Source: Mycobacterium sp. 050128
Lineage (GTDB): Bacteria; Actinomycetota; Actinomycetes; Mycobacteriales; Mycobacteriaceae
Assembly: GCF_036409155.1 (NCBI RefSeq)
Contig: NZ_JAZGLW010000006.1
Coordinates: 124,001 to 188,000, forward strand
Direction of reading: 5' to 3'
DNA length: 64,000 nt
A model generated the notes under the pieces. That model made no database searches and had not been told where the DNA came from. It saw nothing but the letters and a program-made list of their open reading frames with translations. A program made the position numbers and the translations under genes. How positions within the stretch are numbered: position 1 is the first letter of the stretch; the number at the start of each line of letters is the position of its first letter. This document shows, one piece after another, positions 1 through 64,000 of the stretch.

Positions 1-1
1 G

Positions 2-832
2 GTGGTCAATCTGCTCGGGTCGATGGGTTCGCTGATCGCGCGGATGGACGAGGTGCCAGAGATGGCGGCGTGCCTAGGGCAGATCCGCGTGGTGCACGGC
101 GCACCTTTTCCCGCTGAGCTCCAAGAGATCTGGCGATCCCGGTTTGGGGTACAGATGGTCGGCGGCAACACCTACGGGCTGACCGAAGCCTTTCCGCTGA
201 CCACACTGGCGGCCGGCTCGCCTGCACCGCCCGGCAGTTCAGGCAAGGTAAACATCGAGAGCTTCGACGTCCGGATCTTCGACGACGACGACTGTGAAGT
301 ACCCGTGGGTGAGGTCGGTGAGGTGGTGTGTCGGCCACGACGCCCCGGAGTGATGTTCGACGGATACTGGCGCCGCCCAGAGGCATTCGCCGCGGCGATG
401 AACAACCTGTGGTTTCATTGCGGCGATCTGGGCCGTATCGACGACGATGGGTTCTTCTACTTCGCCGACCGCAAGAAGGACTACCTGAGGCGGCGCGGTG
501 AGAACATCTCCAGTCAGGAAGTCGAGCAGGTCATTCTCGGCCATGACGCCCTGGCCGAGGCCGCCGTACATGCGGTGAAGTCGGACGTGACGGAGGACGA
601 TCTCAAGATAACGGCGGTACTCAAGCCCAACGCACGGATCTCGGAGATTGAGCTCTTCGAGTGGCTCAAGGAGCGTATGCCCTACTTCGCGCTACCACGC
701 TACATCGAATTTCGGGATGCGTTGCCAGTCAGCGCAGTTGGTCGGATACATAAGTACCAATTGCGTGACGAGGGCTGCACACCCGCAACATGGGACAGGG
801 AGCAGGCGGATGTGAGCTGGGACCGACGGTAG
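2..832 (+). CDS. Acyl-CoA/AMP-forming ligase, C-terminal part (5' end outside window)
   Basis: This is the C-terminal half of an ANL-superfamily adenylate-forming enzyme, which would activate a carboxylic acid to its CoA thioester. The reading frame is open from the window edge, so the first GTG is not necessarily the start and the N-terminal domain with the P-loop lies upstream. Visible motifs are YGLTE (about residues 58-62), CGDLGRIDDDG (140-150), RKKD (157-160), RGENIS (165-170) and the catalytic lysine region GRIHKYQLR near residue 251. Substrate cannot be inferred. The genes that follow suggest a catabolic role. Family assignment is firm. Confidence 0.9.
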   Translation: MVNLLGSMGSLIARMDEVPEMAACLGQIRVVHGAPFPAELQEIWRSRFGVQMVGGNTYGLTEAFPLTTLAAGSPAPPGSSGKVNIESFDVRIFDDDDCEVPVGEVGEVVCRPRRPGVMFDGYWRRPEAFAAAMNNLWFHCGDLGRIDDDGFFYFADRKKDYLRRRGENISSQEVEQVILGHDALAEAAVHAVKSDVTEDDLKITAVLKPNARISEIELFEWLKERMPYFALPRYIEFRDALPVSAVGRIHKYQLRDEGCTPATWDREQADVSWDRR

Positions 833-977
833 AGCTGCAGTGCTGCCCGACTCCTACGGCGGCGCGGCCGCGGTGATCGCCAACGGCGTATTCGTCGAGC
901 ATCACCGCATCCGAGAGCAGGCGTTGAGATCGCTCTTCCGCAAGCCGCGGCGCCCCTGACCGGCGCGCCACTGGCTA

Positions 978-2615
978 CTAATGGGGCACAGGCGTGCGGG
1001 AGTCTGTCTTGACGTCGATCAGCAGGGGACCGCGGCGTCGTGCTATGGCGTCGGAGATCGCTCCCATGTCGCCGGGACCCTCGATGCGCAGGCCGGCGAC
1101 ACCGATTGCCTCGGCGATGTCGGCGAAGTTCACATGGCCGAGTTGGGCGAGGTCGTGGCCTTTGCCGATTCTGTCGGTGATCGCCAGTTCTGCCCCGTAC
1201 GCGCTGTCGTTGAACACGACGACCACGACGTCGAGACCATAGCGGGCGGCGGTCAGCAGTTCCTGGAGTTCCATTGTCATTCCACCGTCCCCGACGGTGA
1301 GCAGGACGGGGCGGTCCGGGCGACCCACCGCCGCACCGATCGCGGTCGCCAGTCCGAGACCGATGGATCCGAAGTCCACCGTTTCGATGAACGCTGACGG
1401 TTCGGTCACGCGAAGCCACGCGTATCCCGGCAGCATGAACAGGCCAGAGTCCGAGACGTAGGTGCGCTCGCCGGGGAACACCTGGTCGAGCATCAGGGTC
1501 AAGTCCCGACCATCGATGAGATCGGTTTTGTAGGGCAGGTATTCGTCACGCGGGTCGAAGTCGGCCAATTGAGTGCGAAGGGTGTCCGTGCACAGTCCGC
1601 CTGAGCAGGTGAGTTCCAGTTCGTCAAACCACTCGACGAGGGTTGCGGCGGTGCGTTCGGCGTCGGCGTGCACCGCGACTGAGGCGTCCGCGTAGCGTCC
1701 CAAGTGAGCCGGCTCGAGGTCGACGTGGACGATGCGTTTGCCGTCCAGCAGCGAACCGTTGGCGGTGGTGTCGGGATTTAGGCTGGCGCCGAAGGCAATC
1801 AGACAATCCGAGGCCATGAGCGCGCTCAATGCTGCGCTGTGCGAAAGTGTCCCGCAGATCCCGAGATCGAACGGCTCTCCGCGGAAGAAGTCCTTGGCGC
1901 GCAGTGTGGTCGCGACCGGTGCGCCGATTCTTTCCGCCAGCGTCAGAATCGACTTTCGTGCGTTGGAGCGCACGGCGCCTCTCCCGGCGAGAATCACCGG
2001 CTTCCGCGCGGCCGCGATCGCGCCGGCGGCCAGGTCGAGTGCAGCGAGATCCGGTGCTATGGCTTGTGGTTCGGTGATCTTGATGCGGGACGGCGTGTAC
2101 TTCGTGGCGCATCGTTGCACGTCGACGGAGACGTTTAGCACGATCGGTCGGCTCTCGGATCGCGCACGTCCCATCGCTCGCGCGACGCCGTCCGCTATCC
2201 CGTCGGCCGAAGTCACGTGCTCGAAGCCCGCCCCGGTGGTGGCGACGAGTGCGGGCTGATCGATGTGTTGACGGCCGTGCGGTATCCGGGCGTCGGTGTC
2301 ACCGGCGAACACCACGACGGGAACGCGTCCACGCGCGAGGTGCGTCAGAGCGGTGATAGCGTTGGTCAGACCGGGTCCGTGTGTCACTGTGGCGACGCCG
2401 ACCGAACCGGTCACCGCGGTGTAACCCCCGGCCATCAAGACGGCGCCGTCTTCACGGGCGGCCTTCACATAATGCACACCGTGAGACTCGCTCAACTCGG
2501 CGAGCACGTGGATGTTGCCTTCGCCGAGGACTCCGAAGACGATGGTGACATGCTGGTCGGCGAGCGCGCAGGCGAGCGCGACGTGGCCGAGGACTTCGTT
2601 GGACATTGGGGCCAT
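978..2615 (-). CDS. Thiamine-diphosphate-dependent enzyme, acetolactate-synthase-like
   Basis: A 545-residue ThDP enzyme with the three-domain layout of acetolactate synthase, benzoylformate decarboxylase and related enzymes. The N-terminal PYR domain carries the conserved glutamate in AAREDGAV (Glu55) that activates the cofactor. The C-terminal PP domain has the GDG...N cofactor and magnesium motif (GDG at about 442-444, Asn about 469). The length fits the family. ATG at 2606 is an equally possible start; neither has a clear ribosome site. It is divergent from the amidohydrolase at 2771. It could be a lyase or decarboxylase of a catabolic pathway rather than a branched-chain amino acid enzyme, because no small regulatory subunit is nearby. 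Confidence 0.85.
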   Translation of the reverse strand: MAPMSNEVLGHVALACALADQHVTIVFGVLGEGNIHVLAELSESHGVHYVKAAREDGAVLMAGGYTAVTGSVGVATVTHGPGLTNAITALTHLARGRVPVVVFAGDTDARIPHGRQHIDQPALVATTGAGFEHVTSADGIADGVARAMGRARSESRPIVLNVSVDVQRCATKYTPSRIKITEPQAIAPDLAALDLAAGAIAAARKPVILAGRGAVRSNARKSILTLAERIGAPVATTLRAKDFFRGEPFDLGICGTLSHSAALSALMASDCLIAFGASLNPDTTANGSLLDGKRIVHVDLEPAHLGRYADASVAVHADAERTAATLVEWFDELELTCSGGLCTDTLRTQLADFDPRDEYLPYKTDLIDGRDLTLMLDQVFPGERTYVSDSGLFMLPGYAWLRVTEPSAFIETVDFGSIGLGLATAIGAAVGRPDRPVLLTVGDGGMTMELQELLTAARYGLDVVVVVFNDSAYGAELAITDRIGKGHDLAQLGHVNFADIAEAIGVAGLRIEGPGDMGAISDAIARRRGPLLIDVKTDSRTPVPH

Positions 2616-2770
2616 GAAACCACACGCAGGCAGCGCGGAAATGGTTCCATCGGCTGCTTTTTCACCGCTACAGGGGTTGAGCTGATACCAGCATGAGCAG
2701 CGACTTGTGCGCGTCGCTCCACCAGCGCAGCATCACGGTGAAGGTAGGCAGGTCCCACGAGGAGGAAGAC

Positions 2771-3955
2771 GTGTCAACGGTTCTCGATGTCGACAGCCAC
2801 GAGATGGCGCCGCTGGAACTTTGGGGAGAGGTGTTCGGTGACGAGATCGCAAGTCGCATCAACGAAGTCGGGTTCGACATCCTGACTCGGACGCGGGCCA
2901 ACCCGCTGTCGGTTCCCGGTCTGGTCGGCGACATCACTCCGATCAATCAGGAGACGGTGTGGCAGCTCAAGGGGGCCAGCGCCCCGTCGGCAATCGACCT
3001 GCGTCGACGGCCCGCGGTGCTCGACGAAATGGGCATCTCGCGTCAGCTAGTGTTTCCCACGTTCGGGCTGTTCGCGCTGATCTTGGTCAATGATCCAAAT
3101 GCACAGGTGTGGTTGGGTTTCGACGCCGATAAGTTCGACGGTCGCGAGATCGGCCGACTCGCAGTTGCTGCGCACAACGAGTGGGCGGCCGAGATCACGC
3201 GGTCCACCTCCGATCGCGTGCGGCCCGTCGGGATCGTGATGACTGATACCTCGGTGGAATCGATCATCGACCAAGCGCGCAGTGCGATCGACCGCGGCAT
3301 CAGGGCTCTGATGATCCCGGCCAATGTGCCGCCTGCCGGTGCGTCGCCGGCACACCCCCAGCTCGACCCGTTTTGGCGATTGGCGGCAGAGGCCGATGTC
3401 CCAGTTACCATCCACCTAGGCACCGACAACGGATTCATCACCACTTCGGCTTGGTCGAAGGGCGTTGAGGTATTCCACCCCTCGGACAAGTCGAGTATCG
3501 AACTGCCTATCGAGCCATACCGCGCCACCAATATCCACTACTGCGCGGAGAACATGGTGTCCACGATGGTGCTCGGAGGAGTGTTCGAGCGCCATCCCAC
3601 GTTGCGTTTCGGCGCCATCGAATTGGCGGCCGGATGGGCCGGTCCGCTCGCCGACCGGCTGGACATCTGGGCCGCAACGATGTTCCGGTCCCGGCTGAAG
3701 GACACCCTGAGCATGCGGCCCTCAGAGTACTTAGCTCGCAACATACGGGTCACGCCGTTCTACTTCGAGCCGCTGGCACGTTACTACGAACAACACCCCA
3801 ACGTGTGGTCGATGTTCTGCTACGCCACCGACTACCCCCACGTTGAGGGCGGCAAAGATTCTCGGACCGTGCTCGCCGACGCATTGGCCACCGCGCCGGC
3901 GATCGCCAGCGAACAGTTCTTCACCACTAACGGAGAGCTGCTGCTGCCGGACTGA
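2771..3955 (+). CDS. Amidohydrolase-2 family metal-dependent hydrolase/decarboxylase
   Basis: A TIM-barrel amidohydrolase related to ACMSD-type decarboxylases and o-pyrocatechuate-type enzymes. The N-terminus has VLDVDSHE, where the family's first metal ligands lie. A mid-protein histidine is in VTIHLG, and the late catalytic aspartate is in YATDYPHVEGGKD. I chose GTG at 2771 because GAGGAGGA sits immediately upstream at 2759-2766; the longer ATG frame from 2693 adds a non-family extension. That gives 394 residues. It is divergent from the ThDP enzyme and about 90 bases ahead of a P450. It probably hydrolyses or decarboxylates a pathway intermediate. The substrate is unknown. Confidence 0.85.
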   Translation: MSTVLDVDSHEMAPLELWGEVFGDEIASRINEVGFDILTRTRANPLSVPGLVGDITPINQETVWQLKGASAPSAIDLRRRPAVLDEMGISRQLVFPTFGLFALILVNDPNAQVWLGFDADKFDGREIGRLAVAAHNEWAAEITRSTSDRVRPVGIVMTDTSVESIIDQARSAIDRGIRALMIPANVPPAGASPAHPQLDPFWRLAAEADVPVTIHLGTDNGFITTSAWSKGVEVFHPSDKSSIELPIEPYRATNIHYCAENMVSTMVLGGVFERHPTLRFGAIELAAGWAGPLADRLDIWAATMFRSRLKDTLSMRPSEYLARNIRVTPFYFEPLARYYEQHPNVWSMFCYATDYPHVEGGKDSRTVLADALATAPAIASEQFFTTNGELLLPD

Positions 3956-4047
3956 TCGGATGAAGGTGAGTTGACCGGTACGGCGAAACGCCGGCTGCCG
4001 TTTGGCGAAGCGCAAATACCCCACTAACAACAAAATTCAAGGCTGAT

Positions 4048-5274
4048 ATGACACGAATGACGGATACCGACGTACCGAACATCGGGGACGTCGAACGACT
4101 CTCCTCGAACTTTGATCATCTCGACGTCGGGATGAACTACACGGTGCTGCAACAGGTATACGCTCGCCTGAGCCACGGGTGCCCGGTGCCGAAGACGGAC
4201 GCGCACGGCGGCTATGCACTCGTCACCCGCTACAACGATGTGGTCGAGGTAGAGAAGGACACCAAGACGTTCTCCTCGGCACGCGACGGCGTCATGCACC
4301 CCACGCACGAGGGCCGGCCACCGAGTATCCCCATCGAATTCGACGGTCCCGAGCACATCGCGTACCGAAAGCTGTTCATGGAGGTGCTCAGTGCGCCTCG
4401 TGTCCGGAAACTCGTGCCGTACCTGGAGGATCTCACCCATCGCATGCTCAACGCCTTCGCCGCAGGCGATGACGTGGACTTCGTGCAGAACGTGGCGGTA
4501 CAGATACCGGTTCGCGCGGTCGGACATCTGCTGGGGCTCGGCGAGGACGCCAACGAACAAATGCAGGCGTTTGCCACCAAGGTGCTCGAGCACGCGGGAA
4601 CGCCGAAGATGGTCGAAGCGCTCCAAGAACTCGACGGCCTAGCCGTCGTGCACTGCAATCAGCGTCGTGAACATCCCGGATCGGACTACCTGACTACGCT
4701 GGTGCAGATGGACTTTGGCGGTCGCCCGCTAACCGATGACGAACTGAAGAACATCTTCCGGACGTTCGTCTTCGCCGGATTCGAGACCACGGCACATGCG
4801 ATCGGAAGCCTGGTTCACCAGCTTGTGGTTCGGCCTGAACTGCAGGCCGAAATACGTTCGGGCGACGTGACGTTCGAGGGAATCGTGGAGGAGGGCCTGC
4901 GGCTGCTTCCGCCCGTGCATACCATGTTCCGCACCGTCACCAACCCGACGACACTGAACGGCTGCGAGCTGTCCGAAGGAGAACGGCTGGTACTGCTATA
5001 TGCCGCCGCTAATCGCGACCCCGAACGTTTCGATGATCCGGAGTTGTTCTGCCCCAGGAGAGTCAATCCGCGGCAGCATGTTGCGTTCGGAATCGGGCCG
5101 CACTACTGCGCAGGAGCGACCTTGGCGCGCGCGGAAATCCACGTTCTCCTCGAAGCACTTGCCAAGCGGCCGGAGCTCGAGCTGGTCGGAACTCCGCGTC
5201 ACAATCCGCAGCTCATGATGGGGCAGATGATGGGCGTCGACTATCTGCCCGTGCGTTTCCGGACGGCGAACTAG
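4048..5274 (+). CDS. Cytochrome P450
   Basis: A soluble bacterial class I P450 of 408 residues. The I-helix oxygen-activation motif AGFETT is at 243-248. The K-helix ExxR is in EEGLR (281-285). The haem loop FGIGPHYCAG places the cysteine thiolate at Cys354. Only AAGG is visible upstream as a weak ribosome site; ATG at 4057 is an alternative start. The next gene, an alcohol dehydrogenase, begins 2 bases after the stop, so hydroxylation followed by oxidation of the new alcohol is a reasonable inference. No ferredoxin is adjacent; those at 22.0 and 52.4 kb could serve. Confidence 0.95.
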   Translation: MTRMTDTDVPNIGDVERLSSNFDHLDVGMNYTVLQQVYARLSHGCPVPKTDAHGGYALVTRYNDVVEVEKDTKTFSSARDGVMHPTHEGRPPSIPIEFDGPEHIAYRKLFMEVLSAPRVRKLVPYLEDLTHRMLNAFAAGDDVDFVQNVAVQIPVRAVGHLLGLGEDANEQMQAFATKVLEHAGTPKMVEALQELDGLAVVHCNQRREHPGSDYLTTLVQMDFGGRPLTDDELKNIFRTFVFAGFETTAHAIGSLVHQLVVRPELQAEIRSGDVTFEGIVEEGLRLLPPVHTMFRTVTNPTTLNGCELSEGERLVLLYAAANRDPERFDDPELFCPRRVNPRQHVAFGIGPHYCAGATLARAEIHVLLEALAKRPELELVGTPRHNPQLMMGQMMGVDYLPVRFRTAN

Positions 5275-5276
5275 CG

Positions 5277-6365
5277 ATGCGCTCGGCGGTGCTGCACACA
5301 CTGGGGTCCGATCTATCGGTGGAGTCGGTCGATCCGTTGCCGCCGGGCCCGCGGGACGTGATCGTGGAGGTGCGCGCGAGCGGCATCTGCCACACGGACC
5401 TGTCGATGCGCAACGGACTGTTTCCGACGATGTTCTCCGGACCGATGATCGGTGGGCACGAGGGCGCTGGGGTGGTGGCCGAGATCGGGCCGCAAGTGTC
5501 GCGAGTCGCGGTAGGCGACCGTGTCGTGGCTTCTTTTCGCCCCGCGTGCGGCACCTGCCCGTACTGCATATCCGGCCGCAGTCACCTGTGCGACGCACTC
5601 GGTGCGTTTCTCCGTCGGCCAAGGGGCACACGGCCTGACGGCTCGCAGGTAGTGGCGATGAGTGGAATCGGCACCTTCAGTGACACCTTGATCTGTGACG
5701 AGGCGTCGGTGGTCCGTATCGAGTCCGAGCTTCCCGATGCACATCTGGCGCTTTTGGGCTGCGGGATGACTACGGGAGTCGGGGCGGCTCTGTTCACCGC
5801 CCGTGTGCAGCCGGGATCCACCGTAGCCATTGTCGGCTGTGGTGGCGTCGGACAATCGGTCATCCAAGGTGCGGCTGTCGCGGGCGCTGCGCGCATCATC
5901 GCCGTGGACCCGGTGGCATCCAAGCGGGAGATCGCCCTGCGAATTGGCGCCACCGACGCGATCGACCCGACAACGGAGCCGGCCGTCGAACAGGTCAGGG
6001 ACCTGCTGCGCGGTCGCGGGGTCGACTTCGCCTTCGACGTCGTCGGCGGGCCGGACACGGTTGCCGCGACCTACGGCATGATTGACAAGGGGGGAATCGT
6101 CGTGCTGGTCGGTTATGGGCCAATGGATAGTGAAATACGGCTGCCTGCTTTCGATCTCCAGTCTCAGGAGAAGACGGTGAAGGGCTGCGTTGCCGGGTCG
6201 GCGCAAGTTCGGCGCGATTTCCAGAAATTTGTCGATCTGATCGAACACGGTCGGCTCAAGACCGATGATCTTGTCTCCCAGGAGGTTTCGCTCGATGACA
6301 TCAACCTGGCGATGAAGGCGATGTTGTCGGGCGATGTCGTGCGCAGTGTGATCACGACGTTCTGA
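5277..6365 (+). CDS. Zinc-dependent MDR-family alcohol dehydrogenase
   Basis: A 362-residue medium-chain dehydrogenase/reductase resembling the class III and NDMA-dependent alcohol dehydrogenases of actinobacteria. Catalytic zinc ligands are Cys38 (GICHTD) and His61-Glu62 (GGHEGAG). The structural zinc cluster is Cys91, 94, 97 and 105. The nucleotide-binding glycines are in VGCGGVGQ, near residue 188. It follows the P450 gene by 2 bases and is probably co-transcribed. It would oxidise an alcohol to an aldehyde or ketone. Whether the redox partner is free NAD or a tightly bound cofactor cannot be decided here. Confidence 0.92.
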   Translation: MRSAVLHTLGSDLSVESVDPLPPGPRDVIVEVRASGICHTDLSMRNGLFPTMFSGPMIGGHEGAGVVAEIGPQVSRVAVGDRVVASFRPACGTCPYCISGRSHLCDALGAFLRRPRGTRPDGSQVVAMSGIGTFSDTLICDEASVVRIESELPDAHLALLGCGMTTGVGAALFTARVQPGSTVAIVGCGGVGQSVIQGAAVAGAARIIAVDPVASKREIALRIGATDAIDPTTEPAVEQVRDLLRGRGVDFAFDVVGGPDTVAATYGMIDKGGIVVLVGYGPMDSEIRLPAFDLQSQEKTVKGCVAGSAQVRRDFQKFVDLIEHGRLKTDDLVSQEVSLDDINLAMKAMLSGDVVRSVITTF

Positions 6366-6698
6366 TCAAACCCAGGTCGGTCGTGACATCCGCTGGCACA
6401 GAGCAGATGCTTCGTGGCGCCGCGCCGGGGTCGCCGTGTTTCCTGCCTCTTGCGCAAATCGTCCCTCGACGGCCACTGCACGGTGATGCGCCGGATAAAT
6501 TGGATGAGATCCTGCACCGCCGACTCACCACACGAAAGTGGTACCGCAGGCACTATCACCAGCCAGCACTTGGCGAGCGTTGTGGGCAGCCGTAGCGTCA
6601 GACTCGAAGCGTCGGAATGCGCCTTGAGCCAGCAGGTTGCCTGGCCTGTCTGGCGGTCGAGGCGCCACCGTCCAGCCCACAGAGAGGAAGTCCCCTCG
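6366..6698. other. Intergenic stretch, no gene recognised
   Basis: About 330 bases between the alcohol dehydrogenase and the cupin gene. An open frame runs through part of it in phase with the cupin but has no family-like sequence and no ribosome site. I see no clear operator or terminator. Confidence 0.5.
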
Positions 6699-7184
6699 AT
6701 GCCGAAGTACTACAAGGTTGGCGACCCTGGCTTCTTCGATGCCATTACGCCCCCGCAGTTGCGGTTCGCTGGTGAGGCCACCCGAGAGGTAATGCCGGGC
6801 TGGGATCTCGGGTCGGTCGTTATGGGTGACGAACCCACCGATCCCGAAGCACCCGTCGTCTCGATGCTGAAGATCGCCCCCGGCGACACCCTTCCACGCC
6901 ACGCCCATGACTGCTACCGCGTTGAGGTCGTCATTCAAGGGTCGATCACGTTGCCCGACGGCGACCTACTGCGACCAGGCGATATCATGACGTCGAGCCC
7001 GTGCGAGTACTACGGCCCCCACGTGGCCGGCGACTCGGGATGCCTGTCCGTTGAGATCTTCTCCTCGGCGCGCGGCATGCTGCCGATCAGCGACGCGAAC
7101 GACGCGTACGCCGATGATGTCGCAACTAGGGTTCACGAAGCGACTTCGCGACTGCAGGGTCAGCCCTCGACCTCCACCACCTAA
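6699..7184 (+). CDS. Cupin-domain protein
   Basis: A 161-residue single-cupin protein. The metal-site motif is recognisable as PRHAHDCYRVEVVIQGSI, followed by the second cupin strand around GDLLRPGDIMTSSPCEYYGPHV. The start ATG at 6699 is preceded by AGAGAGGAAG at 6681-6690; the frame is open further upstream, but that part looks non-coding. Small cupins in catabolic clusters are often isomerases, decarboxylases or binding proteins. No specific role can be assigned. It lies downstream of the P450-dehydrogenase pair after a gap of 333 bases. Confidence 0.8.
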   Translation: MPKYYKVGDPGFFDAITPPQLRFAGEATREVMPGWDLGSVVMGDEPTDPEAPVVSMLKIAPGDTLPRHAHDCYRVEVVIQGSITLPDGDLLRPGDIMTSSPCEYYGPHVAGDSGCLSVEIFSSARGMLPISDANDAYADDVATRVHEATSRLQGQPSTSTT

Positions 7185-7232
7185 CCGCAGCACCCCTAGC
7201 GGAACCGTTTCTCGCCAGCCAGCAAGGCGTGC

Positions 7233-7715
7233 GTGGTGACCCAGAAGCAGCCATTGATAGTTGGCTTGGGCAGGACGTTGCAAGCGAATTCGTCTACTGA
7301 ACGTGCGCTGCGAGATTGCCTTTCCGCGGTCGAACGCCGAGGCGGCAGCACCGTGCTATTCGGCGGCGACGAGATATCGACCTGGATATGACGGCGCGGT
7401 GTCGGGTTTGGTGAAGAACGCGCTGGACTATGTGGAAGACATGCGTGTCGATCGGCGGGTGTATACCTGAATAACAACGCCGTGGGGATGCATCGGTTGC
7501 GCCTATGGGTGGCAGGCGGCGGTCGCTACGCTCGACTCGACTAGCTGCGGAGGATTGGTCACGCGCTGCGCGCGTGGCCTACTCCGCTCGGTGTGGCTAT
7601 CAACTCGGCCCCTGGCTGTCTGGAACGAGGAGCGGACACTCGTGGACGAGACCTTATCTCCCAACTCGATCTGCTCGCGCAGGAACTGATCAATCCTGTC
7701 GGCAGGGTCGCCTGA
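7233..7715 (+). pseudogene. Broken NADPH-dependent FMN reductase gene
   Basis: A flavodoxin-fold FMN reductase gene that is no longer readable. Pieces of one protein appear in order but in changing frames. The N-terminus with PLIVGLGRTLQANSSTERAL is in the frame of 7233 up to a stop near 7387. YDGAVSGLVKNALDYVEDMR (about 7386-7467) then follows in another frame, ending at TGA 7468. IGCAYGWQAAVATL follows at 7492, and then LRAWPTPLGVAINSAPG to the stop at 7713-7715. Roughly 50-60 residues are missing between the first two pieces. At least two small insertions lie near 7462 and 7488 and another indel near 7540. The order and family match make it a clear pseudogene. Confidence 0.8.
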
Positions 7716-7769
7716 TGCTGTGATCGCATGCCAGCTCAGATGACGCGACGCCCGAGGTGCGACGGACGG

Positions 7770-9059
7770 TCACTGCGGCATCTTGAGGCCGACCGATGGG
7801 GCGGCGAGCAACATCGATTCGGCGAGCATCGACTGCGGTGGTTCCGGATGGTGGTAGAGCGCTGCGGCGTTGCCATAGCAGATCTTTTTGATCGTGTCGG
7901 TAGGCAGCGACTCCAACTCCGACCGGAAGAGCTCTTGGCTGTCGGGCCACGAACTGTCGGTGTGTGGGAAGTCGACTTCCAGCATCATCCGGTCCTCGCT
8001 GATCACGTCGAGTCGACGGAACGCCGAAGGGTCCTCGATCGAGGTGAACCAGAAGTTGCGATGTAGCACTTCCACGGGATGCGTGGTCGCACCCCGCCAC
8101 GCCTCAGGCTCGGCATTCTTCTGCCGGTAGGCCCTGTGGAGTCGCTCCACGACCATGGGAACCCAGGAGATACCCGCTTCCGACAGAATGATGTGAATGT
8201 CGGGATAGCGCTGCGGTACCCCCGAGAAGATCCAGTCGACCACAGTCTCGATGCCGTTGAGCGGGAACAGCGCAACCTGTGCGGGCACGGGGGTGTCCGG
8301 TGACGGACAACTGATCCGGCCCGATGACCCGATGTGGAGATTGATCGCCGTTTCAGTGTCTGCGCAAGCACGCCAGAATGGCTCCCAGTGGTTAGAGTGA
8401 ACACTGGGAAATCCTAGCTGCGCAGGGTTTTCCGTGAAGCTCACCGCGTGTACACCGCGTTCCGCATTGCGGTAGATCTCCTTGGCGGCGAACTCGGCGT
8501 CGGCCAGGAAGGCTAGCTGGCAGGGAATGAAGCGATCGGGATGTCCAGCGACCCATTCCTCGACCACCCAGTCGTTGTAGGCCTGCACGCACGCGAAACC
8601 GAGCTCCTTATCGGGCATCCGAGACAGAGTCGTTCCTGCGAAGCCCCACGTGATCGACGGAAAGCACAGCGACGCCCACACCCCGGCTAGGTCCATGTCC
8701 TTGACACGAGCGCTGGTGTCGTACACCGACGCGCGGTAGTCCTTGAGCCGCATCTTCATCGAGCGCCACTCGTTGATCGGACGGTTGGCGGCGCCGTCCA
8801 TACCGCTGAAGAAGTAGAGCTTCTCGCCAATTTGCCAGGCCGGCCGGCCGTCGACGTCAACCATCCTCGGCGCGGCATCGCGGAACTTGGCCGGCAGCCC
8901 GTCGAACAACGTCGCTGGTTCGAACGCGTGATCGTCGACGGAGATCACTGGGCACCACACCGCCCTCGGCTCCGGCTCCGGAAGGAACGACAACTCGGCG
9001 TCGGGACCGAGCGTGAAGATACTCGAATCCGACAGCGAATCTTCGAGATCGCTAGGCAT
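7770..9059 (-). CDS. Amidohydrolase-2 family protein
   Basis: A 429-residue metal-dependent hydrolase, second of its type in the first 10 kb. The N-terminal metal motif is VISVDDHAFE. A central histidine is in AINLHIGSSG, and the C-terminal aspartate is in LEVDFPHTDSSW. This layout matches amidohydrolase_2 proteins, including decarboxylases. The ATG is preceded by AAAGGAAAAGGGG, a strong purine-rich ribosome site. An aldehyde dehydrogenase lies 48 bases upstream on the same strand, so the two are probably one operon. It is clearly divergent in sequence from the protein at 2771, so it is not a recent duplicate. Confidence 0.85.
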   Translation of the reverse strand: MPSDLEDSLSDSSIFTLGPDAELSFLPEPEPRAVWCPVISVDDHAFEPATLFDGLPAKFRDAAPRMVDVDGRPAWQIGEKLYFFSGMDGAANRPINEWRSMKMRLKDYRASVYDTSARVKDMDLAGVWASLCFPSITWGFAGTTLSRMPDKELGFACVQAYNDWVVEEWVAGHPDRFIPCQLAFLADAEFAAKEIYRNAERGVHAVSFTENPAQLGFPSVHSNHWEPFWRACADTETAINLHIGSSGRISCPSPDTPVPAQVALFPLNGIETVVDWIFSGVPQRYPDIHIILSEAGISWVPMVVERLHRAYRQKNAEPEAWRGATTHPVEVLHRNFWFTSIEDPSAFRRLDVISEDRMMLEVDFPHTDSSWPDSQELFRSELESLPTDTIKKICYGNAAALYHHPEPPQSMLAESMLLAAPSVGLKMPQ

Positions 9060-9107
9060 GGTGACCCCTTTTCCTTTCGTAGCCTTGGCCGCGGCTTTCC
9101 ATGAAAT

Positions 9108-10574
9108 TCAATGCGATTCGATCAATGGCACTTGTTTGGGCTCGGTGTAGGTCAGCAACCCTTCGATGCCGCACTCGCGACCTATGCCGCTGTGACGGAA
9201 GCCGCCGAACGGCGCATCGAAGCTTCCGCCCTCGCCGTTGACGAGCACCATCCCGGTTCGCAGGCCCTTGGCGATGCCCAGCGCTCGTTGCGAATTGGCG
9301 CTCCAAATGCTACCTGCGAGGCCGTATTCCGAGTCGTTCGCGATGGCCAGGCCTTCGGCGTCGCCGTCATAAGGAATGACGCACACCACCGGTCCGAAGA
9401 TTTCTTCACGAGCAATCCGCATCCCGTTGTCCACTCCGGTGAACACGGTGGGTTCGACGTACCACCCGGTGGCAAGGCCAGGCGGGCGTCCGCCACCGAC
9501 GGTCAGCTTGGCCCCTTCGTCCTGGCCGAGCGCGACGTAGCCCTCGACCCGCTCTCGTTGGCGCTGCGACACCATGGGGCCGATCTCGGTGGCAGGGTCA
9601 GTCGGGTCGCCAACTTTCAGGGAGGCCACCATGTCGCACAATGCATCGGTGAATTCATCTAGCCGCGTACGTGGCACAAGAATGCGGGTCTGATTGGTAC
9701 ACGTTTGACCGCTGTTGCGGAAGGCCGCGTCACGCAAGCCTGCCATGGTCGCTTCGACGTCGGCGTCGTCCAGGATCAGTGCCGCCGACTTGCCGCCCAG
9801 CTCGAGCGTGCAGCGTCGCAGGTCGCGCCCGCAGATCTCGGCGACGCGCCGTCCCGCCGCGGTGGACCCGGTAAAAGCCACCCGGTCGACGTCGCGGTGA
9901 CTGATCAGGTGCTCCCCGGCTCCCCGGTCACCAGGGACGACGTTGAGCACGCCCGGCGGAAGGCCCGCCTCGTCGAAGACCTCCGCGAGCACGAGTCCGT
10001 CGATCGCCGTCTCCGGTGACGGCTTGGCGACCACGGTGCATCCAGCGGCCAACGCCGGCGCGATCTTCATCAGCATTAACGCCTGCGGATAGTTCCACGG
10101 AGCGATCGCCGCTACCACGCCGGCCGGGTCATGGATCACCGTGGCCGGCAGGCTGAGTTCCGTGCGCTGCTGCTCGATCTCAAACCGCCCGGCGAGAGCG
10201 GTGAAGTACGCCAGGATGTGTTGCGCTATCGGCCCTTGAGCGTTATGCGAGAAGGTGATCGGACTGCCCATCTCATCCGTGATGAGGTACGCGAGTTCGC
10301 TGGCTCGTTCGGCGAAGATCTCGCCCGCGCGTTGTAGATATCTGGCGCGTTCGGTGATCGGCAGCCCAGACCACGCGCCGTCATCGAAGGTGCGTCGGGC
10401 GGCCGCTACCGCACGATCCATGTCCTCCGGTGTTCCGTCCGGCGCATGTCCGACGACCTTGAGCGAGGCCGGCGAGACGATGTCGCGCGGTGCGCCGGTC
10501 GACGCGACCCACTGGCCGTCGACGAAGATCGCGTCGCGCTGACGCTCACCGCGCTCAGGGCGACGAGTTGACAT
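9108..10574 (-). CDS. NAD(P)-dependent aldehyde dehydrogenase
   Basis: A 488-residue ALDH-superfamily enzyme of normal length. The nucleotide-binding segment is FTGSTAAG. The general base is Glu258 in LELGGKSA, and the catalytic nucleophile is Cys292 in GQTCTNQTR. GGTGAGGTAGG upstream of the ATG is a plausible ribosome site. It is the first gene of a minus-strand pair with the amidohydrolase at 7770. It would oxidise an aldehyde to its acid in the same pathway as the P450 and alcohol dehydrogenase. The substrate is not deducible. Confidence 0.93.
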   Translation of the reverse strand: MSTRRPERGERQRDAIFVDGQWVASTGAPRDIVSPASLKVVGHAPDGTPEDMDRAVAAARRTFDDGAWSGLPITERARYLQRAGEIFAERASELAYLITDEMGSPITFSHNAQGPIAQHILAYFTALAGRFEIEQQRTELSLPATVIHDPAGVVAAIAPWNYPQALMLMKIAPALAAGCTVVAKPSPETAIDGLVLAEVFDEAGLPPGVLNVVPGDRGAGEHLISHRDVDRVAFTGSTAAGRRVAEICGRDLRRCTLELGGKSAALILDDADVEATMAGLRDAAFRNSGQTCTNQTRILVPRTRLDEFTDALCDMVASLKVGDPTDPATEIGPMVSQRQRERVEGYVALGQDEGAKLTVGGGRPPGLATGWYVEPTVFTGVDNGMRIAREEIFGPVVCVIPYDGDAEGLAIANDSEYGLAGSIWSANSQRALGIAKGLRTGMVLVNGEGGSFDAPFGGFRHSGIGRECGIEGLLTYTEPKQVPLIESH

Positions 10575-11176
10575 TTCTTACCTACCTCACCAGATCGATT
10601 AGGTCACGCGATGTCGACGTCCGCCGCCTGTAGTCGCATCGCGAGCCGCCAGGTAGCGAATGCGCTGCCCCCGAGCCGAATGGTCACTGCTGGTGCGGTT
10701 GTCTTGTTGGCCGTTACGACATGTGGCTCGCGTCGACGGTCGGCGCCTCGCCTTTGCGCGATGTGATCACTAGCTTCACCGCGCGGACAAGCATGGTCAA
10801 GACAGATGGGTGGTGGCGGTACTGCTCTGCTTAGTGGCCGCAGGTGGGATAGCCAACACCCGGCGGGTAAAGGATCGAGCGCGATCCTTGGCTACGAAAA
10901 GATATGCAAGATAACGTGTTCGGGAGGCCGGGCCGATCGTCCAGGAGCACGGGCGCCATCGTGGCTGTCGAGTGTCCAATCCACACGCATGCCGGGTGAA
11001 GCAGGTGCTAACGCAACCACGATGGTGGAGTTCGCGGTGGATAGCGTCGCCATGAGACCGCCATCGATATCCCGCTCGTCTGCTCGCAGGCGGCCACGGC
11101 CATGGCGTACAAGGTGAACGCAACGGAGGTGCAGCATGGTGTTCGTACGTCTCGACCGGGGTGAAACCAAAGCTCG
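10575..11176. other. Intergenic stretch between divergent genes, no gene recognised
   Basis: About 600 bases separating the minus-strand aldehyde dehydrogenase from the plus-strand enolase-superfamily gene. Only short frames are present. One plus-strand frame of about 38 codons ending near 11163 contains TAIDIPLVCSQAATAMAYK. It looks protein-like but cannot be assigned and may be a remnant. The promoters of both flanking genes must lie here. I could not identify a convincing operator. Confidence 0.4.
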
Positions 11177-12367
11177 ATGGCAGGCTGGCGCGGCGTGACA
11201 GTGACAGACGCGACAGTCTCGCTCACGACCGAGCCTGCGTTACTGGCGTCACACGTGGTGCTGGTGGAATCACGACACCTGGCTATCCCCACCGGAGTCC
11301 GGTCCTTTCTGCTTCCGGACGGACGTTGGACTCCCACGGATCTCCCCGCCGTGGTGATCCGCGTTACCGACGACGACGGCGTGCAGGGATTCTCCCTGCT
11401 GTGGTTTCAGCGTTCGGTCCAAGCACTCCCAGTCGAGGCGGCCTTACGGAACATCGCCAACGAGGTGTCTAATCACGTGTTGAGCGACCTGGCGGGAATC
11501 GACCGTGCTATCCGCGGTGCGACGACCTTTCTCGGCACTCAGGGCGTGAACGCCTTCGCCGCCTCCGGTCTCAAGATGGCCGTCGAGGACCTGGTGTGCC
11601 GTCGTCGCAACGCCAGCTTGGCCGACATCCTCGGGCGCACACGCGACCGTGTGCGCGCCTACCGGACCGGACTCATGCTGGACGCCTCGGTCGACGAACT
11701 GATCGAAGAAGCCGCGGCCAGTCACGCTCGAGGTGTCCGCGCAATGAAGATGATCGTCGGCAAGCCCACGATCGACGAAGACGTCGATAGGATCCAGGCG
11801 GTGAGAAGTAGCCTGCCCGCCGACACGACGTTGATGGTGGACGCGTTGCAGCGCTGGCACTGTGCCGACACCGCCTTGCTGGCTGCCGAGCGATTCTCCG
11901 ACTTCGATCTGCGATGGATCGAGGACCCGCTGGCGCACGGCGACCGTCTGGGTTACCGCTCGCTGGCTCAACGATCCCCGGTCCCGATCGCGACTGGCGA
12001 AGCGCTCTTCACGCGTGCGGATCTCGACGGACTTCTCGTTGACGGCATTCGTTACCTCGTCGGTGAGCCCGAACGTGTTGGGGGATTGTGCGCGTGGAAG
12101 AACATCGCCGAAGCCGCACATGACTCCGGCGCCGCCATGTTGCCGCATCTGTATCCGCATGTGTCGGCGCAATTGCTTGCTACGCTTCGACAGGAGGAGG
12201 TTTGGCTGGAATACGTGCCTTGGTTCGATGCGCTGGTCGTCGAGGAGTTGGCATTGTCTGCTGATGGCACTTTCGAAGTGGGATCAGCCGCCGGATCCGG
12301 GTTCACGCCGTGTCCAGACGGGCTAGAGCGGTTCGCGTGCGGATCGTGGCACCGGCTGACCTGCTAG
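11177..12367 (+). CDS. Enolase-superfamily enzyme (mandelate racemase/muconate lactonizing type)
   Basis: A 396-residue member of the enolase superfamily. The barrel carries a lysine in MKMIVGK (about 191-196). The three acidic metal ligands are Asp222 (LMVDALQRW), Glu249 (RWIEDPL) and Glu275 (ATGEALF). A histidine is at about 324 (LPHLYPH). These are the catalytic residues expected of mandelate-racemase-group dehydratases or racemases. The start is uncertain: ATG 11177 and GTG 11189 are both possible, and neither has a strong ribosome site. It would abstract a proton alpha to a carboxylate. The gene stands alone on the plus strand. Confidence 0.88.
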   Translation: MAGWRGVTVTDATVSLTTEPALLASHVVLVESRHLAIPTGVRSFLLPDGRWTPTDLPAVVIRVTDDDGVQGFSLLWFQRSVQALPVEAALRNIANEVSNHVLSDLAGIDRAIRGATTFLGTQGVNAFAASGLKMAVEDLVCRRRNASLADILGRTRDRVRAYRTGLMLDASVDELIEEAAASHARGVRAMKMIVGKPTIDEDVDRIQAVRSSLPADTTLMVDALQRWHCADTALLAAERFSDFDLRWIEDPLAHGDRLGYRSLAQRSPVPIATGEALFTRADLDGLLVDGIRYLVGEPERVGGLCAWKNIAEAAHDSGAAMLPHLYPHVSAQLLATLRQEEVWLEYVPWFDALVVEELALSADGTFEVGSAAGSGFTPCPDGLERFACGSWHRLTC

Positions 12368-12480
12368 CCGGCCTGGCGCCACAGGTCGGATCGAGTATCG
12401 CGATGAACGAAACACTCTGCAGTGAACTGGATTTCGCGGTTCTAACGGTCATTGCGCACGTTCAGCCCAACCGCTAAATG

Positions 12481-12496
12481 GTGGTAGCACTACCAC
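12481..12496. promoter_or_regulatory. Orphan palindrome resembling a GntR-type operator
   Basis: The sequence GTGGTAG-CA-CTACCAC is a perfect inverted repeat with 7-base arms and a 2-base centre. TGGT...ACCA arms are typical of GntR/FadR-family operators. No intact regulator gene of that family lies beside it. The nearest downstream open frame is the 36-codon one at 12776, so the site may have outlived its gene. Confidence 0.5.
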
Positions 12497-12775
12497 GTCA
12501 AACAGTGCTAATTCTTTTGACAGTGCGCTCGCCAGGACGGTGCAATCGAATGATGGCAACACCTTTCGTGGTAGCCGATGGAGGAGAAGTGTCGAGTCGG
12601 TGAAGTGAAGCCGATCCATCGGATCGACCTCACCGACGGGTTATCATGTCCGGCCGACACTGCGCTCCAAGGTGCGGACTTCCGGACCCACAATCGAAAC
12701 TGCTGGACCGCAGGATGATTCATTGCAATGTCCGGCCCGTGCCGGCATCGCATCAGTGGTGTGAGGAGTGAGTAT

Positions 12776-12886
12776 ATGGATTTTGGCCCCGACTATGACA
12801 TCAGTGATGAACTGGAATACGTCATGAACTGGTTCCCGTGGACTCTGCGTGGGGTCTATCCGCCACCAACGCACCCGCCGGAATGA
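12776..12886 (+). CDS. Short ORF, 36 residues, unknown
   Basis: ATG at 12776 follows GTGAGGAGTGAGT, a good ribosome site, and reads 36 residues to TGA 12884-12886. The acidic and aromatic start (MDFGPDYDISDELEY) and the VMNWFPW segment look like the N-terminus of a longer protein rather than random translation. I infer either a truncated gene whose remainder was lost in the decayed DNA downstream, or a genuine micropeptide. The palindrome at 12481 lies about 280 bases upstream. The family is not recognised. Confidence 0.35.
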   Translation: MDFGPDYDISDELEYVMNWFPWTLRGVYPPPTHPPE

Positions 12887-13013
12887 GACTCCGCAGAGGA
12901 CACTCCCCAATGGTCGCCTGGACCTCTGCGGTCCCGTCCCCTGCGCGAGGGGACTTCAGCCCCGTCGTGGCGGCCTCCGCCCGCGGACCACTGTGTCCCA
13001 TTAGGGCAGGGCG

Positions 13014-13189
13014 ACCACTACCCTGCGGCACTGGCGGCATGTGGGAGCGGGCGCGGTCCCCCCTCATTCAAGCTTGGTCGACGGGTGATGTACCGCCGTG
13101 CCGATGTCGAAAAGTGGCTAGAGCAGGCGGAGTCACCGCTTCAGCCTCCAGCATCAACAGCTCCCACCGGACCAAATCGATACCTATGA
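13014..13189 (+). pseudogene. Excisionase-like HTH protein remnant
   Basis: The plus strand encodes TTTLRHWRHVGAG (from 13014). After a one-base shift near 13050 it encodes GPPSFKLGRRVMYRRADVEK, continuing with WLEQAESP to a stop at 13187-13189. This order (LRxWRxxGxGPxxxKLGRRVxYRRxDVxxWL) is the MerR-like helix-turn-helix of phage and integrative-element excisionases. The start and first helix are not recoverable. It suggests that an integrated element once sat here. The overlapping minus-strand frame at 13068-13343 is taken as its shadow. Confidence 0.55.
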
Positions 13190-13540
13190 TCACGGCCGGG
13201 TCGTCAGGTTCAAGGCCTTCGGCTCGAATCGCCTCGCGTTCAGTGTTGTCCATGCCGGCTTGGACGAATACCGGTGACCATCGGTTCCTCAGCGCGGGTA
13301 CCAGTTCTCCGGAAGCCACCCGACTTCTTCCCCGGAGGACCACCCGACTTCGCCAAATAATCTGCTCCTCTTCGCTACATTGCGAACGTGGCGCTGTCCG
13401 ACATCACCCGGGAATCAGTCCTGCAAGCGATGCGGGCGAAGGACGAGCGTGCGCTCGGCTTGCGTACGCCGCGCGCTTCGTGTTACCGCTCTCTCACCTG
13501 ACTGGACGACGCCGCTTCTCTCATAATACGTGCCAAAGGT

Positions 13541-14068
13541 GTGCAATTGGTGGGAGACACCGCCCGTCGGTCGCCAGCTTACGGCCTACGACGAGATGCG
13601 TCGAAAGGTCACGGTCGCCGGACAAACGGGACCCTGTTCGTGTCGAGCGGTTTGAGCTTCACTGGTTACACCGATGGGCAGAGCAAGGAAGTCGTCGAGG
13701 GAATGCTCTCCACCGGAGACACCGGACACTTCGACGAAACGGGCATGTGGTCCATCGACGGGCGCGACGATGACATGATCGTTTTCGGCGGAGAGAATGT
13801 CTTCCCACTCGAAGTCGAGAACCTTCTCGACGGCCACCCGGATATCGTCGAGGCCGCGGTCATCGGCGTCAACGACGCCGAGTTGGGAAAACGACTGCGC
13901 GCCTTCGTCGTTGCGCGCTCAACCCCGAGCCTGAACGATGAAGAGCTGAAATCCTATGTTCGGTCTCGTCTTGCCCGGCACAAGGTGCCGCGCGATGTGC
14001 TGTTCGTGGACGCGTTGCCACGCAACGAGACCGGGAAACTTCTGAGGGCTCAGCTGACGGATACTTGA
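13541..14068 (+). pseudogene. Acyl-CoA ligase C-terminal remnant (FadD2-like)
   Basis: The C-terminal third of an AMP-forming acyl-CoA ligase without its N-terminal two thirds. Visible are GTLFVSSGLSFTGY, the hinge region STGDTGHFDETGMW, DGRDDDMIVFGGENVFPLEV, and the closing LPRNETGKLLRAQL with the catalytic lysine. The upstream sequence (KGVQLVGDTARR) may be a degraded piece of the preceding domain, but no adenylate-binding core is present within 1 kb. It cannot be an active ligase. It is not part of the ligase at the window start, which has different sequence. Confidence 0.75.
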
Positions 14069-14694
14069 GAAGGACAGGGGGCCACATCACGAAAGAAGGC
14101 TGCCGCTATGACTGAGCAGGCCGAATTGGCCATGGGCGTGCGTTTGTCTGCGACGCCGAAAGGATAGTCATGGACCTGGCAGCTGTGTGGCCGCTACGAG
14201 TACCGAAAGTGCTTGGCGCACAGCGCAACCCCTGGCCATTTGGTTTCCTCGGCCGTCATCTCTGACGAGCGTGCCCGCCCCCTGCGGATTGCAGCCCGAT
14301 ACACCGCAGGAAAGCGCTAGGGCTCCGTACTCGTCAAAGCTGGCGGGCTGAGGATCGCCGAATAAGCCCGACCCGCGGCGGTTGGCGCGGCGTTTCGCAT
14401 ATGCCCCCAACCGGGGGTGGGTCGCCTTGGTCCAGGATGAGCGGTCACATCTTTCGGCGCTGTCGGTTCGTTGTCCGCTTCGGCTGCTGGCGGTGACCGC
14501 GATTGCCTCCATCGGGTGGCCCAAAGAGTCTGCGGTACGCCTTGGTATTCATGCCTATCTCTTCACCCGTTGACCGTCGAGATCGACAGGCGCAAGGCAG
14601 AGTTGATGTAGTCCAGCTCTGGCCATCTGCGGGTCGCAAGTCATGGTCTTCGGTCATCTTGGTGCTTTGGTTCTCCACCTTGGGTTTGAATGCG
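14069..14694. other. Non-coding or degraded stretch
   Basis: About 625 bases with only short, mutually overlapping frames on both strands and no recognisable family. It lies inside the decayed block between 12.4 and 15.25 kb. I see nothing that I can name. Confidence 0.4.
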
Positions 14695-15240
14695 CTAGAA
14701 GCGCCTTGAACGACGCCCGCTTGTTGGTGGGACGTAGATGCGCTTGAGAGCTATATCAGCGTTCATGCCGTCAATACCAAGTGCGACAACGTAACCCGCC
14801 ACGAATGTGTACGTATTGCCCGCCGCCAGCAGCTTGTCGATTGGCGGAAAGTAGTGCGCGGCAAAGTATCGCTCACGGTCGCGTTGGTATCCAATGGTCG
14901 GCGCGGGTCTGCGGATTGCAATTCGGCGATTGTCCCACTGGCTACCGACATCCTTCGGCAAGTCGCGCACAGTAGCCTCTCGGCCTTGGCGTCTGACCCC
15001 TCATCGGTGGCGGGAAACCGAGACCGCTGACCAGTTAGGCCATACCATCCAATCCGCCGGTGCCGGCATGTTGCCCTCGGAGTCATCGGTGTTGATGACC
15101 AGGTCAACCAGCCGCGGTCGTAGTCGAAGTTGTGGTCGGCCACGCCGAAGTCCAACTTGTTGTTGGCCCACGGCCAGCAGGTGGCGCTGTCCACCCGCTA
15201 GGCGCCGGTGTGCTGGTCGCCGGGTGTGGAGCGACAGCTC
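14695..15240 (-). pseudogene. Frameshifted remnant of an unidentified protein
   Basis: Three consecutive minus-strand frames read as parts of one protein. WPWANNKLDFGVADHNFDYD comes first (frame ending 14763). DLVINTDDSEGNMPAPADW then follows in the frame that stops at 15001, and RERYFAAHYFPPIDKLLAAG in the frame that stops at 14695, ending IYVPPTSGRRSRRF. The segments have normal amino-acid composition and adjoin in order, so at least two frameshifts have broken one gene. I do not recognise the family. Its 5' end abuts the promoter of the acyl-CoA dehydrogenase at 15308. Confidence 0.4.
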
Positions 15241-15251
15241 CCGCATCTGTG

Positions 15252-15267
15252 CTATACAGTCGTACAG
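15252..15267. promoter_or_regulatory. TetR-type operator candidate, site 1 (CTRTAC-N4-GTAYAG)
   Basis: CTATACAGTCGTACAG, a 6-4-6 inverted repeat 40 bases before the GTG start of the acyl-CoA dehydrogenase. It is one of seven copies between 15.25 and 29.82 kb. Confidence 0.75.
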
Positions 15268-15307
15268 TGTCTTGTCACCCCCGGGCTGACCACCATGAGG
15301 AGGTGCC

Positions 15308-16486
15308 GTGCAGCTGCACTTCGATGCCGATGTCGAAGCCTTTCGGGCTGAATTTGTGGACTTCTTGACCGAGCACCTGCCTAACGAAGCCGAAGCCGCG
15401 GGGCAGCGCCCTCGCTCTAGTGCCGACGTTCCGCCGTGGGCCCGTCGGTGGCAACGCCTCCTATTCGACAACGGGTGGCTGCAGCCCGGTTATCCGCCTG
15501 CCTTTGGCGGTCGGAATGCGACGGTTGTCGAGCAGTACGTGTACTTCCAGGAGTTGTCAAGAAGGCGCATCTATCAAACATTCAACCCGCAGGGTGTCGG
15601 GATCATCGCCGCATCGCTGATCCAGCACGGCACCACCGATCAGCATGCACGCTGGGCGGTGCCCATTTTGCGGGCCGAGATCGTTGCCGCCCTGGGGATG
15701 AGCGAACCCGGAGCTGGTTCGGATCTCGCGTCGCTGCGTACGCGAGCGGTGCGCGAAGGGGACCATTTCGTGGTCAACGGGCAGAAGGTGTGGACGTCGG
15801 GAGCACACGACGCAGACGTTCTGTTCACCTTGGTCCGCACCGACGCTTCCGCGCCCAAGCACAAGGGGATCAGCGTCCTGTTGATTCCGACTGACACGCC
15901 GGGGGTGACGCGACGTCCGTTCGCCTCGGCGTGTGGGCTCGACGATGTTGACTTCAACGAGGTGTTCTTCTCCGACGCACGGGTGCCCGCCGACAATCTT
16001 GTGGGCAACTTGAACGAGGGCTGGACGGTCGCCAATTCCTCACTCGGTCACGAACGGACCTTGTTGTGGCTCAGCTACGCCGATCGGCTGCAGGAGTTTC
16101 TCGATGACTGGACACCGAGCAGCGCCGTCGACCGTGACGCCTACGCAACTCTCGCCATGGACACGTGGTCGCTACTCCTTCTCGGATCCGCAGAGCTGGC
16201 GCGCGATGCCCGCGGGGCTGCCGACCCCGCGTCGATGTCGGTTCTCAAACTGCTTGGCTCGGAGGCTATTCAAACAGCGGCACATGCGGCGCTCACGACC
16301 GCTGGCGTCGAGGGGCTGCGTCATTCGGGCCAAACCAGTCCGTTCTCGCCTTATCATCTGGAGGCCTACACCAGCAACTGGTTCGACCGGTACCTGCGCA
16401 GCTTTGGTGCCACCATCGCTGGCGGTACCTCCGAGATTCAGCGCAACATCATCGCCCAGCGCGTCCTCGGATTGCCGCGCGGATAG
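15308..16486 (+). CDS. Acyl-CoA dehydrogenase family protein
   Basis: A 392-residue flavoprotein of the acyl-CoA dehydrogenase family. The N-terminal helical domain is followed by the FAD/substrate motif ALGMSEPGAGSDLAS, then the beta domain with VNGQKVWTSGAHDAD. The C-terminal helical domain ends with the FAD-contacting AGGTSEIQRNIIAQRVLGLPRG. GTG at 15308 is chosen because ATGAGGAGGTG lies just upstream. No catalytic glutamate is obvious at the usual place, so the chain position oxidised is unclear. It is led by operator site 1 and would insert an alpha-beta double bond in a CoA-linked intermediate. Confidence 0.93.
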   Translation: MQLHFDADVEAFRAEFVDFLTEHLPNEAEAAGQRPRSSADVPPWARRWQRLLFDNGWLQPGYPPAFGGRNATVVEQYVYFQELSRRRIYQTFNPQGVGIIAASLIQHGTTDQHARWAVPILRAEIVAALGMSEPGAGSDLASLRTRAVREGDHFVVNGQKVWTSGAHDADVLFTLVRTDASAPKHKGISVLLIPTDTPGVTRRPFASACGLDDVDFNEVFFSDARVPADNLVGNLNEGWTVANSSLGHERTLLWLSYADRLQEFLDDWTPSSAVDRDAYATLAMDTWSLLLLGSAELARDARGAADPASMSVLKLLGSEAIQTAAHAALTTAGVEGLRHSGQTSPFSPYHLEAYTSNWFDRYLRSFGATIAGGTSEIQRNIIAQRVLGLPRG

Positions 16487-16552
16487 ATGCAATTGCTCCA
16501 GTGACCGGGTGTGCGAATGTGTTTGGTGCTTTTTGAGTTCGGCCACTGGCGC

Positions 16553-17368
16553 TTAGCCGAACTGTGTGATCCCACCGTCGACGACGAGTGACTGCGCGGT
16601 GATGTAGGCGGACTCCGCGCTCAGCATGAAGACTGTTGCGTAAGCGATGTCCCACGCACTGGCCTGGCGGCCGAGCGGCCAACGGATCTTCGTCCTCCCG
16701 GTTACAGTGCTATCGCCGACGCGGCCGAGCGGGGTGTCGACTGGACCGGGAATGACGTAGTTCGCCCGGATGCGCCGCTGTGCTCCTTCGAGGGCCACAT
16801 GACGAGTGAGTCCGAACAGGGCCGCCTTACTGGAGTCGTAGGCGGGAAATCGGGTGCCTGCCTTCAGTCCGGCGGCCGAGCCGATGAACACGAATGCCCC
16901 GTCGTCGTCGAGCAGGGGCATCGCGGCCCGGGCTATCAGGAAGTGCGACCGCACGTTGACTGCGAAGATGTCGTCCCACAGTTCGGGTGTTGTGCCCTCT
17001 AGTCCTTTGCCTTCTCCGTACCCGACGTTGGCAACCACGCCGTCAATGCCGGCCAGCTTCTCGTTTGCTTCCTCGACGAGTCGCTTGCACGCGCTGGCAT
17101 CGCGAACATCTGCGACGACAGTCACTGCCGGGGAATTGCCCTCCTGCTCAATGAGATCCGCGGTGTGAGCCGCGGCATCCGCGTCGACGTCGACACAGGC
17201 GACGCGTGCGCCTTCCCGGGCGCATAGCACGGCGATTGCGCGACCATTGCCGATGGTGACCTCAGGGTCGGGCGATGGCCGCGTTCCCGCGCCGACCACG
17301 ATGATGCGCCGGCCCTGGAGGCGCCCACGCCCAGCAGCAGTGCCAGCTGATTCGGGAGCAAGGGTCAT
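16553..17368 (-). CDS. SDR-family oxidoreductase with unusual glycine-motif insertion
   Basis: A 271-residue short-chain dehydrogenase. Catalytic Ser, Tyr and Lys are visible in GSAAGLKAG and AYDSSKAALFG; the C-terminal substrate loop and VVDGGITQFG end are typical. The nucleotide-binding turn is odd: VGAGTRPSPDPEVTIGNGRA has about seven extra residues inside the TGxxxGxG motif. ATG 17368 is preferred over the longer frame, because the upstream 43 codons overlap operator site 2 and look non-coding. It is divergent from the gene at 17413. It probably oxidises a hydroxyl in the regulon's pathway. Confidence 0.88.
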   Translation of the reverse strand: MTLAPESAGTAAGRGRLQGRRIIVVGAGTRPSPDPEVTIGNGRAIAVLCAREGARVACVDVDADAAAHTADLIEQEGNSPAVTVVADVRDASACKRLVEEANEKLAGIDGVVANVGYGEGKGLEGTTPELWDDIFAVNVRSHFLIARAAMPLLDDDGAFVFIGSAAGLKAGTRFPAYDSSKAALFGLTRHVALEGAQRRIRANYVIPGPVDTPLGRVGDSTVTGRTKIRWPLGRQASAWDIAYATVFMLSAESAYITAQSLVVDGGITQFG

Positions 17369-17389
17369 AGGCCGAACGTAGCACCGATG

Positions 17390-17405
17390 CTGTACATCTG
17401 TACAG
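17390..17405. promoter_or_regulatory. TetR-type operator candidate, site 2
   Basis: CTGTACATCTGTACAG has the same 6-4-6 geometry and perfect arms. It lies between divergent starts, 21 bases before the SDR ATG (17368) and 7 bases before ATG 17413. The plus-strand transcript is therefore probably leaderless or starts within the site. Confidence 0.72.
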
Positions 17406-17412
17406 TCGTTAT

Positions 17413-18042
17413 ATGACTGTGGATGCTCGCACTGGCGACGGCTCCCGCCTGGCGCCCCTCTCGAACGATCAGTGGGGGGCTGAACATGTGGACGCATTGC
17501 GCGATGCCTTCCCGGACAAGGCCATTGCCGCGTTCCAGCAGCCGGGTCTTACACCCAACGTGCTGGCCACGATGCTGCACCACCCTGCGCTGGCTGGTCC
17601 GTTCAATCGGTTCGGCAACGTGCTGTTGCAACAACCCGCTATCGGCCACCGCGCTCGTGAATTGATGCTGTTGCGGGTCGCGTGGCGTACCCGCGCCCAG
17701 TACGAGTGGGTGCATCACGTCCGGCTTGCCGAACGCTACGGCCTGACACCAGGCGATATCGCCGCGATCGCGTCAGGTACCTCCGAATCGTGGACACCTC
17801 TGGAACGCGACCTGGTCGCGGCAGCCGACGAACTTCTGGACCACTACCGCATCGAGGCGGATACCTGGAGCCGTCTTGCCGAAGTGCTCGATGAGCGCCA
17901 ACTCGTCGAATTGCCTTTCATTGTCGGCACCTATACGTGCCTGGCCATGGCATTCAACAGCTGGGGTCTGCAAGTCGAGGACGGCGTCGACACGAGCGGC
18001 GTGCCGCCACTGCCAACTTCCCCCTTCATGCCGTCGCCTTGA
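17413..18042 (+). CDS. Carboxymuconolactone-decarboxylase-family (AhpD-like) protein
   Basis: A 209-residue all-helical CMD-family protein. The core motif region is ELMLLRVAWRTRAQYEWVHH, followed by helices with VRLAERYGLTPGDIAAI, as in the gamma-carboxymuconolactone decarboxylase fold. The redox CxxC of AhpD is absent, so a peroxidase-reductase role is unlikely. The start sits 7 bases after operator site 2 with no room for a ribosome site, consistent with a leaderless message. The family includes decarboxylases and uncharacterised catabolic proteins. The function here is unknown but tied to the regulon by its promoter. Confidence 0.82.
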   Translation: MTVDARTGDGSRLAPLSNDQWGAEHVDALRDAFPDKAIAAFQQPGLTPNVLATMLHHPALAGPFNRFGNVLLQQPAIGHRARELMLLRVAWRTRAQYEWVHHVRLAERYGLTPGDIAAIASGTSESWTPLERDLVAAADELLDHYRIEADTWSRLAEVLDERQLVELPFIVGTYTCLAMAFNSWGLQVEDGVDTSGVPPLPTSPFMPSP

Positions 18043-18153
18043 AAGCACGGGAAAAAGGGCGGCAGGTGAGATTCGACTACTTCATCGACGGAGCTGGATG
18101 GGGCCGAAAGCGTACTGGCCAAACTGCTTTCGGACGATCCAAAGCTGACGGAG

Positions 18154-18966
18154 CTATTTGGCGGCGACGCCGGCGCCCACCGGCAGCGTTGCTCCTGTGA
18201 TGTAGCGCGCCGTGTGACTGATCAGAAACAACACGGCGTTAGTGACGTCGCTGTGTTCGACGTCGGGCACCGTCAATGGATTGCCCGCCGTCGGGCTCGG
18301 GTCGACGATGCGCGTCATGCGCTCGTCGAAGATCACGGGTGTGGTGGCGTCGCCGGTGGGATCCACCGAATTTACCCGGATGTTGTGCTCGGCATAGGCG
18401 TAGGAAGCAGACCGCATCAGCCCGACCACCCCGTTTTTAGATGCCGCGTACGCAAAAGCGGCGGCGCTCCCGTCGCCGCCACGGCCGACCAGGCCCTGCA
18501 CCGAGCTGATCAGAACCATCGTTCCGCCGTTGCCCCCGCGGATCATTGACGGTGCCGTCGCGGCGATGGTGTGCCACACGCCGAGGAGATTGGTGTCGAC
18601 GACAGCGTGGAACACTTCCTCGTCGAGCGGATCGGTCAGACCCATTCCGACAACGCCGGCGTTGGCCACCACGACGTCGAGCTCTCCGAATTCGTCAATG
18701 CCCGAATTGATCCCGGCCTGCAACGCGGCCAGGTCGCGGACGTCGGCGACCACGGCCTTGATCCGCCCGCCGGCCTCGCGGACCAATCGGGCGGTCTCGT
18801 CGAGGTCTTCGGAAGTGGCCAGCGGGTAGGGGATTGCGTCGATGTCGGCACACCTGTCGACGGCAATGACATCGATACCCTCGGCGGCGAGAGCAACGGC
18901 ATGACTGCGGCCCTGCCCACGGGCGGCGCCGGTGACGACCGCGACACGGTTCTTCGTCGCGCTCAT
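18154..18966 (-). CDS. Mycofactocin-type SDR oxidoreductase
   Basis: A 270-residue SDR with TGAARGQGRSHAVALA. The extra DRCADIDAIPYPLATSEDL segment after the second strand, followed by DETARLV, marks the mycofactocin-coupled SDR subfamily, whose members hold NAD tightly and pass electrons to mycofactocin. Ser, Tyr and Lys are in LISSVQGLVG and AYAASKNGVVGLM. It starts 1 base after the P450 stop on the same strand, so both belong to one operon under operator site 3. A P450 hydroxylation followed by this alcohol oxidation is the natural reading. Confidence 0.9.
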   Translation of the reverse strand: MSATKNRVAVVTGAARGQGRSHAVALAAEGIDVIAVDRCADIDAIPYPLATSEDLDETARLVREAGGRIKAVVADVRDLAALQAGINSGIDEFGELDVVVANAGVVGMGLTDPLDEEVFHAVVDTNLLGVWHTIAATAPSMIRGGNGGTMVLISSVQGLVGRGGDGSAAAFAYAASKNGVVGLMRSASYAYAEHNIRVNSVDPTGDATTPVIFDERMTRIVDPSPTAGNPLTVPDVEHSDVTNAVLFLISHTARYITGATLPVGAGVAAK

Positions 18967-18967
18967 G

Positions 18968-20155
18968 TCAGGCGATGATCGCCGGCATGCTGTCCCAGCC
19001 GCGCACCGTCGAGGTGCGCGAGCGTCGCGCCCCGGCCATGTCGATGTCCCATTCTGGCCACCGCTTGAGCACCTCTTCGAGGGCCACTCGACCCTCCAGG
19101 CGGGCCAGCGGAGAACCGACGCAGAAGTGCGCCCCGCGGCCGAAGGTGAGGTGTCCGCCCGGCTTGCGGTGGATGTCGAACTTGTCTGGCTCCTCGAAGT
19201 GCCGTTCGTCGCGGTTGGCCGATGCCAGCATCAGTAACAGGGCGCTGCCAGCCGGAACCACCTGGTCTTGGAAGGTGACGTCGTCGGTCGTGACGTAGCG
19301 CGCGACGTGCGGGCCGGGCGGTTCGTAGCGCAGCAGTTCCTCAATGGCCGTCGGGATCAACCCGTGATCCTGGGCCAATTCCTTGCGCTGGTCGGGATGT
19401 TCGGCCAATACCTTGCCCATCCAGCCGAAGAGGCGACCGGTCGTTTCCACACCCGCGCCGGCAACGACGGCCAGGAACACGATGAGTTCCTGCTTGGTCA
19501 GTTTGCGGGTCGTTCCCGTCTCGTCTTCGAATTCGACGTTGAGCAGTTCGGTGATCAGATCATCGGATGGGTTCTTCTCGCGCCACTCGACGTATTCGCC
19601 GAACATCTCACCAGTGAAGTAGCGATCCTTTTTGATTTCCATGGGCTTGCCTGGCTCGTTGCGGAGCACCTGGTTTGCGTGCTCGCGGACCGCGGGCTGT
19701 TCGGCATCGGGAATCCCGGCCAGCATGCCGATGGTGCGCATGGGAAGTTCGGCGCCAAGGTCTTGTACGAAGTCGAATCGACCCCCGCCGACGAGGGGAT
19801 CGAGGCACGCGATGCAGAAGTTTCGGACCTTGTCCTCGATCGCGCGCATCTTCTTCGGGGTGAACGCACGGGACACGATGGCGCGGTGAATGGTGTGAAG
19901 CGGTGGGTCCTCGTTGATGAAGATGCCCGGCGGCATCACGGGATCCGCCATGACCACTTCGAGGATGTCGCCCTTAGCAGAGCTGAGTCGCGCCGTGTCC
20001 TTGAGCGCGGAATCTACGTCGGCGTAGCGGCTCACGCCCCAGAAGTCATGCCGATCGTTGTAGTAGACCGGACATTCATCTCGAAGGCGACGGTAGGTGG
20101 GATAAGGATCGAGGTCGATGTCGAAGTCCCATGGGTCGTAGTACAGATCGCTCAA
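18968..20155 (-). CDS. Cytochrome P450
   Basis: A 395-residue P450. AGVETT is at about 234-239, the ExxR in EELLR at 272-276, and the haem loop FGRGAHFCVG has the cysteine at 345. I chose TTG at 20155 because GAGGAG lies at the right distance upstream and the longer frame would run through operator site 3. The protein then starts with the family-like SDLYYDPWDFDIDLDPYPTY. Site 3 is 46 bases upstream. It is the first gene of a two-gene operon with the mycofactocin-type SDR. Electron supply could come from the ferredoxin at 21995 in the same regulon. Confidence 0.93.
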   Translation of the reverse strand: MSDLYYDPWDFDIDLDPYPTYRRLRDECPVYYNDRHDFWGVSRYADVDSALKDTARLSSAKGDILEVVMADPVMPPGIFINEDPPLHTIHRAIVSRAFTPKKMRAIEDKVRNFCIACLDPLVGGGRFDFVQDLGAELPMRTIGMLAGIPDAEQPAVREHANQVLRNEPGKPMEIKKDRYFTGEMFGEYVEWREKNPSDDLITELLNVEFEDETGTTRKLTKQELIVFLAVVAGAGVETTGRLFGWMGKVLAEHPDQRKELAQDHGLIPTAIEELLRYEPPGPHVARYVTTDDVTFQDQVVPAGSALLLMLASANRDERHFEEPDKFDIHRKPGGHLTFGRGAHFCVGSPLARLEGRVALEEVLKRWPEWDIDMAGARRSRTSTVRGWDSMPAIIA

Positions 20156-20201
20156 CGTCGGCTCCTCGGGGCTGGTTTGGCATGCGTGCACCGGGCGTAT
20201 G

Positions 20202-20217
20202 CTATACGACCGTACAG
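20202..20217. promoter_or_regulatory. TetR-type operator candidate, site 3
   Basis: CTATACGACCGTACAG, 46 bases upstream of the TTG start of the P450 at 20155. It is 71 bases from site 4, on the P450 side of the divergent promoter region. Confidence 0.75.
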
Positions 20218-20272
20218 GAGCCGGTCTTCGGCGGGCAACCATGCGATATCGCCACGTGGAACTCGGCATATG

Positions 20273-20288
20273 CTATACGATCGTACAA
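20273..20288. promoter_or_regulatory. TetR-type operator candidate, site 4
   Basis: CTATACGATCGTACAA, 49 bases upstream of the SDR ATG at 20338. The last base of the right arm differs from consensus. With site 3 it gives each of the two divergent promoters its own copy. Confidence 0.72.
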
Positions 20289-20337
20289 CCCAGTTGGTGA
20301 CCATTGAAGTCGGCTGGATACGAACTCGAGGAGTGTA

Positions 20338-21108
20338 ATGAGCAGTCGGTTCTCGCTCGATGGACGCGTTGCGCTCATAACTGGCGGTGGTACGGGCATT
20401 GGCCGAGCCGCGGCTCTGGTGCTCGCCGAACACGGGGCTGACGTTGTGTTGGCCGGCCGCCGTCCCGACCCGCTTGAGTCCACCGCCAAGGAGGTAGCCG
20501 CGTGGGGGCGACGCGCCTTGCCTGTTTCGACGGATGTCACCACCGCCGAGGCTTGTCGTAAGCTGGTCGACGCCACTGTGGCCGAGTTTGGCCGGCTCGA
20601 TGTGCTGGTGAATTGCGCTGGCGGCGCCGAGACCAAGTCGATCCTGAAGTGGCCGGACGACGACTTCGAGAACGTCCTCGCCTTGAACTTCAAGGCCGTG
20701 TGGCATCTTTCGAAGGCGGCTGCGAAGCCGATGATGGATCAGGGCAAGGGCGCGATAGTCAATATATCCTCGGGCGCAAGCCTTCTGGCCATGCCGCAAG
20801 CCGCTCCCTACGGCGCCGCCAAGGCTGCGGTGAACAACCTGACTGGATCCATGGCGGCGGCATGGGCGAAGAAAGGCATTCGCGTGAACGCCATCGCCGT
20901 CGGCGCCGTCCGGGCGGCCACATTGACCGACGACGCGGCGCGCTACGGATTGGATCCCGAGGCTATTGCGCTCAGTAATGGGCTTGGTCGCCTCGGCGAA
21001 CCAGACGAAATCGGCTACGGCGTGCTTTTTTTCGCTTCCGACGCGTCGAGCTTCTGCTCGGGTCAGACCCTCTACATGCACGGCGCGCCCGGACCCGCTG
21101 GCGTCTGA
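20338..21108 (+). CDS. SDR-family oxidoreductase
   Basis: A 256-residue classical SDR. TGGGTGIG (15-22) binds the cofactor and NCAGG stabilises the core. The catalytic triad is Ser145, Tyr158 and Lys162 (NISSGAS, PYGAAK). GAGGAG precedes the ATG at good spacing. The C-terminal end (YMHGAPGPAGV) departs from the usual DGG motif. The gene is first of a plus-strand series under operator site 4. The product is probably a dehydrogenase or reductase acting on a ring or chain hydroxyl/keto group. The exact substrate is unknown. Confidence 0.92.
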   Translation: MSSRFSLDGRVALITGGGTGIGRAAALVLAEHGADVVLAGRRPDPLESTAKEVAAWGRRALPVSTDVTTAEACRKLVDATVAEFGRLDVLVNCAGGAETKSILKWPDDDFENVLALNFKAVWHLSKAAAKPMMDQGKGAIVNISSGASLLAMPQAAPYGAAKAAVNNLTGSMAAAWAKKGIRVNAIAVGAVRAATLTDDAARYGLDPEAIALSNGLGRLGEPDEIGYGVLFFASDASSFCSGQTLYMHGAPGPAGV

Positions 21109-21136
21109 CCGCCTTGTGCGCTGGGTACCACGTACG

Positions 21137-21152
21137 CTATACAGACGTACAG
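21137..21152. promoter_or_regulatory. TetR-type operator candidate, site 5
   Basis: CTATACAGACGTACAG, between two consecutive SDR genes on the same strand. It is 12 bases before ATG 21164 and 45 before GTG 21197, so the second SDR has a separate controlled promoter. Confidence 0.74.
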
Positions 21153-21196
21153 CATGCACCGGGATGGTGACCACAAACCGACGGGATGGTGTGGAT

Positions 21197-21940
21197 GTGA
21201 GCCGAGTAGCGGTGGTGACCGGTGGCGGATCGGGCCTGGGGCAGGCGATCAGCACCAAGCTCGCCGCAGATGGTCACCGGGTGGCCGTCATGGACGTCAA
21301 TGTCGAAGCGGCGGACAAGGTGGCCGCGGAGGTACGGGCAGCCGGCGGCAACGCGCTAGCTGTGGGTGTCGACGTCTCCGATGAAACCGCCGTGGACTCG
21401 GCCTTCGGTACGGTCCGAGGCTCCCTCGGCCCAGTGGCGATCCTCGTGACGAGTGCGGCGATCGCGGGCTTTACACGCTTCGACAAGATCACCCTCACCG
21501 AATGGAACCGGTACCTCGCGGTCAACCTCACGGGCACTTTCTTGTGCGTCAGAGCCGCGTTGTCGGACATGGTCGCCGCCGGGTGGGGCCGCATCGTCAC
21601 CATCTCGTCAGCAGCCGGTCAGAGAGGCGCCCCCGCACAGGGCCACTACGCGGCCACGAAGGGCGGTGTCATCGCAATGACCAAGACACTCGCCCTGGAC
21701 TATGCGGCCAAGGGCATTACGGCGAATACGGTCCCGCCGTTTGTGATCGATTCGCCGATGCTGCGTGAACAGCAGCGCGAAGGAAAGTTACCGCCGGCCG
21801 AGCATCTCGCCAAGGCGATTCCCGCACGCCGGCTGGGGTCTGGTGACGACGTTGCCGCCGTGTGTTCGTTCTTGTGTTCGGAGGCGGCGGGTTACGTCAA
21901 CGGACAGGTCATCGGTGTCAACGGCGGCGCCATCATCTGA
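21197..21940 (+). CDS. SDR-family oxidoreductase
   Basis: A 247-residue classical SDR with TGGGSGLGQAI near the N-terminus, Ser/Tyr/Lys in ISSAAGQRG and HYAATKGG, and the ending IGVNGGAII. GTG 21197 places the VSRVAVVTGG start in the family position. ATG 21164 in the same frame adds eleven residues and is also possible. It resembles 3-oxoacyl-(ACP/CoA) reductase-type SDRs. It has its own operator (site 5) and is followed after 54 bases by the ferredoxin gene. It probably interconverts a hydroxyl and a ketone in the regulon's pathway. Confidence 0.9.
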   Translation: MSRVAVVTGGGSGLGQAISTKLAADGHRVAVMDVNVEAADKVAAEVRAAGGNALAVGVDVSDETAVDSAFGTVRGSLGPVAILVTSAAIAGFTRFDKITLTEWNRYLAVNLTGTFLCVRAALSDMVAAGWGRIVTISSAAGQRGAPAQGHYAATKGGVIAMTKTLALDYAAKGITANTVPPFVIDSPMLREQQREGKLPPAEHLAKAIPARRLGSGDDVAAVCSFLCSEAAGYVNGQVIGVNGGAII

Positions 21941-21994
21941 GGGCCGCGGCGACCGAATGCGCGCACACGACAATGGAGTACGTGGAGGAATGAC

Positions 21995-22234
21995 GTGAGA
22001 GTACGAGTAGACGGCTCGCGCTGCCAAGGACACACGCTGTGCGCGATGATAGCCCCGGACTCCTTCGAACTTGATGACGTCGATGGGCACGCCCACGCCG
22101 CGACCGACGTCGTCGCCGGCGAGCAGCACGACGCGGTCGCAGAGGCCGCGAAGTCGTGCCCCGAACAGGCCATCGAAATCGTCGTGGAGGCGTCGGATCG
22201 CAGCCGTGCGGTGAGAAACGGCGCGGCGCAATGA
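21995..22234 (+). CDS. [3Fe-4S] ferredoxin, P450 partner
   Basis: A 79-residue single-cluster ferredoxin. The cluster cysteines lie in RCQGHTLC and SCPEQAI. Only three of the four usual [4Fe-4S] ligands are present (His replaces the second Cys in CxxHxxC), the signature of the [3Fe-4S] ferredoxins that feed actinobacterial P450s. The GTG start has GAGGAATGAC upstream. Its TGA overlaps the ATG of the P450 gene (ATGA), so the two are translated together and the ferredoxin is almost certainly that P450's electron donor. The ferredoxin reductase is not in the window. Confidence 0.93.
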   Translation: MRVRVDGSRCQGHTLCAMIAPDSFELDDVDGHAHAATDVVAGEQHDAVAEAAKSCPEQAIEIVVEASDRSRAVRNGAAQ

Positions 22235-23598
22235 CCCCCGACCACGACGATTCCCGCACCCCGTCGTCGGCCGCGCGCTATCACTTCGACCGGCATGCCC
22301 CTGACTACCGGATCAACTTCCTCGACATCACCCATGAGATGCATCGCAGATGCCCGGTCGCATGGACGGACACCTACGACGGGCACTGGGTGGCGGCGGG
22401 CAGCGACGAGGTCTTCGAGCTCGCTCGTTGTCCGCATGTGTCCAACGACCACGACGTCAACCATGAGCGGCGCGGGTACAAGGGTATCTCCATCCCGCTC
22501 ATGGTGGAGGCCGAAAACTTCCGCGGCGGAATGCTCGAAATGGACGATCCCGAACACCGCGACTACCGTACGGCGCTCAACCCCTATCTCTCGCCGGCCG
22601 CGGTCAAGCGCTGGGGACCGTTCGTCGACGAGATCGTGCGCGCCTGCATCGACGACCACATCGATTCGGGCAGCATCGATTTCGTCGACGACCTTGCCAA
22701 CGTCGTTCCTGCGGTGCTCACGCTCGCCATGCTCGGGGTGCCGCTCGACAAGTGGACCATGTACAACGAGCCGGCCCACGCATCGATCTATACGCCGCCC
22801 GATTCACCCGATGCGGCGCGCGTCCGCGAGCAATACACGGCGATGGGCATGGACCTATTCGCCAACCTGGTGGAGATCCGGGAACAGCCTCGCCCTGGGA
22901 TCATTGACGCGTTGGCCAAGTTGCGCCTCGACGGTCAGGCGCCGCCCGACATCGAGTTGATCGGGATGTTGAACCTATTGATCGGTGGCGGATTCGACAC
23001 CACCACCGCCCTGACCGCACACGCGTTGGAATGGCTTTCCCAGCATCCCGACGAACGTGCACGGCTCAGCCGTGACCGCGAAACCCTGCTGAACCCGGCC
23101 ACCGAGGAGTTCCTGCGCTATTTCACTCCCGCGCCGGGCGATGGTCGCACCGTCGCCCAGGACATCGAACTCGGCGGCATCGCGTTCAAGGAAGGTGACC
23201 GATTGTGGCTGTCCTGGGCGATGGCCAACCGCGACCCGGCCTTATTCAACGAACCCGATGCCGTCATTCTTGATCGGAAGGGCAACCGCCACTTCAGCTT
23301 TGGCCTGGGCGTGCACCGATGCATAGGTTCCAACGTCGCACGGACCGTATTCAAGTCGATGCTGACCGCGGTGCTCGACCGGCTGCCGGACTATCAGTGT
23401 GAGGCTGAGGGGACCGTGCACTACGACAGCATCGGCGTAATCCAAGGAATGAAGCACCTTCCGGCCACGTTCACCCCCGGCCGCCGCCGCGGCCCCGGGG
23501 TTTCCGAGACAATCCCGCGGTTGCAACGTGCCTGTGACGAACAGGGTTTGGCCCGTCCCATCACCGAACTCAAGGAGTCCGCGAAGATCGCGGAGTGA
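22231..23598 (+). CDS. Cytochrome P450
   Basis: A 455-residue P450, longer than its neighbours. The I-helix motif is GGFDTTT (253-259), with Asp in place of the usual acidic Glu. ExxR is in EEFLR (292-296) and the haem cysteine is Cys364 in FGLGVHRCIG. The extra length is a C-terminal tail of about 45 residues after the usual P450 end (GRRRGPGVSETIPRLQ onward). The start overlaps the ferredoxin stop. It is part of a plus-strand run of six coupled genes (ferredoxin, P450, SDR, sulfotransferase-like, SDR, unknown). It would hydroxylate the pathway substrate. Confidence 0.93.
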   Translation: MTPDHDDSRTPSSAARYHFDRHAPDYRINFLDITHEMHRRCPVAWTDTYDGHWVAAGSDEVFELARCPHVSNDHDVNHERRGYKGISIPLMVEAENFRGGMLEMDDPEHRDYRTALNPYLSPAAVKRWGPFVDEIVRACIDDHIDSGSIDFVDDLANVVPAVLTLAMLGVPLDKWTMYNEPAHASIYTPPDSPDAARVREQYTAMGMDLFANLVEIREQPRPGIIDALAKLRLDGQAPPDIELIGMLNLLIGGGFDTTTALTAHALEWLSQHPDERARLSRDRETLLNPATEEFLRYFTPAPGDGRTVAQDIELGGIAFKEGDRLWLSWAMANRDPALFNEPDAVILDRKGNRHFSFGLGVHRCIGSNVARTVFKSMLTAVLDRLPDYQCEAEGTVHYDSIGVIQGMKHLPATFTPGRRRGPGVSETIPRLQRACDEQGLARPITELKESAKIAE

Positions 23599-23639
23599 AT
23601 CGAACCCGAAGCCGACCGCGCACTCATAAGGAGAGATTG

Positions 23640-24503
23640 ATGTCCGAACACAGCACCGTGGCCTTGGTGACGGGAGCCAGCCGCGGAGCGGGCGCAGGCA
23701 TCGCCAAGGCGCTGGGGAGCCACGGCTGCACGGTGTACATCACCGGCCGGACCCGCAGCGGCGATGGATCCTCGCTGAATGGCACCATCGACGAGACCGC
23801 CGCGCAGGTGACCGCGGCCGGTGGTCGAGGCGTCGCCGTACGGGTCGACCACGGCAACGACGTCGACGTCAAGGAACTCTTCGACCGGATCCGCGACGAG
23901 CAAGGCCGCCTGGACATCCTGGTGAATAACGCCGCCATCATCCGCGACGAGATGATGGGCCGAACGAAATTCTGGGAGGAACCACTCAACGTCGTAGACA
24001 CCCTGGACGTCGGAGTGCGCAGCAGCTACGTGGCCACCGTTTACGCTGCGCCACTGATGATTCCGCAACGCAAAGGGCTCGTCGCCTTCTCCTCGTCGTC
24101 GGGCTCGGTCCACTACGCATTCGGACCCGCCTACGGCGTGCCGAAGGCCGCCACCGACAAGATGGCCGCCGACATGGCTTTCGACTTCCGCGAGTTCGGC
24201 ATCGCCGCAGTGTCGATTTGGATGGGCTCGCTGCTGACCGATCGAGTCAGGAAAATCATCGCGAGCAAGCCAGAGAAGTTCGGGCACATCCTCGACACCG
24301 CCGAAACACCGGAACTGACCGGCCATGTCATTTGGGCGCTGTACAACGACCCTGAGTTGATGACGCTAAGCGGTCAGACCCTGATCGGCGCAGAGCTGGC
24401 GGTCAAGTACGGGATTCAAGACGAGGGCGGTCGTCAGCCACCGTCCTATCGCGACATGTTCGACGTCCACCCGTGCCAGCAATTCCCGCACATCATGCGA
24501 TGA
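23640..24503 (+). CDS. SDR-family oxidoreductase, DHRS1-like
   Basis: A 287-residue SDR with TGASRGAGAGIAKAL, and a long loop after strand two containing DGSSLNGTIDETA that is typical of DHRS1-like proteins. Catalytic residues are in SSSSGSVHY and AYGVPKAA. AAGGAGAG precedes the ATG. The stop overlaps the next gene's start (ATGA). It sits between the P450 and the sulfotransferase-like gene in a translationally coupled operon. The substrate is unknown. Confidence 0.88.
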   Translation: MSEHSTVALVTGASRGAGAGIAKALGSHGCTVYITGRTRSGDGSSLNGTIDETAAQVTAAGGRGVAVRVDHGNDVDVKELFDRIRDEQGRLDILVNNAAIIRDEMMGRTKFWEEPLNVVDTLDVGVRSSYVATVYAAPLMIPQRKGLVAFSSSSGSVHYAFGPAYGVPKAATDKMAADMAFDFREFGIAAVSIWMGSLLTDRVRKIIASKPEKFGHILDTAETPELTGHVIWALYNDPELMTLSGQTLIGAELAVKYGIQDEGGRQPPSYRDMFDVHPCQQFPHIMR

Positions 24504-25711
24504 CCACGGAAAGGCTTGCCGTGCAACCCCATCGATCAGGCGCACACACGCTGAGGAGTGAGCGCCTGATCGATGCGGCAAGAAATGCCACCGGCTTGGA
24601 CAACTTCGGGGAGGATGGTTGGCGCGAAGGGCTCGACCGGCTGGTAGATGCCCTCGTGACGGAGGCGGCGCTCAACGACGTCGGTGTGGCCGCGGCGTGC
24701 AAGGAGCTGAAGTACCTGCTCATCGCCCGACTAGGCGTAGTGGCGTACCGCAATGCTCATCCCAATATCGCGGCGGCCGACGTCGTCCCGCCGGTGGTGA
24801 TCATCGGTCAAGCCCGGACGGGCACTACCATCTTGCACGACCTGCTGGCCCAAGACCCGGCCGCGCGCGTACCCCTCACTTGGGAGGTAGAGCGGCCGTG
24901 CCCGCCGCCGGAGACGGCCAGTTACACGACTGATCCGCGGATCGAGGCCGTCGACGGGCGGATCGCCGCGATGGGCACCGTAATGCCCGACCTCTTCGGG
25001 ATGCATCCGATGGGTGCGCAGTTAGGGCAGGAATGTGTGTGCATCACCGCATCCGACTTCCGCAGCATCTTGTTCGCCACCGAATACCGAATTCCCTCCT
25101 ACGCGCGATGGCTCTTCGATGAAGCCGACCACGAGTCCGTTTACGGATGGCACCGAACATTCCTGCAGCACTTGCAATCTCGCCACCCCACTGGTCGGTG
25201 GGTTCTCAAGTCGCCCGGTCACATTTGGACACTGGGTGAAATGACCGCCGCCTACCCCGATGCTCTACTCGTGCAGACGCACCGTGACCCGCTGCGGATC
25301 ATCGCTTCGGTAACGTCGATGTACACCACGTTGCGTGGCGTCACCAGCGATGTAGTCAATCCCCAGCAGATCGCATCGGAATGGGGCGAGTACATCCTTG
25401 ACGGACTCGACCGGTCGGTGGCAGCCCGTGCGAACGGAACTGTGAGCTCCGCCAACGTGATTGACGTCAACTTTCGAGATTTCGCGGATGATCAGGTGGG
25501 AACGGTCGAGAAGGTCTACGACCGCTTCGGACTTGAGTTCACCGATGCCGTTCGCGCGCGGGTCGCCGACTTCTTGACCAATCATCGCCAGGACAAGCAC
25601 GGCGGCCACCGCTATACGTTCGCGTCTACAGGCCTGGATTCGGGGGAATGGCGTGAACGGGCCCGCCGATACCAGGAATACTTCGACGTGCCATCGGAGA
25701 GGCTGGACTGA
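24500..25711 (+). CDS. Sulfotransferase-family protein
   Basis: A 403-residue protein with the PAPS-binding P-loop IIGQARTGTTILHDLL (about 101-116) and the 3'-phosphate segment LLVQTHRDPLRIIASVTSMY further on, as in the actinobacterial sulfotransferase_3 group. ATG 24500 overlaps the preceding stop. Such proteins are frequent in mycobacterial catabolic and lipid loci, but few have a demonstrated substrate. In this operon a role in sulfating or binding a hydroxylated intermediate is only an inference. A transfer reaction inside a degradative operon is unusual. Confidence 0.85.
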   Translation: MTTERLAVQPHRSGAHTLRSERLIDAARNATGLDNFGEDGWREGLDRLVDALVTEAALNDVGVAAACKELKYLLIARLGVVAYRNAHPNIAAADVVPPVVIIGQARTGTTILHDLLAQDPAARVPLTWEVERPCPPPETASYTTDPRIEAVDGRIAAMGTVMPDLFGMHPMGAQLGQECVCITASDFRSILFATEYRIPSYARWLFDEADHESVYGWHRTFLQHLQSRHPTGRWVLKSPGHIWTLGEMTAAYPDALLVQTHRDPLRIIASVTSMYTTLRGVTSDVVNPQQIASEWGEYILDGLDRSVAARANGTVSSANVIDVNFRDFADDQVGTVEKVYDRFGLEFTDAVRARVADFLTNHRQDKHGGHRYTFASTGLDSGEWRERARRYQEYFDVPSERLD

Positions 25712-25713
25712 TC

Positions 25714-26481
25714 ATGTCCAATGAGACGCTCTGCAACCGTGTCCTTTTCATCGCCGGGGCTGGACCGCAGATTGGTGCTGCGACAGCCCACATCGCGGCA
25801 CGGGAGGGTGCGTGTGTCGCGCTGGCCGCGCGTCGCCTAGAGGTTGCCGAGGAGATCGCAGATTCGGTAAGGGCGGCCGACGGCAAGGCCATCGCGGTTC
25901 GATGCGACGTCACCTCCGACGAGGACGTGGAGAGCGCACTCGACGCCACCAGGTCCGAGTTCGGCGTCATCGACCGAGTCTTCTTCAATGCCGCGTACTA
26001 CGACAACCGACAGGCATCCATCGACATCGACGATGACGCATGGGACACCTCTATGGACGTCAACCTGAACGCGGCCGTTCGGATCGCGCGGCGCACGGTG
26101 CCGGCGATGATCGAGCACGGCGGCGGGTCCTTCGTGTTCACGTCGTCGGCGGCGTCCGTCGTGGCCGGCGATACACGTTTCGGTTACCAGGTGTCGAAGG
26201 CGGGTTTGAACGCCGTCACCCGATTTGTTGCGGGAAAATATGGAAGGCAGGGCATTCGGGCCAACGCCGTGCTGCCGTTCGTCGTCGAGGGTGCTGTCGG
26301 TGCAGCTGCGGCGTCACTGAACTGCATCGGCCGATCACCGACCGCCGAAGAAATCGGTGAAGCCGTGGTCTTCCTCCTGTCGGACCGTGCAGCCGCAATC
26401 ACTGGTCAACTGATCCACCTCGACGGCGGTCTCTTCGTCCGAGCCCCCTGGCCGACGCCGGCATCCAAGCCACGCGCATGA
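25714..26481 (+). CDS. SDR-family oxidoreductase
   Basis: A 255-residue SDR. The cofactor turn is AGAGPQIGAATA, a variant of TGxxxGIG. NAAYY replaces the common NNAG. Ser, Tyr and Lys are in TSSAASVVAG and GYQVSKAG. It starts 2 bases after the previous stop and overlaps the next gene by ATGA, so it is the fifth member of the coupled run from 21995. The divergent nucleotide motif leaves cofactor preference open. Confidence 0.87.
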   Translation: MSNETLCNRVLFIAGAGPQIGAATAHIAAREGACVALAARRLEVAEEIADSVRAADGKAIAVRCDVTSDEDVESALDATRSEFGVIDRVFFNAAYYDNRQASIDIDDDAWDTSMDVNLNAAVRIARRTVPAMIEHGGGSFVFTSSAASVVAGDTRFGYQVSKAGLNAVTRFVAGKYGRQGIRANAVLPFVVEGAVGAAAASLNCIGRSPTAEEIGEAVVFLLSDRAAAITGQLIHLDGGLFVRAPWPTPASKPRA

Positions 26482-27524
26482 CAGCCGACCTCAGCGGCGG
26501 TCTTGATGCAGCCCGAGAGTACTTCCTGGTCAATCCCCCGGATCCGGAGATGCGGGACTCGGCAAGCTTCTGGGCCTACGACGACGCGGGCATTATCGGT
26601 TTTCCTCGCATCGGTGTTGAGGCGGTCGGCTCGAAATGGACCGAACCTCAATACCAAGTGAACGTGGCCTTCGCCGACGGTCGGGTATTGCGCATCCGGG
26701 AGACCGGTCCACGGCACTCGCCGATCGGGCTCGAAGGCAACGCGTCGGTGCTCGGTGCCGGGCCGCTCGAATTCCGTTGTGTGCGACCATTCGAGCTGTC
26801 GACGGCATCGTTCGACGGGGTTGCCCTGCAGACCACAACCGACGCCCTGCTGCGCGGCGAACGCGGGGGCGATCCCACCAGCGTCGAGTTTCACATCGAG
26901 GCGACGATGGCCGCGCCCCCGTGGGTTAACGGATCGCTGTCGCAAGAGGCGGCGCACCACATGAACTCGTCCGTCGAAGGCGTGTTCATGGGAGGTGCTC
27001 GCTTCGAGCAACTGTTCCGCGCGGTTGGCACCCTGCGCGTCGGAAACGAGGAACACCGGTTCGCCGGAAGCGGTACTCGTGTGCGCCGTCAGGGAGCGCG
27101 TGACATGGCCGGCTTCTGGGGACATTGCCAGCAATCGGCAACATTCCCGAGCGGCCGAGGGTTCGGTTACATCGCCTACCGGCCACGCCCCGATGGCACC
27201 GGTTCGTACAACGAGGGATACGTCTTCACTGGCGCCGGCGGGCTGGTTCCGGCCCGGGTGGCGCACGCTCCATGGTTATCGACCCCGCCGCGCATTGGGG
27301 ACGACGTCTCACTAGTACTCGAATCCGCCCTGGGCACTATGGAAGTGGACGGAATCACCACCGTGTCGGTGTTCAACCTCGGAGATCCGCGATCCGACAA
27401 CGCCCTGGCCGCGTTGCACCAAGCGGGCGTCCGCTATCGGTGGGACGGAGAAACCGCCTCCGGGGCGTTAGAACGATCGACCCCGCCACGCGAAATCGCC
27501 GGTCTAGCCGAAGTCGCTCACTGA
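26478..27524 (+). CDS. Conserved protein of unknown function in the regulon
   Basis: A 348-residue protein, last of the six coupled genes. It has no signal peptide or membrane segment. It begins with DPEMRDSASFWAYDDAGI and has a mainly beta-type sequence with motifs such as DMAGFWGHCQQS and GRGFGYIAYRP. The pattern recalls lipocalin-like or AttH/hydroxysteroid-type domains found beside steroid and terpene catabolic genes. I cannot name a reaction. Its place after the P450, SDRs and sulfotransferase-like gene makes a binding or isomerising role for a hydrophobic intermediate possible. It is a good candidate for undescribed chemistry. Confidence 0.75.
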   Translation: MTADLSGGLDAAREYFLVNPPDPEMRDSASFWAYDDAGIIGFPRIGVEAVGSKWTEPQYQVNVAFADGRVLRIRETGPRHSPIGLEGNASVLGAGPLEFRCVRPFELSTASFDGVALQTTTDALLRGERGGDPTSVEFHIEATMAAPPWVNGSLSQEAAHHMNSSVEGVFMGGARFEQLFRAVGTLRVGNEEHRFAGSGTRVRRQGARDMAGFWGHCQQSATFPSGRGFGYIAYRPRPDGTGSYNEGYVFTGAGGLVPARVAHAPWLSTPPRIGDDVSLVLESALGTMEVDGITTVSVFNLGDPRSDNALAALHQAGVRYRWDGETASGALERSTPPREIAGLAEVAH

Positions 27525-27549
27525 TTCGCACCAGAGCATCCAAGAGGTG

Positions 27550-27565
27550 CTATACCATCGTACAG
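27550..27565. promoter_or_regulatory. TetR-type operator candidate, site 6
   Basis: CTATACCATCGTACAG, 28 bases before the ATG of the flavin monooxygenase at 27594, giving that gene its own controlled promoter. Confidence 0.75.
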
Positions 27566-27593
27566 CAACTCCGAATTATCGATAAGGGGCGCC

Positions 27594-28970
27594 ATGTCCA
27601 AGCGGTTGATCTTCACCCTGCTCTTGATGGACTCGATCGGTCACAACTTCCACGGCATCTGGCGACACCCGCGCGCCCGCAACCGCGAATTCAAAGGATT
27701 CGATCTCTGGGTCGACCTCGCCAAGAAGGCAGAACAGGCCAAGGTCGACGCCTTCTTCTTCACCGATCTTGTCGGTGTACAAGGTGAATACAACGGTTCG
27801 CGCGACGTGATCTTCCAGATGGCCATGAACGTACCCATCGGGGACTGCACCATGGTGATTCCCGCAATGGCAAACCAGACAACCGATCTCGGCTTCCTCT
27901 ACACCAGTTCGGTCATCCAGCACCATCCATTCGTCTTCGCGCGCGCTGTCTCCACGCTCGACAATTTGAGCAACGGAAGGATCGGCTGGAACATCGTCAC
28001 ATCGGCCAACGAGAAGGCCTTCCGCAACCTCGGATTGCCCACCAGCCCATCCCATGAGGAGCGCTACGCCTGGGCCGAGGAGTACGTCGATGTTACCTAC
28101 AAGCTGTGGGAAGGATCCTGGGACCTCGACGCCGTCGTCAACGATTCCGCCGCCGGCGTGTACGCCGACCCGACGAAGATTCACGACATCAACCACGAGG
28201 GCAAGCGTTACAGCGTCGAGGGATTCAACCTCATGGAGCCCTCGCCGCAACGCACTCCCGTGTTGGCACAGGCGGGTGGCTCCCCAGCCGGTTTAGATTT
28301 CGCTAGCGCCCACGCCGAGCTCATGTTCCTGTCCGCGATGACACTGGAAACCATTGCCCAGCAGATCAATACCGTCCGCGGCCTCGCCCGTGAACGTGGT
28401 CGCCGCGACGGCGACATTCTTTTCCTTCAGGGCATGATGTTCATCATCGGGTCGACCGACGAAGAGGCCTACCGCAAGTGGGGAGAGCTCGAGGAGTTCC
28501 GCAGCCAGGAAGCCCAGACGGCGTACTTCTCGAGCCTGAGCGGCATGGACCTAGGCCGCTACGACCCCTCGACGGCGCTGGAGGACATCATCGACGAGAT
28601 CCCAGGCATTCGCGGGGCATTCCTCGCCATCATCAACGCCTGGCCGGAAGGTATGCAGCCGACCGTCAAGGACTTCCTATCTTCACTGTCGTTGCCACAG
28701 ATGGTCGTCGGGTCCCCCGAGACGATCGCGAAGCGGCTCACCGAGTATCAGGGCGCCGGCGTCGATGGCGTCCAGGTGATGAATGCGCTGCTGCCGGAGA
28801 GCTACGAAGACTTCTTCGAACACCTCGTCCCGGTGCTTCAAGACAAGGGTCTGATGCAACGGGAATACCAACCAGGCACCTTGCGTGAGAAGTTGTTTGG
28901 AAAGATGGGCGCCGACATTAGCGAGCGCCATCCCGCCTACGGGTACCGCGGGATGTTCTGCGACCGATGA
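27594..28970 (+). CDS. FMN-dependent monooxygenase, NtaA/SnaA/DszA-type (luciferase-like)
   Basis: A 458-residue TIM-barrel flavin monooxygenase of the bacterial-luciferase superfamily. Diagnostic parts are HNFHGIWRHP near the start, FARAVSTLDNLSNGRIGWNI, and TPVLAQAGGSPAGLDFAS. These match the two-component NtaA/DszA group, which uses reduced FMN supplied by a separate reductase. AAGGGG precedes the ATG. No intact flavin reductase is in the region; the one at 7233 is broken. The enzyme may carry out a Baeyer-Villiger or other oxygen insertion in the regulon's pathway. Confidence 0.9.
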   Translation: MSKRLIFTLLLMDSIGHNFHGIWRHPRARNREFKGFDLWVDLAKKAEQAKVDAFFFTDLVGVQGEYNGSRDVIFQMAMNVPIGDCTMVIPAMANQTTDLGFLYTSSVIQHHPFVFARAVSTLDNLSNGRIGWNIVTSANEKAFRNLGLPTSPSHEERYAWAEEYVDVTYKLWEGSWDLDAVVNDSAAGVYADPTKIHDINHEGKRYSVEGFNLMEPSPQRTPVLAQAGGSPAGLDFASAHAELMFLSAMTLETIAQQINTVRGLARERGRRDGDILFLQGMMFIIGSTDEEAYRKWGELEEFRSQEAQTAYFSSLSGMDLGRYDPSTALEDIIDEIPGIRGAFLAIINAWPEGMQPTVKDFLSSLSLPQMVVGSPETIAKRLTEYQGAGVDGVQVMNALLPESYEDFFEHLVPVLQDKGLMQREYQPGTLREKLFGKMGADISERHPAYGYRGMFCDR

Positions 28971-29107
28971 CCTCGCCACCTGACCCAGTAGCCGTTCTGG
29001 TTTTGCTCGGCAACCCTGCGCCGGGCCTCGGTCAATAGGCGCATCATCGCCGAACTAGCATCAGCGGCCAGACTCGCATCACCGCCGTGGATTACGGCGC
29101 GTTGCCA

Positions 29108-29755
29108 TCAGCGCTTGCTTGGTGTGCGTCGTCTAGTCGACGACGTTTTGCGCTTCTTCATTGCAGGGGCTGGCCCCAACGTGTCGAGGTAGCGCTCGAA
29201 GGCCTCAGTCACCTCGGCGTGAGCGGACTTCACGCCAATGCCCTCCTCGAGATTAAGGAACTTCGGCAGGCCCGACATCAACAATTGCAACGCTGGAAGG
29301 GATAGATCGCCAAGGAACCGCGCATCATTGCCGAACTTCGCAATGAGCGCGTCCAACTGCACCTTACGAACGCTTTCGGTGACTGCGGCGATCTCGGTTC
29401 GAATGGACTTGCGGTGGTTGCCAAGCGCCATGAATTCCGTCATTAGTGCGCCCGTTGCCTCGTCCCAGCTGTACTCCCACACCGCCCGAAGAGGGTCGTC
29501 GGCGCGACGCTCCAAGGTTTCTGCGAGAAAGGCGAGATTGCGTTCCGAGTAGCGTCGGATCGCGGCTACGAAAATGTCGTCGAGACTGGGAAAGTAGTAC
29601 TGCACGAGGCTGGGTGTGACGCCGGCCCTGGTGGCCAGGACACGGTAAGTGACGCTCGCATACCCTTCTTCGAGCATCAACGTCTCGACACAGTCGAGAA
29701 GGACGTCCCGCGTCTTGGACGTTTCAGCGCCCACACGCCGCGACGATGCTGCCAT
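29108..29755 (-). CDS. TetR-family regulator, candidate master of the 15-30 kb regulon
   Basis: A 215-residue TetR protein. The N-terminal helix-turn-helix reads GYASVTYRVLATRAGVTPSL followed by VQYYFPSLDDI. The rest is the helical ligand domain, including EFMALGNHRKSIRTE. A basic C-terminal tail (KKRKTSSTRRR) may add DNA affinity. ATG 29755 is preferred over GTG 29761. Operator site 7 lies 47 bases upstream, between this gene and the divergent gene at 29898, the classic autoregulated arrangement. Six further copies of the site in the preceding 15 kb suggest a local repressor released by a pathway intermediate. The domain resembles the regulator at 52677. Confidence 0.9.
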   Translation of the reverse strand: MAASSRRVGAETSKTRDVLLDCVETLMLEEGYASVTYRVLATRAGVTPSLVQYYFPSLDDIFVAAIRRYSERNLAFLAETLERRADDPLRAVWEYSWDEATGALMTEFMALGNHRKSIRTEIAAVTESVRKVQLDALIAKFGNDARFLGDLSLPALQLLMSGLPKFLNLEEGIGVKSAHAEVTEAFERYLDTLGPAPAMKKRKTSSTRRRTPSKR

Positions 29756-29802
29756 GGCCACCTCACTTATTCGGATTCTTGTATTGTGACACTGGCCCGA
29801 CG

Positions 29803-29818
29803 CTGTACAGTCGTATAG
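29803..29818. promoter_or_regulatory. TetR-type operator candidate, site 7
   Basis: CTGTACAGTCGTATAG, 47 bases from the TetR start and 79 bases from the divergent gene at 29898. It is the same site in the opposite orientation to sites 1 and 3-6. Confidence 0.77.
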
Positions 29819-29897
29819 TGTCGGCTATCACGATGGAGCGGAACGAGCGTGGCGCCGAAGTGCCCGGCAGCGTCCATGCACGAGAGGCAGGAACACG

Positions 29898-30461
29898 ATG
29901 ACCGTCGACACGAGCTTGGAAGCGCTCCACAAAGACGTGCGCTACCTCCTGGATCGCACGGAGATCCTCGACTGCATCGCCCGCCATGCACGCGGGTGCG
30001 ACCGTCATGACGTCGATCTGATTGCCGCGACCTATCACCATGATGGTGTCGACGAGCACGGCTCAGCCACAAACGCAGGACCGGACTACGGTGCGTGGGC
30101 CAATGCCACGCACGCGGAGACGTCCCGCGTGCACACCCACAACATCACCACCCATACATGCGAGCTCGACGGCGATACCGCACACGCTGAAAGCTACGTC
30201 ATCGTCGTGCTCATCGGCCTCGACGGCAAGAGTGCCCAGTTCATCACGGGACGTTACATCGACCGGCTCGAACGACGGGATAACCAGTGGCGCATAGCTG
30301 TTCGTCGATCGACCGTGGAGGGCATGTTCCTCGCCGACGCGAGAGTCCTGCAGTCTTCGTTCTTCACTGAGAAGGGATACCTCGTCGGGACCCGAGACCG
30401 CACTGACCTGTCCTACGTACGACCATTGACGATTGACGCTCCCGCACCGGCTCGGTGGTAG
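29898..30461 (+). CDS. NTF2-like (SnoaL-type) protein
   Basis: A 187-residue protein with the cone-shaped SnoaL/NTF2-like fold. The N-terminal LLDRTEILDCIARHARGCDR helix and the DLIAATYHHDGVDEHG segment are typical of SnoaL_4 members in catabolic loci. These include isomerases, dehydratases and cyclases that work on ring intermediates. It is divergent from the TetR gene with operator site 7 between them. The catalytic residue cannot be assigned, though several histidines (VHTHNITTH) line the expected pocket. I infer membership of the regulon. Confidence 0.82.
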   Translation: MTVDTSLEALHKDVRYLLDRTEILDCIARHARGCDRHDVDLIAATYHHDGVDEHGSATNAGPDYGAWANATHAETSRVHTHNITTHTCELDGDTAHAESYVIVVLIGLDGKSAQFITGRYIDRLERRDNQWRIAVRRSTVEGMFLADARVLQSSFFTEKGYLVGTRDRTDLSYVRPLTIDAPAPARW

Positions 30462-30491
30462 CAGACAACGCCACCTGATTAAGGACGACCG

Positions 30492-30842
30492 ATGACGAGC
30501 CTGCAGGACGATATTGGTGTGCCGGCCGGTGGTGACCGGATGTTGATCAACGGTGAGTTGCAAACCACCGGCACCGCTGCGAAATTCGACGTTCCACCCC
30601 GTCGTCGAGCAGGTCGTTGGCCGAGCGACCAGACTATCCGCCGAGACGTCCGGCGGCGACTCGACTGCGCGTGCGCCACTGCCACCCGCACACCCACCGC
30701 CAACGACATGATGGACGGCAAGGGCTACTTCGTCGTTATCAGGACCTGCGGGCGAACTAAGCAGAGCAGACTCGCGTACCGCGACGGCGAAAAGGGATAC
30801 AGGGGATGCCTTGAGGCCAAGACCATCGGCATGCCCGAATGA
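30492..30842 (+). pseudogene. Aldehyde dehydrogenase N-terminal remnant
   Basis: The first 33 residues (GGDRMLINGELQTTGTAAKFDV) match the N-terminus of an NAD-dependent aldehyde dehydrogenase. After a frameshift near 30588 the expected continuation HPVVEQVVGRAT is found in another frame. The rest of the open frame has no family resemblance, and neither Glu nor Cys of the active site is present. It is a truncated relic, possibly once part of the regulon. The final bases overlap the next open frame by 4 bases. Confidence 0.55.
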
Positions 30843-31447
30843 GGAAGGCCGAACTGATCTTTGGAACGTCTACCTACTATGCTGATGGACTTCCAGACTT
30901 TCGGCGTTACCGAATTCACGCGGCGTCGATCACCGTCGCTGACGTCGTCAAGTCAATCGCTGGATTCCTCTTGGACACTAACTGGGCCGGCTTGCAAACC
31001 ACCGTCTTTGTGAATCAGGCCAGCATCGTCGAGGACCGCGCACTACGCGTACTCGGGGCCCGTTCGGGTGCCCTCGAGAGTGCTTTGGCTCTGGGCCCAG
31101 ATTGCCCCAAGCCGTCCATAATGGCGATGTCATGGCACCTATACGAATCGGACCGTCGAGCCCGAGACTGGGTGAAATATCTCGTGTCACAAGGTGATGT
31201 ATCCGTGATGATCTGGGGGGATCATTTGCAGACGCACCTTTCAAGCATTGCTCCCGCAGTCCACGAATGCAGCGCTGCTGCGGTCGCGTTCAAGTCTCGT
31301 GCGTTTGCGGCGCTCGGCGAGCCAGCCGAAGCATCGAGTCCATCGGAACCGTTCCGCGTGAACGCGACGCGGTGGGCAGAAGTAATGCGGCTTTGGACGA
31401 GCGGGCCGAGCGCATCCCGCTGCGGGCATATGGATTTAACCGATTGA
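30839..31447 (+). CDS. Hypothetical protein
   Basis: A 202-residue open frame starting with ATG that overlaps the end of the aldehyde dehydrogenase relic (ATGA). Composition is protein-like, with MAMSWHLYESDRRARDWVKY and VMIWGDHLQTHL. I recognise no family, membrane segment or signal peptide. The gene after it begins 27 bases later with a strong ribosome site, so this frame could be a short real gene or decayed DNA that happens to stay open. Confidence is low. Confidence 0.35.
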   Translation: MRKAELIFGTSTYYADGLPDFRRYRIHAASITVADVVKSIAGFLLDTNWAGLQTTVFVNQASIVEDRALRVLGARSGALESALALGPDCPKPSIMAMSWHLYESDRRARDWVKYLVSQGDVSVMIWGDHLQTHLSSIAPAVHECSAAAVAFKSRAFAALGEPAEASSPSEPFRVNATRWAEVMRLWTSGPSASRCGHMDLTD

Positions 31448-31473
31448 TCGACTAAACGGCGGAGGAAGACTTG

Positions 31474-32523
31474 GTGGTCAATGATCAGGCTCAAACTCGA
31501 ATCCGAGTCGCCCAGTGGGCAACTGGAACCGTTGGCGCCTTGGCTATGCGCGCAGTCATCGACCACCCTTCGATGGAACTGGTCGCGGTACGGGTCTACT
31601 CACCAGCCAAAGAGGGGCGAGACGCGGGTGAGCTCTGTGGCGCGCCCGCGGTCGGTGTTAAAGCGGTACGCGACCTTGACTCCATCCTGGCTGCGAAACC
31701 AGACTGTGTGATCTACATGCCGCAGAGCACCGACCCCGACGACGTCTGCGCCCTGCTGCAGAACGGCATCAACATCGTCACCACTCGCGCGGAGTTTTTC
31801 AACCCCGACATGATGAAGCCGGCATTGCGCGAGCGAGTCGAGGCCGCCTGCCAAAGCGGCAACTCGTCAATCCATGCAACGGGTTCAAGCCCAGGTTTCA
31901 TCACCGAGGCACTTCCGCTCGTCGTCACTTCGTTGTCTCGGCGGCTCGACTTCCTGAGCATCGAGGAGTACGCAAACTGCTTGGAAGGGTGTTCCGAAGA
32001 GATGCTCACGGCGCTGATGGGGTTCGGTGATTTTCCGGAGGCGTTCGCACAGCGTCAGGTCGCGGATCGCGACCAGGTGTTCGAGCATTCGCTCGGCCTG
32101 GTCGCATCCGCGCTTGGGCTCGATATCGATCGCTTCGAGACGTCGACGGAGTTCGCCACGTGTCTACACGACACCAAGTTGCATTCGAGCACCATTCCAG
32201 CTGGCTCGGTCGGCGCCCAGCGTGTTGCGGTCAACGGCTACCGGAACGGCAAACCCCTCATGCGTTTTCGGTCGAACTGGTTCGTGACGATGGACGTCGA
32301 ACCCGCCTGGGATCTGCGTACCGATGGTTGGCGACTTCGGGTTGAGGGCGACGCCCCGGTGGACATGTTGATCGATTTACCGATGCCGATCGAACAAGAC
32401 GTACGCGCCTCGGGAAGGTATACCGCCCATCGTCCCGTAAACGTCATCCCTGCGGTCGTCGCCGCGCAGCCCGGGATCGTGCCAACCACTAAGCTGCCGA
32501 CGCCGGTAGCTGAGTTGGGCTGA
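31474..32523 (+). CDS. Dihydrodipicolinate-reductase-like NAD(P)-dependent protein
   Basis: A 349-residue two-domain oxidoreductase of the DapB / 2,4-diaminopentanoate-dehydrogenase-like group common in mycobacteria. The Rossmann start is VAQWATGTVGALAMRAVIDH, followed by GRDAGELCG and CVIYMPQSTDPDDV. The C-terminal dimer domain follows. GTG 31474 is chosen because GGAGGAAG lies 8 bases upstream; TTG 31471 is the alternative. A truncated paralogue lies at 36731. Members of this family act on diverse amine or keto substrates; the function here is unassigned. Confidence 0.8.
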   Translation: MVNDQAQTRIRVAQWATGTVGALAMRAVIDHPSMELVAVRVYSPAKEGRDAGELCGAPAVGVKAVRDLDSILAAKPDCVIYMPQSTDPDDVCALLQNGINIVTTRAEFFNPDMMKPALRERVEAACQSGNSSIHATGSSPGFITEALPLVVTSLSRRLDFLSIEEYANCLEGCSEEMLTALMGFGDFPEAFAQRQVADRDQVFEHSLGLVASALGLDIDRFETSTEFATCLHDTKLHSSTIPAGSVGAQRVAVNGYRNGKPLMRFRSNWFVTMDVEPAWDLRTDGWRLRVEGDAPVDMLIDLPMPIEQDVRASGRYTAHRPVNVIPAVVAAQPGIVPTTKLPTPVAELG

Positions 32524-32714
32524 TCAGGAGTCGAACGGAGCTGCGCGGGCTGAAACTTGCGTGAGTTTTCGTGGTCAACATGGGCGAGTGGTGGCCCCTC
32601 CTGGATGAGCAGATCAGAAGATGCGTGGTGAACAAGCCTGGACTATCGACGGTTGGCGAAACTTGACCCTGTGGGGTTGCCACAAAATCGACCCACCTTT
32701 GTCGCATCGTCCGG

Positions 32715-33503
32715 TTAGTGGAGCGCTTGGATGGCGTAAAGAGTGGCGGTAGCGATGGCTGATAGGCCTAGGCCGACTTGGAGGGTTCGTTCAGGTAGGC
32801 GTGGCTGGAGCTGTGCGCCGAGGTAGCCGCCGATGAGTCCGCCAGCGCCGGCGACGAGTCCGATAGTCCAGTTGGGTGTGATGTCTTGTCCTGCGGTGGC
32901 GAGGGCCAGAATGACGTAGGTGATCGCCCCGGCTACCGAGGTGACGAAGGTGGAGACCAGGGTGGCGGGTGCCACGGTCGCGATCGGCAGTCCGCGGCCT
33001 ACCAGGATGGGGCTGACCAGTGATCCGCCACCGATGCCATAGATACCGCTGATCACGCCGACGACGGCTGCCAGCGCCGCCGTGGAGTAGCGCTGTGGTG
33101 GCGTGGTCGGTGGCGGGGCGATCCTTTGCTTGTTCGGGAGGCAAAGCCAGATCCCAAGTGGCAGAAGGAATGCGGCCACCAAGATACGGAAGACCTGTGA
33201 TCCGGGGATGAGGAGTACCCGGATGACTGCACCGATCACGACGCCGGGCAGCGTGCCGATGAGCAGCACCGTGGTTAGTGGACTGGTTAACGGTGCCTGG
33301 GCGTGATAGCGGGCGAGCGCACCAGGGATCGCCACGATGTTGAACAACAGATTCGTCGGTGTGACCGCAGGGCTGGGAACGTGCAGAACGGTGAGTTGGA
33401 CGGGCAGCAGGAACACCGCGCCAGATACGCCCACCGGAGCGGTTAGGACTGCCACCCCCAAGCCTGCCACGAAGCTCAGGAGTACAACCTCGGCTAGATC
33501 CAC
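32715..33503 (-). CDS. TauE/SafE (TSUP) family membrane permease
   Basis: A 262-residue integral membrane protein with about eight hydrophobic helices. The two TSUP repeat motifs are visible: VAGLGVAVLTAPVGVSGAVF near the start, and VGVISGIYGIGGGSLVSPIL in the second half. GTG 33503 places the first helix at the N-terminus; the frame continues upstream into IS remnant sequence. The family exports or imports sulfonates, sulfite or other small anions. It may link to the Cys/Met enzyme at 34405, but an IS relic separates them. Confidence 0.85.
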   Translation of the reverse strand: MDLAEVVLLSFVAGLGVAVLTAPVGVSGAVFLLPVQLTVLHVPSPAVTPTNLLFNIVAIPGALARYHAQAPLTSPLTTVLLIGTLPGVVIGAVIRVLLIPGSQVFRILVAAFLLPLGIWLCLPNKQRIAPPPTTPPQRYSTAALAAVVGVISGIYGIGGGSLVSPILVGRGLPIATVAPATLVSTFVTSVAGAITYVILALATAGQDITPNWTIGLVAGAGGLIGGYLGAQLQPRLPERTLQVGLGLSAIATATLYAIQALH

Positions 33504-33513
33504 CCCTGCACTA

Positions 33514-34260
33514 TCACGGCACGGTGTTGTAGTGGCGAGGGTTTCGATCAACCGCCTCGAAGGAGCCGCAGTTGCCTCCGCCGTTCGTGCGGTCTTTGGC
33601 GAGCAGTCCGCGGCGAGCGCCGGTGGTAGAAGTCCCCGGTGAGGGTGAGAACCTCGCATGGTGAACGAGCCGGTGGATCATGGCCACCGCGACAACGTCG
33701 TCGGAAAAGGTCTCTTCCCAGCGCCCGAACGGCAAATTCGAAGTGACCAAACCGAGCCGATCTCGAAACGCGACCCGGTGAGCTGGAAGAATAGGTTCGC
33801 GGCATTTAGATCAAGCGAGATATACCCGACTTCGTCGATGACGATCAGCTTGTATCTGCGGATCTTCTTCAGTCCGGCTTCCAGCCGGTTGGCGTGATGT
33901 GCCTTACCAAGGCGTGCGATCCAGTTGCTGGCGGTATCAAAGAGCACCGAGTAGCCGGCGTGGGCGGCTTTGATGCCCAAACCGATCACCAAGTGTGATT
34001 TTCCGATACCTGGTAGCCCGAGGAGGGTGACGTTCTCGGCTTTAGGTACCAAGGTGCCGGTTGCCCAGTGGGCCAGCACATCTCGCCGTAAAGATGGTGG
34101 GGCGAGTTTGATCGTGGTGCCCAACGTTTCGGAGAAAGCCCTCGCCGGTGTGCTCACCCGCCCGGTGCCGCCGATAGCGGCTTCTCGGTCCAACACCAAG
34201 GTCTTGGGACTGCGTGGTAGTTGCTGGTGGTTAGCGAAACCCGTTGAGCTATCGCGTGTT
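33514..34260 (-). pseudogene. IS21-family remnant: IstA end fused to broken IstB
   Basis: The 5' part of this minus-strand frame reads LVLDREAAIGGTGRV followed by TLGTTIKLAPP, which is IstA transposase catalytic-core sequence. It joins directly to IstB helper-ATPase sequence: NVTLLGLPGIGKSHLVIGLG (Walker A), KLIVIDEVGYISLDLNAANL (Walker B), FFQLTGSRFE. The frame then breaks near 33750, and VTSNLPFGRWEETFSDDVV continues in another frame to 33514, with a further shift near VHHA. A deletion removed the end of istA and the start of istB. Terminal inverted repeats were not located. Confidence 0.75.
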
Positions 34261-34338
34261 CACGCCACCACCGTGTTGCGGGTAGGGCCCTCGATTAGTC
34301 CGTGACCGACGGACCTGACAAACCATAGCGCATTTTCA

Positions 34339-34365
34339 TGCACTAAAATGATGGTATCGTGCACT
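34339..34365. promoter_or_regulatory. TGCACT direct repeat upstream of the Cys/Met enzyme
   Basis: TGCACT occurs at 34339-34344 and again at 34360-34365, exactly 21 bases (two helical turns) apart in an AT-rich promoter region. The outer bases also form a TGCAC-N15-GTGCA inverted pair. It lies 40 bases before ATG 34405 and could bind the XRE-cupin regulator encoded at 35724. Confidence 0.4.
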
Positions 34366-34404
34366 TTACATTCGTGGATGCTCGACGTTCAGACCGGAGT
34401 ATTG

Positions 34405-35589
34405 ATGGATATCGGGGATGCCCAGCAGGCACCGGGACAAGGCGACGCGACCTGGGGCGCTCGTCCGTTGCATCGGGAGTCGATTCTTGTCAGTGCCGGG
34501 CGCGGGTTGGGTCGGCCGGGGGATCCGCTCAACGTTCCGATCGTGCTGGCATCAAATTTTCGTGCCGCCCCTGCTTCCTCGGGTGCCGGGCGGGAGTACT
34601 CGCGCGATGATGCGACCGACGCATGGGAAGCGTTGGAAACCGCTCTGGGTGTGCTCGATGGGGGGCACGGGGTCAGCTTCTCCTCAGGCATGGCCGCAGC
34701 GACTGCAGTACTCGACCTGATGCCTGCCGGGGCGGTGATCGTGGCGCCCAAGTACTGCTATGCGGGCGTACTCGGGGCCCTTGCCGACGGGCAGGCGGCA
34801 GGGCGTTGGCATGTCGTCCTGGTCGATATCGCCGATTCGGAATCAGTCATCGCTGCGCTAGACAATGCCGATCTGCTCTGGATTGAGACACCCACCAATC
34901 CGATGCTGGAGGTGGCCGACCTACCCGTGCTGATCGATGCCGCCCGCGCGCGCGGTGTCACGGTCGCCGTGGACAACACCTTCGCCACGGCTCTGCGGCA
35001 AAGGCCGTTGGAATTGGGGGCCGACATCGTGGTGCACAGCGCGACGAAGTTCATCGGTGGCCATTCGGACTTGCTTCTGGGCGCGGTGATCACGGCGGAC
35101 CCTGAGCTGCGGGATCGGCTTCGCCGTCGGCGCGAGGTCGGCGGCGCGACCCCCGGAGCGATGGAGGTGTTCTTGGCATTGCGTGGTCTACGCACGATGG
35201 ACATGCGACTGGCGCGTGCCGAACAGAACGCCGGCGAGATCGCGCAGGGTCTTGTGACGTTGTCTCAGGTGGTGCGGGTCCGCTACCCCGGACTCACGAA
35301 TGATCCCGGGCATGACCGGGCGTGCAAACAGATGAGTGGGTTCGGGGCCGTGTTGTCATTCGACTTGGCCGACGCTGATACCGCAGATGCCGTGTGCGCC
35401 AACGTCCGATTGATCGTTTCGGCAACGAGCCTGGGCGCAGTGGAATCCACCATCGAGCGTCGCGCGAAGTTGCCTGGTCAAGAACACGTGCCGCCCGGGC
35501 TTGTGCGCCTGAGCGTGGGATGTGAGCATCTCGACGACCTGTGGGCCGACCTCAGCACCGCGATCCGCTTAGCAGTGACGGATCGATGA
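34405..35589 (+). CDS. Cystathionine gamma-synthase/lyase-family PLP enzyme
   Basis: A 394-residue fold-type I PLP enzyme of the Cys/Met metabolism family. The PLP lysine lies in VVHSATKFIGGHSD. Other family marks are SSGMAAATAVLDL, WIETPTNPMLEV and VDNTFATALRQRPLELGADI. ATG 34405 with GGAG upstream gives the normal length; the frame is open to 34348. It catalyses gamma-elimination or replacement on a homoserine or cysteine derivative. The downstream XRE-cupin gene is a likely regulator. Lyase versus synthase cannot be decided from sequence alone. Confidence 0.88.
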   Translation: MDIGDAQQAPGQGDATWGARPLHRESILVSAGRGLGRPGDPLNVPIVLASNFRAAPASSGAGREYSRDDATDAWEALETALGVLDGGHGVSFSSGMAAATAVLDLMPAGAVIVAPKYCYAGVLGALADGQAAGRWHVVLVDIADSESVIAALDNADLLWIETPTNPMLEVADLPVLIDAARARGVTVAVDNTFATALRQRPLELGADIVVHSATKFIGGHSDLLLGAVITADPELRDRLRRRREVGGATPGAMEVFLALRGLRTMDMRLARAEQNAGEIAQGLVTLSQVVRVRYPGLTNDPGHDRACKQMSGFGAVLSFDLADADTADAVCANVRLIVSATSLGAVESTIERRAKLPGQEHVPPGLVRLSVGCEHLDDLWADLSTAIRLAVTDR

Positions 35590-35723
35590 GGGCCGTACTG
35601 GCGATGCCGCTCTGTCGGCCCTGCTTTGACTGCGTGACATCGGCCCTGACGCCGCGCTGGTTCAGCAGCGAAGTGAGGCAATAATGTGCCCCTGCACAGA
35701 GAACGCTGAGTGAGCGGATCGCC

Positions 35724-36323
35724 ATGGTTGACGTTGACTCGATCGCTGTGGTGGTCGGCCGGCGGGTTCGCGATGCGCGCAATGTTCGTCGGTGGACGCT
35801 CGACGAACTCGCCAGCCGCTCGGGTGTGAGCCGGCGCATGATCATCAACATCGAGCAAGGCGCGATGAACCCCAGTATCGCGACGCTGCTGCGGATCAGC
35901 AACGCGCTGGGAATCGGACTTCCCGCGCTGGTGGAGACGGACGCCGCGCCGCCATCGCAGGTTGTGCGCGCTGGCGAAGGGGTGCAGCTATGGAAGGGGA
36001 AGGGAGGCGGCACCGGCGTCTTGACTGTCGGCACCCGCCTCCCTGATGTTCTTGAACTGTGGGACTGGTCGCTGGGACCTGGCGATGTCCACGCCAGCGA
36101 ACCCCACGCCGTGGGCACCCGCGAAGAGCTCGTTGTGATCTCGGGGAAGATCGATGTGCGGGTGGGGGATACCACCACAGAATTGCGCGCGGGCGACGCC
36201 ATATCGTTTCGTGGCGACGTCGCGCACAGCTACGGATGCGCAGCTGGTGCGCGCATTCCAGCGCGGTTCATCCTGAGTGTGTTCGAGCCCGACCTCGAAC
36301 CCGACGCCCGCCGTAGACCATAA
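35724..36323 (+). CDS. XRE-family regulator with C-terminal cupin domain
   Basis: A 199-residue transcription factor. The N-terminal helix-turn-helix is RRWTLDELASRSGVSRRMII with NIEQGAMNPSIATLLRISNA. A linker leads to a cupin sensor domain with DVHASEPHAVGTREELVVIS and AGDAISFRGDVAHSYG. Proteins of this build often sense small amino-acid-like ligands. It follows the Cys/Met enzyme by 134 bases on the same strand, so control of that gene is plausible. The TGCACT repeat at 34339 is the best candidate site. Confidence 0.85.
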   Translation: MVDVDSIAVVVGRRVRDARNVRRWTLDELASRSGVSRRMIINIEQGAMNPSIATLLRISNALGIGLPALVETDAAPPSQVVRAGEGVQLWKGKGGGTGVLTVGTRLPDVLELWDWSLGPGDVHASEPHAVGTREELVVISGKIDVRVGDTTTELRAGDAISFRGDVAHSYGCAAGARIPARFILSVFEPDLEPDARRRP

Positions 36324-36448
36324 AGGTCCTGCGCGCTAACGAATCTCGCACCGTATTTGGACTCGCGCAGTCGACCGCATCTGTAGGCGTCTTTAGTCGA
36401 AAGGGGTCTTTCAATATTCTGATGAGTCGCTCGACGCGGCGGGTGTGG

Positions 36449-36737
36449 CTAGCTTCCCGCCACTGCCACGACAACGCCGCTGAGGAACATACCCTTCAAC
36501 ACCGAGAGCTCCTCACCCCGAACACGGTGACGTAACCAACCGTGAATGCCGGCCGGGCACAGTCCATATGGCGTAGCCGGTACTGAGGGGATTCTGGCGC
36601 AAGGTGACCGCTAGTCCGTACACGCTTGCGGCGAAGGTAACGACAAGCATGGCCTTCGGCGCAAGGTGATTAAACCCGCCTGTTTGGCCAAGGGCGTTGG
36701 CCCACATCACCTCGAGCACCGCACTGGTGACTAACAC
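36449..36737 (-). pseudogene. Frameshifted small multidrug resistance (SMR) transporter
   Basis: GTG 36737 begins SAVLEVMWANALGQTGGFNH, the first helix of an EmrE/SugE-type SMR protein with the conserved glutamate in VLEVMWA. It continues to LSTGYAIWTV. After this the frame is lost; TVGYVTVFG and then EELSVLKGMFLSGVVVAVAG appear in two successive other frames down to the stop at 36449. At least two indels break the third and fourth helices. The start overlaps the stop of the upstream gene, so they were once translated together. Confidence 0.7.
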
Positions 36738-37690
36738 CCACCCGCCGGAGCCTCGCTCCGTTCATGAAGCCAGATTCCTGCAGGTGCGAGCGGCAATCCG
36801 ACGTCCTTAAGGGTGAGAATGCCTGCCGGGGCGGCGGCAACGTCAAACGCGGCGCTGACTGCGGGCATCGCGGTCATGGTGTCCCACTCGTGGTTGCCCC
36901 AGGTCTCGGGCGGAATGAAACGGATGCGGGCGTCGACGTCGGGCTCGCCCTTGATGACGACGTGGTAGTGGTCGTCGTCGAATTTCCAGTCTTCGTTGAG
37001 CTTCTTGGTGAGATACCAGGCGACGTCCGACTGGAGCACCGTCTTGCCCTTCACCTTGCCGTTCCAGCCGGCGCGGATGGCGGCGATGGTGTCGTTCTCG
37101 AGGCACAGCCACCCGAGATCGACCTTCTCCGACGCCGTCGCGTGCTCGATGAAGAACTCCATGTCGTCGAGCTCGTAGCCCAGTGCGGCCCCCATGCGCT
37201 GGACCGAGTCGTAGAAGGTGCTCAGCCACATCTTGGCCATCTCGATGACTGCGGGTGGGTCCTCGGGCAGTGAGAAGCCCAGCGCCTGCCACGTCTCGGC
37301 CGATTCGTACACCGAGACGTCGGCCGACTCGAAGATCGACACCTGCTGGACGTCGCGGCAGACGGCCGTCATCGCCGTGACCATCGTGTTGATCCAGCCC
37401 GGGTTGACGCCCGTGATATAGAGCGAGCTCTCACCGCGCTCGCACGCCGCCGTGAGCCTCTCGTTGGTCTCGCCCTGGATGCCGCCGACGTTGAGGAACA
37501 AGTTGGTGCTGATCACGTCGAGCCCGCTCTCAAGCAAGCGCACGGCGTGGTCAACGTCGGCCATAAACGGCGTATATATAACAGTGTCGGCACCGAGCCC
37601 GATCAAGGCGTCGATGTCCGTTGTGGCCAGCACTCCGGTCTCGGAACGGCCGCAGAGCCTGCCCGCGTCGATACCCGCCTTCTCAGTCGC
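36731..37690 (-). pseudogene. 5'-truncated dihydrodipicolinate-reductase-like gene
   Basis: The frame reads ATEKAGIDAGRLCGRSETGV followed by about 300 residues of a DapB-like protein related to the one at 31474 (VIYTPFMADVDHAVRLLESG and YITGVNPGWINTMVTAMTAV). The first 40-45 residues, with the nucleotide-binding glycine motif, are missing. At about 37690 the sequence switches to an aldehyde dehydrogenase fragment on the other strand. GTG 37633 would make a 300-residue protein without cofactor site, so activity is unlikely. The break point is shared with the next feature. Confidence 0.7.
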
Positions 37691-38301
37691 CGGTCGTGAT
37701 CTACGACGATGCTGATCTCACGGCGGCGATCACGATGGCGGCGATGGGCATATTCGTGCATTCCGGTTAGGGATGCGTCTGCGGGTCACGGAACTCGGTG
37801 CGCCTTGGCGGCCCGCAGGACGTGGACTCACACATTGGCCCACTCATCAGTGCCAAGCAGCTCACCCGCGTCATAGGCTACATCGACGAAGGCAAACGTG
37901 ACGGCGCAGAAGTAGTCACCGGAGGGCACCGGCTTGACCGACCCGGATACTTCGTGTATCCGACTGTGCTGACCGGTGTCGACCCAGGTATGCGGCTCTA
38001 CCAGGAAGAGATATTCGGACCCGTGGTCCCGATCATGCCGTTCGATGAAGACGATGAGGTGGTCGCGCTGGCGAATGACAGCGTCTACGGACTTGCCGCG
38101 ACTGTGTGGACTCGTGATCTGAGCCGTGCCCATCGCCTCGCGCGCCGAATGCAAGCAGGAACCATTAGCATCAACTGTCAGTTGGTCTTTGACCACTCGA
38201 TGCCGTTTGGTGGTTACAAACAGTCCGGTTGGGGCTACGAGTTCGGCAGAGAAGGGATCGAGGCGTACCTGCAAACGAAGGCTGTGTGGGCCCAGCTGTG
38301 A
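37690..38301 (+). pseudogene. 5'-truncated aldehyde dehydrogenase with in-frame stop
   Basis: The frame starts at the junction with PVVIYDDADLTAAITMAAMG and IFVHSG. It meets TAG at 37768-37770, exactly where a Gln codon is expected before the catalytic Cys, and goes on with GC. About 28 residues are then missing compared with the enzyme at 49519. The C-terminal 165 residues (from VRLGGPQDVDSHIGPL to VWAQL) are intact and very similar to that enzyme. With no N-terminal half and a stop at the active site, it is inactive. Confidence 0.8.
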
Positions 38302-38483
38302 TCCGATAGCAGCGGTCTGAGAATCAGGCGAACCGCCCCATGCCCGGAGACTCTGATGTGCCCGTATTAGACGGTGTCGGCCACGACGACCCAATCTGAC
38401 AGACGGCTCTTGGGTGAGTTGGTCGGGGTGTCTCAAGAGCTAGTCTTGCAAATAACCATCGCAAACCTGCGATTTCCACACTT

Positions 38484-38660
38484 ATGAGTCAAGAGAACGA
38501 CATCGCGCGACGACCAGTCGGTCAACGGGTGCGATATACCAACGTCTCCACGACCGCGCAGATCTTGGTTCAACAGAACGATGCTCTCGCAAAGGCCGGG
38601 TTCCCGAAGACCTTCTCAGACATCATGTTCGGGGGGCACTTTTCTGTCCCGGCTAGGTAG
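38484..38660 (+). CDS. Small hypothetical ORF, 58 residues
   Basis: ATG 38484 to TAG 38660. The sequence has ARRPVGQRVRYTNVSTTAQI and QQNDALAKAGFPKTF, which looks translated, but I do not recognise it. No good ribosome site is visible. It may be an N- or C-terminal fragment, since both flanks are broken genes. It is in frame with the DUF732-like frame downstream, separated only by the stop. Confidence 0.3.
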   Translation: MSQENDIARRPVGQRVRYTNVSTTAQILVQQNDALAKAGFPKTFSDIMFGGHFSVPAR

Positions 38661-38783
38661 CTGAATAGGGTTCACCCCATCAATCCGTCAGCTGCGCAGC
38701 GTGGCGGGTGGCTCGCCGCTGTACTCGTCGCCGCTGGTGCGGTCGGCGGAGGTACGGAGGCGTTCGCTCCACGTGCGCGCGCC

Positions 38784-39062
38784 ATGTCGTCGCCGGAGGT
38801 GGAGTACGGGAATGACGTAATGGTCAGAAGGCACTACAGCTTCTCCACCCCCGACGAAGCCATCGAGTATGGCTACCGAATCTGTGACAAGATCACCCAT
38901 GGTGAGCCCTACGCCCAAATCATGGGCCACGTGAAAAGTGACGTGCTCCCCAACGACGAGTTTGCGGCGAATTACCTTGTCTCGTATGCGGTCAACCTAC
39001 TGTGCCCTGCCCAGATCTGGCAGCTGAGGAACTCAGCTCAGGGCTACCGACCACCAGCATGA
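38784..39062 (+). CDS. DUF732-like small protein, export signal apparently without start
   Basis: The 92 residues from ATG 38784 resemble mycobacterial DUF732 secreted proteins (SFSTPDEAIEYGYRICDKI, AANYLVSYAVNLLCPAQ, two cysteines). The in-frame sequence before the ATG, from about 38685, reads as a signal peptide: GGWLAAVLVAAGAVGGG ending APRARA. No ATG, GTG or TTG precedes it after the stop at 38660. Either the start has been lost or the protein is made without its export signal. I lean to a damaged gene. Confidence 0.5.
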   Translation: MSSPEVEYGNDVMVRRHYSFSTPDEAIEYGYRICDKITHGEPYAQIMGHVKSDVLPNDEFAANYLVSYAVNLLCPAQIWQLRNSAQGYRPPA

Positions 39063-39168
39063 CCACGCACAGGTGTTGATACCCCTGCACCCGAAAGCGC
39101 ACTCAGACCGTCAAGACGAGAGGTCGCGCGCACGCTGAGAAAGCAACTTGGACAACGAGGTAGCACGC

Positions 39169-40138
39169 TCAGGCTCCATTCGTCCCAGTACTGCTTTTTG
39201 CCCATATGGTCATCCCTACGGTGCAGACCACGATCACGACGCCGCAAGCTGTATAGAGCGTTGCCTCCGACACTCCTGGCGTGATAGTCGGCACGAGGTA
39301 TATCGCAAGCCCGAATCCGCCGGTCAGCAAGATTGTGAACGCTTGCACTCGACCAATCATTCCGGTGTCGACGATGGTCAAGAGATGGCCGTTGGCCGCT
39401 GCCCGCGACACGTTCCACAACATGCCAGATACAGCGTAGAGAACCACGGCGATGATCGTCGTCCTGGCCTGAGCGAACACGATAAGTCCTCCGCCCGCAC
39501 CGATCAGGACCGCGGGGGTGAGTTCTTGCAGGCGGTGAGCGACGGACGAAATGCCGACGATCGCCGATGCCACCATGCCACAAATTGCGGCCGTCATTTC
39601 CAGCCCGCCGAACAGCCCGCTGTCACCACCAAGTGATCGGGTCACAAATCCTGGGAGCAACAGGTTGGTCACCTGAATCGCCGAAAGCCAAGCCGACAGT
39701 CACTGCCGCTGAGAGGGCTTGACGGCCGGCAGTTAGGTATGTGAGTGCCTCTCGCGAGGCGGCCAGCAGGTTAAGACGTTGAGCAGGGGACGGGACGTCG
39801 CGCACCTGTGGAGTAATCATCGGCACCACAGCAAGACTTGCTAACCCGGCCAAGGCAAATACGAGTGCTGATGCGCGCCCGCCGAGCCTGTCGATGGCGA
39901 GTCCGGCCGTACCTGTCCCAATGGCGATACCGAGCTGATTGAAAAGCGATAGCCGAACAGCGAATCGCATCCGTTGCGATGGCGGGACGAGAGCCTGCAG
40001 GATGCCGCTGAGTGATCCGGACACGAGTGCGAAACCGAACGCCCCTAGAACGCCATAGGCGATAAGAAGGACAGCCGAAGCAGAGTGTGAGACCCACTCG
40101 GTGGATGCGACGAGGGCTAGGCTCAGGGAACGAATGGT
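39169..40138 (-). pseudogene. Truncated and frameshifted MFS transporter
   Basis: Minus-strand pieces of a major facilitator protein. LSLALVASTEWV, HSASAVLLIAYGVLGAFGFA and SGSLSGILQALVPPSQRMRF run open from 40138. GTAGLAIDRLGGRASALVFA follows. Near 39650 the frame shifts, and FVTRSLGGDSGLFGGLEMTA to the final helices continues to 39169. A TAA lies directly upstream of 40138 and the first helices are missing. The 5' edge meets a flavin monooxygenase fragment on the other strand, so both genes were cut at the same junction. Confidence 0.72.
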
Positions 40139-40164
40139 TTACCCTGCCGCGGTGATGTGCACGC

Positions 40165-41750
40165 GATCATGCTGGCGTCGGCGGGCTCGCCATGTCGGCG
40201 TTGCTGGCCAAGAACAGAGTTAATTCCCTGCTGGTCGAACGGCGGCCCGAGGTCTTTGTCTACCCGAAAGCCCGCAACATCGGCTTCCGCACCTTGGAGA
40301 TCCTTCGCCGTCTCGGCGTGGGGGATCCGATCCACGCCGTCGCCGAGCGCACGTCGGACACGGTGGTCAAGGCGACCGTGAACAGCCCAGTAGAAGAACC
40401 GGCCGTCGCTATGAACGCCCTTGTCTCCGAATTGGTTTCCGAGTTTGGGGGGCTGAGCCCGGAGCCTTCCGTGCAGTTCTGCCCGCAGAGCAAGTCCGAG
40501 CCGATCCTGCTCGCAGAAGCCCGCCGGCTCGGTAGCCAGGTGCGCTACGGGACACCGTTGTCGTCCTTCGAACAGGGCGACAACGGTGTCACCGCGGTGC
40601 TACGCGACCGGGTTCGGGAAAGTCCGAAACGGTGCGCGCCGACTACCTGGTCGCCGCCGACGGTGTCCATAGCCCGGTCCGAGACACACTGGGCATCGGC
40701 ACGTCGGGGTCGAGTTGGTGGCCGCTGTACTCCATCCTCATTTACTTCCGGGCGCCGTGGCGCAAATTCGTCCCTCACCTGGGCGATGGGGATGTTCTGC
40801 AAGTCAAGAATTCCGAGGTGGATGGGATGTTCCTCCCGGTTGAAGGTAACCTTGGGGTGTTCATCATCACCTATCTCCCTGATCGCGGGGAAACCGCCGA
40901 GCAATTCACCCCGGACCATTGCCACGAGCTGCTCCTCAAGGCCATCGGTGAACAGATTCCTGTGGAAAACATCGACATCATGCGCTGGCAACCAGCTGAA
41001 CGGGTCACCGACCAATTCCAGTGTGGGCGTATCTTTCTCCTCGGCGACTCGGCGCACACCATACCGCCGTTTCGGGCCGGGGGAGCCAACATCGCCATCC
41101 AGAGCGCAGACAACCTGGCCTGGAAGCTCGCCGCCGTCGTGAACGGCATGGCCGGACGGGAGCTGCTGAGCACCTACCACACCGAGCGGCACCCCATCGG
41201 GCGTTTCTCCGCCCGCCAGTCATGCACCGGACCACAGCTTGAAGCCCTGCGGTTCGAAGACGACAGCGTGACGTTGCCGCCGGAGGAAAAGGCGTCGAAC
41301 TTCGCCGTCGCGATCGGCTACCAGTACAGGTCGGCCGCGATCGTGAACGGCGACGCCGCTGCGGCGGATCCCGACGCGGTGTCCCCCGTCGAGGACTTGC
41401 ACGGACAACCCGGCACCCGCATCCCGCACGTCTGGGTACGTCGCGACGGGCAGCGCATCTCGACCCTCGACCTGCTCGGTGCGGGGTTCACCTTGCTCAC
41501 CGGGGCGGACGGGAGTCGGTGGACCGCCGCTGCGACGTCGACGTCGGAGGCGTTGGGTGTGCCGATCACCGTCCATTGCATCGACGACACCGTCGATCCC
41601 GACGGCTCCTGGGAGGCTGTCACCGGGCTCAAGCCCGACGGGGCGCTGTTGGTCCGCCCAGACGGCTTCATAGCGTGGCGCGCCGACGAACTTCCCGCGG
41701 ACCCGGACACCGAACTGCGCCAAGTACTTTCAACCCTCATTTGCCTGTAG
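40165..41750 (+). pseudogene. FAD-dependent aromatic monooxygenase, 5'-truncated and frameshifted
   Basis: A PheA/TfdB/MhpA-type flavoprotein hydroxylase. The FAD-binding start is cut: only GVGGLAMSALLAKNRVNSLL remains of the first strand-turn-helix, with no start codon upstream in frame. The frame holds to about 40610, then shifts by one base into GSGKSETVRADYLVAADGVH. The second FAD motif CGRIFLLGDSAHTIPPF and the thioredoxin-like C-terminal domain are intact to 41750. ATG 40192 and GTG 40632 give open pieces but no complete enzyme. Confidence 0.78.
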
Positions 41751-41798
41751 TTGACCGGCGGTGTCGCTGTGGTCGGAGGTTGCATCAGGGAATTGTTC

Positions 41799-42110
41799 TC
41801 ACAGATCCTGTCCGGTCAGCCAGTGATCGATTCGTTCGGCGACCGCCTGCCAGCCCGGCTCAAGCATCATGATGTGACCCATACCAGGGAAGAACTCAGC
41901 TTCCGTCCCGTTTGCGCGTGCCGTCTTGCGCATTTCGTCTTGGCTGAAACAGCCGTCACACTCGGCTCCCAAGACCAGCAGGGGCGTGATCACTCGCGAA
42001 GCAGCAGCAAGGCTGAGCATCGTTAAATCGAGCGTTTGTCTTCTCATGTACTCTCCGTCCAGCATCGTGCGCCAGGCCCGGCGACCATCTTTCTGATACC
42101 CAGGTGACAA
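41799..42110 (-). pseudogene. Alpha/beta-hydrolase C-terminal fragment
   Basis: About 103 residues of an alpha/beta hydrolase: VITPLLVLGAECDGCFS, then MGHIMMLEPGWQAVAERIDH with the catalytic histidine. The nucleophile elbow and the whole N-terminal half are missing. Upstream, at about 42108, the sequence changes to a different gene fragment in another frame. It is a relic left by deletion. Confidence 0.65.
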
Positions 42111-42351
42111 GAATCAGGTCGCCGCTGACTCGTCTGACGCTAGGCTTCCCCACACCGATTTCCAGGACATCAGGTTCCTCGGTTTGAAGATGGTCGATCG
42201 TCGCTTCGCGATCCCTCACGCGCCCCGACGCATCAATCTCCCTGAATTCTGGTGCCAGCAAGGTCCGCAACCGGTCAGGGTCGGCGCGTAAAGCCTTTAG
42301 TTGCAGTTCATGTTCGAGTTCGAGCACGCGGTCGATGTCCTCGTCCACCAT
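42108..42351 (-). pseudogene. DUF4440-like (SnoaL-type) N-terminal fragment
   Basis: The frame starts with VDEDIDRVLELEHELQLKAL and has LLAPEFREIDASGRVRDREA, typical of DUF4440 small proteins. It reads to GDLILVTW near 42110, where the final beta strands should follow but alpha/beta-hydrolase sequence begins instead. The open frame runs on to 41956 without resemblance. It is taken as the 3'-truncated partner of the deletion that produced the neighbouring relic. Confidence 0.6.
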
Positions 42352-42652
42352 CTCACCGCCTCTGAACGGTCGCCGTGTAGGTTACCGTCGCGCAGACCTG
42401 GCCATCTCGACGGCAATTACACTGCCGCTGCCTAGCCACATGCCGCTCCACCACCGGTTGCCGTGAAACGATGCGCAGGCGGTCGCGTGGCGTAACCCCG
42501 TCTTGGCTAGCGCCGTCGGTTCATCCTCTCCCACTACGTGGGCCCGACGTTAAACGGGACGTGCCCAGAGTGCCGATGTAACCAACTTGTCTAGCTTCCG
42601 GCCATGCTGGCACTCGCCAGCGATCAGGGACAGCTACCGGACATGGAGAGCC
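42352..42652. other. Intergenic, nothing recognised
   Basis: About 300 bases between the DUF4440 remnant and the His-rich gene on the same strand. I see no coding segment or clear signal. Confidence 0.4.
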
Positions 42653-42856
42653 TCACCCATGGGAGTGAGTGTGCGATTCTTCGAGATCGGACTGATGCAC
42701 ATGCGAATGCGTATGCTCAGTCCCACCGTCATGGCTGTGCGGATGTTCGTGCTCGATGTGCCCGTGGTCGTGGGCAGTGTGGGCGTGTGAGTGTGTCACC
42801 GAACCGTGATTGTGCTCGCGCGCGTGCGGGTCATCATGGGAGTGCTGCTTGGTCAT
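42653..42856 (-). CDS. Histidine-rich small metal-binding protein
   Basis: ATG 42856 gives a 67-residue protein with 22 histidines, mostly as alternating HxH pairs with Asp, Glu and Ser (DHGHIEHEHPHSHD, EHTHSHVH). Such peptides bind Ni, Zn or Co as stores or chaperones. GAAGGAGAAGATAATA precedes the ATG, a good ribosome site. The gene directly follows, and overlaps the end of, a frame that looks like a broken ArsR-type regulator, with a palindrome upstream at 43234. Metal-responsive expression is therefore likely. Possible link: the nickel and hydrogenase genes 13 kb away. Confidence 0.7.
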   Translation of the reverse strand: MTKQHSHDDPHAREHNHGSVTHSHAHTAHDHGHIEHEHPHSHDGGTEHTHSHVHQSDLEESHTHSHG

Positions 42857-43178
42857 TATTATCTTCTCCTTCACTGGAAGCCGTACCAAGTTCGGCCACT
42901 AACAGTTTCTGTACCGCCGCTGACCCGCCTGTGGCCGGTCTGTGCTGCCCTCGGCGCGTCGCCAGCTCCGACTCCAACAACGCACGCAACGCTGCGTCGT
43001 CACACTGATGTCCTTGTACCCCGCGGCAGCCACGCTCGGCGTTGGACAGGCATCCACCAGTTGGCGGAGACGCTTCGCGGCCAGGTCGTGAGAGATCTCG
43101 TCCCTCGCGGCCAGCGCCGACTAGGGACACCGTGATCAGCGACCCCAACACTTGCCGCAGTGTCGCACCTGCCAGCAT
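42834..43178 (-). pseudogene. Probable degraded ArsR-type metal regulator
   Basis: Minus-strand pieces in two frames suggest an ArsR/SmtB protein. MLAGATLRQVLGSL near 43178 resembles the LADxTRLRxL start. DEISHDLAAKRLRQLVDA follows in another frame, and DDAALRALLESELATRR, the dimer helix, appears in the frame ending at 42834. At least two frame changes are needed. The family call rests on short matches and on its position between a palindrome and a His-rich protein gene. It may be wrong. Confidence 0.4.
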
Positions 43179-43233
43179 CCACTAAAACGTCACCATCAGA
43201 TGGCCTCCGGCTGCCAGCCCAGCCGTCCAAGAC

Positions 43234-43255
43234 TATCTGCATTTATACGCAGATA
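43234..43255. promoter_or_regulatory. Palindrome resembling an ArsR/SmtB-family operator
   Basis: TATCTGC-ATTTATAC-GCAGATA has perfect 7-base arms around an AT-rich 8-base centre. It lies about 55 bases upstream of the ArsR-like remnant and its His-rich companion, the usual place for an autoregulatory metal-sensor operator. Confidence 0.5.
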
Positions 43256-43604
43256 CTAGCACAGTGGGCAATTAGTGATCTGCTGAACCGCTGATGAGGC
43301 GGCCGATCGGCGTCTTGCGGTGGCCCGCCATGAGCGTGGCCCAGGGGTCTTCCCTGCGAAAGTCGCTCTCCAACTTCCGATTACGATGCGAACCCGGCGA
43401 TCGGTCAGCCACCATCCACTCGTTTGAAAGGCTCGACCAGAGTAGTGGTGGATCGCTATTTCGAGACGTTGCAGTGTGAGCCCGTGTGCGATGTCTCGTT
43501 TCCCTGGGTGGTGGGGGCGACGATCATGGACACGGTGTAGTCGTGGCCTGCAAAGGGCTCATGATTTGACGTTGCACACGTGGACGTCCGCCCGGCGAGG
43601 GCGG
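43256..43604. other. Intergenic, nothing recognised
   Basis: About 350 bases with only short frames. A minus-strand stretch around 43470-43580 reads NHEPFAGHDYTVSMIVAP, which looks protein-like but cannot be assigned. Confidence 0.35.
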
Positions 43605-43859
43605 CTAGTTGCCCAGATCGGCCAGAACTTGCTTGGCGGCGCGGACGCAATCGGCGAGGCTCGAGTCAGCGTGTAGTGCTACTTGACCGAGGATGCCGCG
43701 GACCTCGCCCGCGGTGACGCCATTGGCTAGAGCTTTTCTGATCTCGACACGCAGGTCGTCGGTTCGCCGGAGAGCCGCAGCGCCGGCGATGTTCAGCATG
43801 CTGAGATCTTTCGCGGACAAGGCGCTATTGTGCTGGGACCTCTGATCATCGCCTTGCAT
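43605..43859 (-). CDS. Small CMD-family (AhpD-like) protein or fragment
   Basis: 84 residues from ATG 43859, which overlaps the 3' end of the TetR gene by 14 bases. The sequence SAKDLSMLNIAGAAALRRTD and ALANGVTAGEVRGILGQVAL matches the C-terminal helices of carboxymuconolactone-decarboxylase-like proteins. The first helices of the domain are missing, so it is either a minimal CMD protein translated with the regulator or a truncated one. A full tandem CMD protein is encoded at 46334 in the same cluster. Confidence 0.5.
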   Translation of the reverse strand: MQGDDQRSQHNSALSAKDLSMLNIAGAAALRRTDDLRVEIRKALANGVTAGEVRGILGQVALHADSSLADCVRAAKQVLADLGN

Positions 43860-44535
43860 GCGACCTTCTGTCTCTAAAGTGTTCGGACTCAACCGTTTCG
43901 CTGGCGTTGAAGGTCGCCTTTGTCAGGCACTGGCCCACGGTCTGCGGGTTTTGTGCTTCGTATCCGCTCGTCAGGCGGAACACCGCGCGATCAAGGATCG
44001 GCAGGATATCGGTGACGGTGATCTCTCCGGCGGTGAAGCGGCCCAACAGCCCGTACACCAGAGTGGAGATGATGGTGTCGAGGTCGGCGATAAAACTGTC
44101 GTCGACGTTGCCGAGCACTTCGAAGAATGCGGGCACAGCCATGTCCAGGCCGTGCCGAACGAGTTGTTGCCCGCCCGGTGCTGCCCGGGCACGGAAGTAG
44201 GCCGTGAGCAACCCCGGGTGCTCTTCCCAAGGTAGGAAGATCGTGCGCAACATGCGCATCAGCCCGGCGTAGAGCGATTCGCCGGGTTCCTGCGGCTGGT
44301 CCGAGAGCTTGGCGAATCGATGCTCGTCCATCCACATCTGCACGGCCGCGGCGATCAGCTCATCGCGGGTCGAGTAGTGCTTGTAAATGGTGGTCAATGA
44401 CGTCTGCGAGCGGCGGGCAACTTCGCGCAATTGGACGGCGTCATAGCCTTTCGCCTCGAGAATCTGCACGACTGTGTCGAGAATTCGGGCATCGCGGCGG
44501 GGCGCGTCGCGTCGGGGACTATCGGAGCGCGTCAC
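43846..44535 (-). CDS. TetR-family regulator of the 44-49 kb operon
   Basis: A 229-residue TetR protein. The DNA-binding domain reads GYDAVQLREVARRSQTSLTT and IYKHYSTRDELIAAAV. The ligand domain resembles KstR-like proteins (PGLLTAYFRARAAPGGQQLV). GTG 44535 is preferred, because the frame upstream crosses the operator repeats. It is divergent from the SDR operon starting at 44643. Two palindromes at 44561 and 44584 lie between the starts, fitting control of itself and of that operon. Confidence 0.88.
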   Translation of the reverse strand: MTRSDSPRRDAPRRDARILDTVVQILEAKGYDAVQLREVARRSQTSLTTIYKHYSTRDELIAAAVQMWMDEHRFAKLSDQPQEPGESLYAGLMRMLRTIFLPWEEHPGLLTAYFRARAAPGGQQLVRHGLDMAVPAFFEVLGNVDDSFIADLDTIISTLVYGLLGRFTAGEITVTDILPILDRAVFRLTSGYEAQNPQTVGQCLTKATFNASETVESEHFRDRRSHARR

Positions 44536-44560
44536 TGTGTACAACACCTTGCCGTCTTGG

Positions 44561-44598
44561 AGTAACGCGGTTACTCTACTCGGGATAACACGGTTACT
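44561..44598. promoter_or_regulatory. Tandem TetR operator candidates
   Basis: AGTAACGCGGTTACT (44561-44575) is a perfect 6-3-6 inverted repeat. GATAACACGGTTACT (44584-44598) is a second copy with two mismatches in the left arm. Centres are 23 bases apart, about two helical turns. They lie between the divergent TetR (44535) and SDR (44643) starts. Confidence 0.7.
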
Positions 44599-44642
44599 GC
44601 TAGCCCACCGGTCGGCGTGCCGGCGCAATGAAGCGAGGACTA

Positions 44643-45473
44643 ATGAGTCGTCTGGACGGCAAGGTCGCATTCATTACGGGGGTGGCGCGCGGTCAGGGTC
44701 GCAGTCACGCGATTCGTCTGGCCCGCGAGGGAGCAAGCATTGTCGGCGTGGACATCTGTGCCGACATCCCGGCCAACCACTACCCGATGGCCAGCCGGGA
44801 CGAACTCGACGAAACGGTGGCCTCGGTTGAGGCCGAGGGCGGCAAGATCCTGGGACTAGTAGCCGATGTGCGGGACTTTCATCAGGTCAAGACGGCGGTG
44901 GATACCGGGGTCGAGCAGTTCGGGCGCCTCGACATCGTGCTGGCCAACGCCGGAATCGCCCCGGTGGCCTTTCGCGAGTTGAGCATCGAAGAAGAGCTCG
45001 AACAGTGGAGGGCCGCGGTCGCCGTCAATCTCGACGGTGCATACCACGCCGCGTGGGCGGCGATCCCACATCTCCTCGCCGGCAACCGCGGCGGTGTCAT
45101 CATTTTCACCAGTTCCACCGCGGGGTTGAAAGGGTTCGGCGGATTGCAAGGTGGTGGCCTGGGCTACGCGGCATCCAAGCATGGCATCGTCGGATTGATG
45201 CGTACGCTCGCCAATTCGCTTGCGCCGATGAGTATTCGGGTCAATACGGTGCACCCGACGGCGGTCAACACCATGATGGCCGTGAATCCCGCCATGACCG
45301 AATTCTTGGAAAACTATCCGGGTTCTGGCGCACACTTGCAGAATCCCATGCCCGTCGAGCTGCTCGAACCTGCTGACATTAGCGCGGCGATCGCGTACCT
45401 GGTTTCCGATGAAGCGAAGTATGTGACCGGCGTGACCTTTCCGGTCGATGCCGGCTTCTGCAACAAGCTATGA
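44643..45473 (+). CDS. Mycofactocin-type SDR oxidoreductase
   Basis: A 276-residue SDR with TGVARGQGRSHAIRLAREGA, the extra DICADIPANHYPMASRDELD segment and ETVASVEAEGGK, diagnostic of the mycofactocin-coupled subfamily. Ser, Tyr and Lys lie in FTSSTAGLKG and GYAASKHGIVGLM. ATG 44643 has GCGAGGA upstream. It opens an operon of five genes on the plus strand and overlaps the next SDR by ATGA. It is an alcohol dehydrogenase acting with a non-exchanging NAD. Confidence 0.9.
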   Translation: MSRLDGKVAFITGVARGQGRSHAIRLAREGASIVGVDICADIPANHYPMASRDELDETVASVEAEGGKILGLVADVRDFHQVKTAVDTGVEQFGRLDIVLANAGIAPVAFRELSIEEELEQWRAAVAVNLDGAYHAAWAAIPHLLAGNRGGVIIFTSSTAGLKGFGGLQGGGLGYAASKHGIVGLMRTLANSLAPMSIRVNTVHPTAVNTMMAVNPAMTEFLENYPGSGAHLQNPMPVELLEPADISAAIAYLVSDEAKYVTGVTFPVDAGFCNKL

Positions 45474-46306
45474 GCGGCAACATGATTCACGGCGACGCGC
45501 GTTTGAACGGACGGGTTGCGGGCAAGCGTGTATTGGTCACCGGGGCTGCGCGCGGGATGGGCCGCAGCCATGCGGTGCGACTGGCCGAGGAGGGCGCCGA
45601 CCTCATCCTCGTCGACATCTGTGCGTCGCTGCCAGAGTTGGAGTACCCGCTGGCGTCGCGTGAAGACCTTGACGAGACCGCCCGCCTGGTCGAAAAACAC
45701 GATCGCCGCGCCATCACCCGGGTAGTCGATATTCGCGACGCTGAAGCGTTGGCAGCGGCGGTGGCAGACGGTGTGCAAGAGCTGGGCGGGTTGGATGCGG
45801 CGGTGGCCAATGCCGGTGTGCTGACCGTCGGGACGTGGGACTCAACGACATCCGAACAGTGGCGCACGGTGCTCGACGTCAATCTCATCGGCACCTGGAA
45901 CACGTGTGCGGCGGCGCTGCCGCATCTGGTCGACCGGGGCGGCAGCTTGATTCTCATCAGCTCCTCCGCCGGCATTAAGGGCACCCCTTTGCACCTGCCC
46001 TACACGGCCTCCAAGCATGGGGTTGTCGGGCTGAGTAAGGCACTGGCCAATGAGCTTGCAGCGCAAAGTATTCGCGTGAATACCGTCCACCCCACCGGGG
46101 TCGAGACGGGTATGCGTCCGGAGTCGATGCAGGAAATACTGGCCGGGACTCGCTCGGACTTGATCCCGATCTTCTTGAACGCCTTGCCCGCGGTGATGGC
46201 CGAGCCGATCGACATCAGCAACGCCGTGCTGTTCCTAGTGTCCGACGAGTCCAGATTTGTCACCGGACTCGAGTTCAAGGTCGATGCCGGCGTCACTTTG
46301 CGGTGA
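45470..46306 (+). CDS. Mycofactocin-type SDR oxidoreductase
   Basis: A 278-residue SDR, paralogue of the preceding gene. It carries TGAARGMGRSHAVRLAEEGA and DICASLPELEYPLASREDLD with ETARLV. The catalytic residues are in ISSSAGIKG and PYTASKHGVVGLS. The start overlaps the upstream stop. Two adjacent mycofactocin-type SDRs suggest consecutive or stereospecific oxidation of two alcohols in one pathway. The similar size and order suggest tandem duplication followed by divergence. Confidence 0.9.
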   Translation: MSGNMIHGDARLNGRVAGKRVLVTGAARGMGRSHAVRLAEEGADLILVDICASLPELEYPLASREDLDETARLVEKHDRRAITRVVDIRDAEALAAAVADGVQELGGLDAAVANAGVLTVGTWDSTTSEQWRTVLDVNLIGTWNTCAAALPHLVDRGGSLILISSSAGIKGTPLHLPYTASKHGVVGLSKALANELAAQSIRVNTVHPTGVETGMRPESMQEILAGTRSDLIPIFLNALPAVMAEPIDISNAVLFLVSDESRFVTGLEFKVDAGVTLR

Positions 46307-46333
46307 TCGCCTGTGCCTCAAGCAGAAAGTGAA

Positions 46334-47152
46334 ATGATGACGGCAGTCGAGACCGAACGTTCCGAACGCGGTAGGCGCCTGTTCGCCGAGGTGATGACCT
46401 TCGATCCACCCGAGGATCACAGTCCCACGAACGTCAGTGGTCTGATCGAGTTTGTCTTTGGCGAGATCTGGGCTCGACCCGCTTTGAGTCGACGAGATCG
46501 ACGTTTCGTCACGCTGGCCTGCGTGGCCGCCGCTGACGCCGAACAGCCGCTGCGCGACCACGTCTATGCAGCCCTCAACAGTGGTGACGTGTCGATCGCC
46601 GAAATGCGGGAAGCGGTTCTGCATTTCGCGGTGTACGCCGGTTGGCCGAAGGCGTCCCGGTTCAATATGGCCGTCGACGAACAGTGGGAGCGGATCCACC
46701 GGGAGCGCGGTCAGTCGGTGCCGGAGCCCGAACCGTTGCTGCCGCTGTTCACCCCGAGCGACCCGGAGCGCCGGTTGTTGGTTGGGGAGCAGTCGTTTCG
46801 GGACGTCAACTGCATGCCGTATGTGCCGATCCGGGACAACCCGTATTCCGGGGCGGGCATCTTGAACTTCGTGTTCGGCGAGATGTGGCTGCGTCCTGGG
46901 CTGGGAATCAAAGAGCGACGGCTGATCACCGTGGCGTGTGTGGCGATTCAGGATGCACCCATCCCGATCCTGAGCCATGTCTATGCCGCACTGAAGAGCC
47001 GTGATGTGTCGTTCGACGAAATCGACGAGCTGGCACTACATTTCGCGGCCTACTACGGATGGCCGAAAGCCTCCCATCTGGGCGATGTGATCGCCGACCA
47101 AAAGCGGCGCGTTCTCGACGAGTGGGCCGCAGAGAGTAGTCAAACCTCATGA
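46334..47152 (+). CDS. Tandem-domain carboxymuconolactone-decarboxylase-like protein
   Basis: A 272-residue protein made of two CMD domains. The first holds GLIEFVFGEIWARPALSRRD and AVLHFAVYAGWPKASRF. The second repeats the pattern as GILNFVFGEMWLRPGLGIKE and LALHFAAYYGWPKASHL. The repeats are clearly homologous along their whole length, so an internal duplication formed a built-in dimer. There is no CxxC. GTG 46313 is an alternative start. It lies in the SDR-ALDH operon. The role is unassigned, possibly decarboxylation or lactone opening. Confidence 0.85.
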   Translation: MMTAVETERSERGRRLFAEVMTFDPPEDHSPTNVSGLIEFVFGEIWARPALSRRDRRFVTLACVAAADAEQPLRDHVYAALNSGDVSIAEMREAVLHFAVYAGWPKASRFNMAVDEQWERIHRERGQSVPEPEPLLPLFTPSDPERRLLVGEQSFRDVNCMPYVPIRDNPYSGAGILNFVFGEMWLRPGLGIKERRLITVACVAIQDAPIPILSHVYAALKSRDVSFDEIDELALHFAAYYGWPKASHLGDVIADQKRRVLDEWAAESSQTS

Positions 47153-48624
47153 GTACCGCCCAGACGGTGCGATCCACGCCACCCGGTGGGCCGGTCGGTC
47201 TGCTCGTGGGCGGTGACCGGATCACCGCATCATCTGGCGCAACCCACAGCCATATCTATCCGGCTACCGGCGAGCCGAATACGGCCATCGTGCTGGCTGG
47301 GCCGGCAGAGATCGACGATGCCATCACGTCGGCGCGCGAGGCTCAACGGGAATGGGTCGCGCTCACCGTTGATCGTCGCCGCGATCTGCTGATCGATCTG
47401 GCCGACGCCGTGCACGAACACCTCGACGAGCTCGCCGGCCTCAATGTCCACGACTACGCGGTCCCAATCTCATTGGCCGGCAACGCCATACTGTTGGAGC
47501 GGTTTCTGCGCTATTTCGCCGGATACGTCGACAAGCCGCACGGGTCGAGCACACCCGTCGACGGGTCGTTCGACGTCAATCTCGTCGAACGCGAGCCCTA
47601 CGGTGTCGTGGGTGTCATTGCACCCTGGAATGGCGCGCTGGTTGTCGCGGGATCCTGCGTGGCCCCGGCACTGGCCGCGGGCAACGCCGTGGTCTTCAAA
47701 CCCTCCGAACTGGCACCGCTCGCCTCGCTGCGCTTCGGTGAACTGTGCGTCGAAGCGGGACTGCCACCCGGACTCGTCAATGTGGCCCCGGCCGGGGCTG
47801 ACGGTGGACAAGCCTTGGTGGAGCATCCCCGCATTGGCAAGATCTTTTTTACGGGCGGCGGCACCACCGCCCGTGCAGTTGTCCAGTCGGCGGCGATCAA
47901 TCTCACCCCCGTCGTCGCCGAACTCGGCGGCAAGTCAGCCAACATCATCTTCGCCGACGCCGACCTGGATTCCGCCGCACTGCTTTCCGCACATCAGGGC
48001 CCACTGGTGCAATCCGGTCAAAGCTGCGCCTGCGCCAGCCGCGTGCTGGTGCACGAATCGGTGTATGACGCCTTCGCCGAGAAGTTGTTGGCCTGCATCG
48101 ACGCCGCAAGTGTCGGGGACCCGTTTGATCCCACAGTGGTTTTCGGTCCCGTCATTAGTCAGGCCGCCGCGGACCGCATCCTGCACGCGATCGACAACGC
48201 GGTCAGCGCGCACGCCGGTCAGCTACTCACCGGGGGACAGCGCATCGGAGGTGAACTTGCTCGCGGCTTTTATATCCAACCGACGGTTTTTGGCGATGTC
48301 GACAACGGCTCGCAGCTGGCGCAGACCGAAACCTTCGGCCCCGTCGTGTCTCTCATCAGGTTCGGCGATGATGCCGAAGCGGTGCGGATCGCCAACGACA
48401 CACCGTATGGGTTGAACGCCTTCGTGCACACTCGGGATCTCACTCGCGCCCATTGCGTCGCCCGTCAGCTCGAAGCCGGATCGGTGTGGGTCAACAAGTT
48501 CAGCGACATCTGCCCGCAAGGCCCTTACGGCGGCTACAAGCAAAGCGGGTTCGGCCGCACCGGCGGCCTCGACGGTCTGCGCGAGTTTCAGCAGACCAAG
48601 AACATCCGCATCGGCATGGGCTGA
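47149..48624 (+). CDS. Aldehyde dehydrogenase
   Basis: A 491-residue ALDH. Glu258 in AELGGKSAN is the general base, and the nucleophile lies in GQSCACASR (Cys293, with a second Cys at 295). The cofactor motif is FFTGGGTTAR, and the ending QSGFGRTGGLDGL is complete. Its ATG overlaps the previous stop (ATGA). It would oxidise an aldehyde formed by the mycofactocin-type SDRs. The substrate is unknown. Confidence 0.93.
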   Translation: MSTAQTVRSTPPGGPVGLLVGGDRITASSGATHSHIYPATGEPNTAIVLAGPAEIDDAITSAREAQREWVALTVDRRRDLLIDLADAVHEHLDELAGLNVHDYAVPISLAGNAILLERFLRYFAGYVDKPHGSSTPVDGSFDVNLVEREPYGVVGVIAPWNGALVVAGSCVAPALAAGNAVVFKPSELAPLASLRFGELCVEAGLPPGLVNVAPAGADGGQALVEHPRIGKIFFTGGGTTARAVVQSAAINLTPVVAELGGKSANIIFADADLDSAALLSAHQGPLVQSGQSCACASRVLVHESVYDAFAEKLLACIDAASVGDPFDPTVVFGPVISQAAADRILHAIDNAVSAHAGQLLTGGQRIGGELARGFYIQPTVFGDVDNGSQLAQTETFGPVVSLIRFGDDAEAVRIANDTPYGLNAFVHTRDLTRAHCVARQLEAGSVWVNKFSDICPQGPYGGYKQSGFGRTGGLDGLREFQQTKNIRIGMG

Positions 48625-48671
48625 GCGTGACCAGGTGACCACCACGGACACGGCGCTGTGAAGGCCGGTTG

Positions 48672-49493
48672 ATGCGCGTCGGATTCATCGGATTGGGCAG
48701 CCAGGGCGCGCCGATGGCGCGCCGGATCATCGAAGCCGACTACCCGACGACGCTGTGGGCGCGCCGGGCGGCAACGTTGGAGCCGTTTGCCGCCACGTCG
48801 GCGAAGGTCGCCGGATCCCCGGCCGAACTCGCCGCCGAAAGCGATCTGGTCTGCTTGTGCGTCATTGGCGATGCCGACATCGAAGAACTCGCCGGTGGTG
48901 AGCACGGAGTGCTTGCGGGGCTTAAACCGGGCGGTGTGATCGCGGTGCATAGCACCGTGCATCCCGACACCTGCCGGCAGCTCGCCAAGCATGCTGGCGC
49001 ACAGAATGTTTCGGTTATCGATGCCCCGGTGAGCGGCGGCGGTGGTGCGGCGGCCGAAGGGCGTCTGCTGGTGATGGTCGGTGGGGACGCCGCCGTCGTC
49101 GAACGCTGCCGACCAGTCTTGCAGACATATGCCGACCCGGTCGTGCACCTTGGCGAACTGGGGTCCGGGCAGACCGCGAAGCTACTGAACAATCTGATGT
49201 TCACCGCCAACCTGGGAACGGCTGCCACCGCCCTTTCACTCGCCAAGGCCCTCGGCGTATCCCCGGAGCGTCTCAGCGAAGTTGTCTCGCGCGGTAGCGG
49301 AAATAGCTTCGCGCTCAACGTAATCAACGGTACCGGCGGATTGGACCAGCTTGCCGGATACGCGGGACCGCTACTGCAGAAGGATGCGCGACTGATCGCC
49401 GACCTCGCCGAATCAGCGTCCGCACACGGGGGTGCGGTGCTCGACGCCGCCGACGCCGCGCTGACTCTGATGGGTCATCCCCGGTCGGGGTGA
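48672..49493 (+). CDS. 3-Hydroxyisobutyrate-dehydrogenase-family oxidoreductase
   Basis: A 273-residue beta-hydroxyacid dehydrogenase. The N-terminal GFIGLGSQGAPMARRI is the NAD(P) motif, APVSGGGGAAAEGRLLVM the substrate-binding signature, and GSGQTAKLLNNL carries the catalytic lysine. ATG 48672 is used rather than the TTG one codon upstream. It follows the aldehyde dehydrogenase by 47 bases and is probably the last gene of the operon. It likely oxidises a beta-hydroxy acid to a semialdehyde, or reduces the reverse. Confidence 0.9.
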   Translation: MRVGFIGLGSQGAPMARRIIEADYPTTLWARRAATLEPFAATSAKVAGSPAELAAESDLVCLCVIGDADIEELAGGEHGVLAGLKPGGVIAVHSTVHPDTCRQLAKHAGAQNVSVIDAPVSGGGGAAAEGRLLVMVGGDAAVVERCRPVLQTYADPVVHLGELGSGQTAKLLNNLMFTANLGTAATALSLAKALGVSPERLSEVVSRGSGNSFALNVINGTGGLDQLAGYAGPLLQKDARLIADLAESASAHGGAVLDAADAALTLMGHPRSG

Positions 49494-49518
49494 TCGTCGG
49501 CCTGGGTATCCGGGTGCC

Positions 49519-50973
49519 TCAGAGCTGCGCGTATACGGTCTTGGTTTGCATGAAGCTTTCGATGCCGTCGCGGCCCCACTCGTAGCCCCAGCCGGACTGT
49601 TTGTGTCCACCGAACGGCATCGAATGGTCGAACACCATCTGGCAGTTGAGGGTGATGGTGCCGGCCTGCAGACGCTTGGCCAATCGGTGTGCGCGGCTGA
49701 TGTCTTTGGTCCACGCGGTGGCGGCCAGCCCGTAGTCGGAGTTGTTGGCCAGCGCTATCACCTCGTCGTCATCGCCGAACGGCAGGACCGCGACCACCGG
49801 ACCGAAAATCTCCTGCTGATACAGCCGCATGGCGGGGTCGACGTCGGTGAGCACGGTCGGGTGAACGAAGTAGCCGCTGCGGTCGAGCCGGTCACCCCCG
49901 GTTACCACTTGCATACCGTCGCGCTTGCCTTCGTCGATGAAGCCCATCACGCGGGTGAGCTGCTTTTCGCTGATAATCGGACCGATGAGTGCCTTGTCGT
50001 CGGTGGGCCCGCCCAGCTTGACTGAGTTCGCCAGGTTCGCCACGCCTTCGACGACCCGCTCATAGATGCCGTGCTGGGCGAACATGCGTGATCCGCTGAT
50101 GCAGCCCTGACCGGAGTGGATGAAGATGCCCATAGCGGCCATCGTGATCGCGGTGTCGACGTCGGCGTCGTCGTAGATCAGTACGGGTGATTTGCCGCCG
50201 AGTTCGAGCATGACTCTTTTGAGGTTGCCGCCGGCGGCCTGCACGATCTGTTTGCCGACCTCGGTCGAGCCGGTGAAGGCGACCTTCTCGATGCCGGGGT
50301 GGGCGGTGATCGCCGCGCCGGCGGTGTGTCCATAGCCGGTCACCAGGTTGACCACGCCGTCGGGGATGCCGGCTTCGGTGAGGATCTTTTCCAGCAGTAG
50401 CGCCGAAAGAGGGGTTTCCTCGGCGGGTTTGACCACACAGCTGCAACCGGCGGCAAGTGCGGGCGCGAGCTTGGTGCACGCGTTGAATACCGGGCCGTTC
50501 CACGGGAAGATCAGTCCGACCACACCGTAGGGTTCTTTGAGGGTGTAGGCGTGCATGGTCGAATACGCGCCGCTGATGCCGCCGGTCTGCTGCACGTCGT
50601 GGGCGATGCCATTGACCTTCGTACACCAACCCGCGTAATAGCGGAACGTCTCGGCGCTGGTGGACATGATCATCGACGCCTGCTTGTAGGGCATCCCGGT
50701 ATTCAGCGAATCGATTTGGGCGAGTTCATCGGCGTACTGGTCGATCAAGTCGGCTACACGCCAAAGGACTTTGGCCCGCTCGTTTCCGGGTAGCCCGCAC
50801 CAGGTGCCCGCATCGACGCTTGCGCGCGCTGCGGCGACGGCCTCGTCGACCGCTGCAGCGCCACCGTCGCGGAATTCGGTGATCTGTTCTTCGGTCGCAG
50901 GATTGATGATCGGAATCACCTCGCCGGTCCCGGGTCGGTGGCGGATCTCGTCAAGGATGGACTGCACGGTCAT
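49519..50973 (-). CDS. Aldehyde dehydrogenase
   Basis: A 484-residue ALDH with Glu257 (LELGGKSPV) and catalytic Cys291 (HSGQGCISGSR). The C-terminal QSGWGYEWGRDGIESF is intact. GAGGGG stands before the ATG. It is the complete relative of the broken gene at 37690. It lies 40 bases downstream of the P450 on the same strand, so ferredoxin, P450 and ALDH form one minus-strand operon, convergent with the SDR operon. It probably oxidises the aldehyde product of P450-initiated attack. Confidence 0.93.
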   Translation of the reverse strand: MTVQSILDEIRHRPGTGEVIPIINPATEEQITEFRDGGAAAVDEAVAAARASVDAGTWCGLPGNERAKVLWRVADLIDQYADELAQIDSLNTGMPYKQASMIMSTSAETFRYYAGWCTKVNGIAHDVQQTGGISGAYSTMHAYTLKEPYGVVGLIFPWNGPVFNACTKLAPALAAGCSCVVKPAEETPLSALLLEKILTEAGIPDGVVNLVTGYGHTAGAAITAHPGIEKVAFTGSTEVGKQIVQAAGGNLKRVMLELGGKSPVLIYDDADVDTAITMAAMGIFIHSGQGCISGSRMFAQHGIYERVVEGVANLANSVKLGGPTDDKALIGPIISEKQLTRVMGFIDEGKRDGMQVVTGGDRLDRSGYFVHPTVLTDVDPAMRLYQQEIFGPVVAVLPFGDDDEVIALANNSDYGLAATAWTKDISRAHRLAKRLQAGTITLNCQMVFDHSMPFGGHKQSGWGYEWGRDGIESFMQTKTVYAQL

Positions 50974-51013
50974 GGCAAAGCCCCTCGGTCAAAGTGCGGC
51001 TCTCAGACGGCGG

Positions 51014-52294
51014 TCAGTCCGCCGGGGTGAACTCGATGTGCAACTCAGTCAGCCCACGCAGCAAGAACGTGGGTGCGTACCGGTACTGGCGGTTGGTCGC
51101 CGGCCCGTGTTTAGCCTCGCTGATCACGATGTCGTGGGTGCGGTCAAGCAGGCGATTGACGGTGATCTGTCCTTCCACCCTGGCCAGCGGGGCACCCGCG
51201 CAGGTGTGGATACCGCGACCAAACGCGATGTGCTCGCGTACGTTCTTGCGGTCGACCCGAAACTCGTTGGGGTTATCAAACTTTCGTGGATCGCGGTTGG
51301 CCGCACCCAGGCACAGCATGAGGACCGTGCCCGCAGGTATGTGGACCCCACCCAAATTGGTGGTCTTGCGCGCCAGCCTGAAGTCGACTTTGGTCGGGCT
51401 CTGCATCCGCAATGCCTCTTCGATGAACGAGCCGACCAGGTCTCGATCAGCGCGCAGGCGCTCCTGGAGTTCGGGCTGATCACCAAGGACCTGCACTGCC
51501 GAGCTCAGCAGCTTGGTCACGGTCTCCTGTCCGGCTGCGAACAAGAAGGTCGCCGGGCGGACCACCTCCAACAGCGGGGGGGTCGAGCCGTCGGGGTAGG
51601 TGGCGGTGGCCAAGCCGGTGAGCACGTCGTCACGAGGTTGTTGACGCCGCTCGGCGATATAGCCGCCGAACAGATCGTCGAGATACTGCAACGGGTTGCT
51701 GCCCACCGGCTCGTGATCCAAGGCGCCGACCCTGGCGCCGGGCGCACTACCCGCACCCAGATTGCGGCGGATCTCGGCGCGGTCCTCGTCGGGAACCCCG
51801 AGTAGGTCCGCGATCGCCAATGTCGCAAAAGGTTTTCCGTACTCGCCGAGGAACTCGCAGTGGCCGTTGGCGATGAATTCATCGAACTGCCGGTCGGCCA
51901 GCTGCCAGATGTAATCCTTGTTTTCCTGCAGCCGCCGCGGAGTCAGCAGTCGCCCCAACAGCGAACGCGCCTTCTCATGTTCGGGCGGGTCCATCACCAC
52001 CATGTGCTCGAAGATCGGGAACTCGTGACGATGAGCTTCGATTTGGTCACTGATGTCATCACCTTCGGGGGTGAACGGCAGCGGCGGGAACGGGCCGCCG
52101 ATCGCGTTGACCGCCGAGAACGACTCGACATCCTTGAATGCGGCCTGGACCTCCTGGTAGCCGGTGACTGCCACCACCCCATGGTGCGGCTCACGGAACA
52201 CCGGACCCTGGCCGCGCAGATAATCCCAATATTGATAGGGGCCCTGCGCGATGTCGGCATCGGTGAAGTAGTCGACGTCAGCGAGATCGGTCAT
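51014..52294 (-). CDS. Cytochrome P450
   Basis: A 426-residue P450 with AGQETV at 254-259, ExxR in EEALR (292-296) and the haem cysteine at 365 in FGRGIHTCAG. GGAAAGGATCT precedes the ATG. The upstream ferredoxin gene (55 bases away) is a natural partner and an aldehyde dehydrogenase follows. It is distinct from the three other P450s in the window. Substrate unknown. Confidence 0.93.
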   Translation of the reverse strand: MTDLADVDYFTDADIAQGPYQYWDYLRGQGPVFREPHHGVVAVTGYQEVQAAFKDVESFSAVNAIGGPFPPLPFTPEGDDISDQIEAHRHEFPIFEHMVVMDPPEHEKARSLLGRLLTPRRLQENKDYIWQLADRQFDEFIANGHCEFLGEYGKPFATLAIADLLGVPDEDRAEIRRNLGAGSAPGARVGALDHEPVGSNPLQYLDDLFGGYIAERRQQPRDDVLTGLATATYPDGSTPPLLEVVRPATFLFAAGQETVTKLLSSAVQVLGDQPELQERLRADRDLVGSFIEEALRMQSPTKVDFRLARKTTNLGGVHIPAGTVLMLCLGAANRDPRKFDNPNEFRVDRKNVREHIAFGRGIHTCAGAPLARVEGQITVNRLLDRTHDIVISEAKHGPATNRQYRYAPTFLLRGLTELHIEFTPAD

Positions 52295-52349
52295 TTAGTC
52301 CAGATCCTTTCCGGGGCCGAAGAAATCAGGGCGACAAGCTGCATCACGG

Positions 52350-52556
52350 TCACGTCTCTTCGACGACCATGCTGATGGCTTGACGGGGACAGGCGGCGAC
52401 GGCGGCTTCCACGTTGTGCTGCAACGACTCTTTCGGCGTCTCATCGCAAGTCGCGATGTCCTCGCCGAGGTCGAAGACCTCGGGGGCGATCTCAATACAC
52501 AGGGCATGCGCCTCACACAGACCGGGATCAACCCGCACGCGGAAGCGCGCGGTCAT
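52350..52556 (-). CDS. [3Fe-4S] ferredoxin, P450 partner
   Basis: A 68-residue ferredoxin with cluster ligands in LCEAHALC and ACPRQAI. His replaces one of the usual four cysteines in CxxHxxC, as in [3Fe-4S] ferredoxins of P450 systems. It is first in the operon with the P450 at 51014 and the aldehyde dehydrogenase, and divergent from a TetR gene. The region between them holds the palindrome at 52646. A ferredoxin reductase must be encoded elsewhere. Confidence 0.92.
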   Translation of the reverse strand: MTARFRVRVDPGLCEAHALCIEIAPEVFDLGEDIATCDETPKESLQHNVEAAVAACPRQAISMVVEET

Positions 52557-52645
52557 CGTCGCCGACCTTTACCGTCGGCGGCGCTCTTCGGCGCGGTCGG
52601 CATGGTGCCTCCAACCCGTTTGGCTCTACTTCGCGGCTTCATAAC

Positions 52646-52659
52646 TGATCGATCGACCA
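52646..52659. promoter_or_regulatory. Palindrome between ferredoxin and TetR genes
   Basis: TGATCGATCGACCA reads TG-N-TCGATCGA-N-CA on both strands. It is 17 bases before the TetR ATG at 52677 and 90 bases upstream of the divergent ferredoxin start. It is a plausible operator, though a TCGATCGA core can arise by chance in GC-rich DNA. Confidence 0.4.
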
Positions 52660-52676
52660 AATTGCTAGGATGCAGT

Positions 52677-53327
52677 ATGCCTACCACGTCCCGCGCGGCC
52701 CGGTCAAGCAACTGGGAGCCGGCCAACACAGCGCCAACTCCGCGCAGCAAAAGGAACGGTGATGCAGGGGCCCGCAGCAAGCTGATCGAGGCGACCGCCC
52801 GGATCATGCGCGATGAAGGCTATGCCGCGGCCACGTCACGGCGGGTGGCCGCCGAGGCCGGCGTCAAGCAGGCGCTGGTTTACTACTACTTTCCGACGAT
52901 GGACGACCTGTTCCTGGACGTGCTGCGCGCCGGCGCGGAGGCTGCGCTGGTGCGGATGCGAGCCCTGCTCGCCGATGACGATCCGCTCCAGGCGCTGTGG
53001 CTGCTGAACAGCGACCCCGCATTGACGACTCTCAACGCCGAGTTCATGGCATTAGCCAACCACCGCAAGTCAATTGGAGCCGAGCTCAAAGCGTACGCCG
53101 AACGTGTCCGCGACATCGAGACGGCGGCCGTCACGATGGTGCTGCGCGCCAACGACGTCGATCTCGAGAAGTATCCACCGGTCGCGATCTCGATGCTGAT
53201 CGCGCAAACCGCGCGCAGCCTGTGCAACGAGAACGCCGTCGGCGTCACCCAAGGCCACGACGAATTGCGCGCATTCGTCCAACGCCAGATCAGCCTGCTG
53301 AAATCGTCTGCGCCCGCATCGACATAG
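52677..53327 (+). CDS. TetR-family regulator of the ferredoxin-P450 operon
   Basis: A 216-residue TetR protein. The helix-turn-helix is GYAAATSRRVAAEAGVKQAL with VYYYFPTMDDL. The ligand domain contains EFMALANHRKSIGAELKAYA, closely matching EFMALGNHRKSIRTE of the regulator at 29108, so the two are paralogues. A 30-residue charged lead precedes the DNA-binding part. ATG 52677 is used; the frame is open far upstream without coding character. Control of the divergent ferredoxin-P450-ALDH operon is likely. Confidence 0.88.
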   Translation: MPTTSRAARSSNWEPANTAPTPRSKRNGDAGARSKLIEATARIMRDEGYAAATSRRVAAEAGVKQALVYYYFPTMDDLFLDVLRAGAEAALVRMRALLADDDPLQALWLLNSDPALTTLNAEFMALANHRKSIGAELKAYAERVRDIETAAVTMVLRANDVDLEKYPPVAISMLIAQTARSLCNENAVGVTQGHDELRAFVQRQISLLKSSAPAST

Positions 53328-53538
53328 CCCCGCTAGCCCCAGTATGCGGCGGTCCACAGCGACAGTGGCATTTTGTTCCGCCCACAGCATTGCTGGACTC
53401 CGTTCACGGCCATCTGTTGACAACCGCACCGCAACGATGTCACGCTTCCTGTTCGAACGACCAAATAGTTTGGGTGGTAGGCAGGCGCGGGTCGGGTCAC
53501 TAACCCATCCCGGTCGCCGGAGGCAGTGAGGTGCAGTC

Positions 53539-54378
53539 ATGGGTGGACGAGTTGAGGGCAAGGTCGCGTTTATCACCGGCGCGGCCCGCGGCCAAGGACG
53601 CAGCCACGCGGTGCGTCTAGCCCAAGAAGGCGCCGACATCATCGCGGTCGATATCTGCAAACCCATCAGCAGCAGCAGCCAGATCGCCCGGTCGACAACC
53701 GATGACCTGGCCCAGACCGCAGATCTTATCAAGGGCCTCAACCGTCGTATCGTGACCGCAGAAGTCGACGTGCGCGACTACGACGCTCTTAAGGCGGCAG
53801 TCGACAGCGGTGTCGAGCAGCTTGGCCGCTTGGACATCATTTGCGCCAACGCCGGAATCGGCAACGGCGGCCAGACCCTCGACAAGACCAGCGAAGGCGA
53901 CTGGCAAGACATGATCGACGTCAACCTCTCGGGAGTCTGGAAAACCGTCAAAGCTGGTGTTCCACACCTGGTTTCGCAAGGGCAAGGTGGATCACTTATC
54001 CTGACCAGCTCGGTTGGCGGCCTCAAGGCCTACCCGCACACCGGCCACTACATCGCTGCCAAACACGGCGTCGTTGGCCTGATGCGGACCTTCGCCGTCG
54101 AACTCGGCCAACACTTCATCCGCGTCAATTCCGTTCACCCCACCAACGTCAACACACCGATGTTCATGAACGAGGGAACGATGAAAATGTTTCGGCCCGA
54201 TCTGGAGAACCCCGGCCCAGAGGACCTCAAGGTCGCAGCACAGTTCATGCACGTCCTCCCGGTCGGCTGGGTCGAACCAGTGGACATCAGCAACGCGGTG
54301 CTGTTCCTGGCCTCCGACGAATCCCGTTACATCACAGGACTTCCCGTCACCGTCGATGCAGGAAGCATGCTCAAGTAG
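53539..54378 (+). CDS. Mycofactocin-type SDR oxidoreductase
   Basis: A 279-residue SDR with TGAARGQGRSHAVRLAQEGA, the insertion after DICKPISSSSQIARS, and DDLAQTADLI. Ser, Tyr and Lys lie in TSSVGGLKA and HYIAAKHGVVGLM. The C-terminal VTVDAGSMLK ends the fold. It stands 211 bases after the TetR gene on the same strand. It is the fourth mycofactocin-type SDR in the window, so the organism must make or obtain that cofactor if they are active. Confidence 0.9.
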   Translation: MGGRVEGKVAFITGAARGQGRSHAVRLAQEGADIIAVDICKPISSSSQIARSTTDDLAQTADLIKGLNRRIVTAEVDVRDYDALKAAVDSGVEQLGRLDIICANAGIGNGGQTLDKTSEGDWQDMIDVNLSGVWKTVKAGVPHLVSQGQGGSLILTSSVGGLKAYPHTGHYIAAKHGVVGLMRTFAVELGQHFIRVNSVHPTNVNTPMFMNEGTMKMFRPDLENPGPEDLKVAAQFMHVLPVGWVEPVDISNAVLFLASDESRYITGLPVTVDAGSMLK

Positions 54379-55462
54379 GCCACGAAGACCGATCCGACAG
54401 ACCGCTGTCGGGCGAGTTGGCCTGGATGTCTCGGAATAGACGGCATACGAGGGTCTCGAAATGCGTATTGGTGCCGCGAGTTCGGCGCCGATGGCTCCTC
54501 GAGGGGTCGAGCCATACGCAACCGGGTTACCAGACATACCCGCACGAGCGTCGCGGCTCAACCCGCGACGTCTGACTCATCAAAGGCACTCGTCGTTTAC
54601 TCACCACCGACCGCGTTCTCGGCTGGCTTACCCCTCGTCCGCTACGGACGTGTATTTGGTGCTGGTGGAGGTACGTGACCCTGCTGACCAACCGAAATAT
54701 GTCCACGCTCGCCCTATTTGAACTTGAAGCGGTGTCATGGAAAATCCGTAAGGTGTCGGAATCGGGGCGGCCGGGTCTGCGGGCCAAGTCAGGCTGTCCG
54801 CTTACTGAGGTCAGCTTCTGTACGGATGCGGATGCGATAGTACGACCACGGTTGACGATGTTCGGCCGGAGTGCCCACCATCTGATCGAGGAGATTAGTG
54901 GCATGCAGGGCCAGGTCGACGTGGTACCGGACAAGCCCTAAGTTGCTGAAGGCCCGGAATACGTCATCGCGGCCTACGCAGGGAGTGTCGTCTCCGACAG
55001 CAGCTCGAGTGCGCAGAGAAGAGCCGTGCGGACATCCCCGCAAGCCCGATGGATTTGACGCTCGGCATTAGGCGGGGTGCCTCGATGTGATGGTGCGCTG
55101 CGGATGAGTTCGGCATTCGCCGGTGTTGGACTGGCGGGCACTGCCATGGGATTGCTCCTTGCAATTGGATAGTCCTGCTTGGACTTTGGGAATCGCCGGT
55201 ACAAGCCGTTACTGCGGCTTGTACCCAAAGCTGTTCAAGTACAGGCGAACTCAACTCGTTGAAATGGTCAATCTGGTTGGCTTCGGGCTTTCCATTGGTC
55301 GTGTCGACGCTTGATCCGCGTAGAAGTGTCCTTCGCGGCGCTACCCAGCGCGCTCAAACGTTCGTAGGCGCTGATATGAGACTGACGACTCGTCCACCTT
55401 CTGGTTCTATTGCGGTGGTGATCGTGTCTTGGCGGCCATCCACGGCGCTGTCTTAAGGCATT
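54379..55462. other. Non-coding or degraded stretch
   Basis: About 1.08 kb with no confident gene. On the minus strand, RTALLCALELLSETTLPA (about 55010) and then DVFRAFSNLGLVRYHVDLAL (about 54930) read in two frames like pieces of one helical protein, which I cannot name. A plus-strand frame at 54675-54941 is also open. I take this as decayed sequence separating the catabolic module from the hydrogenase-related genes. Confidence 0.4.
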
Positions 55463-56521
55463 TCATCGGACGCTTCCGGTGGGGGACCACTTCTCTTCGA
55501 TCCGGCCGTAGCGCCACACCAGCAAAGCGATCGCCCAGGTGACCACGAACAATCCGACGACCACGAAGCCCAGCGTGTTGAGGTCCAGGCCGCCGAGCCA
55601 AGCCCAGAACGGGCCCTGCCAACCGAATTGAGTGGCGAATAGGCCGAGCAGTTCGATGCTGCCGATCAGCAGGGCGACGGCCACCGAGAGCCCGGTGATG
55701 GTGATGTTGTAGTAGATCTTGCGCACCGGATTGGAAAAGGCCCAGCCGTAGGCGAAGTTCATGAACGAGCCGTCGATGGTGTCCAGCAGGCACATGCCGG
55801 CGGTGAACAACACGGGCAGGCACAGGATCGCGTACCACGGCAACCCCGCTGCGGCGCTGGTGCCGGCCAGTACCAGCAGTGCGATCTCGGTGGCGGTGTC
55901 GAACCCCAGACCGAACAGCAACCCGATCGGGTACATCTGCCAGGAACGGGTGATCGAGGTGGTGAACCGGCCGAGGAACCGGTTGAACAGCCCGCGATTG
56001 TCCAATTGCTGTTCCAGCTCGGTCTCGTCGTAGTCGCCGCGGCGCAATCGGGCGAACACCCGCAGGATGCCCACCAGCACAATGATGTTGAGGAGGGCGA
56101 TCACATAGAGGAACACGCCCGAGATGCTGGTCCCGATCAGTCCCGTGTAGTGGTGCAGCGTCGACGAATCGTCTGCGACCGGCCCGGCGATCGCCTTGAC
56201 ACCCGTCGCCAGCAGCACCGCCAATACGAACACCACCGTTGAGTGGCCCAGCGAGAAGAAGAATCCGACGGCCAACGGGCGCTGCCCGTCGCTCATCAGC
56301 TTGCGGGTGGTGTTGTCGATGGCGGCGATGTGGTCGGCGTCGAACGCGTGCCGCAGGCCCAGGGTGTAGGCCGTCACCCCGACGCCGATGCCAAAGGCCT
56401 TGCCGTCCAAGCTGAATTGGGCAGGATCGACGACGTAGACCAGGGTGCCCCAACCCGCCAGGTGCAGCGCGACGATGATGGCCGCCATCACGCCGAGCCG
56501 CCGCCACTCCGGCGGGGTCAA
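55463..56521 (-). CDS. nicT: NicT-like nickel/cobalt permease (NiCoT family)
   Basis: An integral membrane NiCoT transporter of about 352 residues with eight predicted helices. The signature in helix II is LRHAFDADHIAAIDNTTRKL. Helix III motif is GFFFSLGHSTVVF, and LGFDTATEI and LPVLFTAGMCLLDTIDGSFM follow. Closely similar proteins import Ni2+ for hydrogenase or urease. The start is problematic. A good ribosome site and ATG at 56544 open an eight-codon frame that ends in TGA overlapping TTG 56521 of the main frame. The transporter is either translated from TTG by coupling or damaged by a one-base shift. A Nur-like box lies about 90 bases upstream. Confidence 0.85.
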   Translation of the reverse strand: MTPPEWRRLGVMAAIIVALHLAGWGTLVYVVDPAQFSLDGKAFGIGVGVTAYTLGLRHAFDADHIAAIDNTTRKLMSDGQRPLAVGFFFSLGHSTVVFVLAVLLATGVKAIAGPVADDSSTLHHYTGLIGTSISGVFLYVIALLNIIVLVGILRVFARLRRGDYDETELEQQLDNRGLFNRFLGRFTTSITRSWQMYPIGLLFGLGFDTATEIALLVLAGTSAAAGLPWYAILCLPVLFTAGMCLLDTIDGSFMNFAYGWAFSNPVRKIYYNITITGLSVAVALLIGSIELLGLFATQFGWQGPFWAWLGGLDLNTLGFVVVGLFVVTWAIALLVWRYGRIEEKWSPTGSVR

Positions 56522-56611
56522 GGGCGCTCGCCGCCGTCGTCCATGTCTCCGCTCCTTGGGTGTGAGACACGAAAACCAAGTCAAGAAAACGCTAACAACC
56601 ACCCCGGCCTG

Positions 56612-56628
56612 ATGCAATTGATTTGCAA
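56612..56628. promoter_or_regulatory. Nur-type (Fur-family nickel regulator) box
   Basis: ATGCAA-TTGAT-TTGCAA matches the published Streptomyces Nur consensus tTGCaa-N5-ttGCAA in geometry and in all but the outermost base. It lies upstream of the nickel permease gene, where a nickel-dependent repressor would bind. The divergent HAD gene starts 173 bases away on the other side. Confidence 0.65.
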
Positions 56629-56801
56629 TAACGAATGCGGGGAATCCGCCATCGACTGTTAAGCGTTGCCTAAATCGTTGCTGGGCCAGTGCAAGATCGC
56701 GCTGGACAGCGACCCATTCGCTTGTAACGTGCCTCGGAGGCCGAGTCCAAAGCAAATATTTGGTGTTCGTCATTGGCCGTGCCACCGCGTAGAGTTGCTG
56801 T

Positions 56802-57833
56802 GTGAGTTCGGATTTGGATACGACAACTTTGGCAGCCGAACACGACTGCCTACTCCTAGATCTCGACGGCACGGTTTATTGTGGGTTGGCCCCAATCGCC
56901 GGCGCGGTTGAAACACTGCAAGGCATCGTGATTCGGAAATTGTTCTTGACGAACAACGCTTCGCGGTCGGCAGCCGAAGTGGTAAACCATATGGGTGAGT
57001 TGGGCTTCGCGATTGACCCGAGCGATGTTGTCACCAGCGCACATACCGCTGCTCGCTTGATCGCAGACATGCTACCTTGCGGCTCCAGGGTTTTGGTGAT
57101 TGGCACTGAAGCACTCGCCGCTGAGGTGGCTGATGTCGGACTGACCCCCGTGCGGTCGTGGGAGGATGCGCCCCTCGCCGTGGTGCAGGGGCATTCACCG
57201 CGTACGGACTGGGCTGCGCTGGCCGAGGGTGCCCTGGCCATCCGGGCGGGTGCGCTGTGGGTTGCGTGCAATATTGATGTGACTTTTCCCACCGAACGCG
57301 GCCTGGTGCCGGGCAATGGCGCCATGGTCGACGCGCTGCGCGCCGCCACCGGGGCCCAACCGCTCGTTGTCGGAAAACCGCAGCCACATATGGTGCGAGA
57401 TGGCCTCGGGCGCGGGCGTTTCGAATCGCCGCTAGTCGTCGGTGACCGCCTCGACACCGATATCGCCGGCGCGGCAGCTGCGGGTTTGCCCAGCTTGCTC
57501 GTGTTGAGCGGCGTCACTACCGCAGCCGATGTCGTCCGTGCCGAATCTGAGTGCCGACCAACGTATATCGCGGAGGACCTGTGTGCACTTGCCACGACAG
57601 GTGCCGCCCTGCGTGTCGGCCCCCAACCCGGTTGGCATACCGAAATCGGCCGTGATGCCGTGACTATCACTTCGGCGACTCGGGACAGTGAAGATCCCGG
57701 ATTGTCGGTGGTCCGCGCGGCCGCGCACGCGGCCTGGTGCGCCGAATTCGCTTGTGGGTCACCCGTTTTGCGCGCAGGTGATGAGCGCGCCCGCCGCGCA
57801 CTTGACGCGTGGTGTCTATTGGATCGCACATAG
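56802..57833 (+). CDS. HAD-superfamily hydrolase, NagD-like
   Basis: A 343-residue class IIA HAD phosphatase. Motif I is LLLDLDGTVY (nucleophile Asp20, Asp22), motif II LFLTNNAS, the lysine in VVGKPQP and motif IV VVGDRLDTDI. The C-terminal 70 residues beyond motif IV are longer than in NagD. GTG 56802 is the only sensible start. It is divergent from the nickel permease and convergent with the last gene of the hyp operon (4 bases between stops). A role in hydrogenase maturation or in clearing a phosphorylated metabolite is conjecture. Confidence 0.87.
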   Translation: MSSDLDTTTLAAEHDCLLLDLDGTVYCGLAPIAGAVETLQGIVIRKLFLTNNASRSAAEVVNHMGELGFAIDPSDVVTSAHTAARLIADMLPCGSRVLVIGTEALAAEVADVGLTPVRSWEDAPLAVVQGHSPRTDWAALAEGALAIRAGALWVACNIDVTFPTERGLVPGNGAMVDALRAATGAQPLVVGKPQPHMVRDGLGRGRFESPLVVGDRLDTDIAGAAAAGLPSLLVLSGVTTAADVVRAESECRPTYIAEDLCALATTGAALRVGPQPGWHTEIGRDAVTITSATRDSEDPGLSVVRAAAHAAWCAEFACGSPVLRAGDERARRALDAWCLLDRT

Positions 57834-57837
57834 CAGA

Positions 57838-58677
57838 TCACTCTGTCGGCAATCGGGCCGCTAGGGCGGGATCGATCCGAGCTCGCGCACGTACGGATGC
57901 ACACGAGGCCTGCACGATCATTGGCGCATCGGAATCGCTGCCTTTCGGTATCTGAATCGCTGCGCTGTCGGGGTTCTCCCGGTGCGCCATCAGCCAGTCG
58001 TAGAGCAGCCAATCTAGCGCGCATGCCACCGTATTGGGGTCCGCTTCGTCGGTTGCCACGCCTGTGACGCAGGCTTCGAGTGCCTCGCGATGCTCGCGTC
58101 TGGCGGCGTCCTTGTTCACCCCCGAGCTGTCGAACAGCATCATTGACAGCGTCAGCGGATACCGTTGGCCGGACTCCGATTTGAGGATCCAGCGGCCGCC
58201 CCTCCAGGGTTGCTCCGGGTCGACCAGAACCATCTGCCCGAATCCACTGGTTACTCCCAGCGAGGGCTCGTCGAGCTCACCGTCGAACGGGGCCGGCCCT
58301 AAGAGGCCGACAGCGAAGCGAGCGCGTATCGAGAGCAGGGCCGCAGTGCCAATAATCTTGCCAGCCCGCGTATCCGGGACGATCCCGGTGACTTCTGCGG
58401 CCGACGCGTAATCCCGCATCAGCAGATCCAAACTCCGGTGCAGAAATACCAAGTGGGAACGTTCATCTGCGTCGGGGCGCCTGCCCCCACCAAGTAGTTC
58501 TCCGAATCGGCCCGCCGCAATGATCAATGCGTCGTCGAGGGCCTCGAGATGAGTCGCCATCAAACGGTCGGCCTCGTCATCTCCCATGACGAGGTCCGGC
58601 AGGGTCGTGGGTGCACCATCTGAGGTGTTCCAGTAGAACCCGATCTGCCCCTCGGACTGGATGATTCGTGGCCTCAT
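57838..58677 (-). CDS. Hydrogenase-cluster protein of unknown function
   Basis: A 279-residue soluble protein starting MRPRIIQSEGQIGFYWNTSD. It has no signal peptide or clear motif; a helical central part contains DERSHLVFLHRSLDLLMRDY and LLSIRARFAVGLLG. ATG 58677 overlaps the stop of the DUF6390-like gene (ATGA), so it is the last gene of the hyp operon. Translational coupling to maturation genes makes a part in hydrogenase assembly or regulation likely. I do not recognise the family. Confidence 0.75.
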   Translation of the reverse strand: MRPRIIQSEGQIGFYWNTSDGAPTTLPDLVMGDDEADRLMATHLEALDDALIIAAGRFGELLGGGRRPDADERSHLVFLHRSLDLLMRDYASAAEVTGIVPDTRAGKIIGTAALLSIRARFAVGLLGPAPFDGELDEPSLGVTSGFGQMVLVDPEQPWRGGRWILKSESGQRYPLTLSMMLFDSSGVNKDAARREHREALEACVTGVATDEADPNTVACALDWLLYDWLMAHRENPDSAAIQIPKGSDSDAPMIVQASCASVRARARIDPALAARLPTE

Positions 58678-59423
58678 GGCATGTTCGCCTTGAGCCGGCG
58701 ATTGGTGGCTGCCAACTGCCGGTCGGTGCTGTCCTTGAGCCTGGCCACCTGTTCGGGCCTGAGGCGATCGCACACCCGTCCCCAGTGCGTGGCGACGATG
58801 GCACCTCGCGTCAGCGGGCCTTGTCGTGCCTCTTCTGCGTCAACGCCGACTTGGTGGACTTCGGGTGCTGATAACGACAAGGAGGTTCCTGTCCAAACGA
58901 GTCGCCGCGACTCGACCAGCGCAGTCGCTCCAACGCTCGACAATACTGTGGCCCAGGTTATTCGGCAGTTATCGAGCACGGCCAGTGGATGTTGTTCTGG
59001 GCCTTTGCCGAGCAACCGCGACCACGGATAGACGCCGAACACGTGAAAGCTGTGATTCGGTGCAGCTTCACCGGCGAGATCCTCGGTGAGGTGGGCCCAG
59101 TAGTGACCGGCCCGGGGACCGAGAATCGCCAGTAGTTCCCTGGTGAACGTCGGCGGATGCAGTTCGGCGCAGACTCCGCCTCCCAGCCAATAGGAATCAA
59201 CGAGGCGGTAGTCGAGAGGATCCGGGATTCCTGTCATCCGCGACATCACTTGGAGGTAGGGCCATGCCCCGGTGAATTGCCTTGCCGCCTTGCCAATCTC
59301 GTCCCGCGTACCGCCGCGGAGCCCGGGCGAGTTCGGTGGCCCGCAGTAGCCGAGCTGGTTGGGGGCATAGGCGTAGCGCGCGAACATTGCTGCACCGCAG
59401 GGGGTGATGTCCCCCCCGGTCAT
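58674..59423 (-). CDS. DUF6390-like hydrogenase-cluster protein
   Basis: A 249-residue protein beginning MTGGDITPCGAAMFARYAYA then PNQLGYCGPPNS. This beginning recalls the DUF6390 proteins encoded in actinobacterial [NiFe]-hydrogenase loci, a recollection I could not check. Other conserved-looking parts are FHVFGVYPWSRLL and VLDNCRITWATV. ATG 59423 overlaps the hypD stop, and the gene overlaps its downstream neighbour, so all three are co-translated. The biochemical role is unknown. The several conserved cysteines and aromatic residues could indicate cofactor or metal handling. Confidence 0.75.
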   Translation of the reverse strand: MTGGDITPCGAAMFARYAYAPNQLGYCGPPNSPGLRGGTRDEIGKAARQFTGAWPYLQVMSRMTGIPDPLDYRLVDSYWLGGGVCAELHPPTFTRELLAILGPRAGHYWAHLTEDLAGEAAPNHSFHVFGVYPWSRLLGKGPEQHPLAVLDNCRITWATVLSSVGATALVESRRLVWTGTSLSLSAPEVHQVGVDAEEARQGPLTRGAIVATHWGRVCDRLRPEQVARLKDSTDRQLAATNRRLKANMP

Positions 59424-60565
59424 GTCCGCGTGCCCTGCCCGATCAGCGTAGCTGCGTCGCGATGCAGCCTGCCGAAGTTGTAGTAGGCGGCGCACGCGCC
59501 CTCAGGGGAGACCATGCAGGTGCCGATCGGGGTTTCGGGTGTGCATGCCGTCCCGAATACTTTGCACTCCCACGGCTTGAGGACACCTTTGAGGACCTCG
59601 CCGCACTGGCAGGCTTTCGGATCGGCCACCCGTACCCCGGGCAGCGCGAATCGCTGCTCTGAATCGAACTCCGCGAAATCGTCGTGTAGCCGCAACGCAC
59701 TCTGCGAGATGAACCCGAGTCCCCGCCACTCGAAGTGCGGCCTGAGAGCGAAGACTTCACCCATTAGCGCCAGTGCCGCAGGGTTGCCGTTTTCGTGAAC
59801 TACGCGCTTGTACTGGTTCTCGACTTCGCAGCGGCCCTCGCGGATCTGGCGCAGCAGCATCGCGACCGACGCCAAGATGTCTAGCGGCTCGAATCCGGCT
59901 ACCACCAACGGTTTTCGATAGACCTCGGGCACGAACCGATAAGGCCGGTTGCCGACCACGGTCGACACGTGCCCGGGGCCGATGAATCCGGACAGCCGCA
60001 GATCAGGCGACTCCAAGATCGCCTTTATCGGCGGCACGATCGTGACGTGGTTGCAGAACACGGTTAAGTTGTTGATCCCGAGCTCTCGTGCGCGCACGAG
60101 AGTGACCGCGGTCGACGGGGCAGTCGTTTCAAACCCAATTGCGAAGAAGACGATCTGCTTGTCAGGGTTTTCCACTGCGATCTTCAGCGCGTCCAGTGGC
60201 GAGTAGACGAACCGCACGTCGGCGCCGCCGGCCTTGGCGTCGAGAAGACTGCCATTCGAGCCAGGAACCCGCATCATGTCCCCGAAGCAGGTGAAGATCA
60301 CATGTGGCTGGCGCGCCAGCCACATCGCGTCATCGATGCGGCCCATCGGGATCACACACACCGGACAACCTGGGCCATGTACTAGTTCGACGTTGTCCGG
60401 TAGCAGGTGTTCGATGCCATGCCGATAGATCGTGTGGGTGTGCCCTCCACACACCTCCATGAACTTGAAAGATTCGTCCCCGCCACCGGAATTGGCCAGT
60501 GTGCCAATGGCTGTTAACAGTTTTCGGGCGGCCGCAGGATCACGGAATTCGTCTACAAATCGCAT
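59420..60565 (-). CDS. hypD: Hydrogenase maturation protein HypD
   Basis: A 381-residue HypD, the [4Fe-4S] scaffold that with HypC assembles the Fe(CN)2CO unit. The motifs are MEVCGGHTHTIYRHG (Cys39), GPGCPVCVIP (Cys67, Cys70) and FFAIGFETTAPSTA. The C-terminal cluster cysteines lie in DPKACQCGEVLKG and CKVFGTACTPETPIGTC. ATG 60565 has GGAG upstream. It follows hypC by 13 bases and overlaps the next gene. All essential cysteines are present, so it should be functional. Confidence 0.97.
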   Translation of the reverse strand: MRFVDEFRDPAAARKLLTAIGTLANSGGGDESFKFMEVCGGHTHTIYRHGIEHLLPDNVELVHGPGCPVCVIPMGRIDDAMWLARQPHVIFTCFGDMMRVPGSNGSLLDAKAGGADVRFVYSPLDALKIAVENPDKQIVFFAIGFETTAPSTAVTLVRARELGINNLTVFCNHVTIVPPIKAILESPDLRLSGFIGPGHVSTVVGNRPYRFVPEVYRKPLVVAGFEPLDILASVAMLLRQIREGRCEVENQYKRVVHENGNPAALALMGEVFALRPHFEWRGLGFISQSALRLHDDFAEFDSEQRFALPGVRVADPKACQCGEVLKGVLKPWECKVFGTACTPETPIGTCMVSPEGACAAYYNFGRLHRDAATLIGQGTRT

Positions 60566-60578
60566 TGTCAACTCCAGG

Positions 60579-60851
60579 TCAGACGATCGACGAGTTGTCG
60601 AACGCTTCAATCTCGTCGGAATAGGCTTGGCCTAGATTCTTAACCGCAGCCAGGGTCAGCAACGCCTCGGTTTCGTCAATTTTGGCCATCGCAAAGCCAA
60701 CGTGCACTAGCACCCAGTCTTCTGGTTCGGGCATGTCGTCCTCGAGCAGGCGCACGCTGATGATTCTGCGCACACCGCTGACCTCCACTTTGGCCAGACA
60801 GTTTGCAGCGTCGGTGATTTCGATGATCTGTCCGGGAATTCCTAGGCACAT
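60579..60851 (-). CDS. hypC: Hydrogenase assembly chaperone HypC (copy next to hypD)
   Basis: A 90-residue HypC with the essential N-terminal MCLGIPGQI, whose Cys2 holds the Fe(CN)2CO unit, then the beta-barrel with VEVSGVRRIISVRLL and the exit motif DWVLVHVGFAMAKIDE. It lies 12 bases after hypE and 13 before hypD, the usual hypE-hypC-hypD order reversed by strand. A second complete HypC is encoded at 63378 and a HypC-like domain at 62671, so client specificity may differ. Confidence 0.96.
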   Translation of the reverse strand: MCLGIPGQIIEITDAANCLAKVEVSGVRRIISVRLLEDDMPEPEDWVLVHVGFAMAKIDETEALLTLAAVKNLGQAYSDEIEAFDNSSIV

Positions 60852-60863
60852 GATCCAATCCTC

Positions 60864-61976
60864 TCAGCAGATTCGGGGCAGTGGGTCGCCGACGAGCATG
60901 TCCACAATGCGGGTGCCCCCGAACCCAGTACGCAGCACGACGGTCTCCGGCGGTTCGGCGACGATCTCGCCGACTTCAGCCGCCTGGGCCCCTAGTGGAT
61001 GCGACCGCAGCGCAGCCAGCCCGGCCTCGGCCTCGCCCGAAGCGACAACGGCAATGAACTTCCCCTCATTGGCGACATAAAGCGGATCGATGCCAAGCAG
61101 CTCGCAAGCACCCGCCACGTTGGAACGCACCGGCAGCCGACTTTCCTCCAGCACCACCGCAAGCCCGCACGCCTGGGCCAGTTCGTTGCACACCGTGCCC
61201 ACCCCGCCGCGGGTCGCGTCGCGCAGCCAACGTGTTGACGGCGCCGCTTGCAACAGGAGTTCCACCAATGGGCTCAGGCAGGTGGTGTCGGAGTGGATAT
61301 CGGCCTCAATCGCCAGATCACCGCGGGCCAGCATCACCGCCATACCGTGATCACCGATCGTGCCCGAGGTAAGCAGCTTGTCACCGGGCTGTACCCGTTG
61401 CGCGGACAGCTCCCGGCCGGGTGGGACGACGCCCGCTCCGGCCGTCGTGATGAACAGGCCGTCGGCCGCCCCCCTCGGGACGACTTTGGTGTCCCCGGTG
61501 ACAATCTGGACACCGCCAGCCAGCGCAGCGGCTGCCATGTCTGCGACGATGCTGCGGAGCTCGTCTACTGCAAAGCCTTCTTCGAGAATGAATGCCGCCG
61601 TAATCCACGACGGCACCGCGCCGGCCATCGCAAGATCGTTCAAGGTGCCGTTGACGGCGAGATCTCCGATTGATCCACCCGGGAAGCGAAGCGGTTGTAC
61701 GACAAAAGAATCGGTAGACATCGCGATGCGCTGCCCATCAGGCAATGCGATCACCGCCCCATCGCCGAGCGACTCCAGATGCGGATTGCGGAACGCTTCG
61801 ACGAAGACAGCGTCCACCAACGCAGCCGACGCCTTGCCCCCCGCACCGTGCGCCAATGTCACATAGTCGTCGCGCAACCGAGGTCGCCGTTTGCGAAACG
61901 CCTCAATCCGTTCGATCACCTCACCCTCAGCAAAGGAAGGCCCGGACGCCAAGTATTCGGTGACGTGCTCTCTCAT
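60864..61976 (-). CDS. hypE: Hydrogenase maturation protein HypE
   Basis: A 370-residue HypE that dehydrates the carbamoyl group on its C-terminal cysteine to cyanide. The terminal PRIC is present. The ATP-binding PurM-like core shows LAHGAGGKASAALVDAVF, MSTDSFVVQPLRFPGGSIGD and GDTKVVPRGAADG. ATG 61976 with AAGGAG upstream is preferred over TTG 61979. It is followed by hypC and preceded by the SIS gene. Complete and apparently functional. Confidence 0.96.
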   Translation of the reverse strand: MREHVTEYLASGPSFAEGEVIERIEAFRKRRPRLRDDYVTLAHGAGGKASAALVDAVFVEAFRNPHLESLGDGAVIALPDGQRIAMSTDSFVVQPLRFPGGSIGDLAVNGTLNDLAMAGAVPSWITAAFILEEGFAVDELRSIVADMAAAALAGGVQIVTGDTKVVPRGAADGLFITTAGAGVVPPGRELSAQRVQPGDKLLTSGTIGDHGMAVMLARGDLAIEADIHSDTTCLSPLVELLLQAAPSTRWLRDATRGGVGTVCNELAQACGLAVVLEESRLPVRSNVAGACELLGIDPLYVANEGKFIAVVASGEAEAGLAALRSHPLGAQAAEVGEIVAEPPETVVLRTGFGGTRIVDMLVGDPLPRIC

Positions 61977-61984
61977 CAAACTCC

Positions 61985-62665
61985 TTAGCTTTCAGCGCAA
62001 GCGCTCAGCCGACGCATTTCCGCTTGAACCGTGGCCCACAGCCGGTGGCCCAACGCGGCTTGTGATTCCTGGATTCGGTGCACACTCTGGGAGCGAACGG
62101 CGAAGCATACGTCGACGCACGTGTTGTTCGCGAAGGCGCCTCCGTCGTATCCGGTAAACCCGACCGTGTAGAGGCCCCGGCGATGGGCTTCCTGCATCGC
62201 CAGCAGCAGATCCGCCGAGTTACCGCTGGTCGACATTGCAATGGCGATGTCGTTGTCCTTCGCCCTGGCGATCAGCTGCCGCACGAACACCAACTCAAAC
62301 CCGACATCGTTGCCGAGCGCAGTCAACACCGCCTGATCAGACGTCAGCGACCACGCCGGCAACGGTTCGGCACTAACCGGTTGGGCGAATAGCGTCGCTA
62401 AAATGGCTGCGTCGGTGGAGCTTCCACCATTGCCGAAGGTGAAAAGTCGACCTCCCGCGGCGAACCGGCGCGCCATCTCGGCGGCGGCGCTTGCGATGGT
62501 GGCGGCGCAAGCATCGAGCGTGGCGGTGCGAAGCGCGGCGCTATCGACAGCCTTCGCCGCCGCGGACTCTGCCAAATCAGTCAGCAGTGTGGCCGCATCG
62601 CTTTCATCACCGTCGATGAACGGATAGAGGAAATTGGTCGGTTCGGCGACACGATTTTCGTTCAT
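61985..62665 (-). CDS. SIS-domain protein, GmhA-like
   Basis: A 226-residue sugar-isomerase-domain protein resembling sedoheptulose-7-phosphate isomerase. It has LFTFGNGGSSTDAAILATLF and AIAMSTSGNSADLLLAMQEA, the two phosphate-sugar loops, and helices around VHRIQESQAALGH. Similar SIS proteins sit in actinobacterial hydrogenase loci, where their job is unknown. It lies 8 bases before hypE and 5 after the SIS-HypC fusion, so it is co-transcribed with maturation genes. A true heptose isomerase role is unlikely in this context. Confidence 0.85.
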   Translation of the reverse strand: MNENRVAEPTNFLYPFIDGDESDAATLLTDLAESAAAKAVDSAALRTATLDACAATIASAAAEMARRFAAGGRLFTFGNGGSSTDAAILATLFAQPVSAEPLPAWSLTSDQAVLTALGNDVGFELVFVRQLIARAKDNDIAIAMSTSGNSADLLLAMQEAHRRGLYTVGFTGYDGGAFANNTCVDVCFAVRSQSVHRIQESQAALGHRLWATVQAEMRRLSACAES

Positions 62666-62670
62666 CACTT

Positions 62671-63381
62671 TTAGTCGTCACTGAGTTTGCTGAGCGCCAT
62701 ACCGGCGTGGACGAGGACGAGATCACCGGGCTGTAGAGGCCCGGTCAAGTCGGTGGCGATTGTCTCGGTGCCCTTCGCGGTGCGTACCGAAGTCGTCGTG
62801 CGGTCCACGGTGGCGAGGACTTCGCCGGGTCGGCCTTCGTCGCTACAGGTAATGCAGACATCCTCCGTGCAGTCCGGCCACGGAGCCGTCAAGAGGCCCG
62901 GATGTTCGAAGCACACGTGGGTCAACTCCCACAGCAAGTGATACATCAACACGAACTCACCCGTCGCCGGCAGCTGCGGATCGGAATTGTCAAGCCAGAG
63001 AATATGATCGGCGGCCCCGAACTCGGGCCGCTCGCCGTTGCCGATCCAGATTGTGGTGACGCCCCAGGCACTAGCGCGGCGCATGATCGCACGCACATCG
63101 GGGTCCGCAGCGCCGGCGACGGCAATGATCACGTCGCCGGCGCGGGCCGATACCCGCGTTTGGCTCACCAGGTCATGCCCAGTCAACGCCACGGCTGGCA
63201 AGGCCCGCTTCCCGACGATCACCGGGTGTACGAATTCGACGGCGATGTGCTGGGCATGCGGAGTCAAGGCGGGAGCGATGCACCACATGGTTGCTCCTGC
63301 TGAGAACCGCTGTGCCAGGGCCAAAGAAGCCTTCGCAAGATCCGCCGCTACCTCTGTGGTTAGGGCAGGGCCAGCCGTCAT
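62671..63381 (-). CDS. SIS-like domain fused to a HypC-like domain
   Basis: A 236-residue two-domain protein. Residues 1-165 resemble a SIS sugar-phosphate-binding fold (DVIIAVAGAADPDVRAIM, WGVTTIWIGNGERPEFGAAD). From about residue 172 a HypC/HupF-like barrel follows: EDVCITCSDEGRPGEVLATV through LQPGDLVLVHAGMALSKLSD, closing with the HypC exit motif. The HypC part lacks the N-terminal Met-Cys; its only equivalent is the CxxC inside CITC. ATG 63381 has GGAGG and overlaps the HypC stop. The arrangement suggests a chaperone variant that couples SIS ligand sensing to maturation. Confidence 0.85.
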   Translation of the reverse strand: MTAGPALTTEVAADLAKASLALAQRFSAGATMWCIAPALTPHAQHIAVEFVHPVIVGKRALPAVALTGHDLVSQTRVSARAGDVIIAVAGAADPDVRAIMRRASAWGVTTIWIGNGERPEFGAADHILWLDNSDPQLPATGEFVLMYHLLWELTHVCFEHPGLLTAPWPDCTEDVCITCSDEGRPGEVLATVDRTTTSVRTAKGTETIATDLTGPLQPGDLVLVHAGMALSKLSDD

Positions 63382-63629
63382 GGCAATGCCTCCGTGTCGC
63401 CGAACACACCGTATTCACGCATCGTCGCGAGCATTAGCTGTGCGGACTGTTCATCGATACGTGTCAGCGCGAAGCCGGCGTGCACGATGGTGTAGTCGTC
63501 GACGGCCAGATCGGGAAGGTAAGCCAGGCATGCTTTCTTGACTTGGTCTCCGTACGCGACCGAGGCAAACCGACCGCCGTCAGCGGCGTCCCAGATTTCG
63601 GTGATCCGGCCGGGAATCCCTAAACACAT
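63378..63629 (-). CDS. hypC: Hydrogenase assembly chaperone HypC (copy next to hypF)
   Basis: An 83-residue Hyp[21 protein letters not shown] with Cys2, then [20 protein letters not shown] and the exit motif [16 protein letters not shown]. The start is fixed by the MCLG motif; the longer frame upstream is hypF on another frame. It overlaps hypF by 10 bases and the fusion gene by ATGA. It differs clearly from the copy at 60579 and is not a recent duplicate. Confidence 0.95.
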
Positions 63630-64000
63630 TGGGCGGTCCTTCCGATCTTCTCTTCGGCGATATGGGCTTCTTCGACTGCGGTCAATACCGAGATCGCTGC
63701 CTGGCCGAGTGCCAGTCCGCCATCGTTGGGGGGCACCAGGCGGTGGGTGAGCACGGTGTAACCGGCATCTTCGAGTCGTTGACGACATGCATTTAGCAGC
63801 AGGACATTTTGAAATACTCCGCCAGTCAACCCGACGGCTGAAATGCCGCCGGCAACGTGGCCAATCACCTCAGTGACGGCCTCTGCTAGGGCGTGGTGGA
63901 ACGCCGAAGCCAGATCGTGGGTTTCGGCGCCTCCTTGCAACGCGCTGACCAACGCGGCGATCATTGGCGCGGGATCTATGATGCCGTCCGCACTTACCGC
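63620..64000 (-). CDS. hypF: Hydrogenase maturation protein HypF, C-terminal end (partial)
   Basis: The last 126 residues of HypF, the carbamoyltransferase that makes the cyanide precursor. [20 protein letters not shown] and [18 protein letters not shown] are diagnostic of the Kae1-like domain end. The frame is open to the window edge ([17 protein letters not shown]), so ATG 63964 is internal. The acylphosphatase, zinc-finger and YrdC-like domains lie outside. It is the first visible gene of the minus-strand hyp operon. Confidence 0.95.

Follow-up and report, generated by a model that had tools for sequence, protein, structure and literature searches.

In mycobacteria, the sterol regulons are governed by KstR and KstR2, TetR-family repressors whose palindromic operator is repeated before catabolic cytochrome P450, SDR and acyl-CoA dehydrogenase (ACAD) genes. 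The locus described here, which lies in a 64,000-nucleotide stretch of DNA from Mycobacterium sp. 050128 (the window), resembles these systems, as a putative TetR-family repressor is again accompanied by a palindrome repeated before P450, SDR and ACAD genes, but its operator differs from the KstR and KstR2 sites, and its gene set is different. The possibility that the regulator is KstR or a close relative was rejected, as the best KstR chain in the PDB matched with an E-value of only 0.007 and over residues 7–71 only. MftR is likewise a mycobacterial TetR regulator, which by the title of the report controls mycofactocin biosynthesis (PMC8728441). One SDR of our locus (SDR2) is of the mycofactocin-coupled type, but no mycofactocin biosynthesis gene is among the genes annotated here, in which the locus differs from the system named in that title. 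A further parallel is the pair of 25-hydroxysteroid kinase and 25-phosphosteroid lyase of Sterolibacterium denitrificans, a pair found in anaerobic sterol degraders (PMC8449060, PMC11061730; PDB 9fzn, 9g4c, 9g2i), of which a sulfotransferase/lyase-fold pair in our locus might be the sulfate counterpart. Among the best matches in the open-access literature, judged by title and abstract opening, none dealt with this regulator, its operator or the sulfotransferase/lyase-fold pair. The regulon is thus apparently undescribed, as the sequence-only reading of the window had proposed, and it is ordinary in kind, apart from one pair of enzymes that is unusual.

A repeated palindrome before oxidative genes

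The sequence-only reading had listed seven copies of the inverted repeat CTRTAC-N4-GTAYAG. All seven positions were recovered (Table 1), and the exact pattern was confirmed for six of them, as the copy at 20273 (CTATACGATCGTACAA) deviates by one mismatch. The six exact matches in the window compare with none in 100 shuffled windows. With up to two mismatches allowed, the window still yields these seven sites alone, in line with the earlier statement that no further copy was seen in it, while the shuffles then contain 1.78 sites on average and 1 of 100 reaches seven; the weight of evidence against chance therefore rests on the exact matches. The genome comprises 6.73 Mb in 52 contigs, and all six of its exact matches are located in the window. 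There are 11 one-mismatch sites, namely the 20273 copy and ten outside the window, and since the reversed control pattern also gives 10 hits in the whole genome, those ten are background. The earlier reading, which a motif common elsewhere would have contradicted, thus withstood the genome scan, and a regulon that reaches elsewhere in the genome was rejected. The operator is real.

Table 1. Operator copies and genes of the regulon (positions in the window).
Feature	Position	Strand	Assignment
Operator copy 1, CTATACAGTCGTACAG	15252..15267	.	exact match; upstream of ACAD
ACAD	15308..16486	+	Pfam PF02770/PF00441/PF02771; nearest solved Tcur3483, then 4x28
SDR1	16553..17368	-	Pfam PF13561
Operator copy 2, CTGTACATCTGTACAG	17390..17405	.	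exact match; between divergent SDR1 and CMD
Carboxymuconolactone decarboxylase-family protein (CMD)	17413..18042	+	Pfam PF02627
SDR2, mycofactocin-coupled SDR	18154..18966	-	TIGR03971, 308.8 bits (cut-off 300)
Cytochrome P450 (P450a)	18968..20155	-	Pfam PF00067; TTG start at 20155; nearest solved chain named CYP125MRCA
Operator copy 3, CTATACGACCGTACAG	20202..20217	.	exact match; between P450a and SDR3
Operator copy 4, CTATACGATCGTACAA	20273..20288	.	one mismatch; between P450a and SDR3
SDR3	20338..21108	+	Pfam PF00106
Operator copy 5, CTATACAGACGTACAG	21137..21152	.	exact match; upstream of SDR4-Fdx-P450b-SDR5-ST-SDR6-lyase-like run
SDR4	21197..21940	+	Pfam PF13561
Single-cluster ferredoxin (Fdx), CXXHXXC motif	21995..22234	+	Pfam PF13459; sequence
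Cytochrome P450 (P450b)	22231..23598	+	Pfam PF00067; ATGA overlap with ferredoxin stop; nearest solved P450cin
SDR5	23595..24503	+	Pfam PF00106
Sulfotransferase (ST), Sulfotransfer_3	24473..25711	+	Pfam PF13469, E 2.8e-39; nearest solved 2zq5, 2z6v
SDR6	25714..26481	+	Pfam PF13561
348-aa lyase-fold protein	26478..27524	+	without own Pfam match; DUF7064-related family; predicted fold
Operator copy 6, CTATACCATCGTACAG	27550..27565	.	exact match; upstream of LLM
NtaA/DmoA-family FMN-dependent (luciferase-like) monooxygenase (LLM)	27594..28970	+	TIGR03860, 461.9 bits (cut-off 279.7); nearest solved 6lr1, then 3b9n (alkane monooxygenase), 6ak1
TetR-family regulator, proposed repressor	29108..29755	-	Pfam PF00440; operator co-occurrence
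Operator copy 7, CTGTACAGTCGTATAG	29803..29818	.	exact match; between divergent TetR and SnoaL
SnoaL_4/NTF2-like protein (SnoaL), core regulon member	29898..30461	+	Pfam PF13577; operator upstream in 20/20 close orthologues

The distances from site to gene start are 40 bp for ACAD, 21 bp for SDR1(-), 7 bp for CMD(+), 46 bp for P450a(-), 49 bp for SDR3, 44 bp for SDR4, 28 bp for LLM, 47 bp for TetR(-) and 79 bp for SnoaL(+), and this range of 7–79 bp agrees with the earlier estimate of about 80 bases or less. Pfam and TIGRFAM profiles also upheld the list of genes given at that time (ACAD, six SDRs, two P450s, a ferredoxin, a CMD protein, a sulfotransferase-like protein, an unknown protein, a flavin monooxygenase, an NTF2-like protein and TetR), with one of the six SDRs (SDR2) above the cut-off for mycofactocin-coupled SDRs and LLM above that for NtaA/DmoA monooxygenases. 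An alignment of sites across loci (64 of the 65 loci that an alignment search with TetR yielded, without L168, together with L046 and the window) gives a full site of approximately TGCTRTACRNNYGTAYAGCA, a 20-bp palindrome, and the sequence outside these 20 bp carries almost no information; as the sites were picked at up to one mismatch, the unbiased columns are the flanking and central ones.

Conservation of the operator and its link to the TetR gene

Of 198 sampled genus genomes, 40 encode an orthologue of TetR (E <= 1e-45; 63–82% identity for the best match, own genome aside). At least two exact sites were found in 35 of these 40 genomes, compared with 0 of the 158 genomes without the orthologue (Fisher p = 7e-34), 19 of which have single sites, and control-pattern hits likewise occur in 19. 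In the other five TetR genomes, which have at most one exact site, sites with no more than one mismatch do lie within 10 kb of TetR, and the genome-wide number of such sites is not above control in four of the five, so that in these genomes it is the position of the sites near TetR alone that gives support. In loci from 31 of the 40 TetR genomes, a site lies near TetR in 31/31 cases (own locus included), in comparison to 0/26 loci of other TetR matches that are 36–43% identical. The 65 TetR-alignment loci, 1.247 Mb in all and with relatives from Nocardia and Williamsia among them, contain 120 exact and 123 one-mismatch sites, the control pattern 0 and 2; since many species are shared with the 198 genomes, the two sets are not independent. 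The TetR protein has a recognizable N-terminal HTH domain (PF00440, E 1e-06, 28.8 bits, cut-off 24), and the palindrome is found at the promoter of the TetR gene itself, at a median of 48 bp in those relatives (42 of 55) that have a site no more than 250 bp away. Comparative genomics indicates that the operator is tied to the TetR gene, and the TetR protein would bind and repress there. The divergent TetR gene, earlier named as the likely regulator, thereby gains weight, as multiple exact copies occur only in those of the 198 genomes that carry it.

The placement of sites (up to one mismatch, at most 250 bp upstream) was analyzed for core orthologues of at least 60% identity, leaving out hits with the first 20 residues unaligned or a start less than 260 bp from the locus end. 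A site is upstream of SnoaL in 20/20, NTF2 in 9/9, SDR4 in 36/40, P450a in 43/51, LLM in 19/24, TetR in 42/55 and SDR3 in 28/41 cases, and of SDR3 homologues of lower similarity in 0/14. Sites are few before P450b (1/20), Fdx (0/8), SDR6 (0/4) and SDR5 (5/20), which is the pattern to be anticipated for genes inside an operon. ACAD has the operator upstream here, but in 0/5 relatives with a visible 5' end, and sporadic carriers are GMC (4/9), ALDH (1/6) and SDR2 (1/6) genes. The class of weak matches is not a clean negative control, as it includes SnoaL paralogues, 23/25 of which have a site. SnoaL/NTF2, P450a, SDR3 and SDR4, and in Mycobacterium LLM, thus mostly retain the upstream site despite rearrangement. 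Gene content, which was surveyed in 64 of the 65 TetR-alignment loci and L046 (L168 was left out), is modular from species to species, and ALDH, GMC and nitroreductase genes occur in the clusters of relatives; in both surveys the best of overlapping tblastn hits was kept, and as L046 is the source of 15 query proteins and also among the loci, the M_ rows are self-counted once. Across many related bacteria, operator, TetR and genes move as a set.

A function of the operator by overlap with the -10 box via its CTATAC half gained no general support and was rejected, as orientations relative to the genes are balanced overall (42 vs 36, p = 0.57). For single genes, an orientation lean was seen with TetR (17:3) and SDR4 (12:1).

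Short palindromic repeats are common in bacteria, and the copies might be non-regulatory, mobile or structural repeats or terminators that lie upstream of genes by accident. We consider the chance of this negligible, as the flanks beyond the 20 bp are almost without information and the sites precede the same orthologues in many species, with a control-level count elsewhere in the genome. The palindrome might also be bound by another regulator, with the TetR gene being a neighbor under the same control. In favor of this, R. globerulus has a locus (L150) that encodes a 65%-identical TetR and is one of 3 of the 65 TetR-alignment loci (with L164 and L168) in which any site, exact or with one mismatch, is missing. 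The presence of TetR at every one of the 65 loci is by construction and no evidence on this question, but the nearly complete presence/absence link among the genus genomes (35/40 vs 0/158), the persistence of the site near TetR despite rearrangement, and an HTH stretch, SLVQYYFP, that is invariant in 18 aligned TetR orthologues make another regulator very unlikely. We therefore regard a regulon composed of the operator, TetR and this gene set as highly probable.

The proposed pathway

From the operator, its link to TetR, its conserved placement and the gene content, which were computed directly, we infer the following model. A dimeric TetR-family repressor would bind the 20-bp palindrome at seven places and keep its own promoter and those of the neighboring oxidative genes repressed as long as no compound of the pathway is bound to it. 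The regulated genes would then serve to dismantle a hydrophobic molecule of compact shape, probably an alicyclic one that resembles a terpenoid or steroid: two P450s would hydroxylate, P450b with its own ferredoxin, SDRs including the mycofactocin-coupled one would oxidize the alcohols, the FMN monooxygenase would oxygenate again, possibly via ring or chain cleavage, and ACAD would supply beta-oxidation. The substrate class is suggested only by distant P450 and ACAD matches. A link to monoterpene P450s is that P450cin is the nearest solved relative of P450b, with P450-terp lower among the matches, but these matches are distant and a CYP125-type chain scores almost equally, so that no substrate can be read from them. 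SnoaL has weak PDB relatives (Rv3472, E 1.3e-6).

The same regulon and TetR could instead make or tailor a product, such as a specialized metabolite or a modified lipid. The ferredoxin has a CXXHXXC-type motif, a class of single-cluster ferredoxins that is described in PMC6237146, according to which such ferredoxins with non-cysteine residues adjoin P450s in specialized metabolism and in mycobacteria. The sulfotransferase could attach a lasting sulfate, a wax-ester synthase gene on the plasmid of one relative has the operator 44 bp upstream, and the regulated genes include none that was identified as a CoA ligase, thiolase or enoyl-CoA hydratase. On the other hand, polyketide, peptide or terpene synthases were not seen among the annotated cluster genes, ACAD, the mycofactocin-coupled SDR and the ALDH, GMC and nitroreductase genes of relatives suit breakdown better, and the modular gene content resembles that of catabolic clusters. 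We thus regard product formation as improbable and catabolism, judged from the enzyme set, as the likely direction, which supports the sequence-only reading of a TetR-controlled catabolic regulon.

The sulfotransferase and the lyase-fold protein

An accessory triad of ST, SDR6 and the 348-aa protein may serve, in this organism, to take off a hindered hydroxyl in the form of its sulfate ester. ST matches PF13469 with 136.1 bits (cut-off 27), one of 16 Sulfotransfer_3 matches in its 6.73-Mb genome, and its stretch GQARTGTT occupies the place of the PAPS-binding loop. For the 348-aa protein, a Pfam search gave no known family of its own; of 36 homologues, 21 match DUF7064 at E <= 1, the best of them with 8.5e-08. 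Its structural model (pLDDT 91.2) has the fold of the solved 25-phosphosteroid lyase, with a top Foldseek match of E 8.0e-12, and AttH and pericyclases tie with this lyase in Z. No chain of the 25-phosphosteroid lyase family was listed among PDB sequences at E <= 1 when hmmsearch was run with a profile of the 36 homologues, in the alignment of which R175, E177, R201, R203, R204, R208 and H216 are invariant. The protein formerly listed as unknown is thus predicted to have a 25-phosphosteroid lyase/AttH/pericyclase fold, which is new relative to the earlier reading.

In 44 of the 46 loci examined for this family, the lyase-fold gene is preceded on its strand by a sulfotransferase gene, immediately in 39 and at a distance of one gene in 5; the 46 loci are 20 of 42 matches from one search and 26 new ones of 39 matches from another, best scores first. 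A phosphotransferase partner of the APH type was rejected, as the family search gave 31 matches in the genome but none on contig C6. We tentatively propose that ST and the 348-aa protein might form a two-enzyme dehydration module, in which a hydroxyl that is hindered and perhaps tertiary would first be sulfated with PAPS, and the sulfate would then be eliminated to leave an alkene.

In summary, a probable regulator, an operator of exact sequence and a list of conserved genes are now given for a putative oxidative pathway that, judged by the presence of TetR, occurs in about one-fifth of the genus genomes sampled, and a single regulator and a single DNA sequence suffice to make it testable. If the dehydration module is real, the 44 of 46 examined loci with the sulfotransferase upstream would make it widespread in actinobacteria, and the pair would suggest for many bacterial Sulfotransfer_3 genes that they may serve the temporary activation of an alcohol rather than the decoration of a product.

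Operator copies and genes of the cluster

Family assignments with Pfam and NCBIfam, which agree with the enzymes named in an earlier sequence-only reading, give a cluster of an acyl-CoA dehydrogenase (ACAD), SDR1, a CMD protein, SDR2, P450a, SDR3, SDR4, a single-cluster ferredoxin, P450b, SDR5, a Sulfotransfer_3 protein, SDR6, a 348-aa lyase-fold protein without a Pfam match, an NtaA/DmoA-type FMN monooxygenase (LLM), the TetR regulator and a SnoaL_4 protein. SDR2 passes the mycofactocin-coupled model TIGR03971. The two P450s share 29% identity over 321 aligned positions. Ferredoxin and P450b are probably partners, because the P450b start overlaps the ferredoxin stop codon; the ferredoxin has a histidine inside its cluster motif (CQGHTLC), and a class with this feature is described beside mycobacterial P450s in the available text of PMC6237146.

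The sequence-only reading had counted seven copies of the operator CTRTAC-N4-GTAYAG, and all seven sites are present, but only six are exact, the copy at 20273 having one mismatch. Not a single exact match to the palindrome arose in 100 dinucleotide shuffles of the window. Relaxing the pattern to two mismatches adds no site to these seven; the shuffles then average 1.78 sites, and one of the 100 contains seven. Distances to the start codons, said to be within about 80 bases, measured 7 to 79 bp, and four sites lie between divergent gene pairs (SDR1 and CMD; P450a and SDR3, with two sites; TetR and SnoaL). The genome scan which that reading had proposed placed all six exact matches of the 6.73 Mb genome (52 contigs, of which C6 contains the window) inside the cluster, and the ten one-mismatch sites elsewhere equal the ten matches of the reversed control pattern. 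Across 256 distinct sites, the operator gains two outer bases at either end and one inner base, to read approximately TGCTRTACRNNYGTAYAGCA, and the columns beyond are nearly uninformative (no more than 0.10 bit each). Neighboring operators are often spaced by 17 to 26 bp, which would put two dimers side by side.

Coordinates of the operators, selected genes and neighboring features
Feature	Position	Remark
Operator, exact copies	15252, 17390, 20202, 21137, 27550, 29803	window
Operator, one mismatch	20273	window
348-aa protein	26478-27524 (+)	window
TetR	29108-29755 (-)	window
Catabolic-looking region	978-12367	window
P450 of this region	4048-5274	window
TauE/SafE-type sulfite exporter	32715-33659	window, close to regulon
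IS21-type IstB ATPase	33678-34199	window, 173 aa
Cys/Met-metabolism PLP enzyme	34348-35589	window, close to regulon
Second oxidative cluster	43846-54378	window
TetR gene of this cluster	43846-44670 (-)	window
P450 of this cluster	51014-52294	window
TetR gene of this cluster	52380-53327 (+)	window
Nickel and hydrogenase region	55463-63381	window
Second sulfotransferase/348-aa-type pair	1355221-1357468	contig C1
Region of the second pair	1355221-1358299	contig C1

Other parts of the window hold further features. The catabolic-looking region also encodes a TPP enzyme, two amidohydrolases, a zinc alcohol dehydrogenase, an aldehyde dehydrogenase and an enolase-superfamily enzyme. The second oxidative cluster has regulators of its own, the two TetR genes, together with SDRs, a CMD protein, two aldehyde dehydrogenases and an NAD-binding-2 dehydrogenase; it contains no operator even when two mismatches are allowed. 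The IstB ATPase matches its profile in part only and is probably a remnant beside the operator-bearing cluster. The last region encodes a NicO nickel transporter, the hydrogenase maturation proteins HypD and HypC, and an AIRS-family protein that is perhaps HypE-like.

The operator and its probable TetR regulator

We searched 198 genus genomes for the exact motif and the TetR protein (E <= 1e-45). At least two exact copies were counted in 35 of 40 TetR-bearing genomes versus none of the 158 that lack it (Fisher p = 7e-34). Single motifs in 19 of the TetR-free genomes are background, since the control matches equally many (19). In the five genomes that have TetR but no more than one exact copy, copies with one mismatch or none lie inside 10 kb of TetR; at this threshold, G195 alone has more matches genome-wide than the control (8 versus 6; the others are G008, G059, G116 and G125), and therefore position near TetR, not number, counts for them. 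Furthermore, all 31 TetR-orthologue loci, our own included, carry an operator copy in the 2.7 to 3.6 kb that were fetched, and 0 of 26 loci of other TetR matches (36-43% identical) do. As judged from these sequence comparisons, the operator belongs to the TetR at 29108-29755.

A wider scan, using an alignment of 18 orthologues against one genome per species (84,980 species), yielded 65 TetR loci, mostly from Mycobacterium/Mycolicibacterium, the others from Rhodococcus, Nocardia, Williamsia, Blastococcus and Frankia/Parafrankia, plus Amycolatopsis at E 9e-5. Their 1.247 Mb contain 120 exact and 123 one-mismatch sites, where the reversed pattern gives 0 and 2, and 62 of the 65 have at least one such operator, a test not independent of the 198-genome comparison because many species are common to both. 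Among named relatives, M. colombiense NS-7390 comes closest, with 95% identity for TetR and 81-96% for the genes compared across loci.

Conserved placement and mobility of the regulon

Placement was scored as an operator at up to one mismatch and at most 250 bp upstream of orthologues at least 60% identical. It is kept, although gene order differs between loci, for SnoaL (20/20), NTF2 (9/9), SDR4 (36/40), P450a (43/51), LLM (19/24), TetR (42/55), SDR3 (28/41), and a nitroreductase that was not observed in the window's cluster (13/17). Genes internal to transcription units seldom have a site (P450b 1/20, ferredoxin 0/8, SDR6 0/4, SDR5 5/20), and SDR3 homologues of lower identity in these loci have none (0/14). 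Against conserved placement count ACAD, which has an operator in the window but in 0 of 5 relatives, and the uneven GMC (4/9), ALDH (1/6) and SDR2 (1/6). LLM was found in Mycobacterium/Mycolicibacterium loci only; those Nocardia and Williamsia loci that contain several regulon genes carry SnoaL/NTF2, P450a, SDR3, SDR4 or P450b.

The regulon can move, as a large version sits on a 228 kb plasmid of M. madagascariense typed as mobilizable, where a wax-ester synthase gene has an operator 44 bp upstream. The additional members of this version (NZ_AP022611.1) are the wax-ester synthase and GMC, CMD, SDR and nitroreductase genes, several with their own operator. In M. lepraemurium, the P450b matches are split into three pieces and another gene is also fragmented, which may reflect regulon decay in this host-adapted species.

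The sulfotransferase/lyase-fold pair and the pathway

Whether the sulfotransferase and the 348-aa protein are accidental neighbors was tested in 46 loci of the 348-aa family (the best-scoring 20 of 42 and 26 of 39 matches; 45-100% identical to the window's 348-aa protein over the aligned part). A sulfotransferase match adjoins the family member in 44 (20/20 and 24/26; L208 and L212 have none beside it), always upstream on the same strand. The aligned stretches lie -1 to 229 bp apart in 39 loci; in the other five, the distance is 770 to 901 bp and an SDR6 match occupies the gap. With 16 Sulfotransfer_3 matches in the 6.73 Mb genome, we estimate chance adjacency at about one per cent. Close relatives of the window's two proteins (identity of 72% or more for the sulfotransferase, 77% or more for the 348-aa protein) co-occur, both being present in the same three of the 198 genomes (G000, our own, G055 and G067), and the pair is therefore accessory, outside the regulon core. 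A second pair of a sulfotransferase and a 348-aa-type protein in our genome has a sulfotransferase only 34% identical to the window's; this pair is operator-free, with SDRs on its flanks, and its region includes a LysR regulator and a sulfate permease about 11 kb from the pair. A putative sulfation followed by elimination is a possible, if doubtful, hypothesis for the two proteins. That the exporter and the PLP enzyme close to the regulon are linked to sulfate from such a module is only a thought.

The P450s, dehydrogenases, monooxygenase and ACAD, together with ALDH and GMC in relatives, fit a catabolic role, which is likely. None of the regulated genes was identified as a CoA ligase, thiolase or hydratase, so that the later steps of a catabolic pathway would come from genes elsewhere, or the pathway is partial; a biosynthetic role is possible, though unlikely. 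The closest solved structures include alkane and dimethyl-sulfide monooxygenases for LLM, P450cin and then a CYP125-type chain for P450b, and Tcur3483 and 4x28 for ACAD, and the relatives of P450b and ACAD point weakly to a substrate that may be alicyclic and terpenoid- or steroid-like. Catabolic regulons under a TetR regulator are already known as a type; the present regulator, its operator and its set of genes did not turn up among the matches listed from an open-access library. The most novel element of the system is the sulfotransferase/lyase-fold pair.
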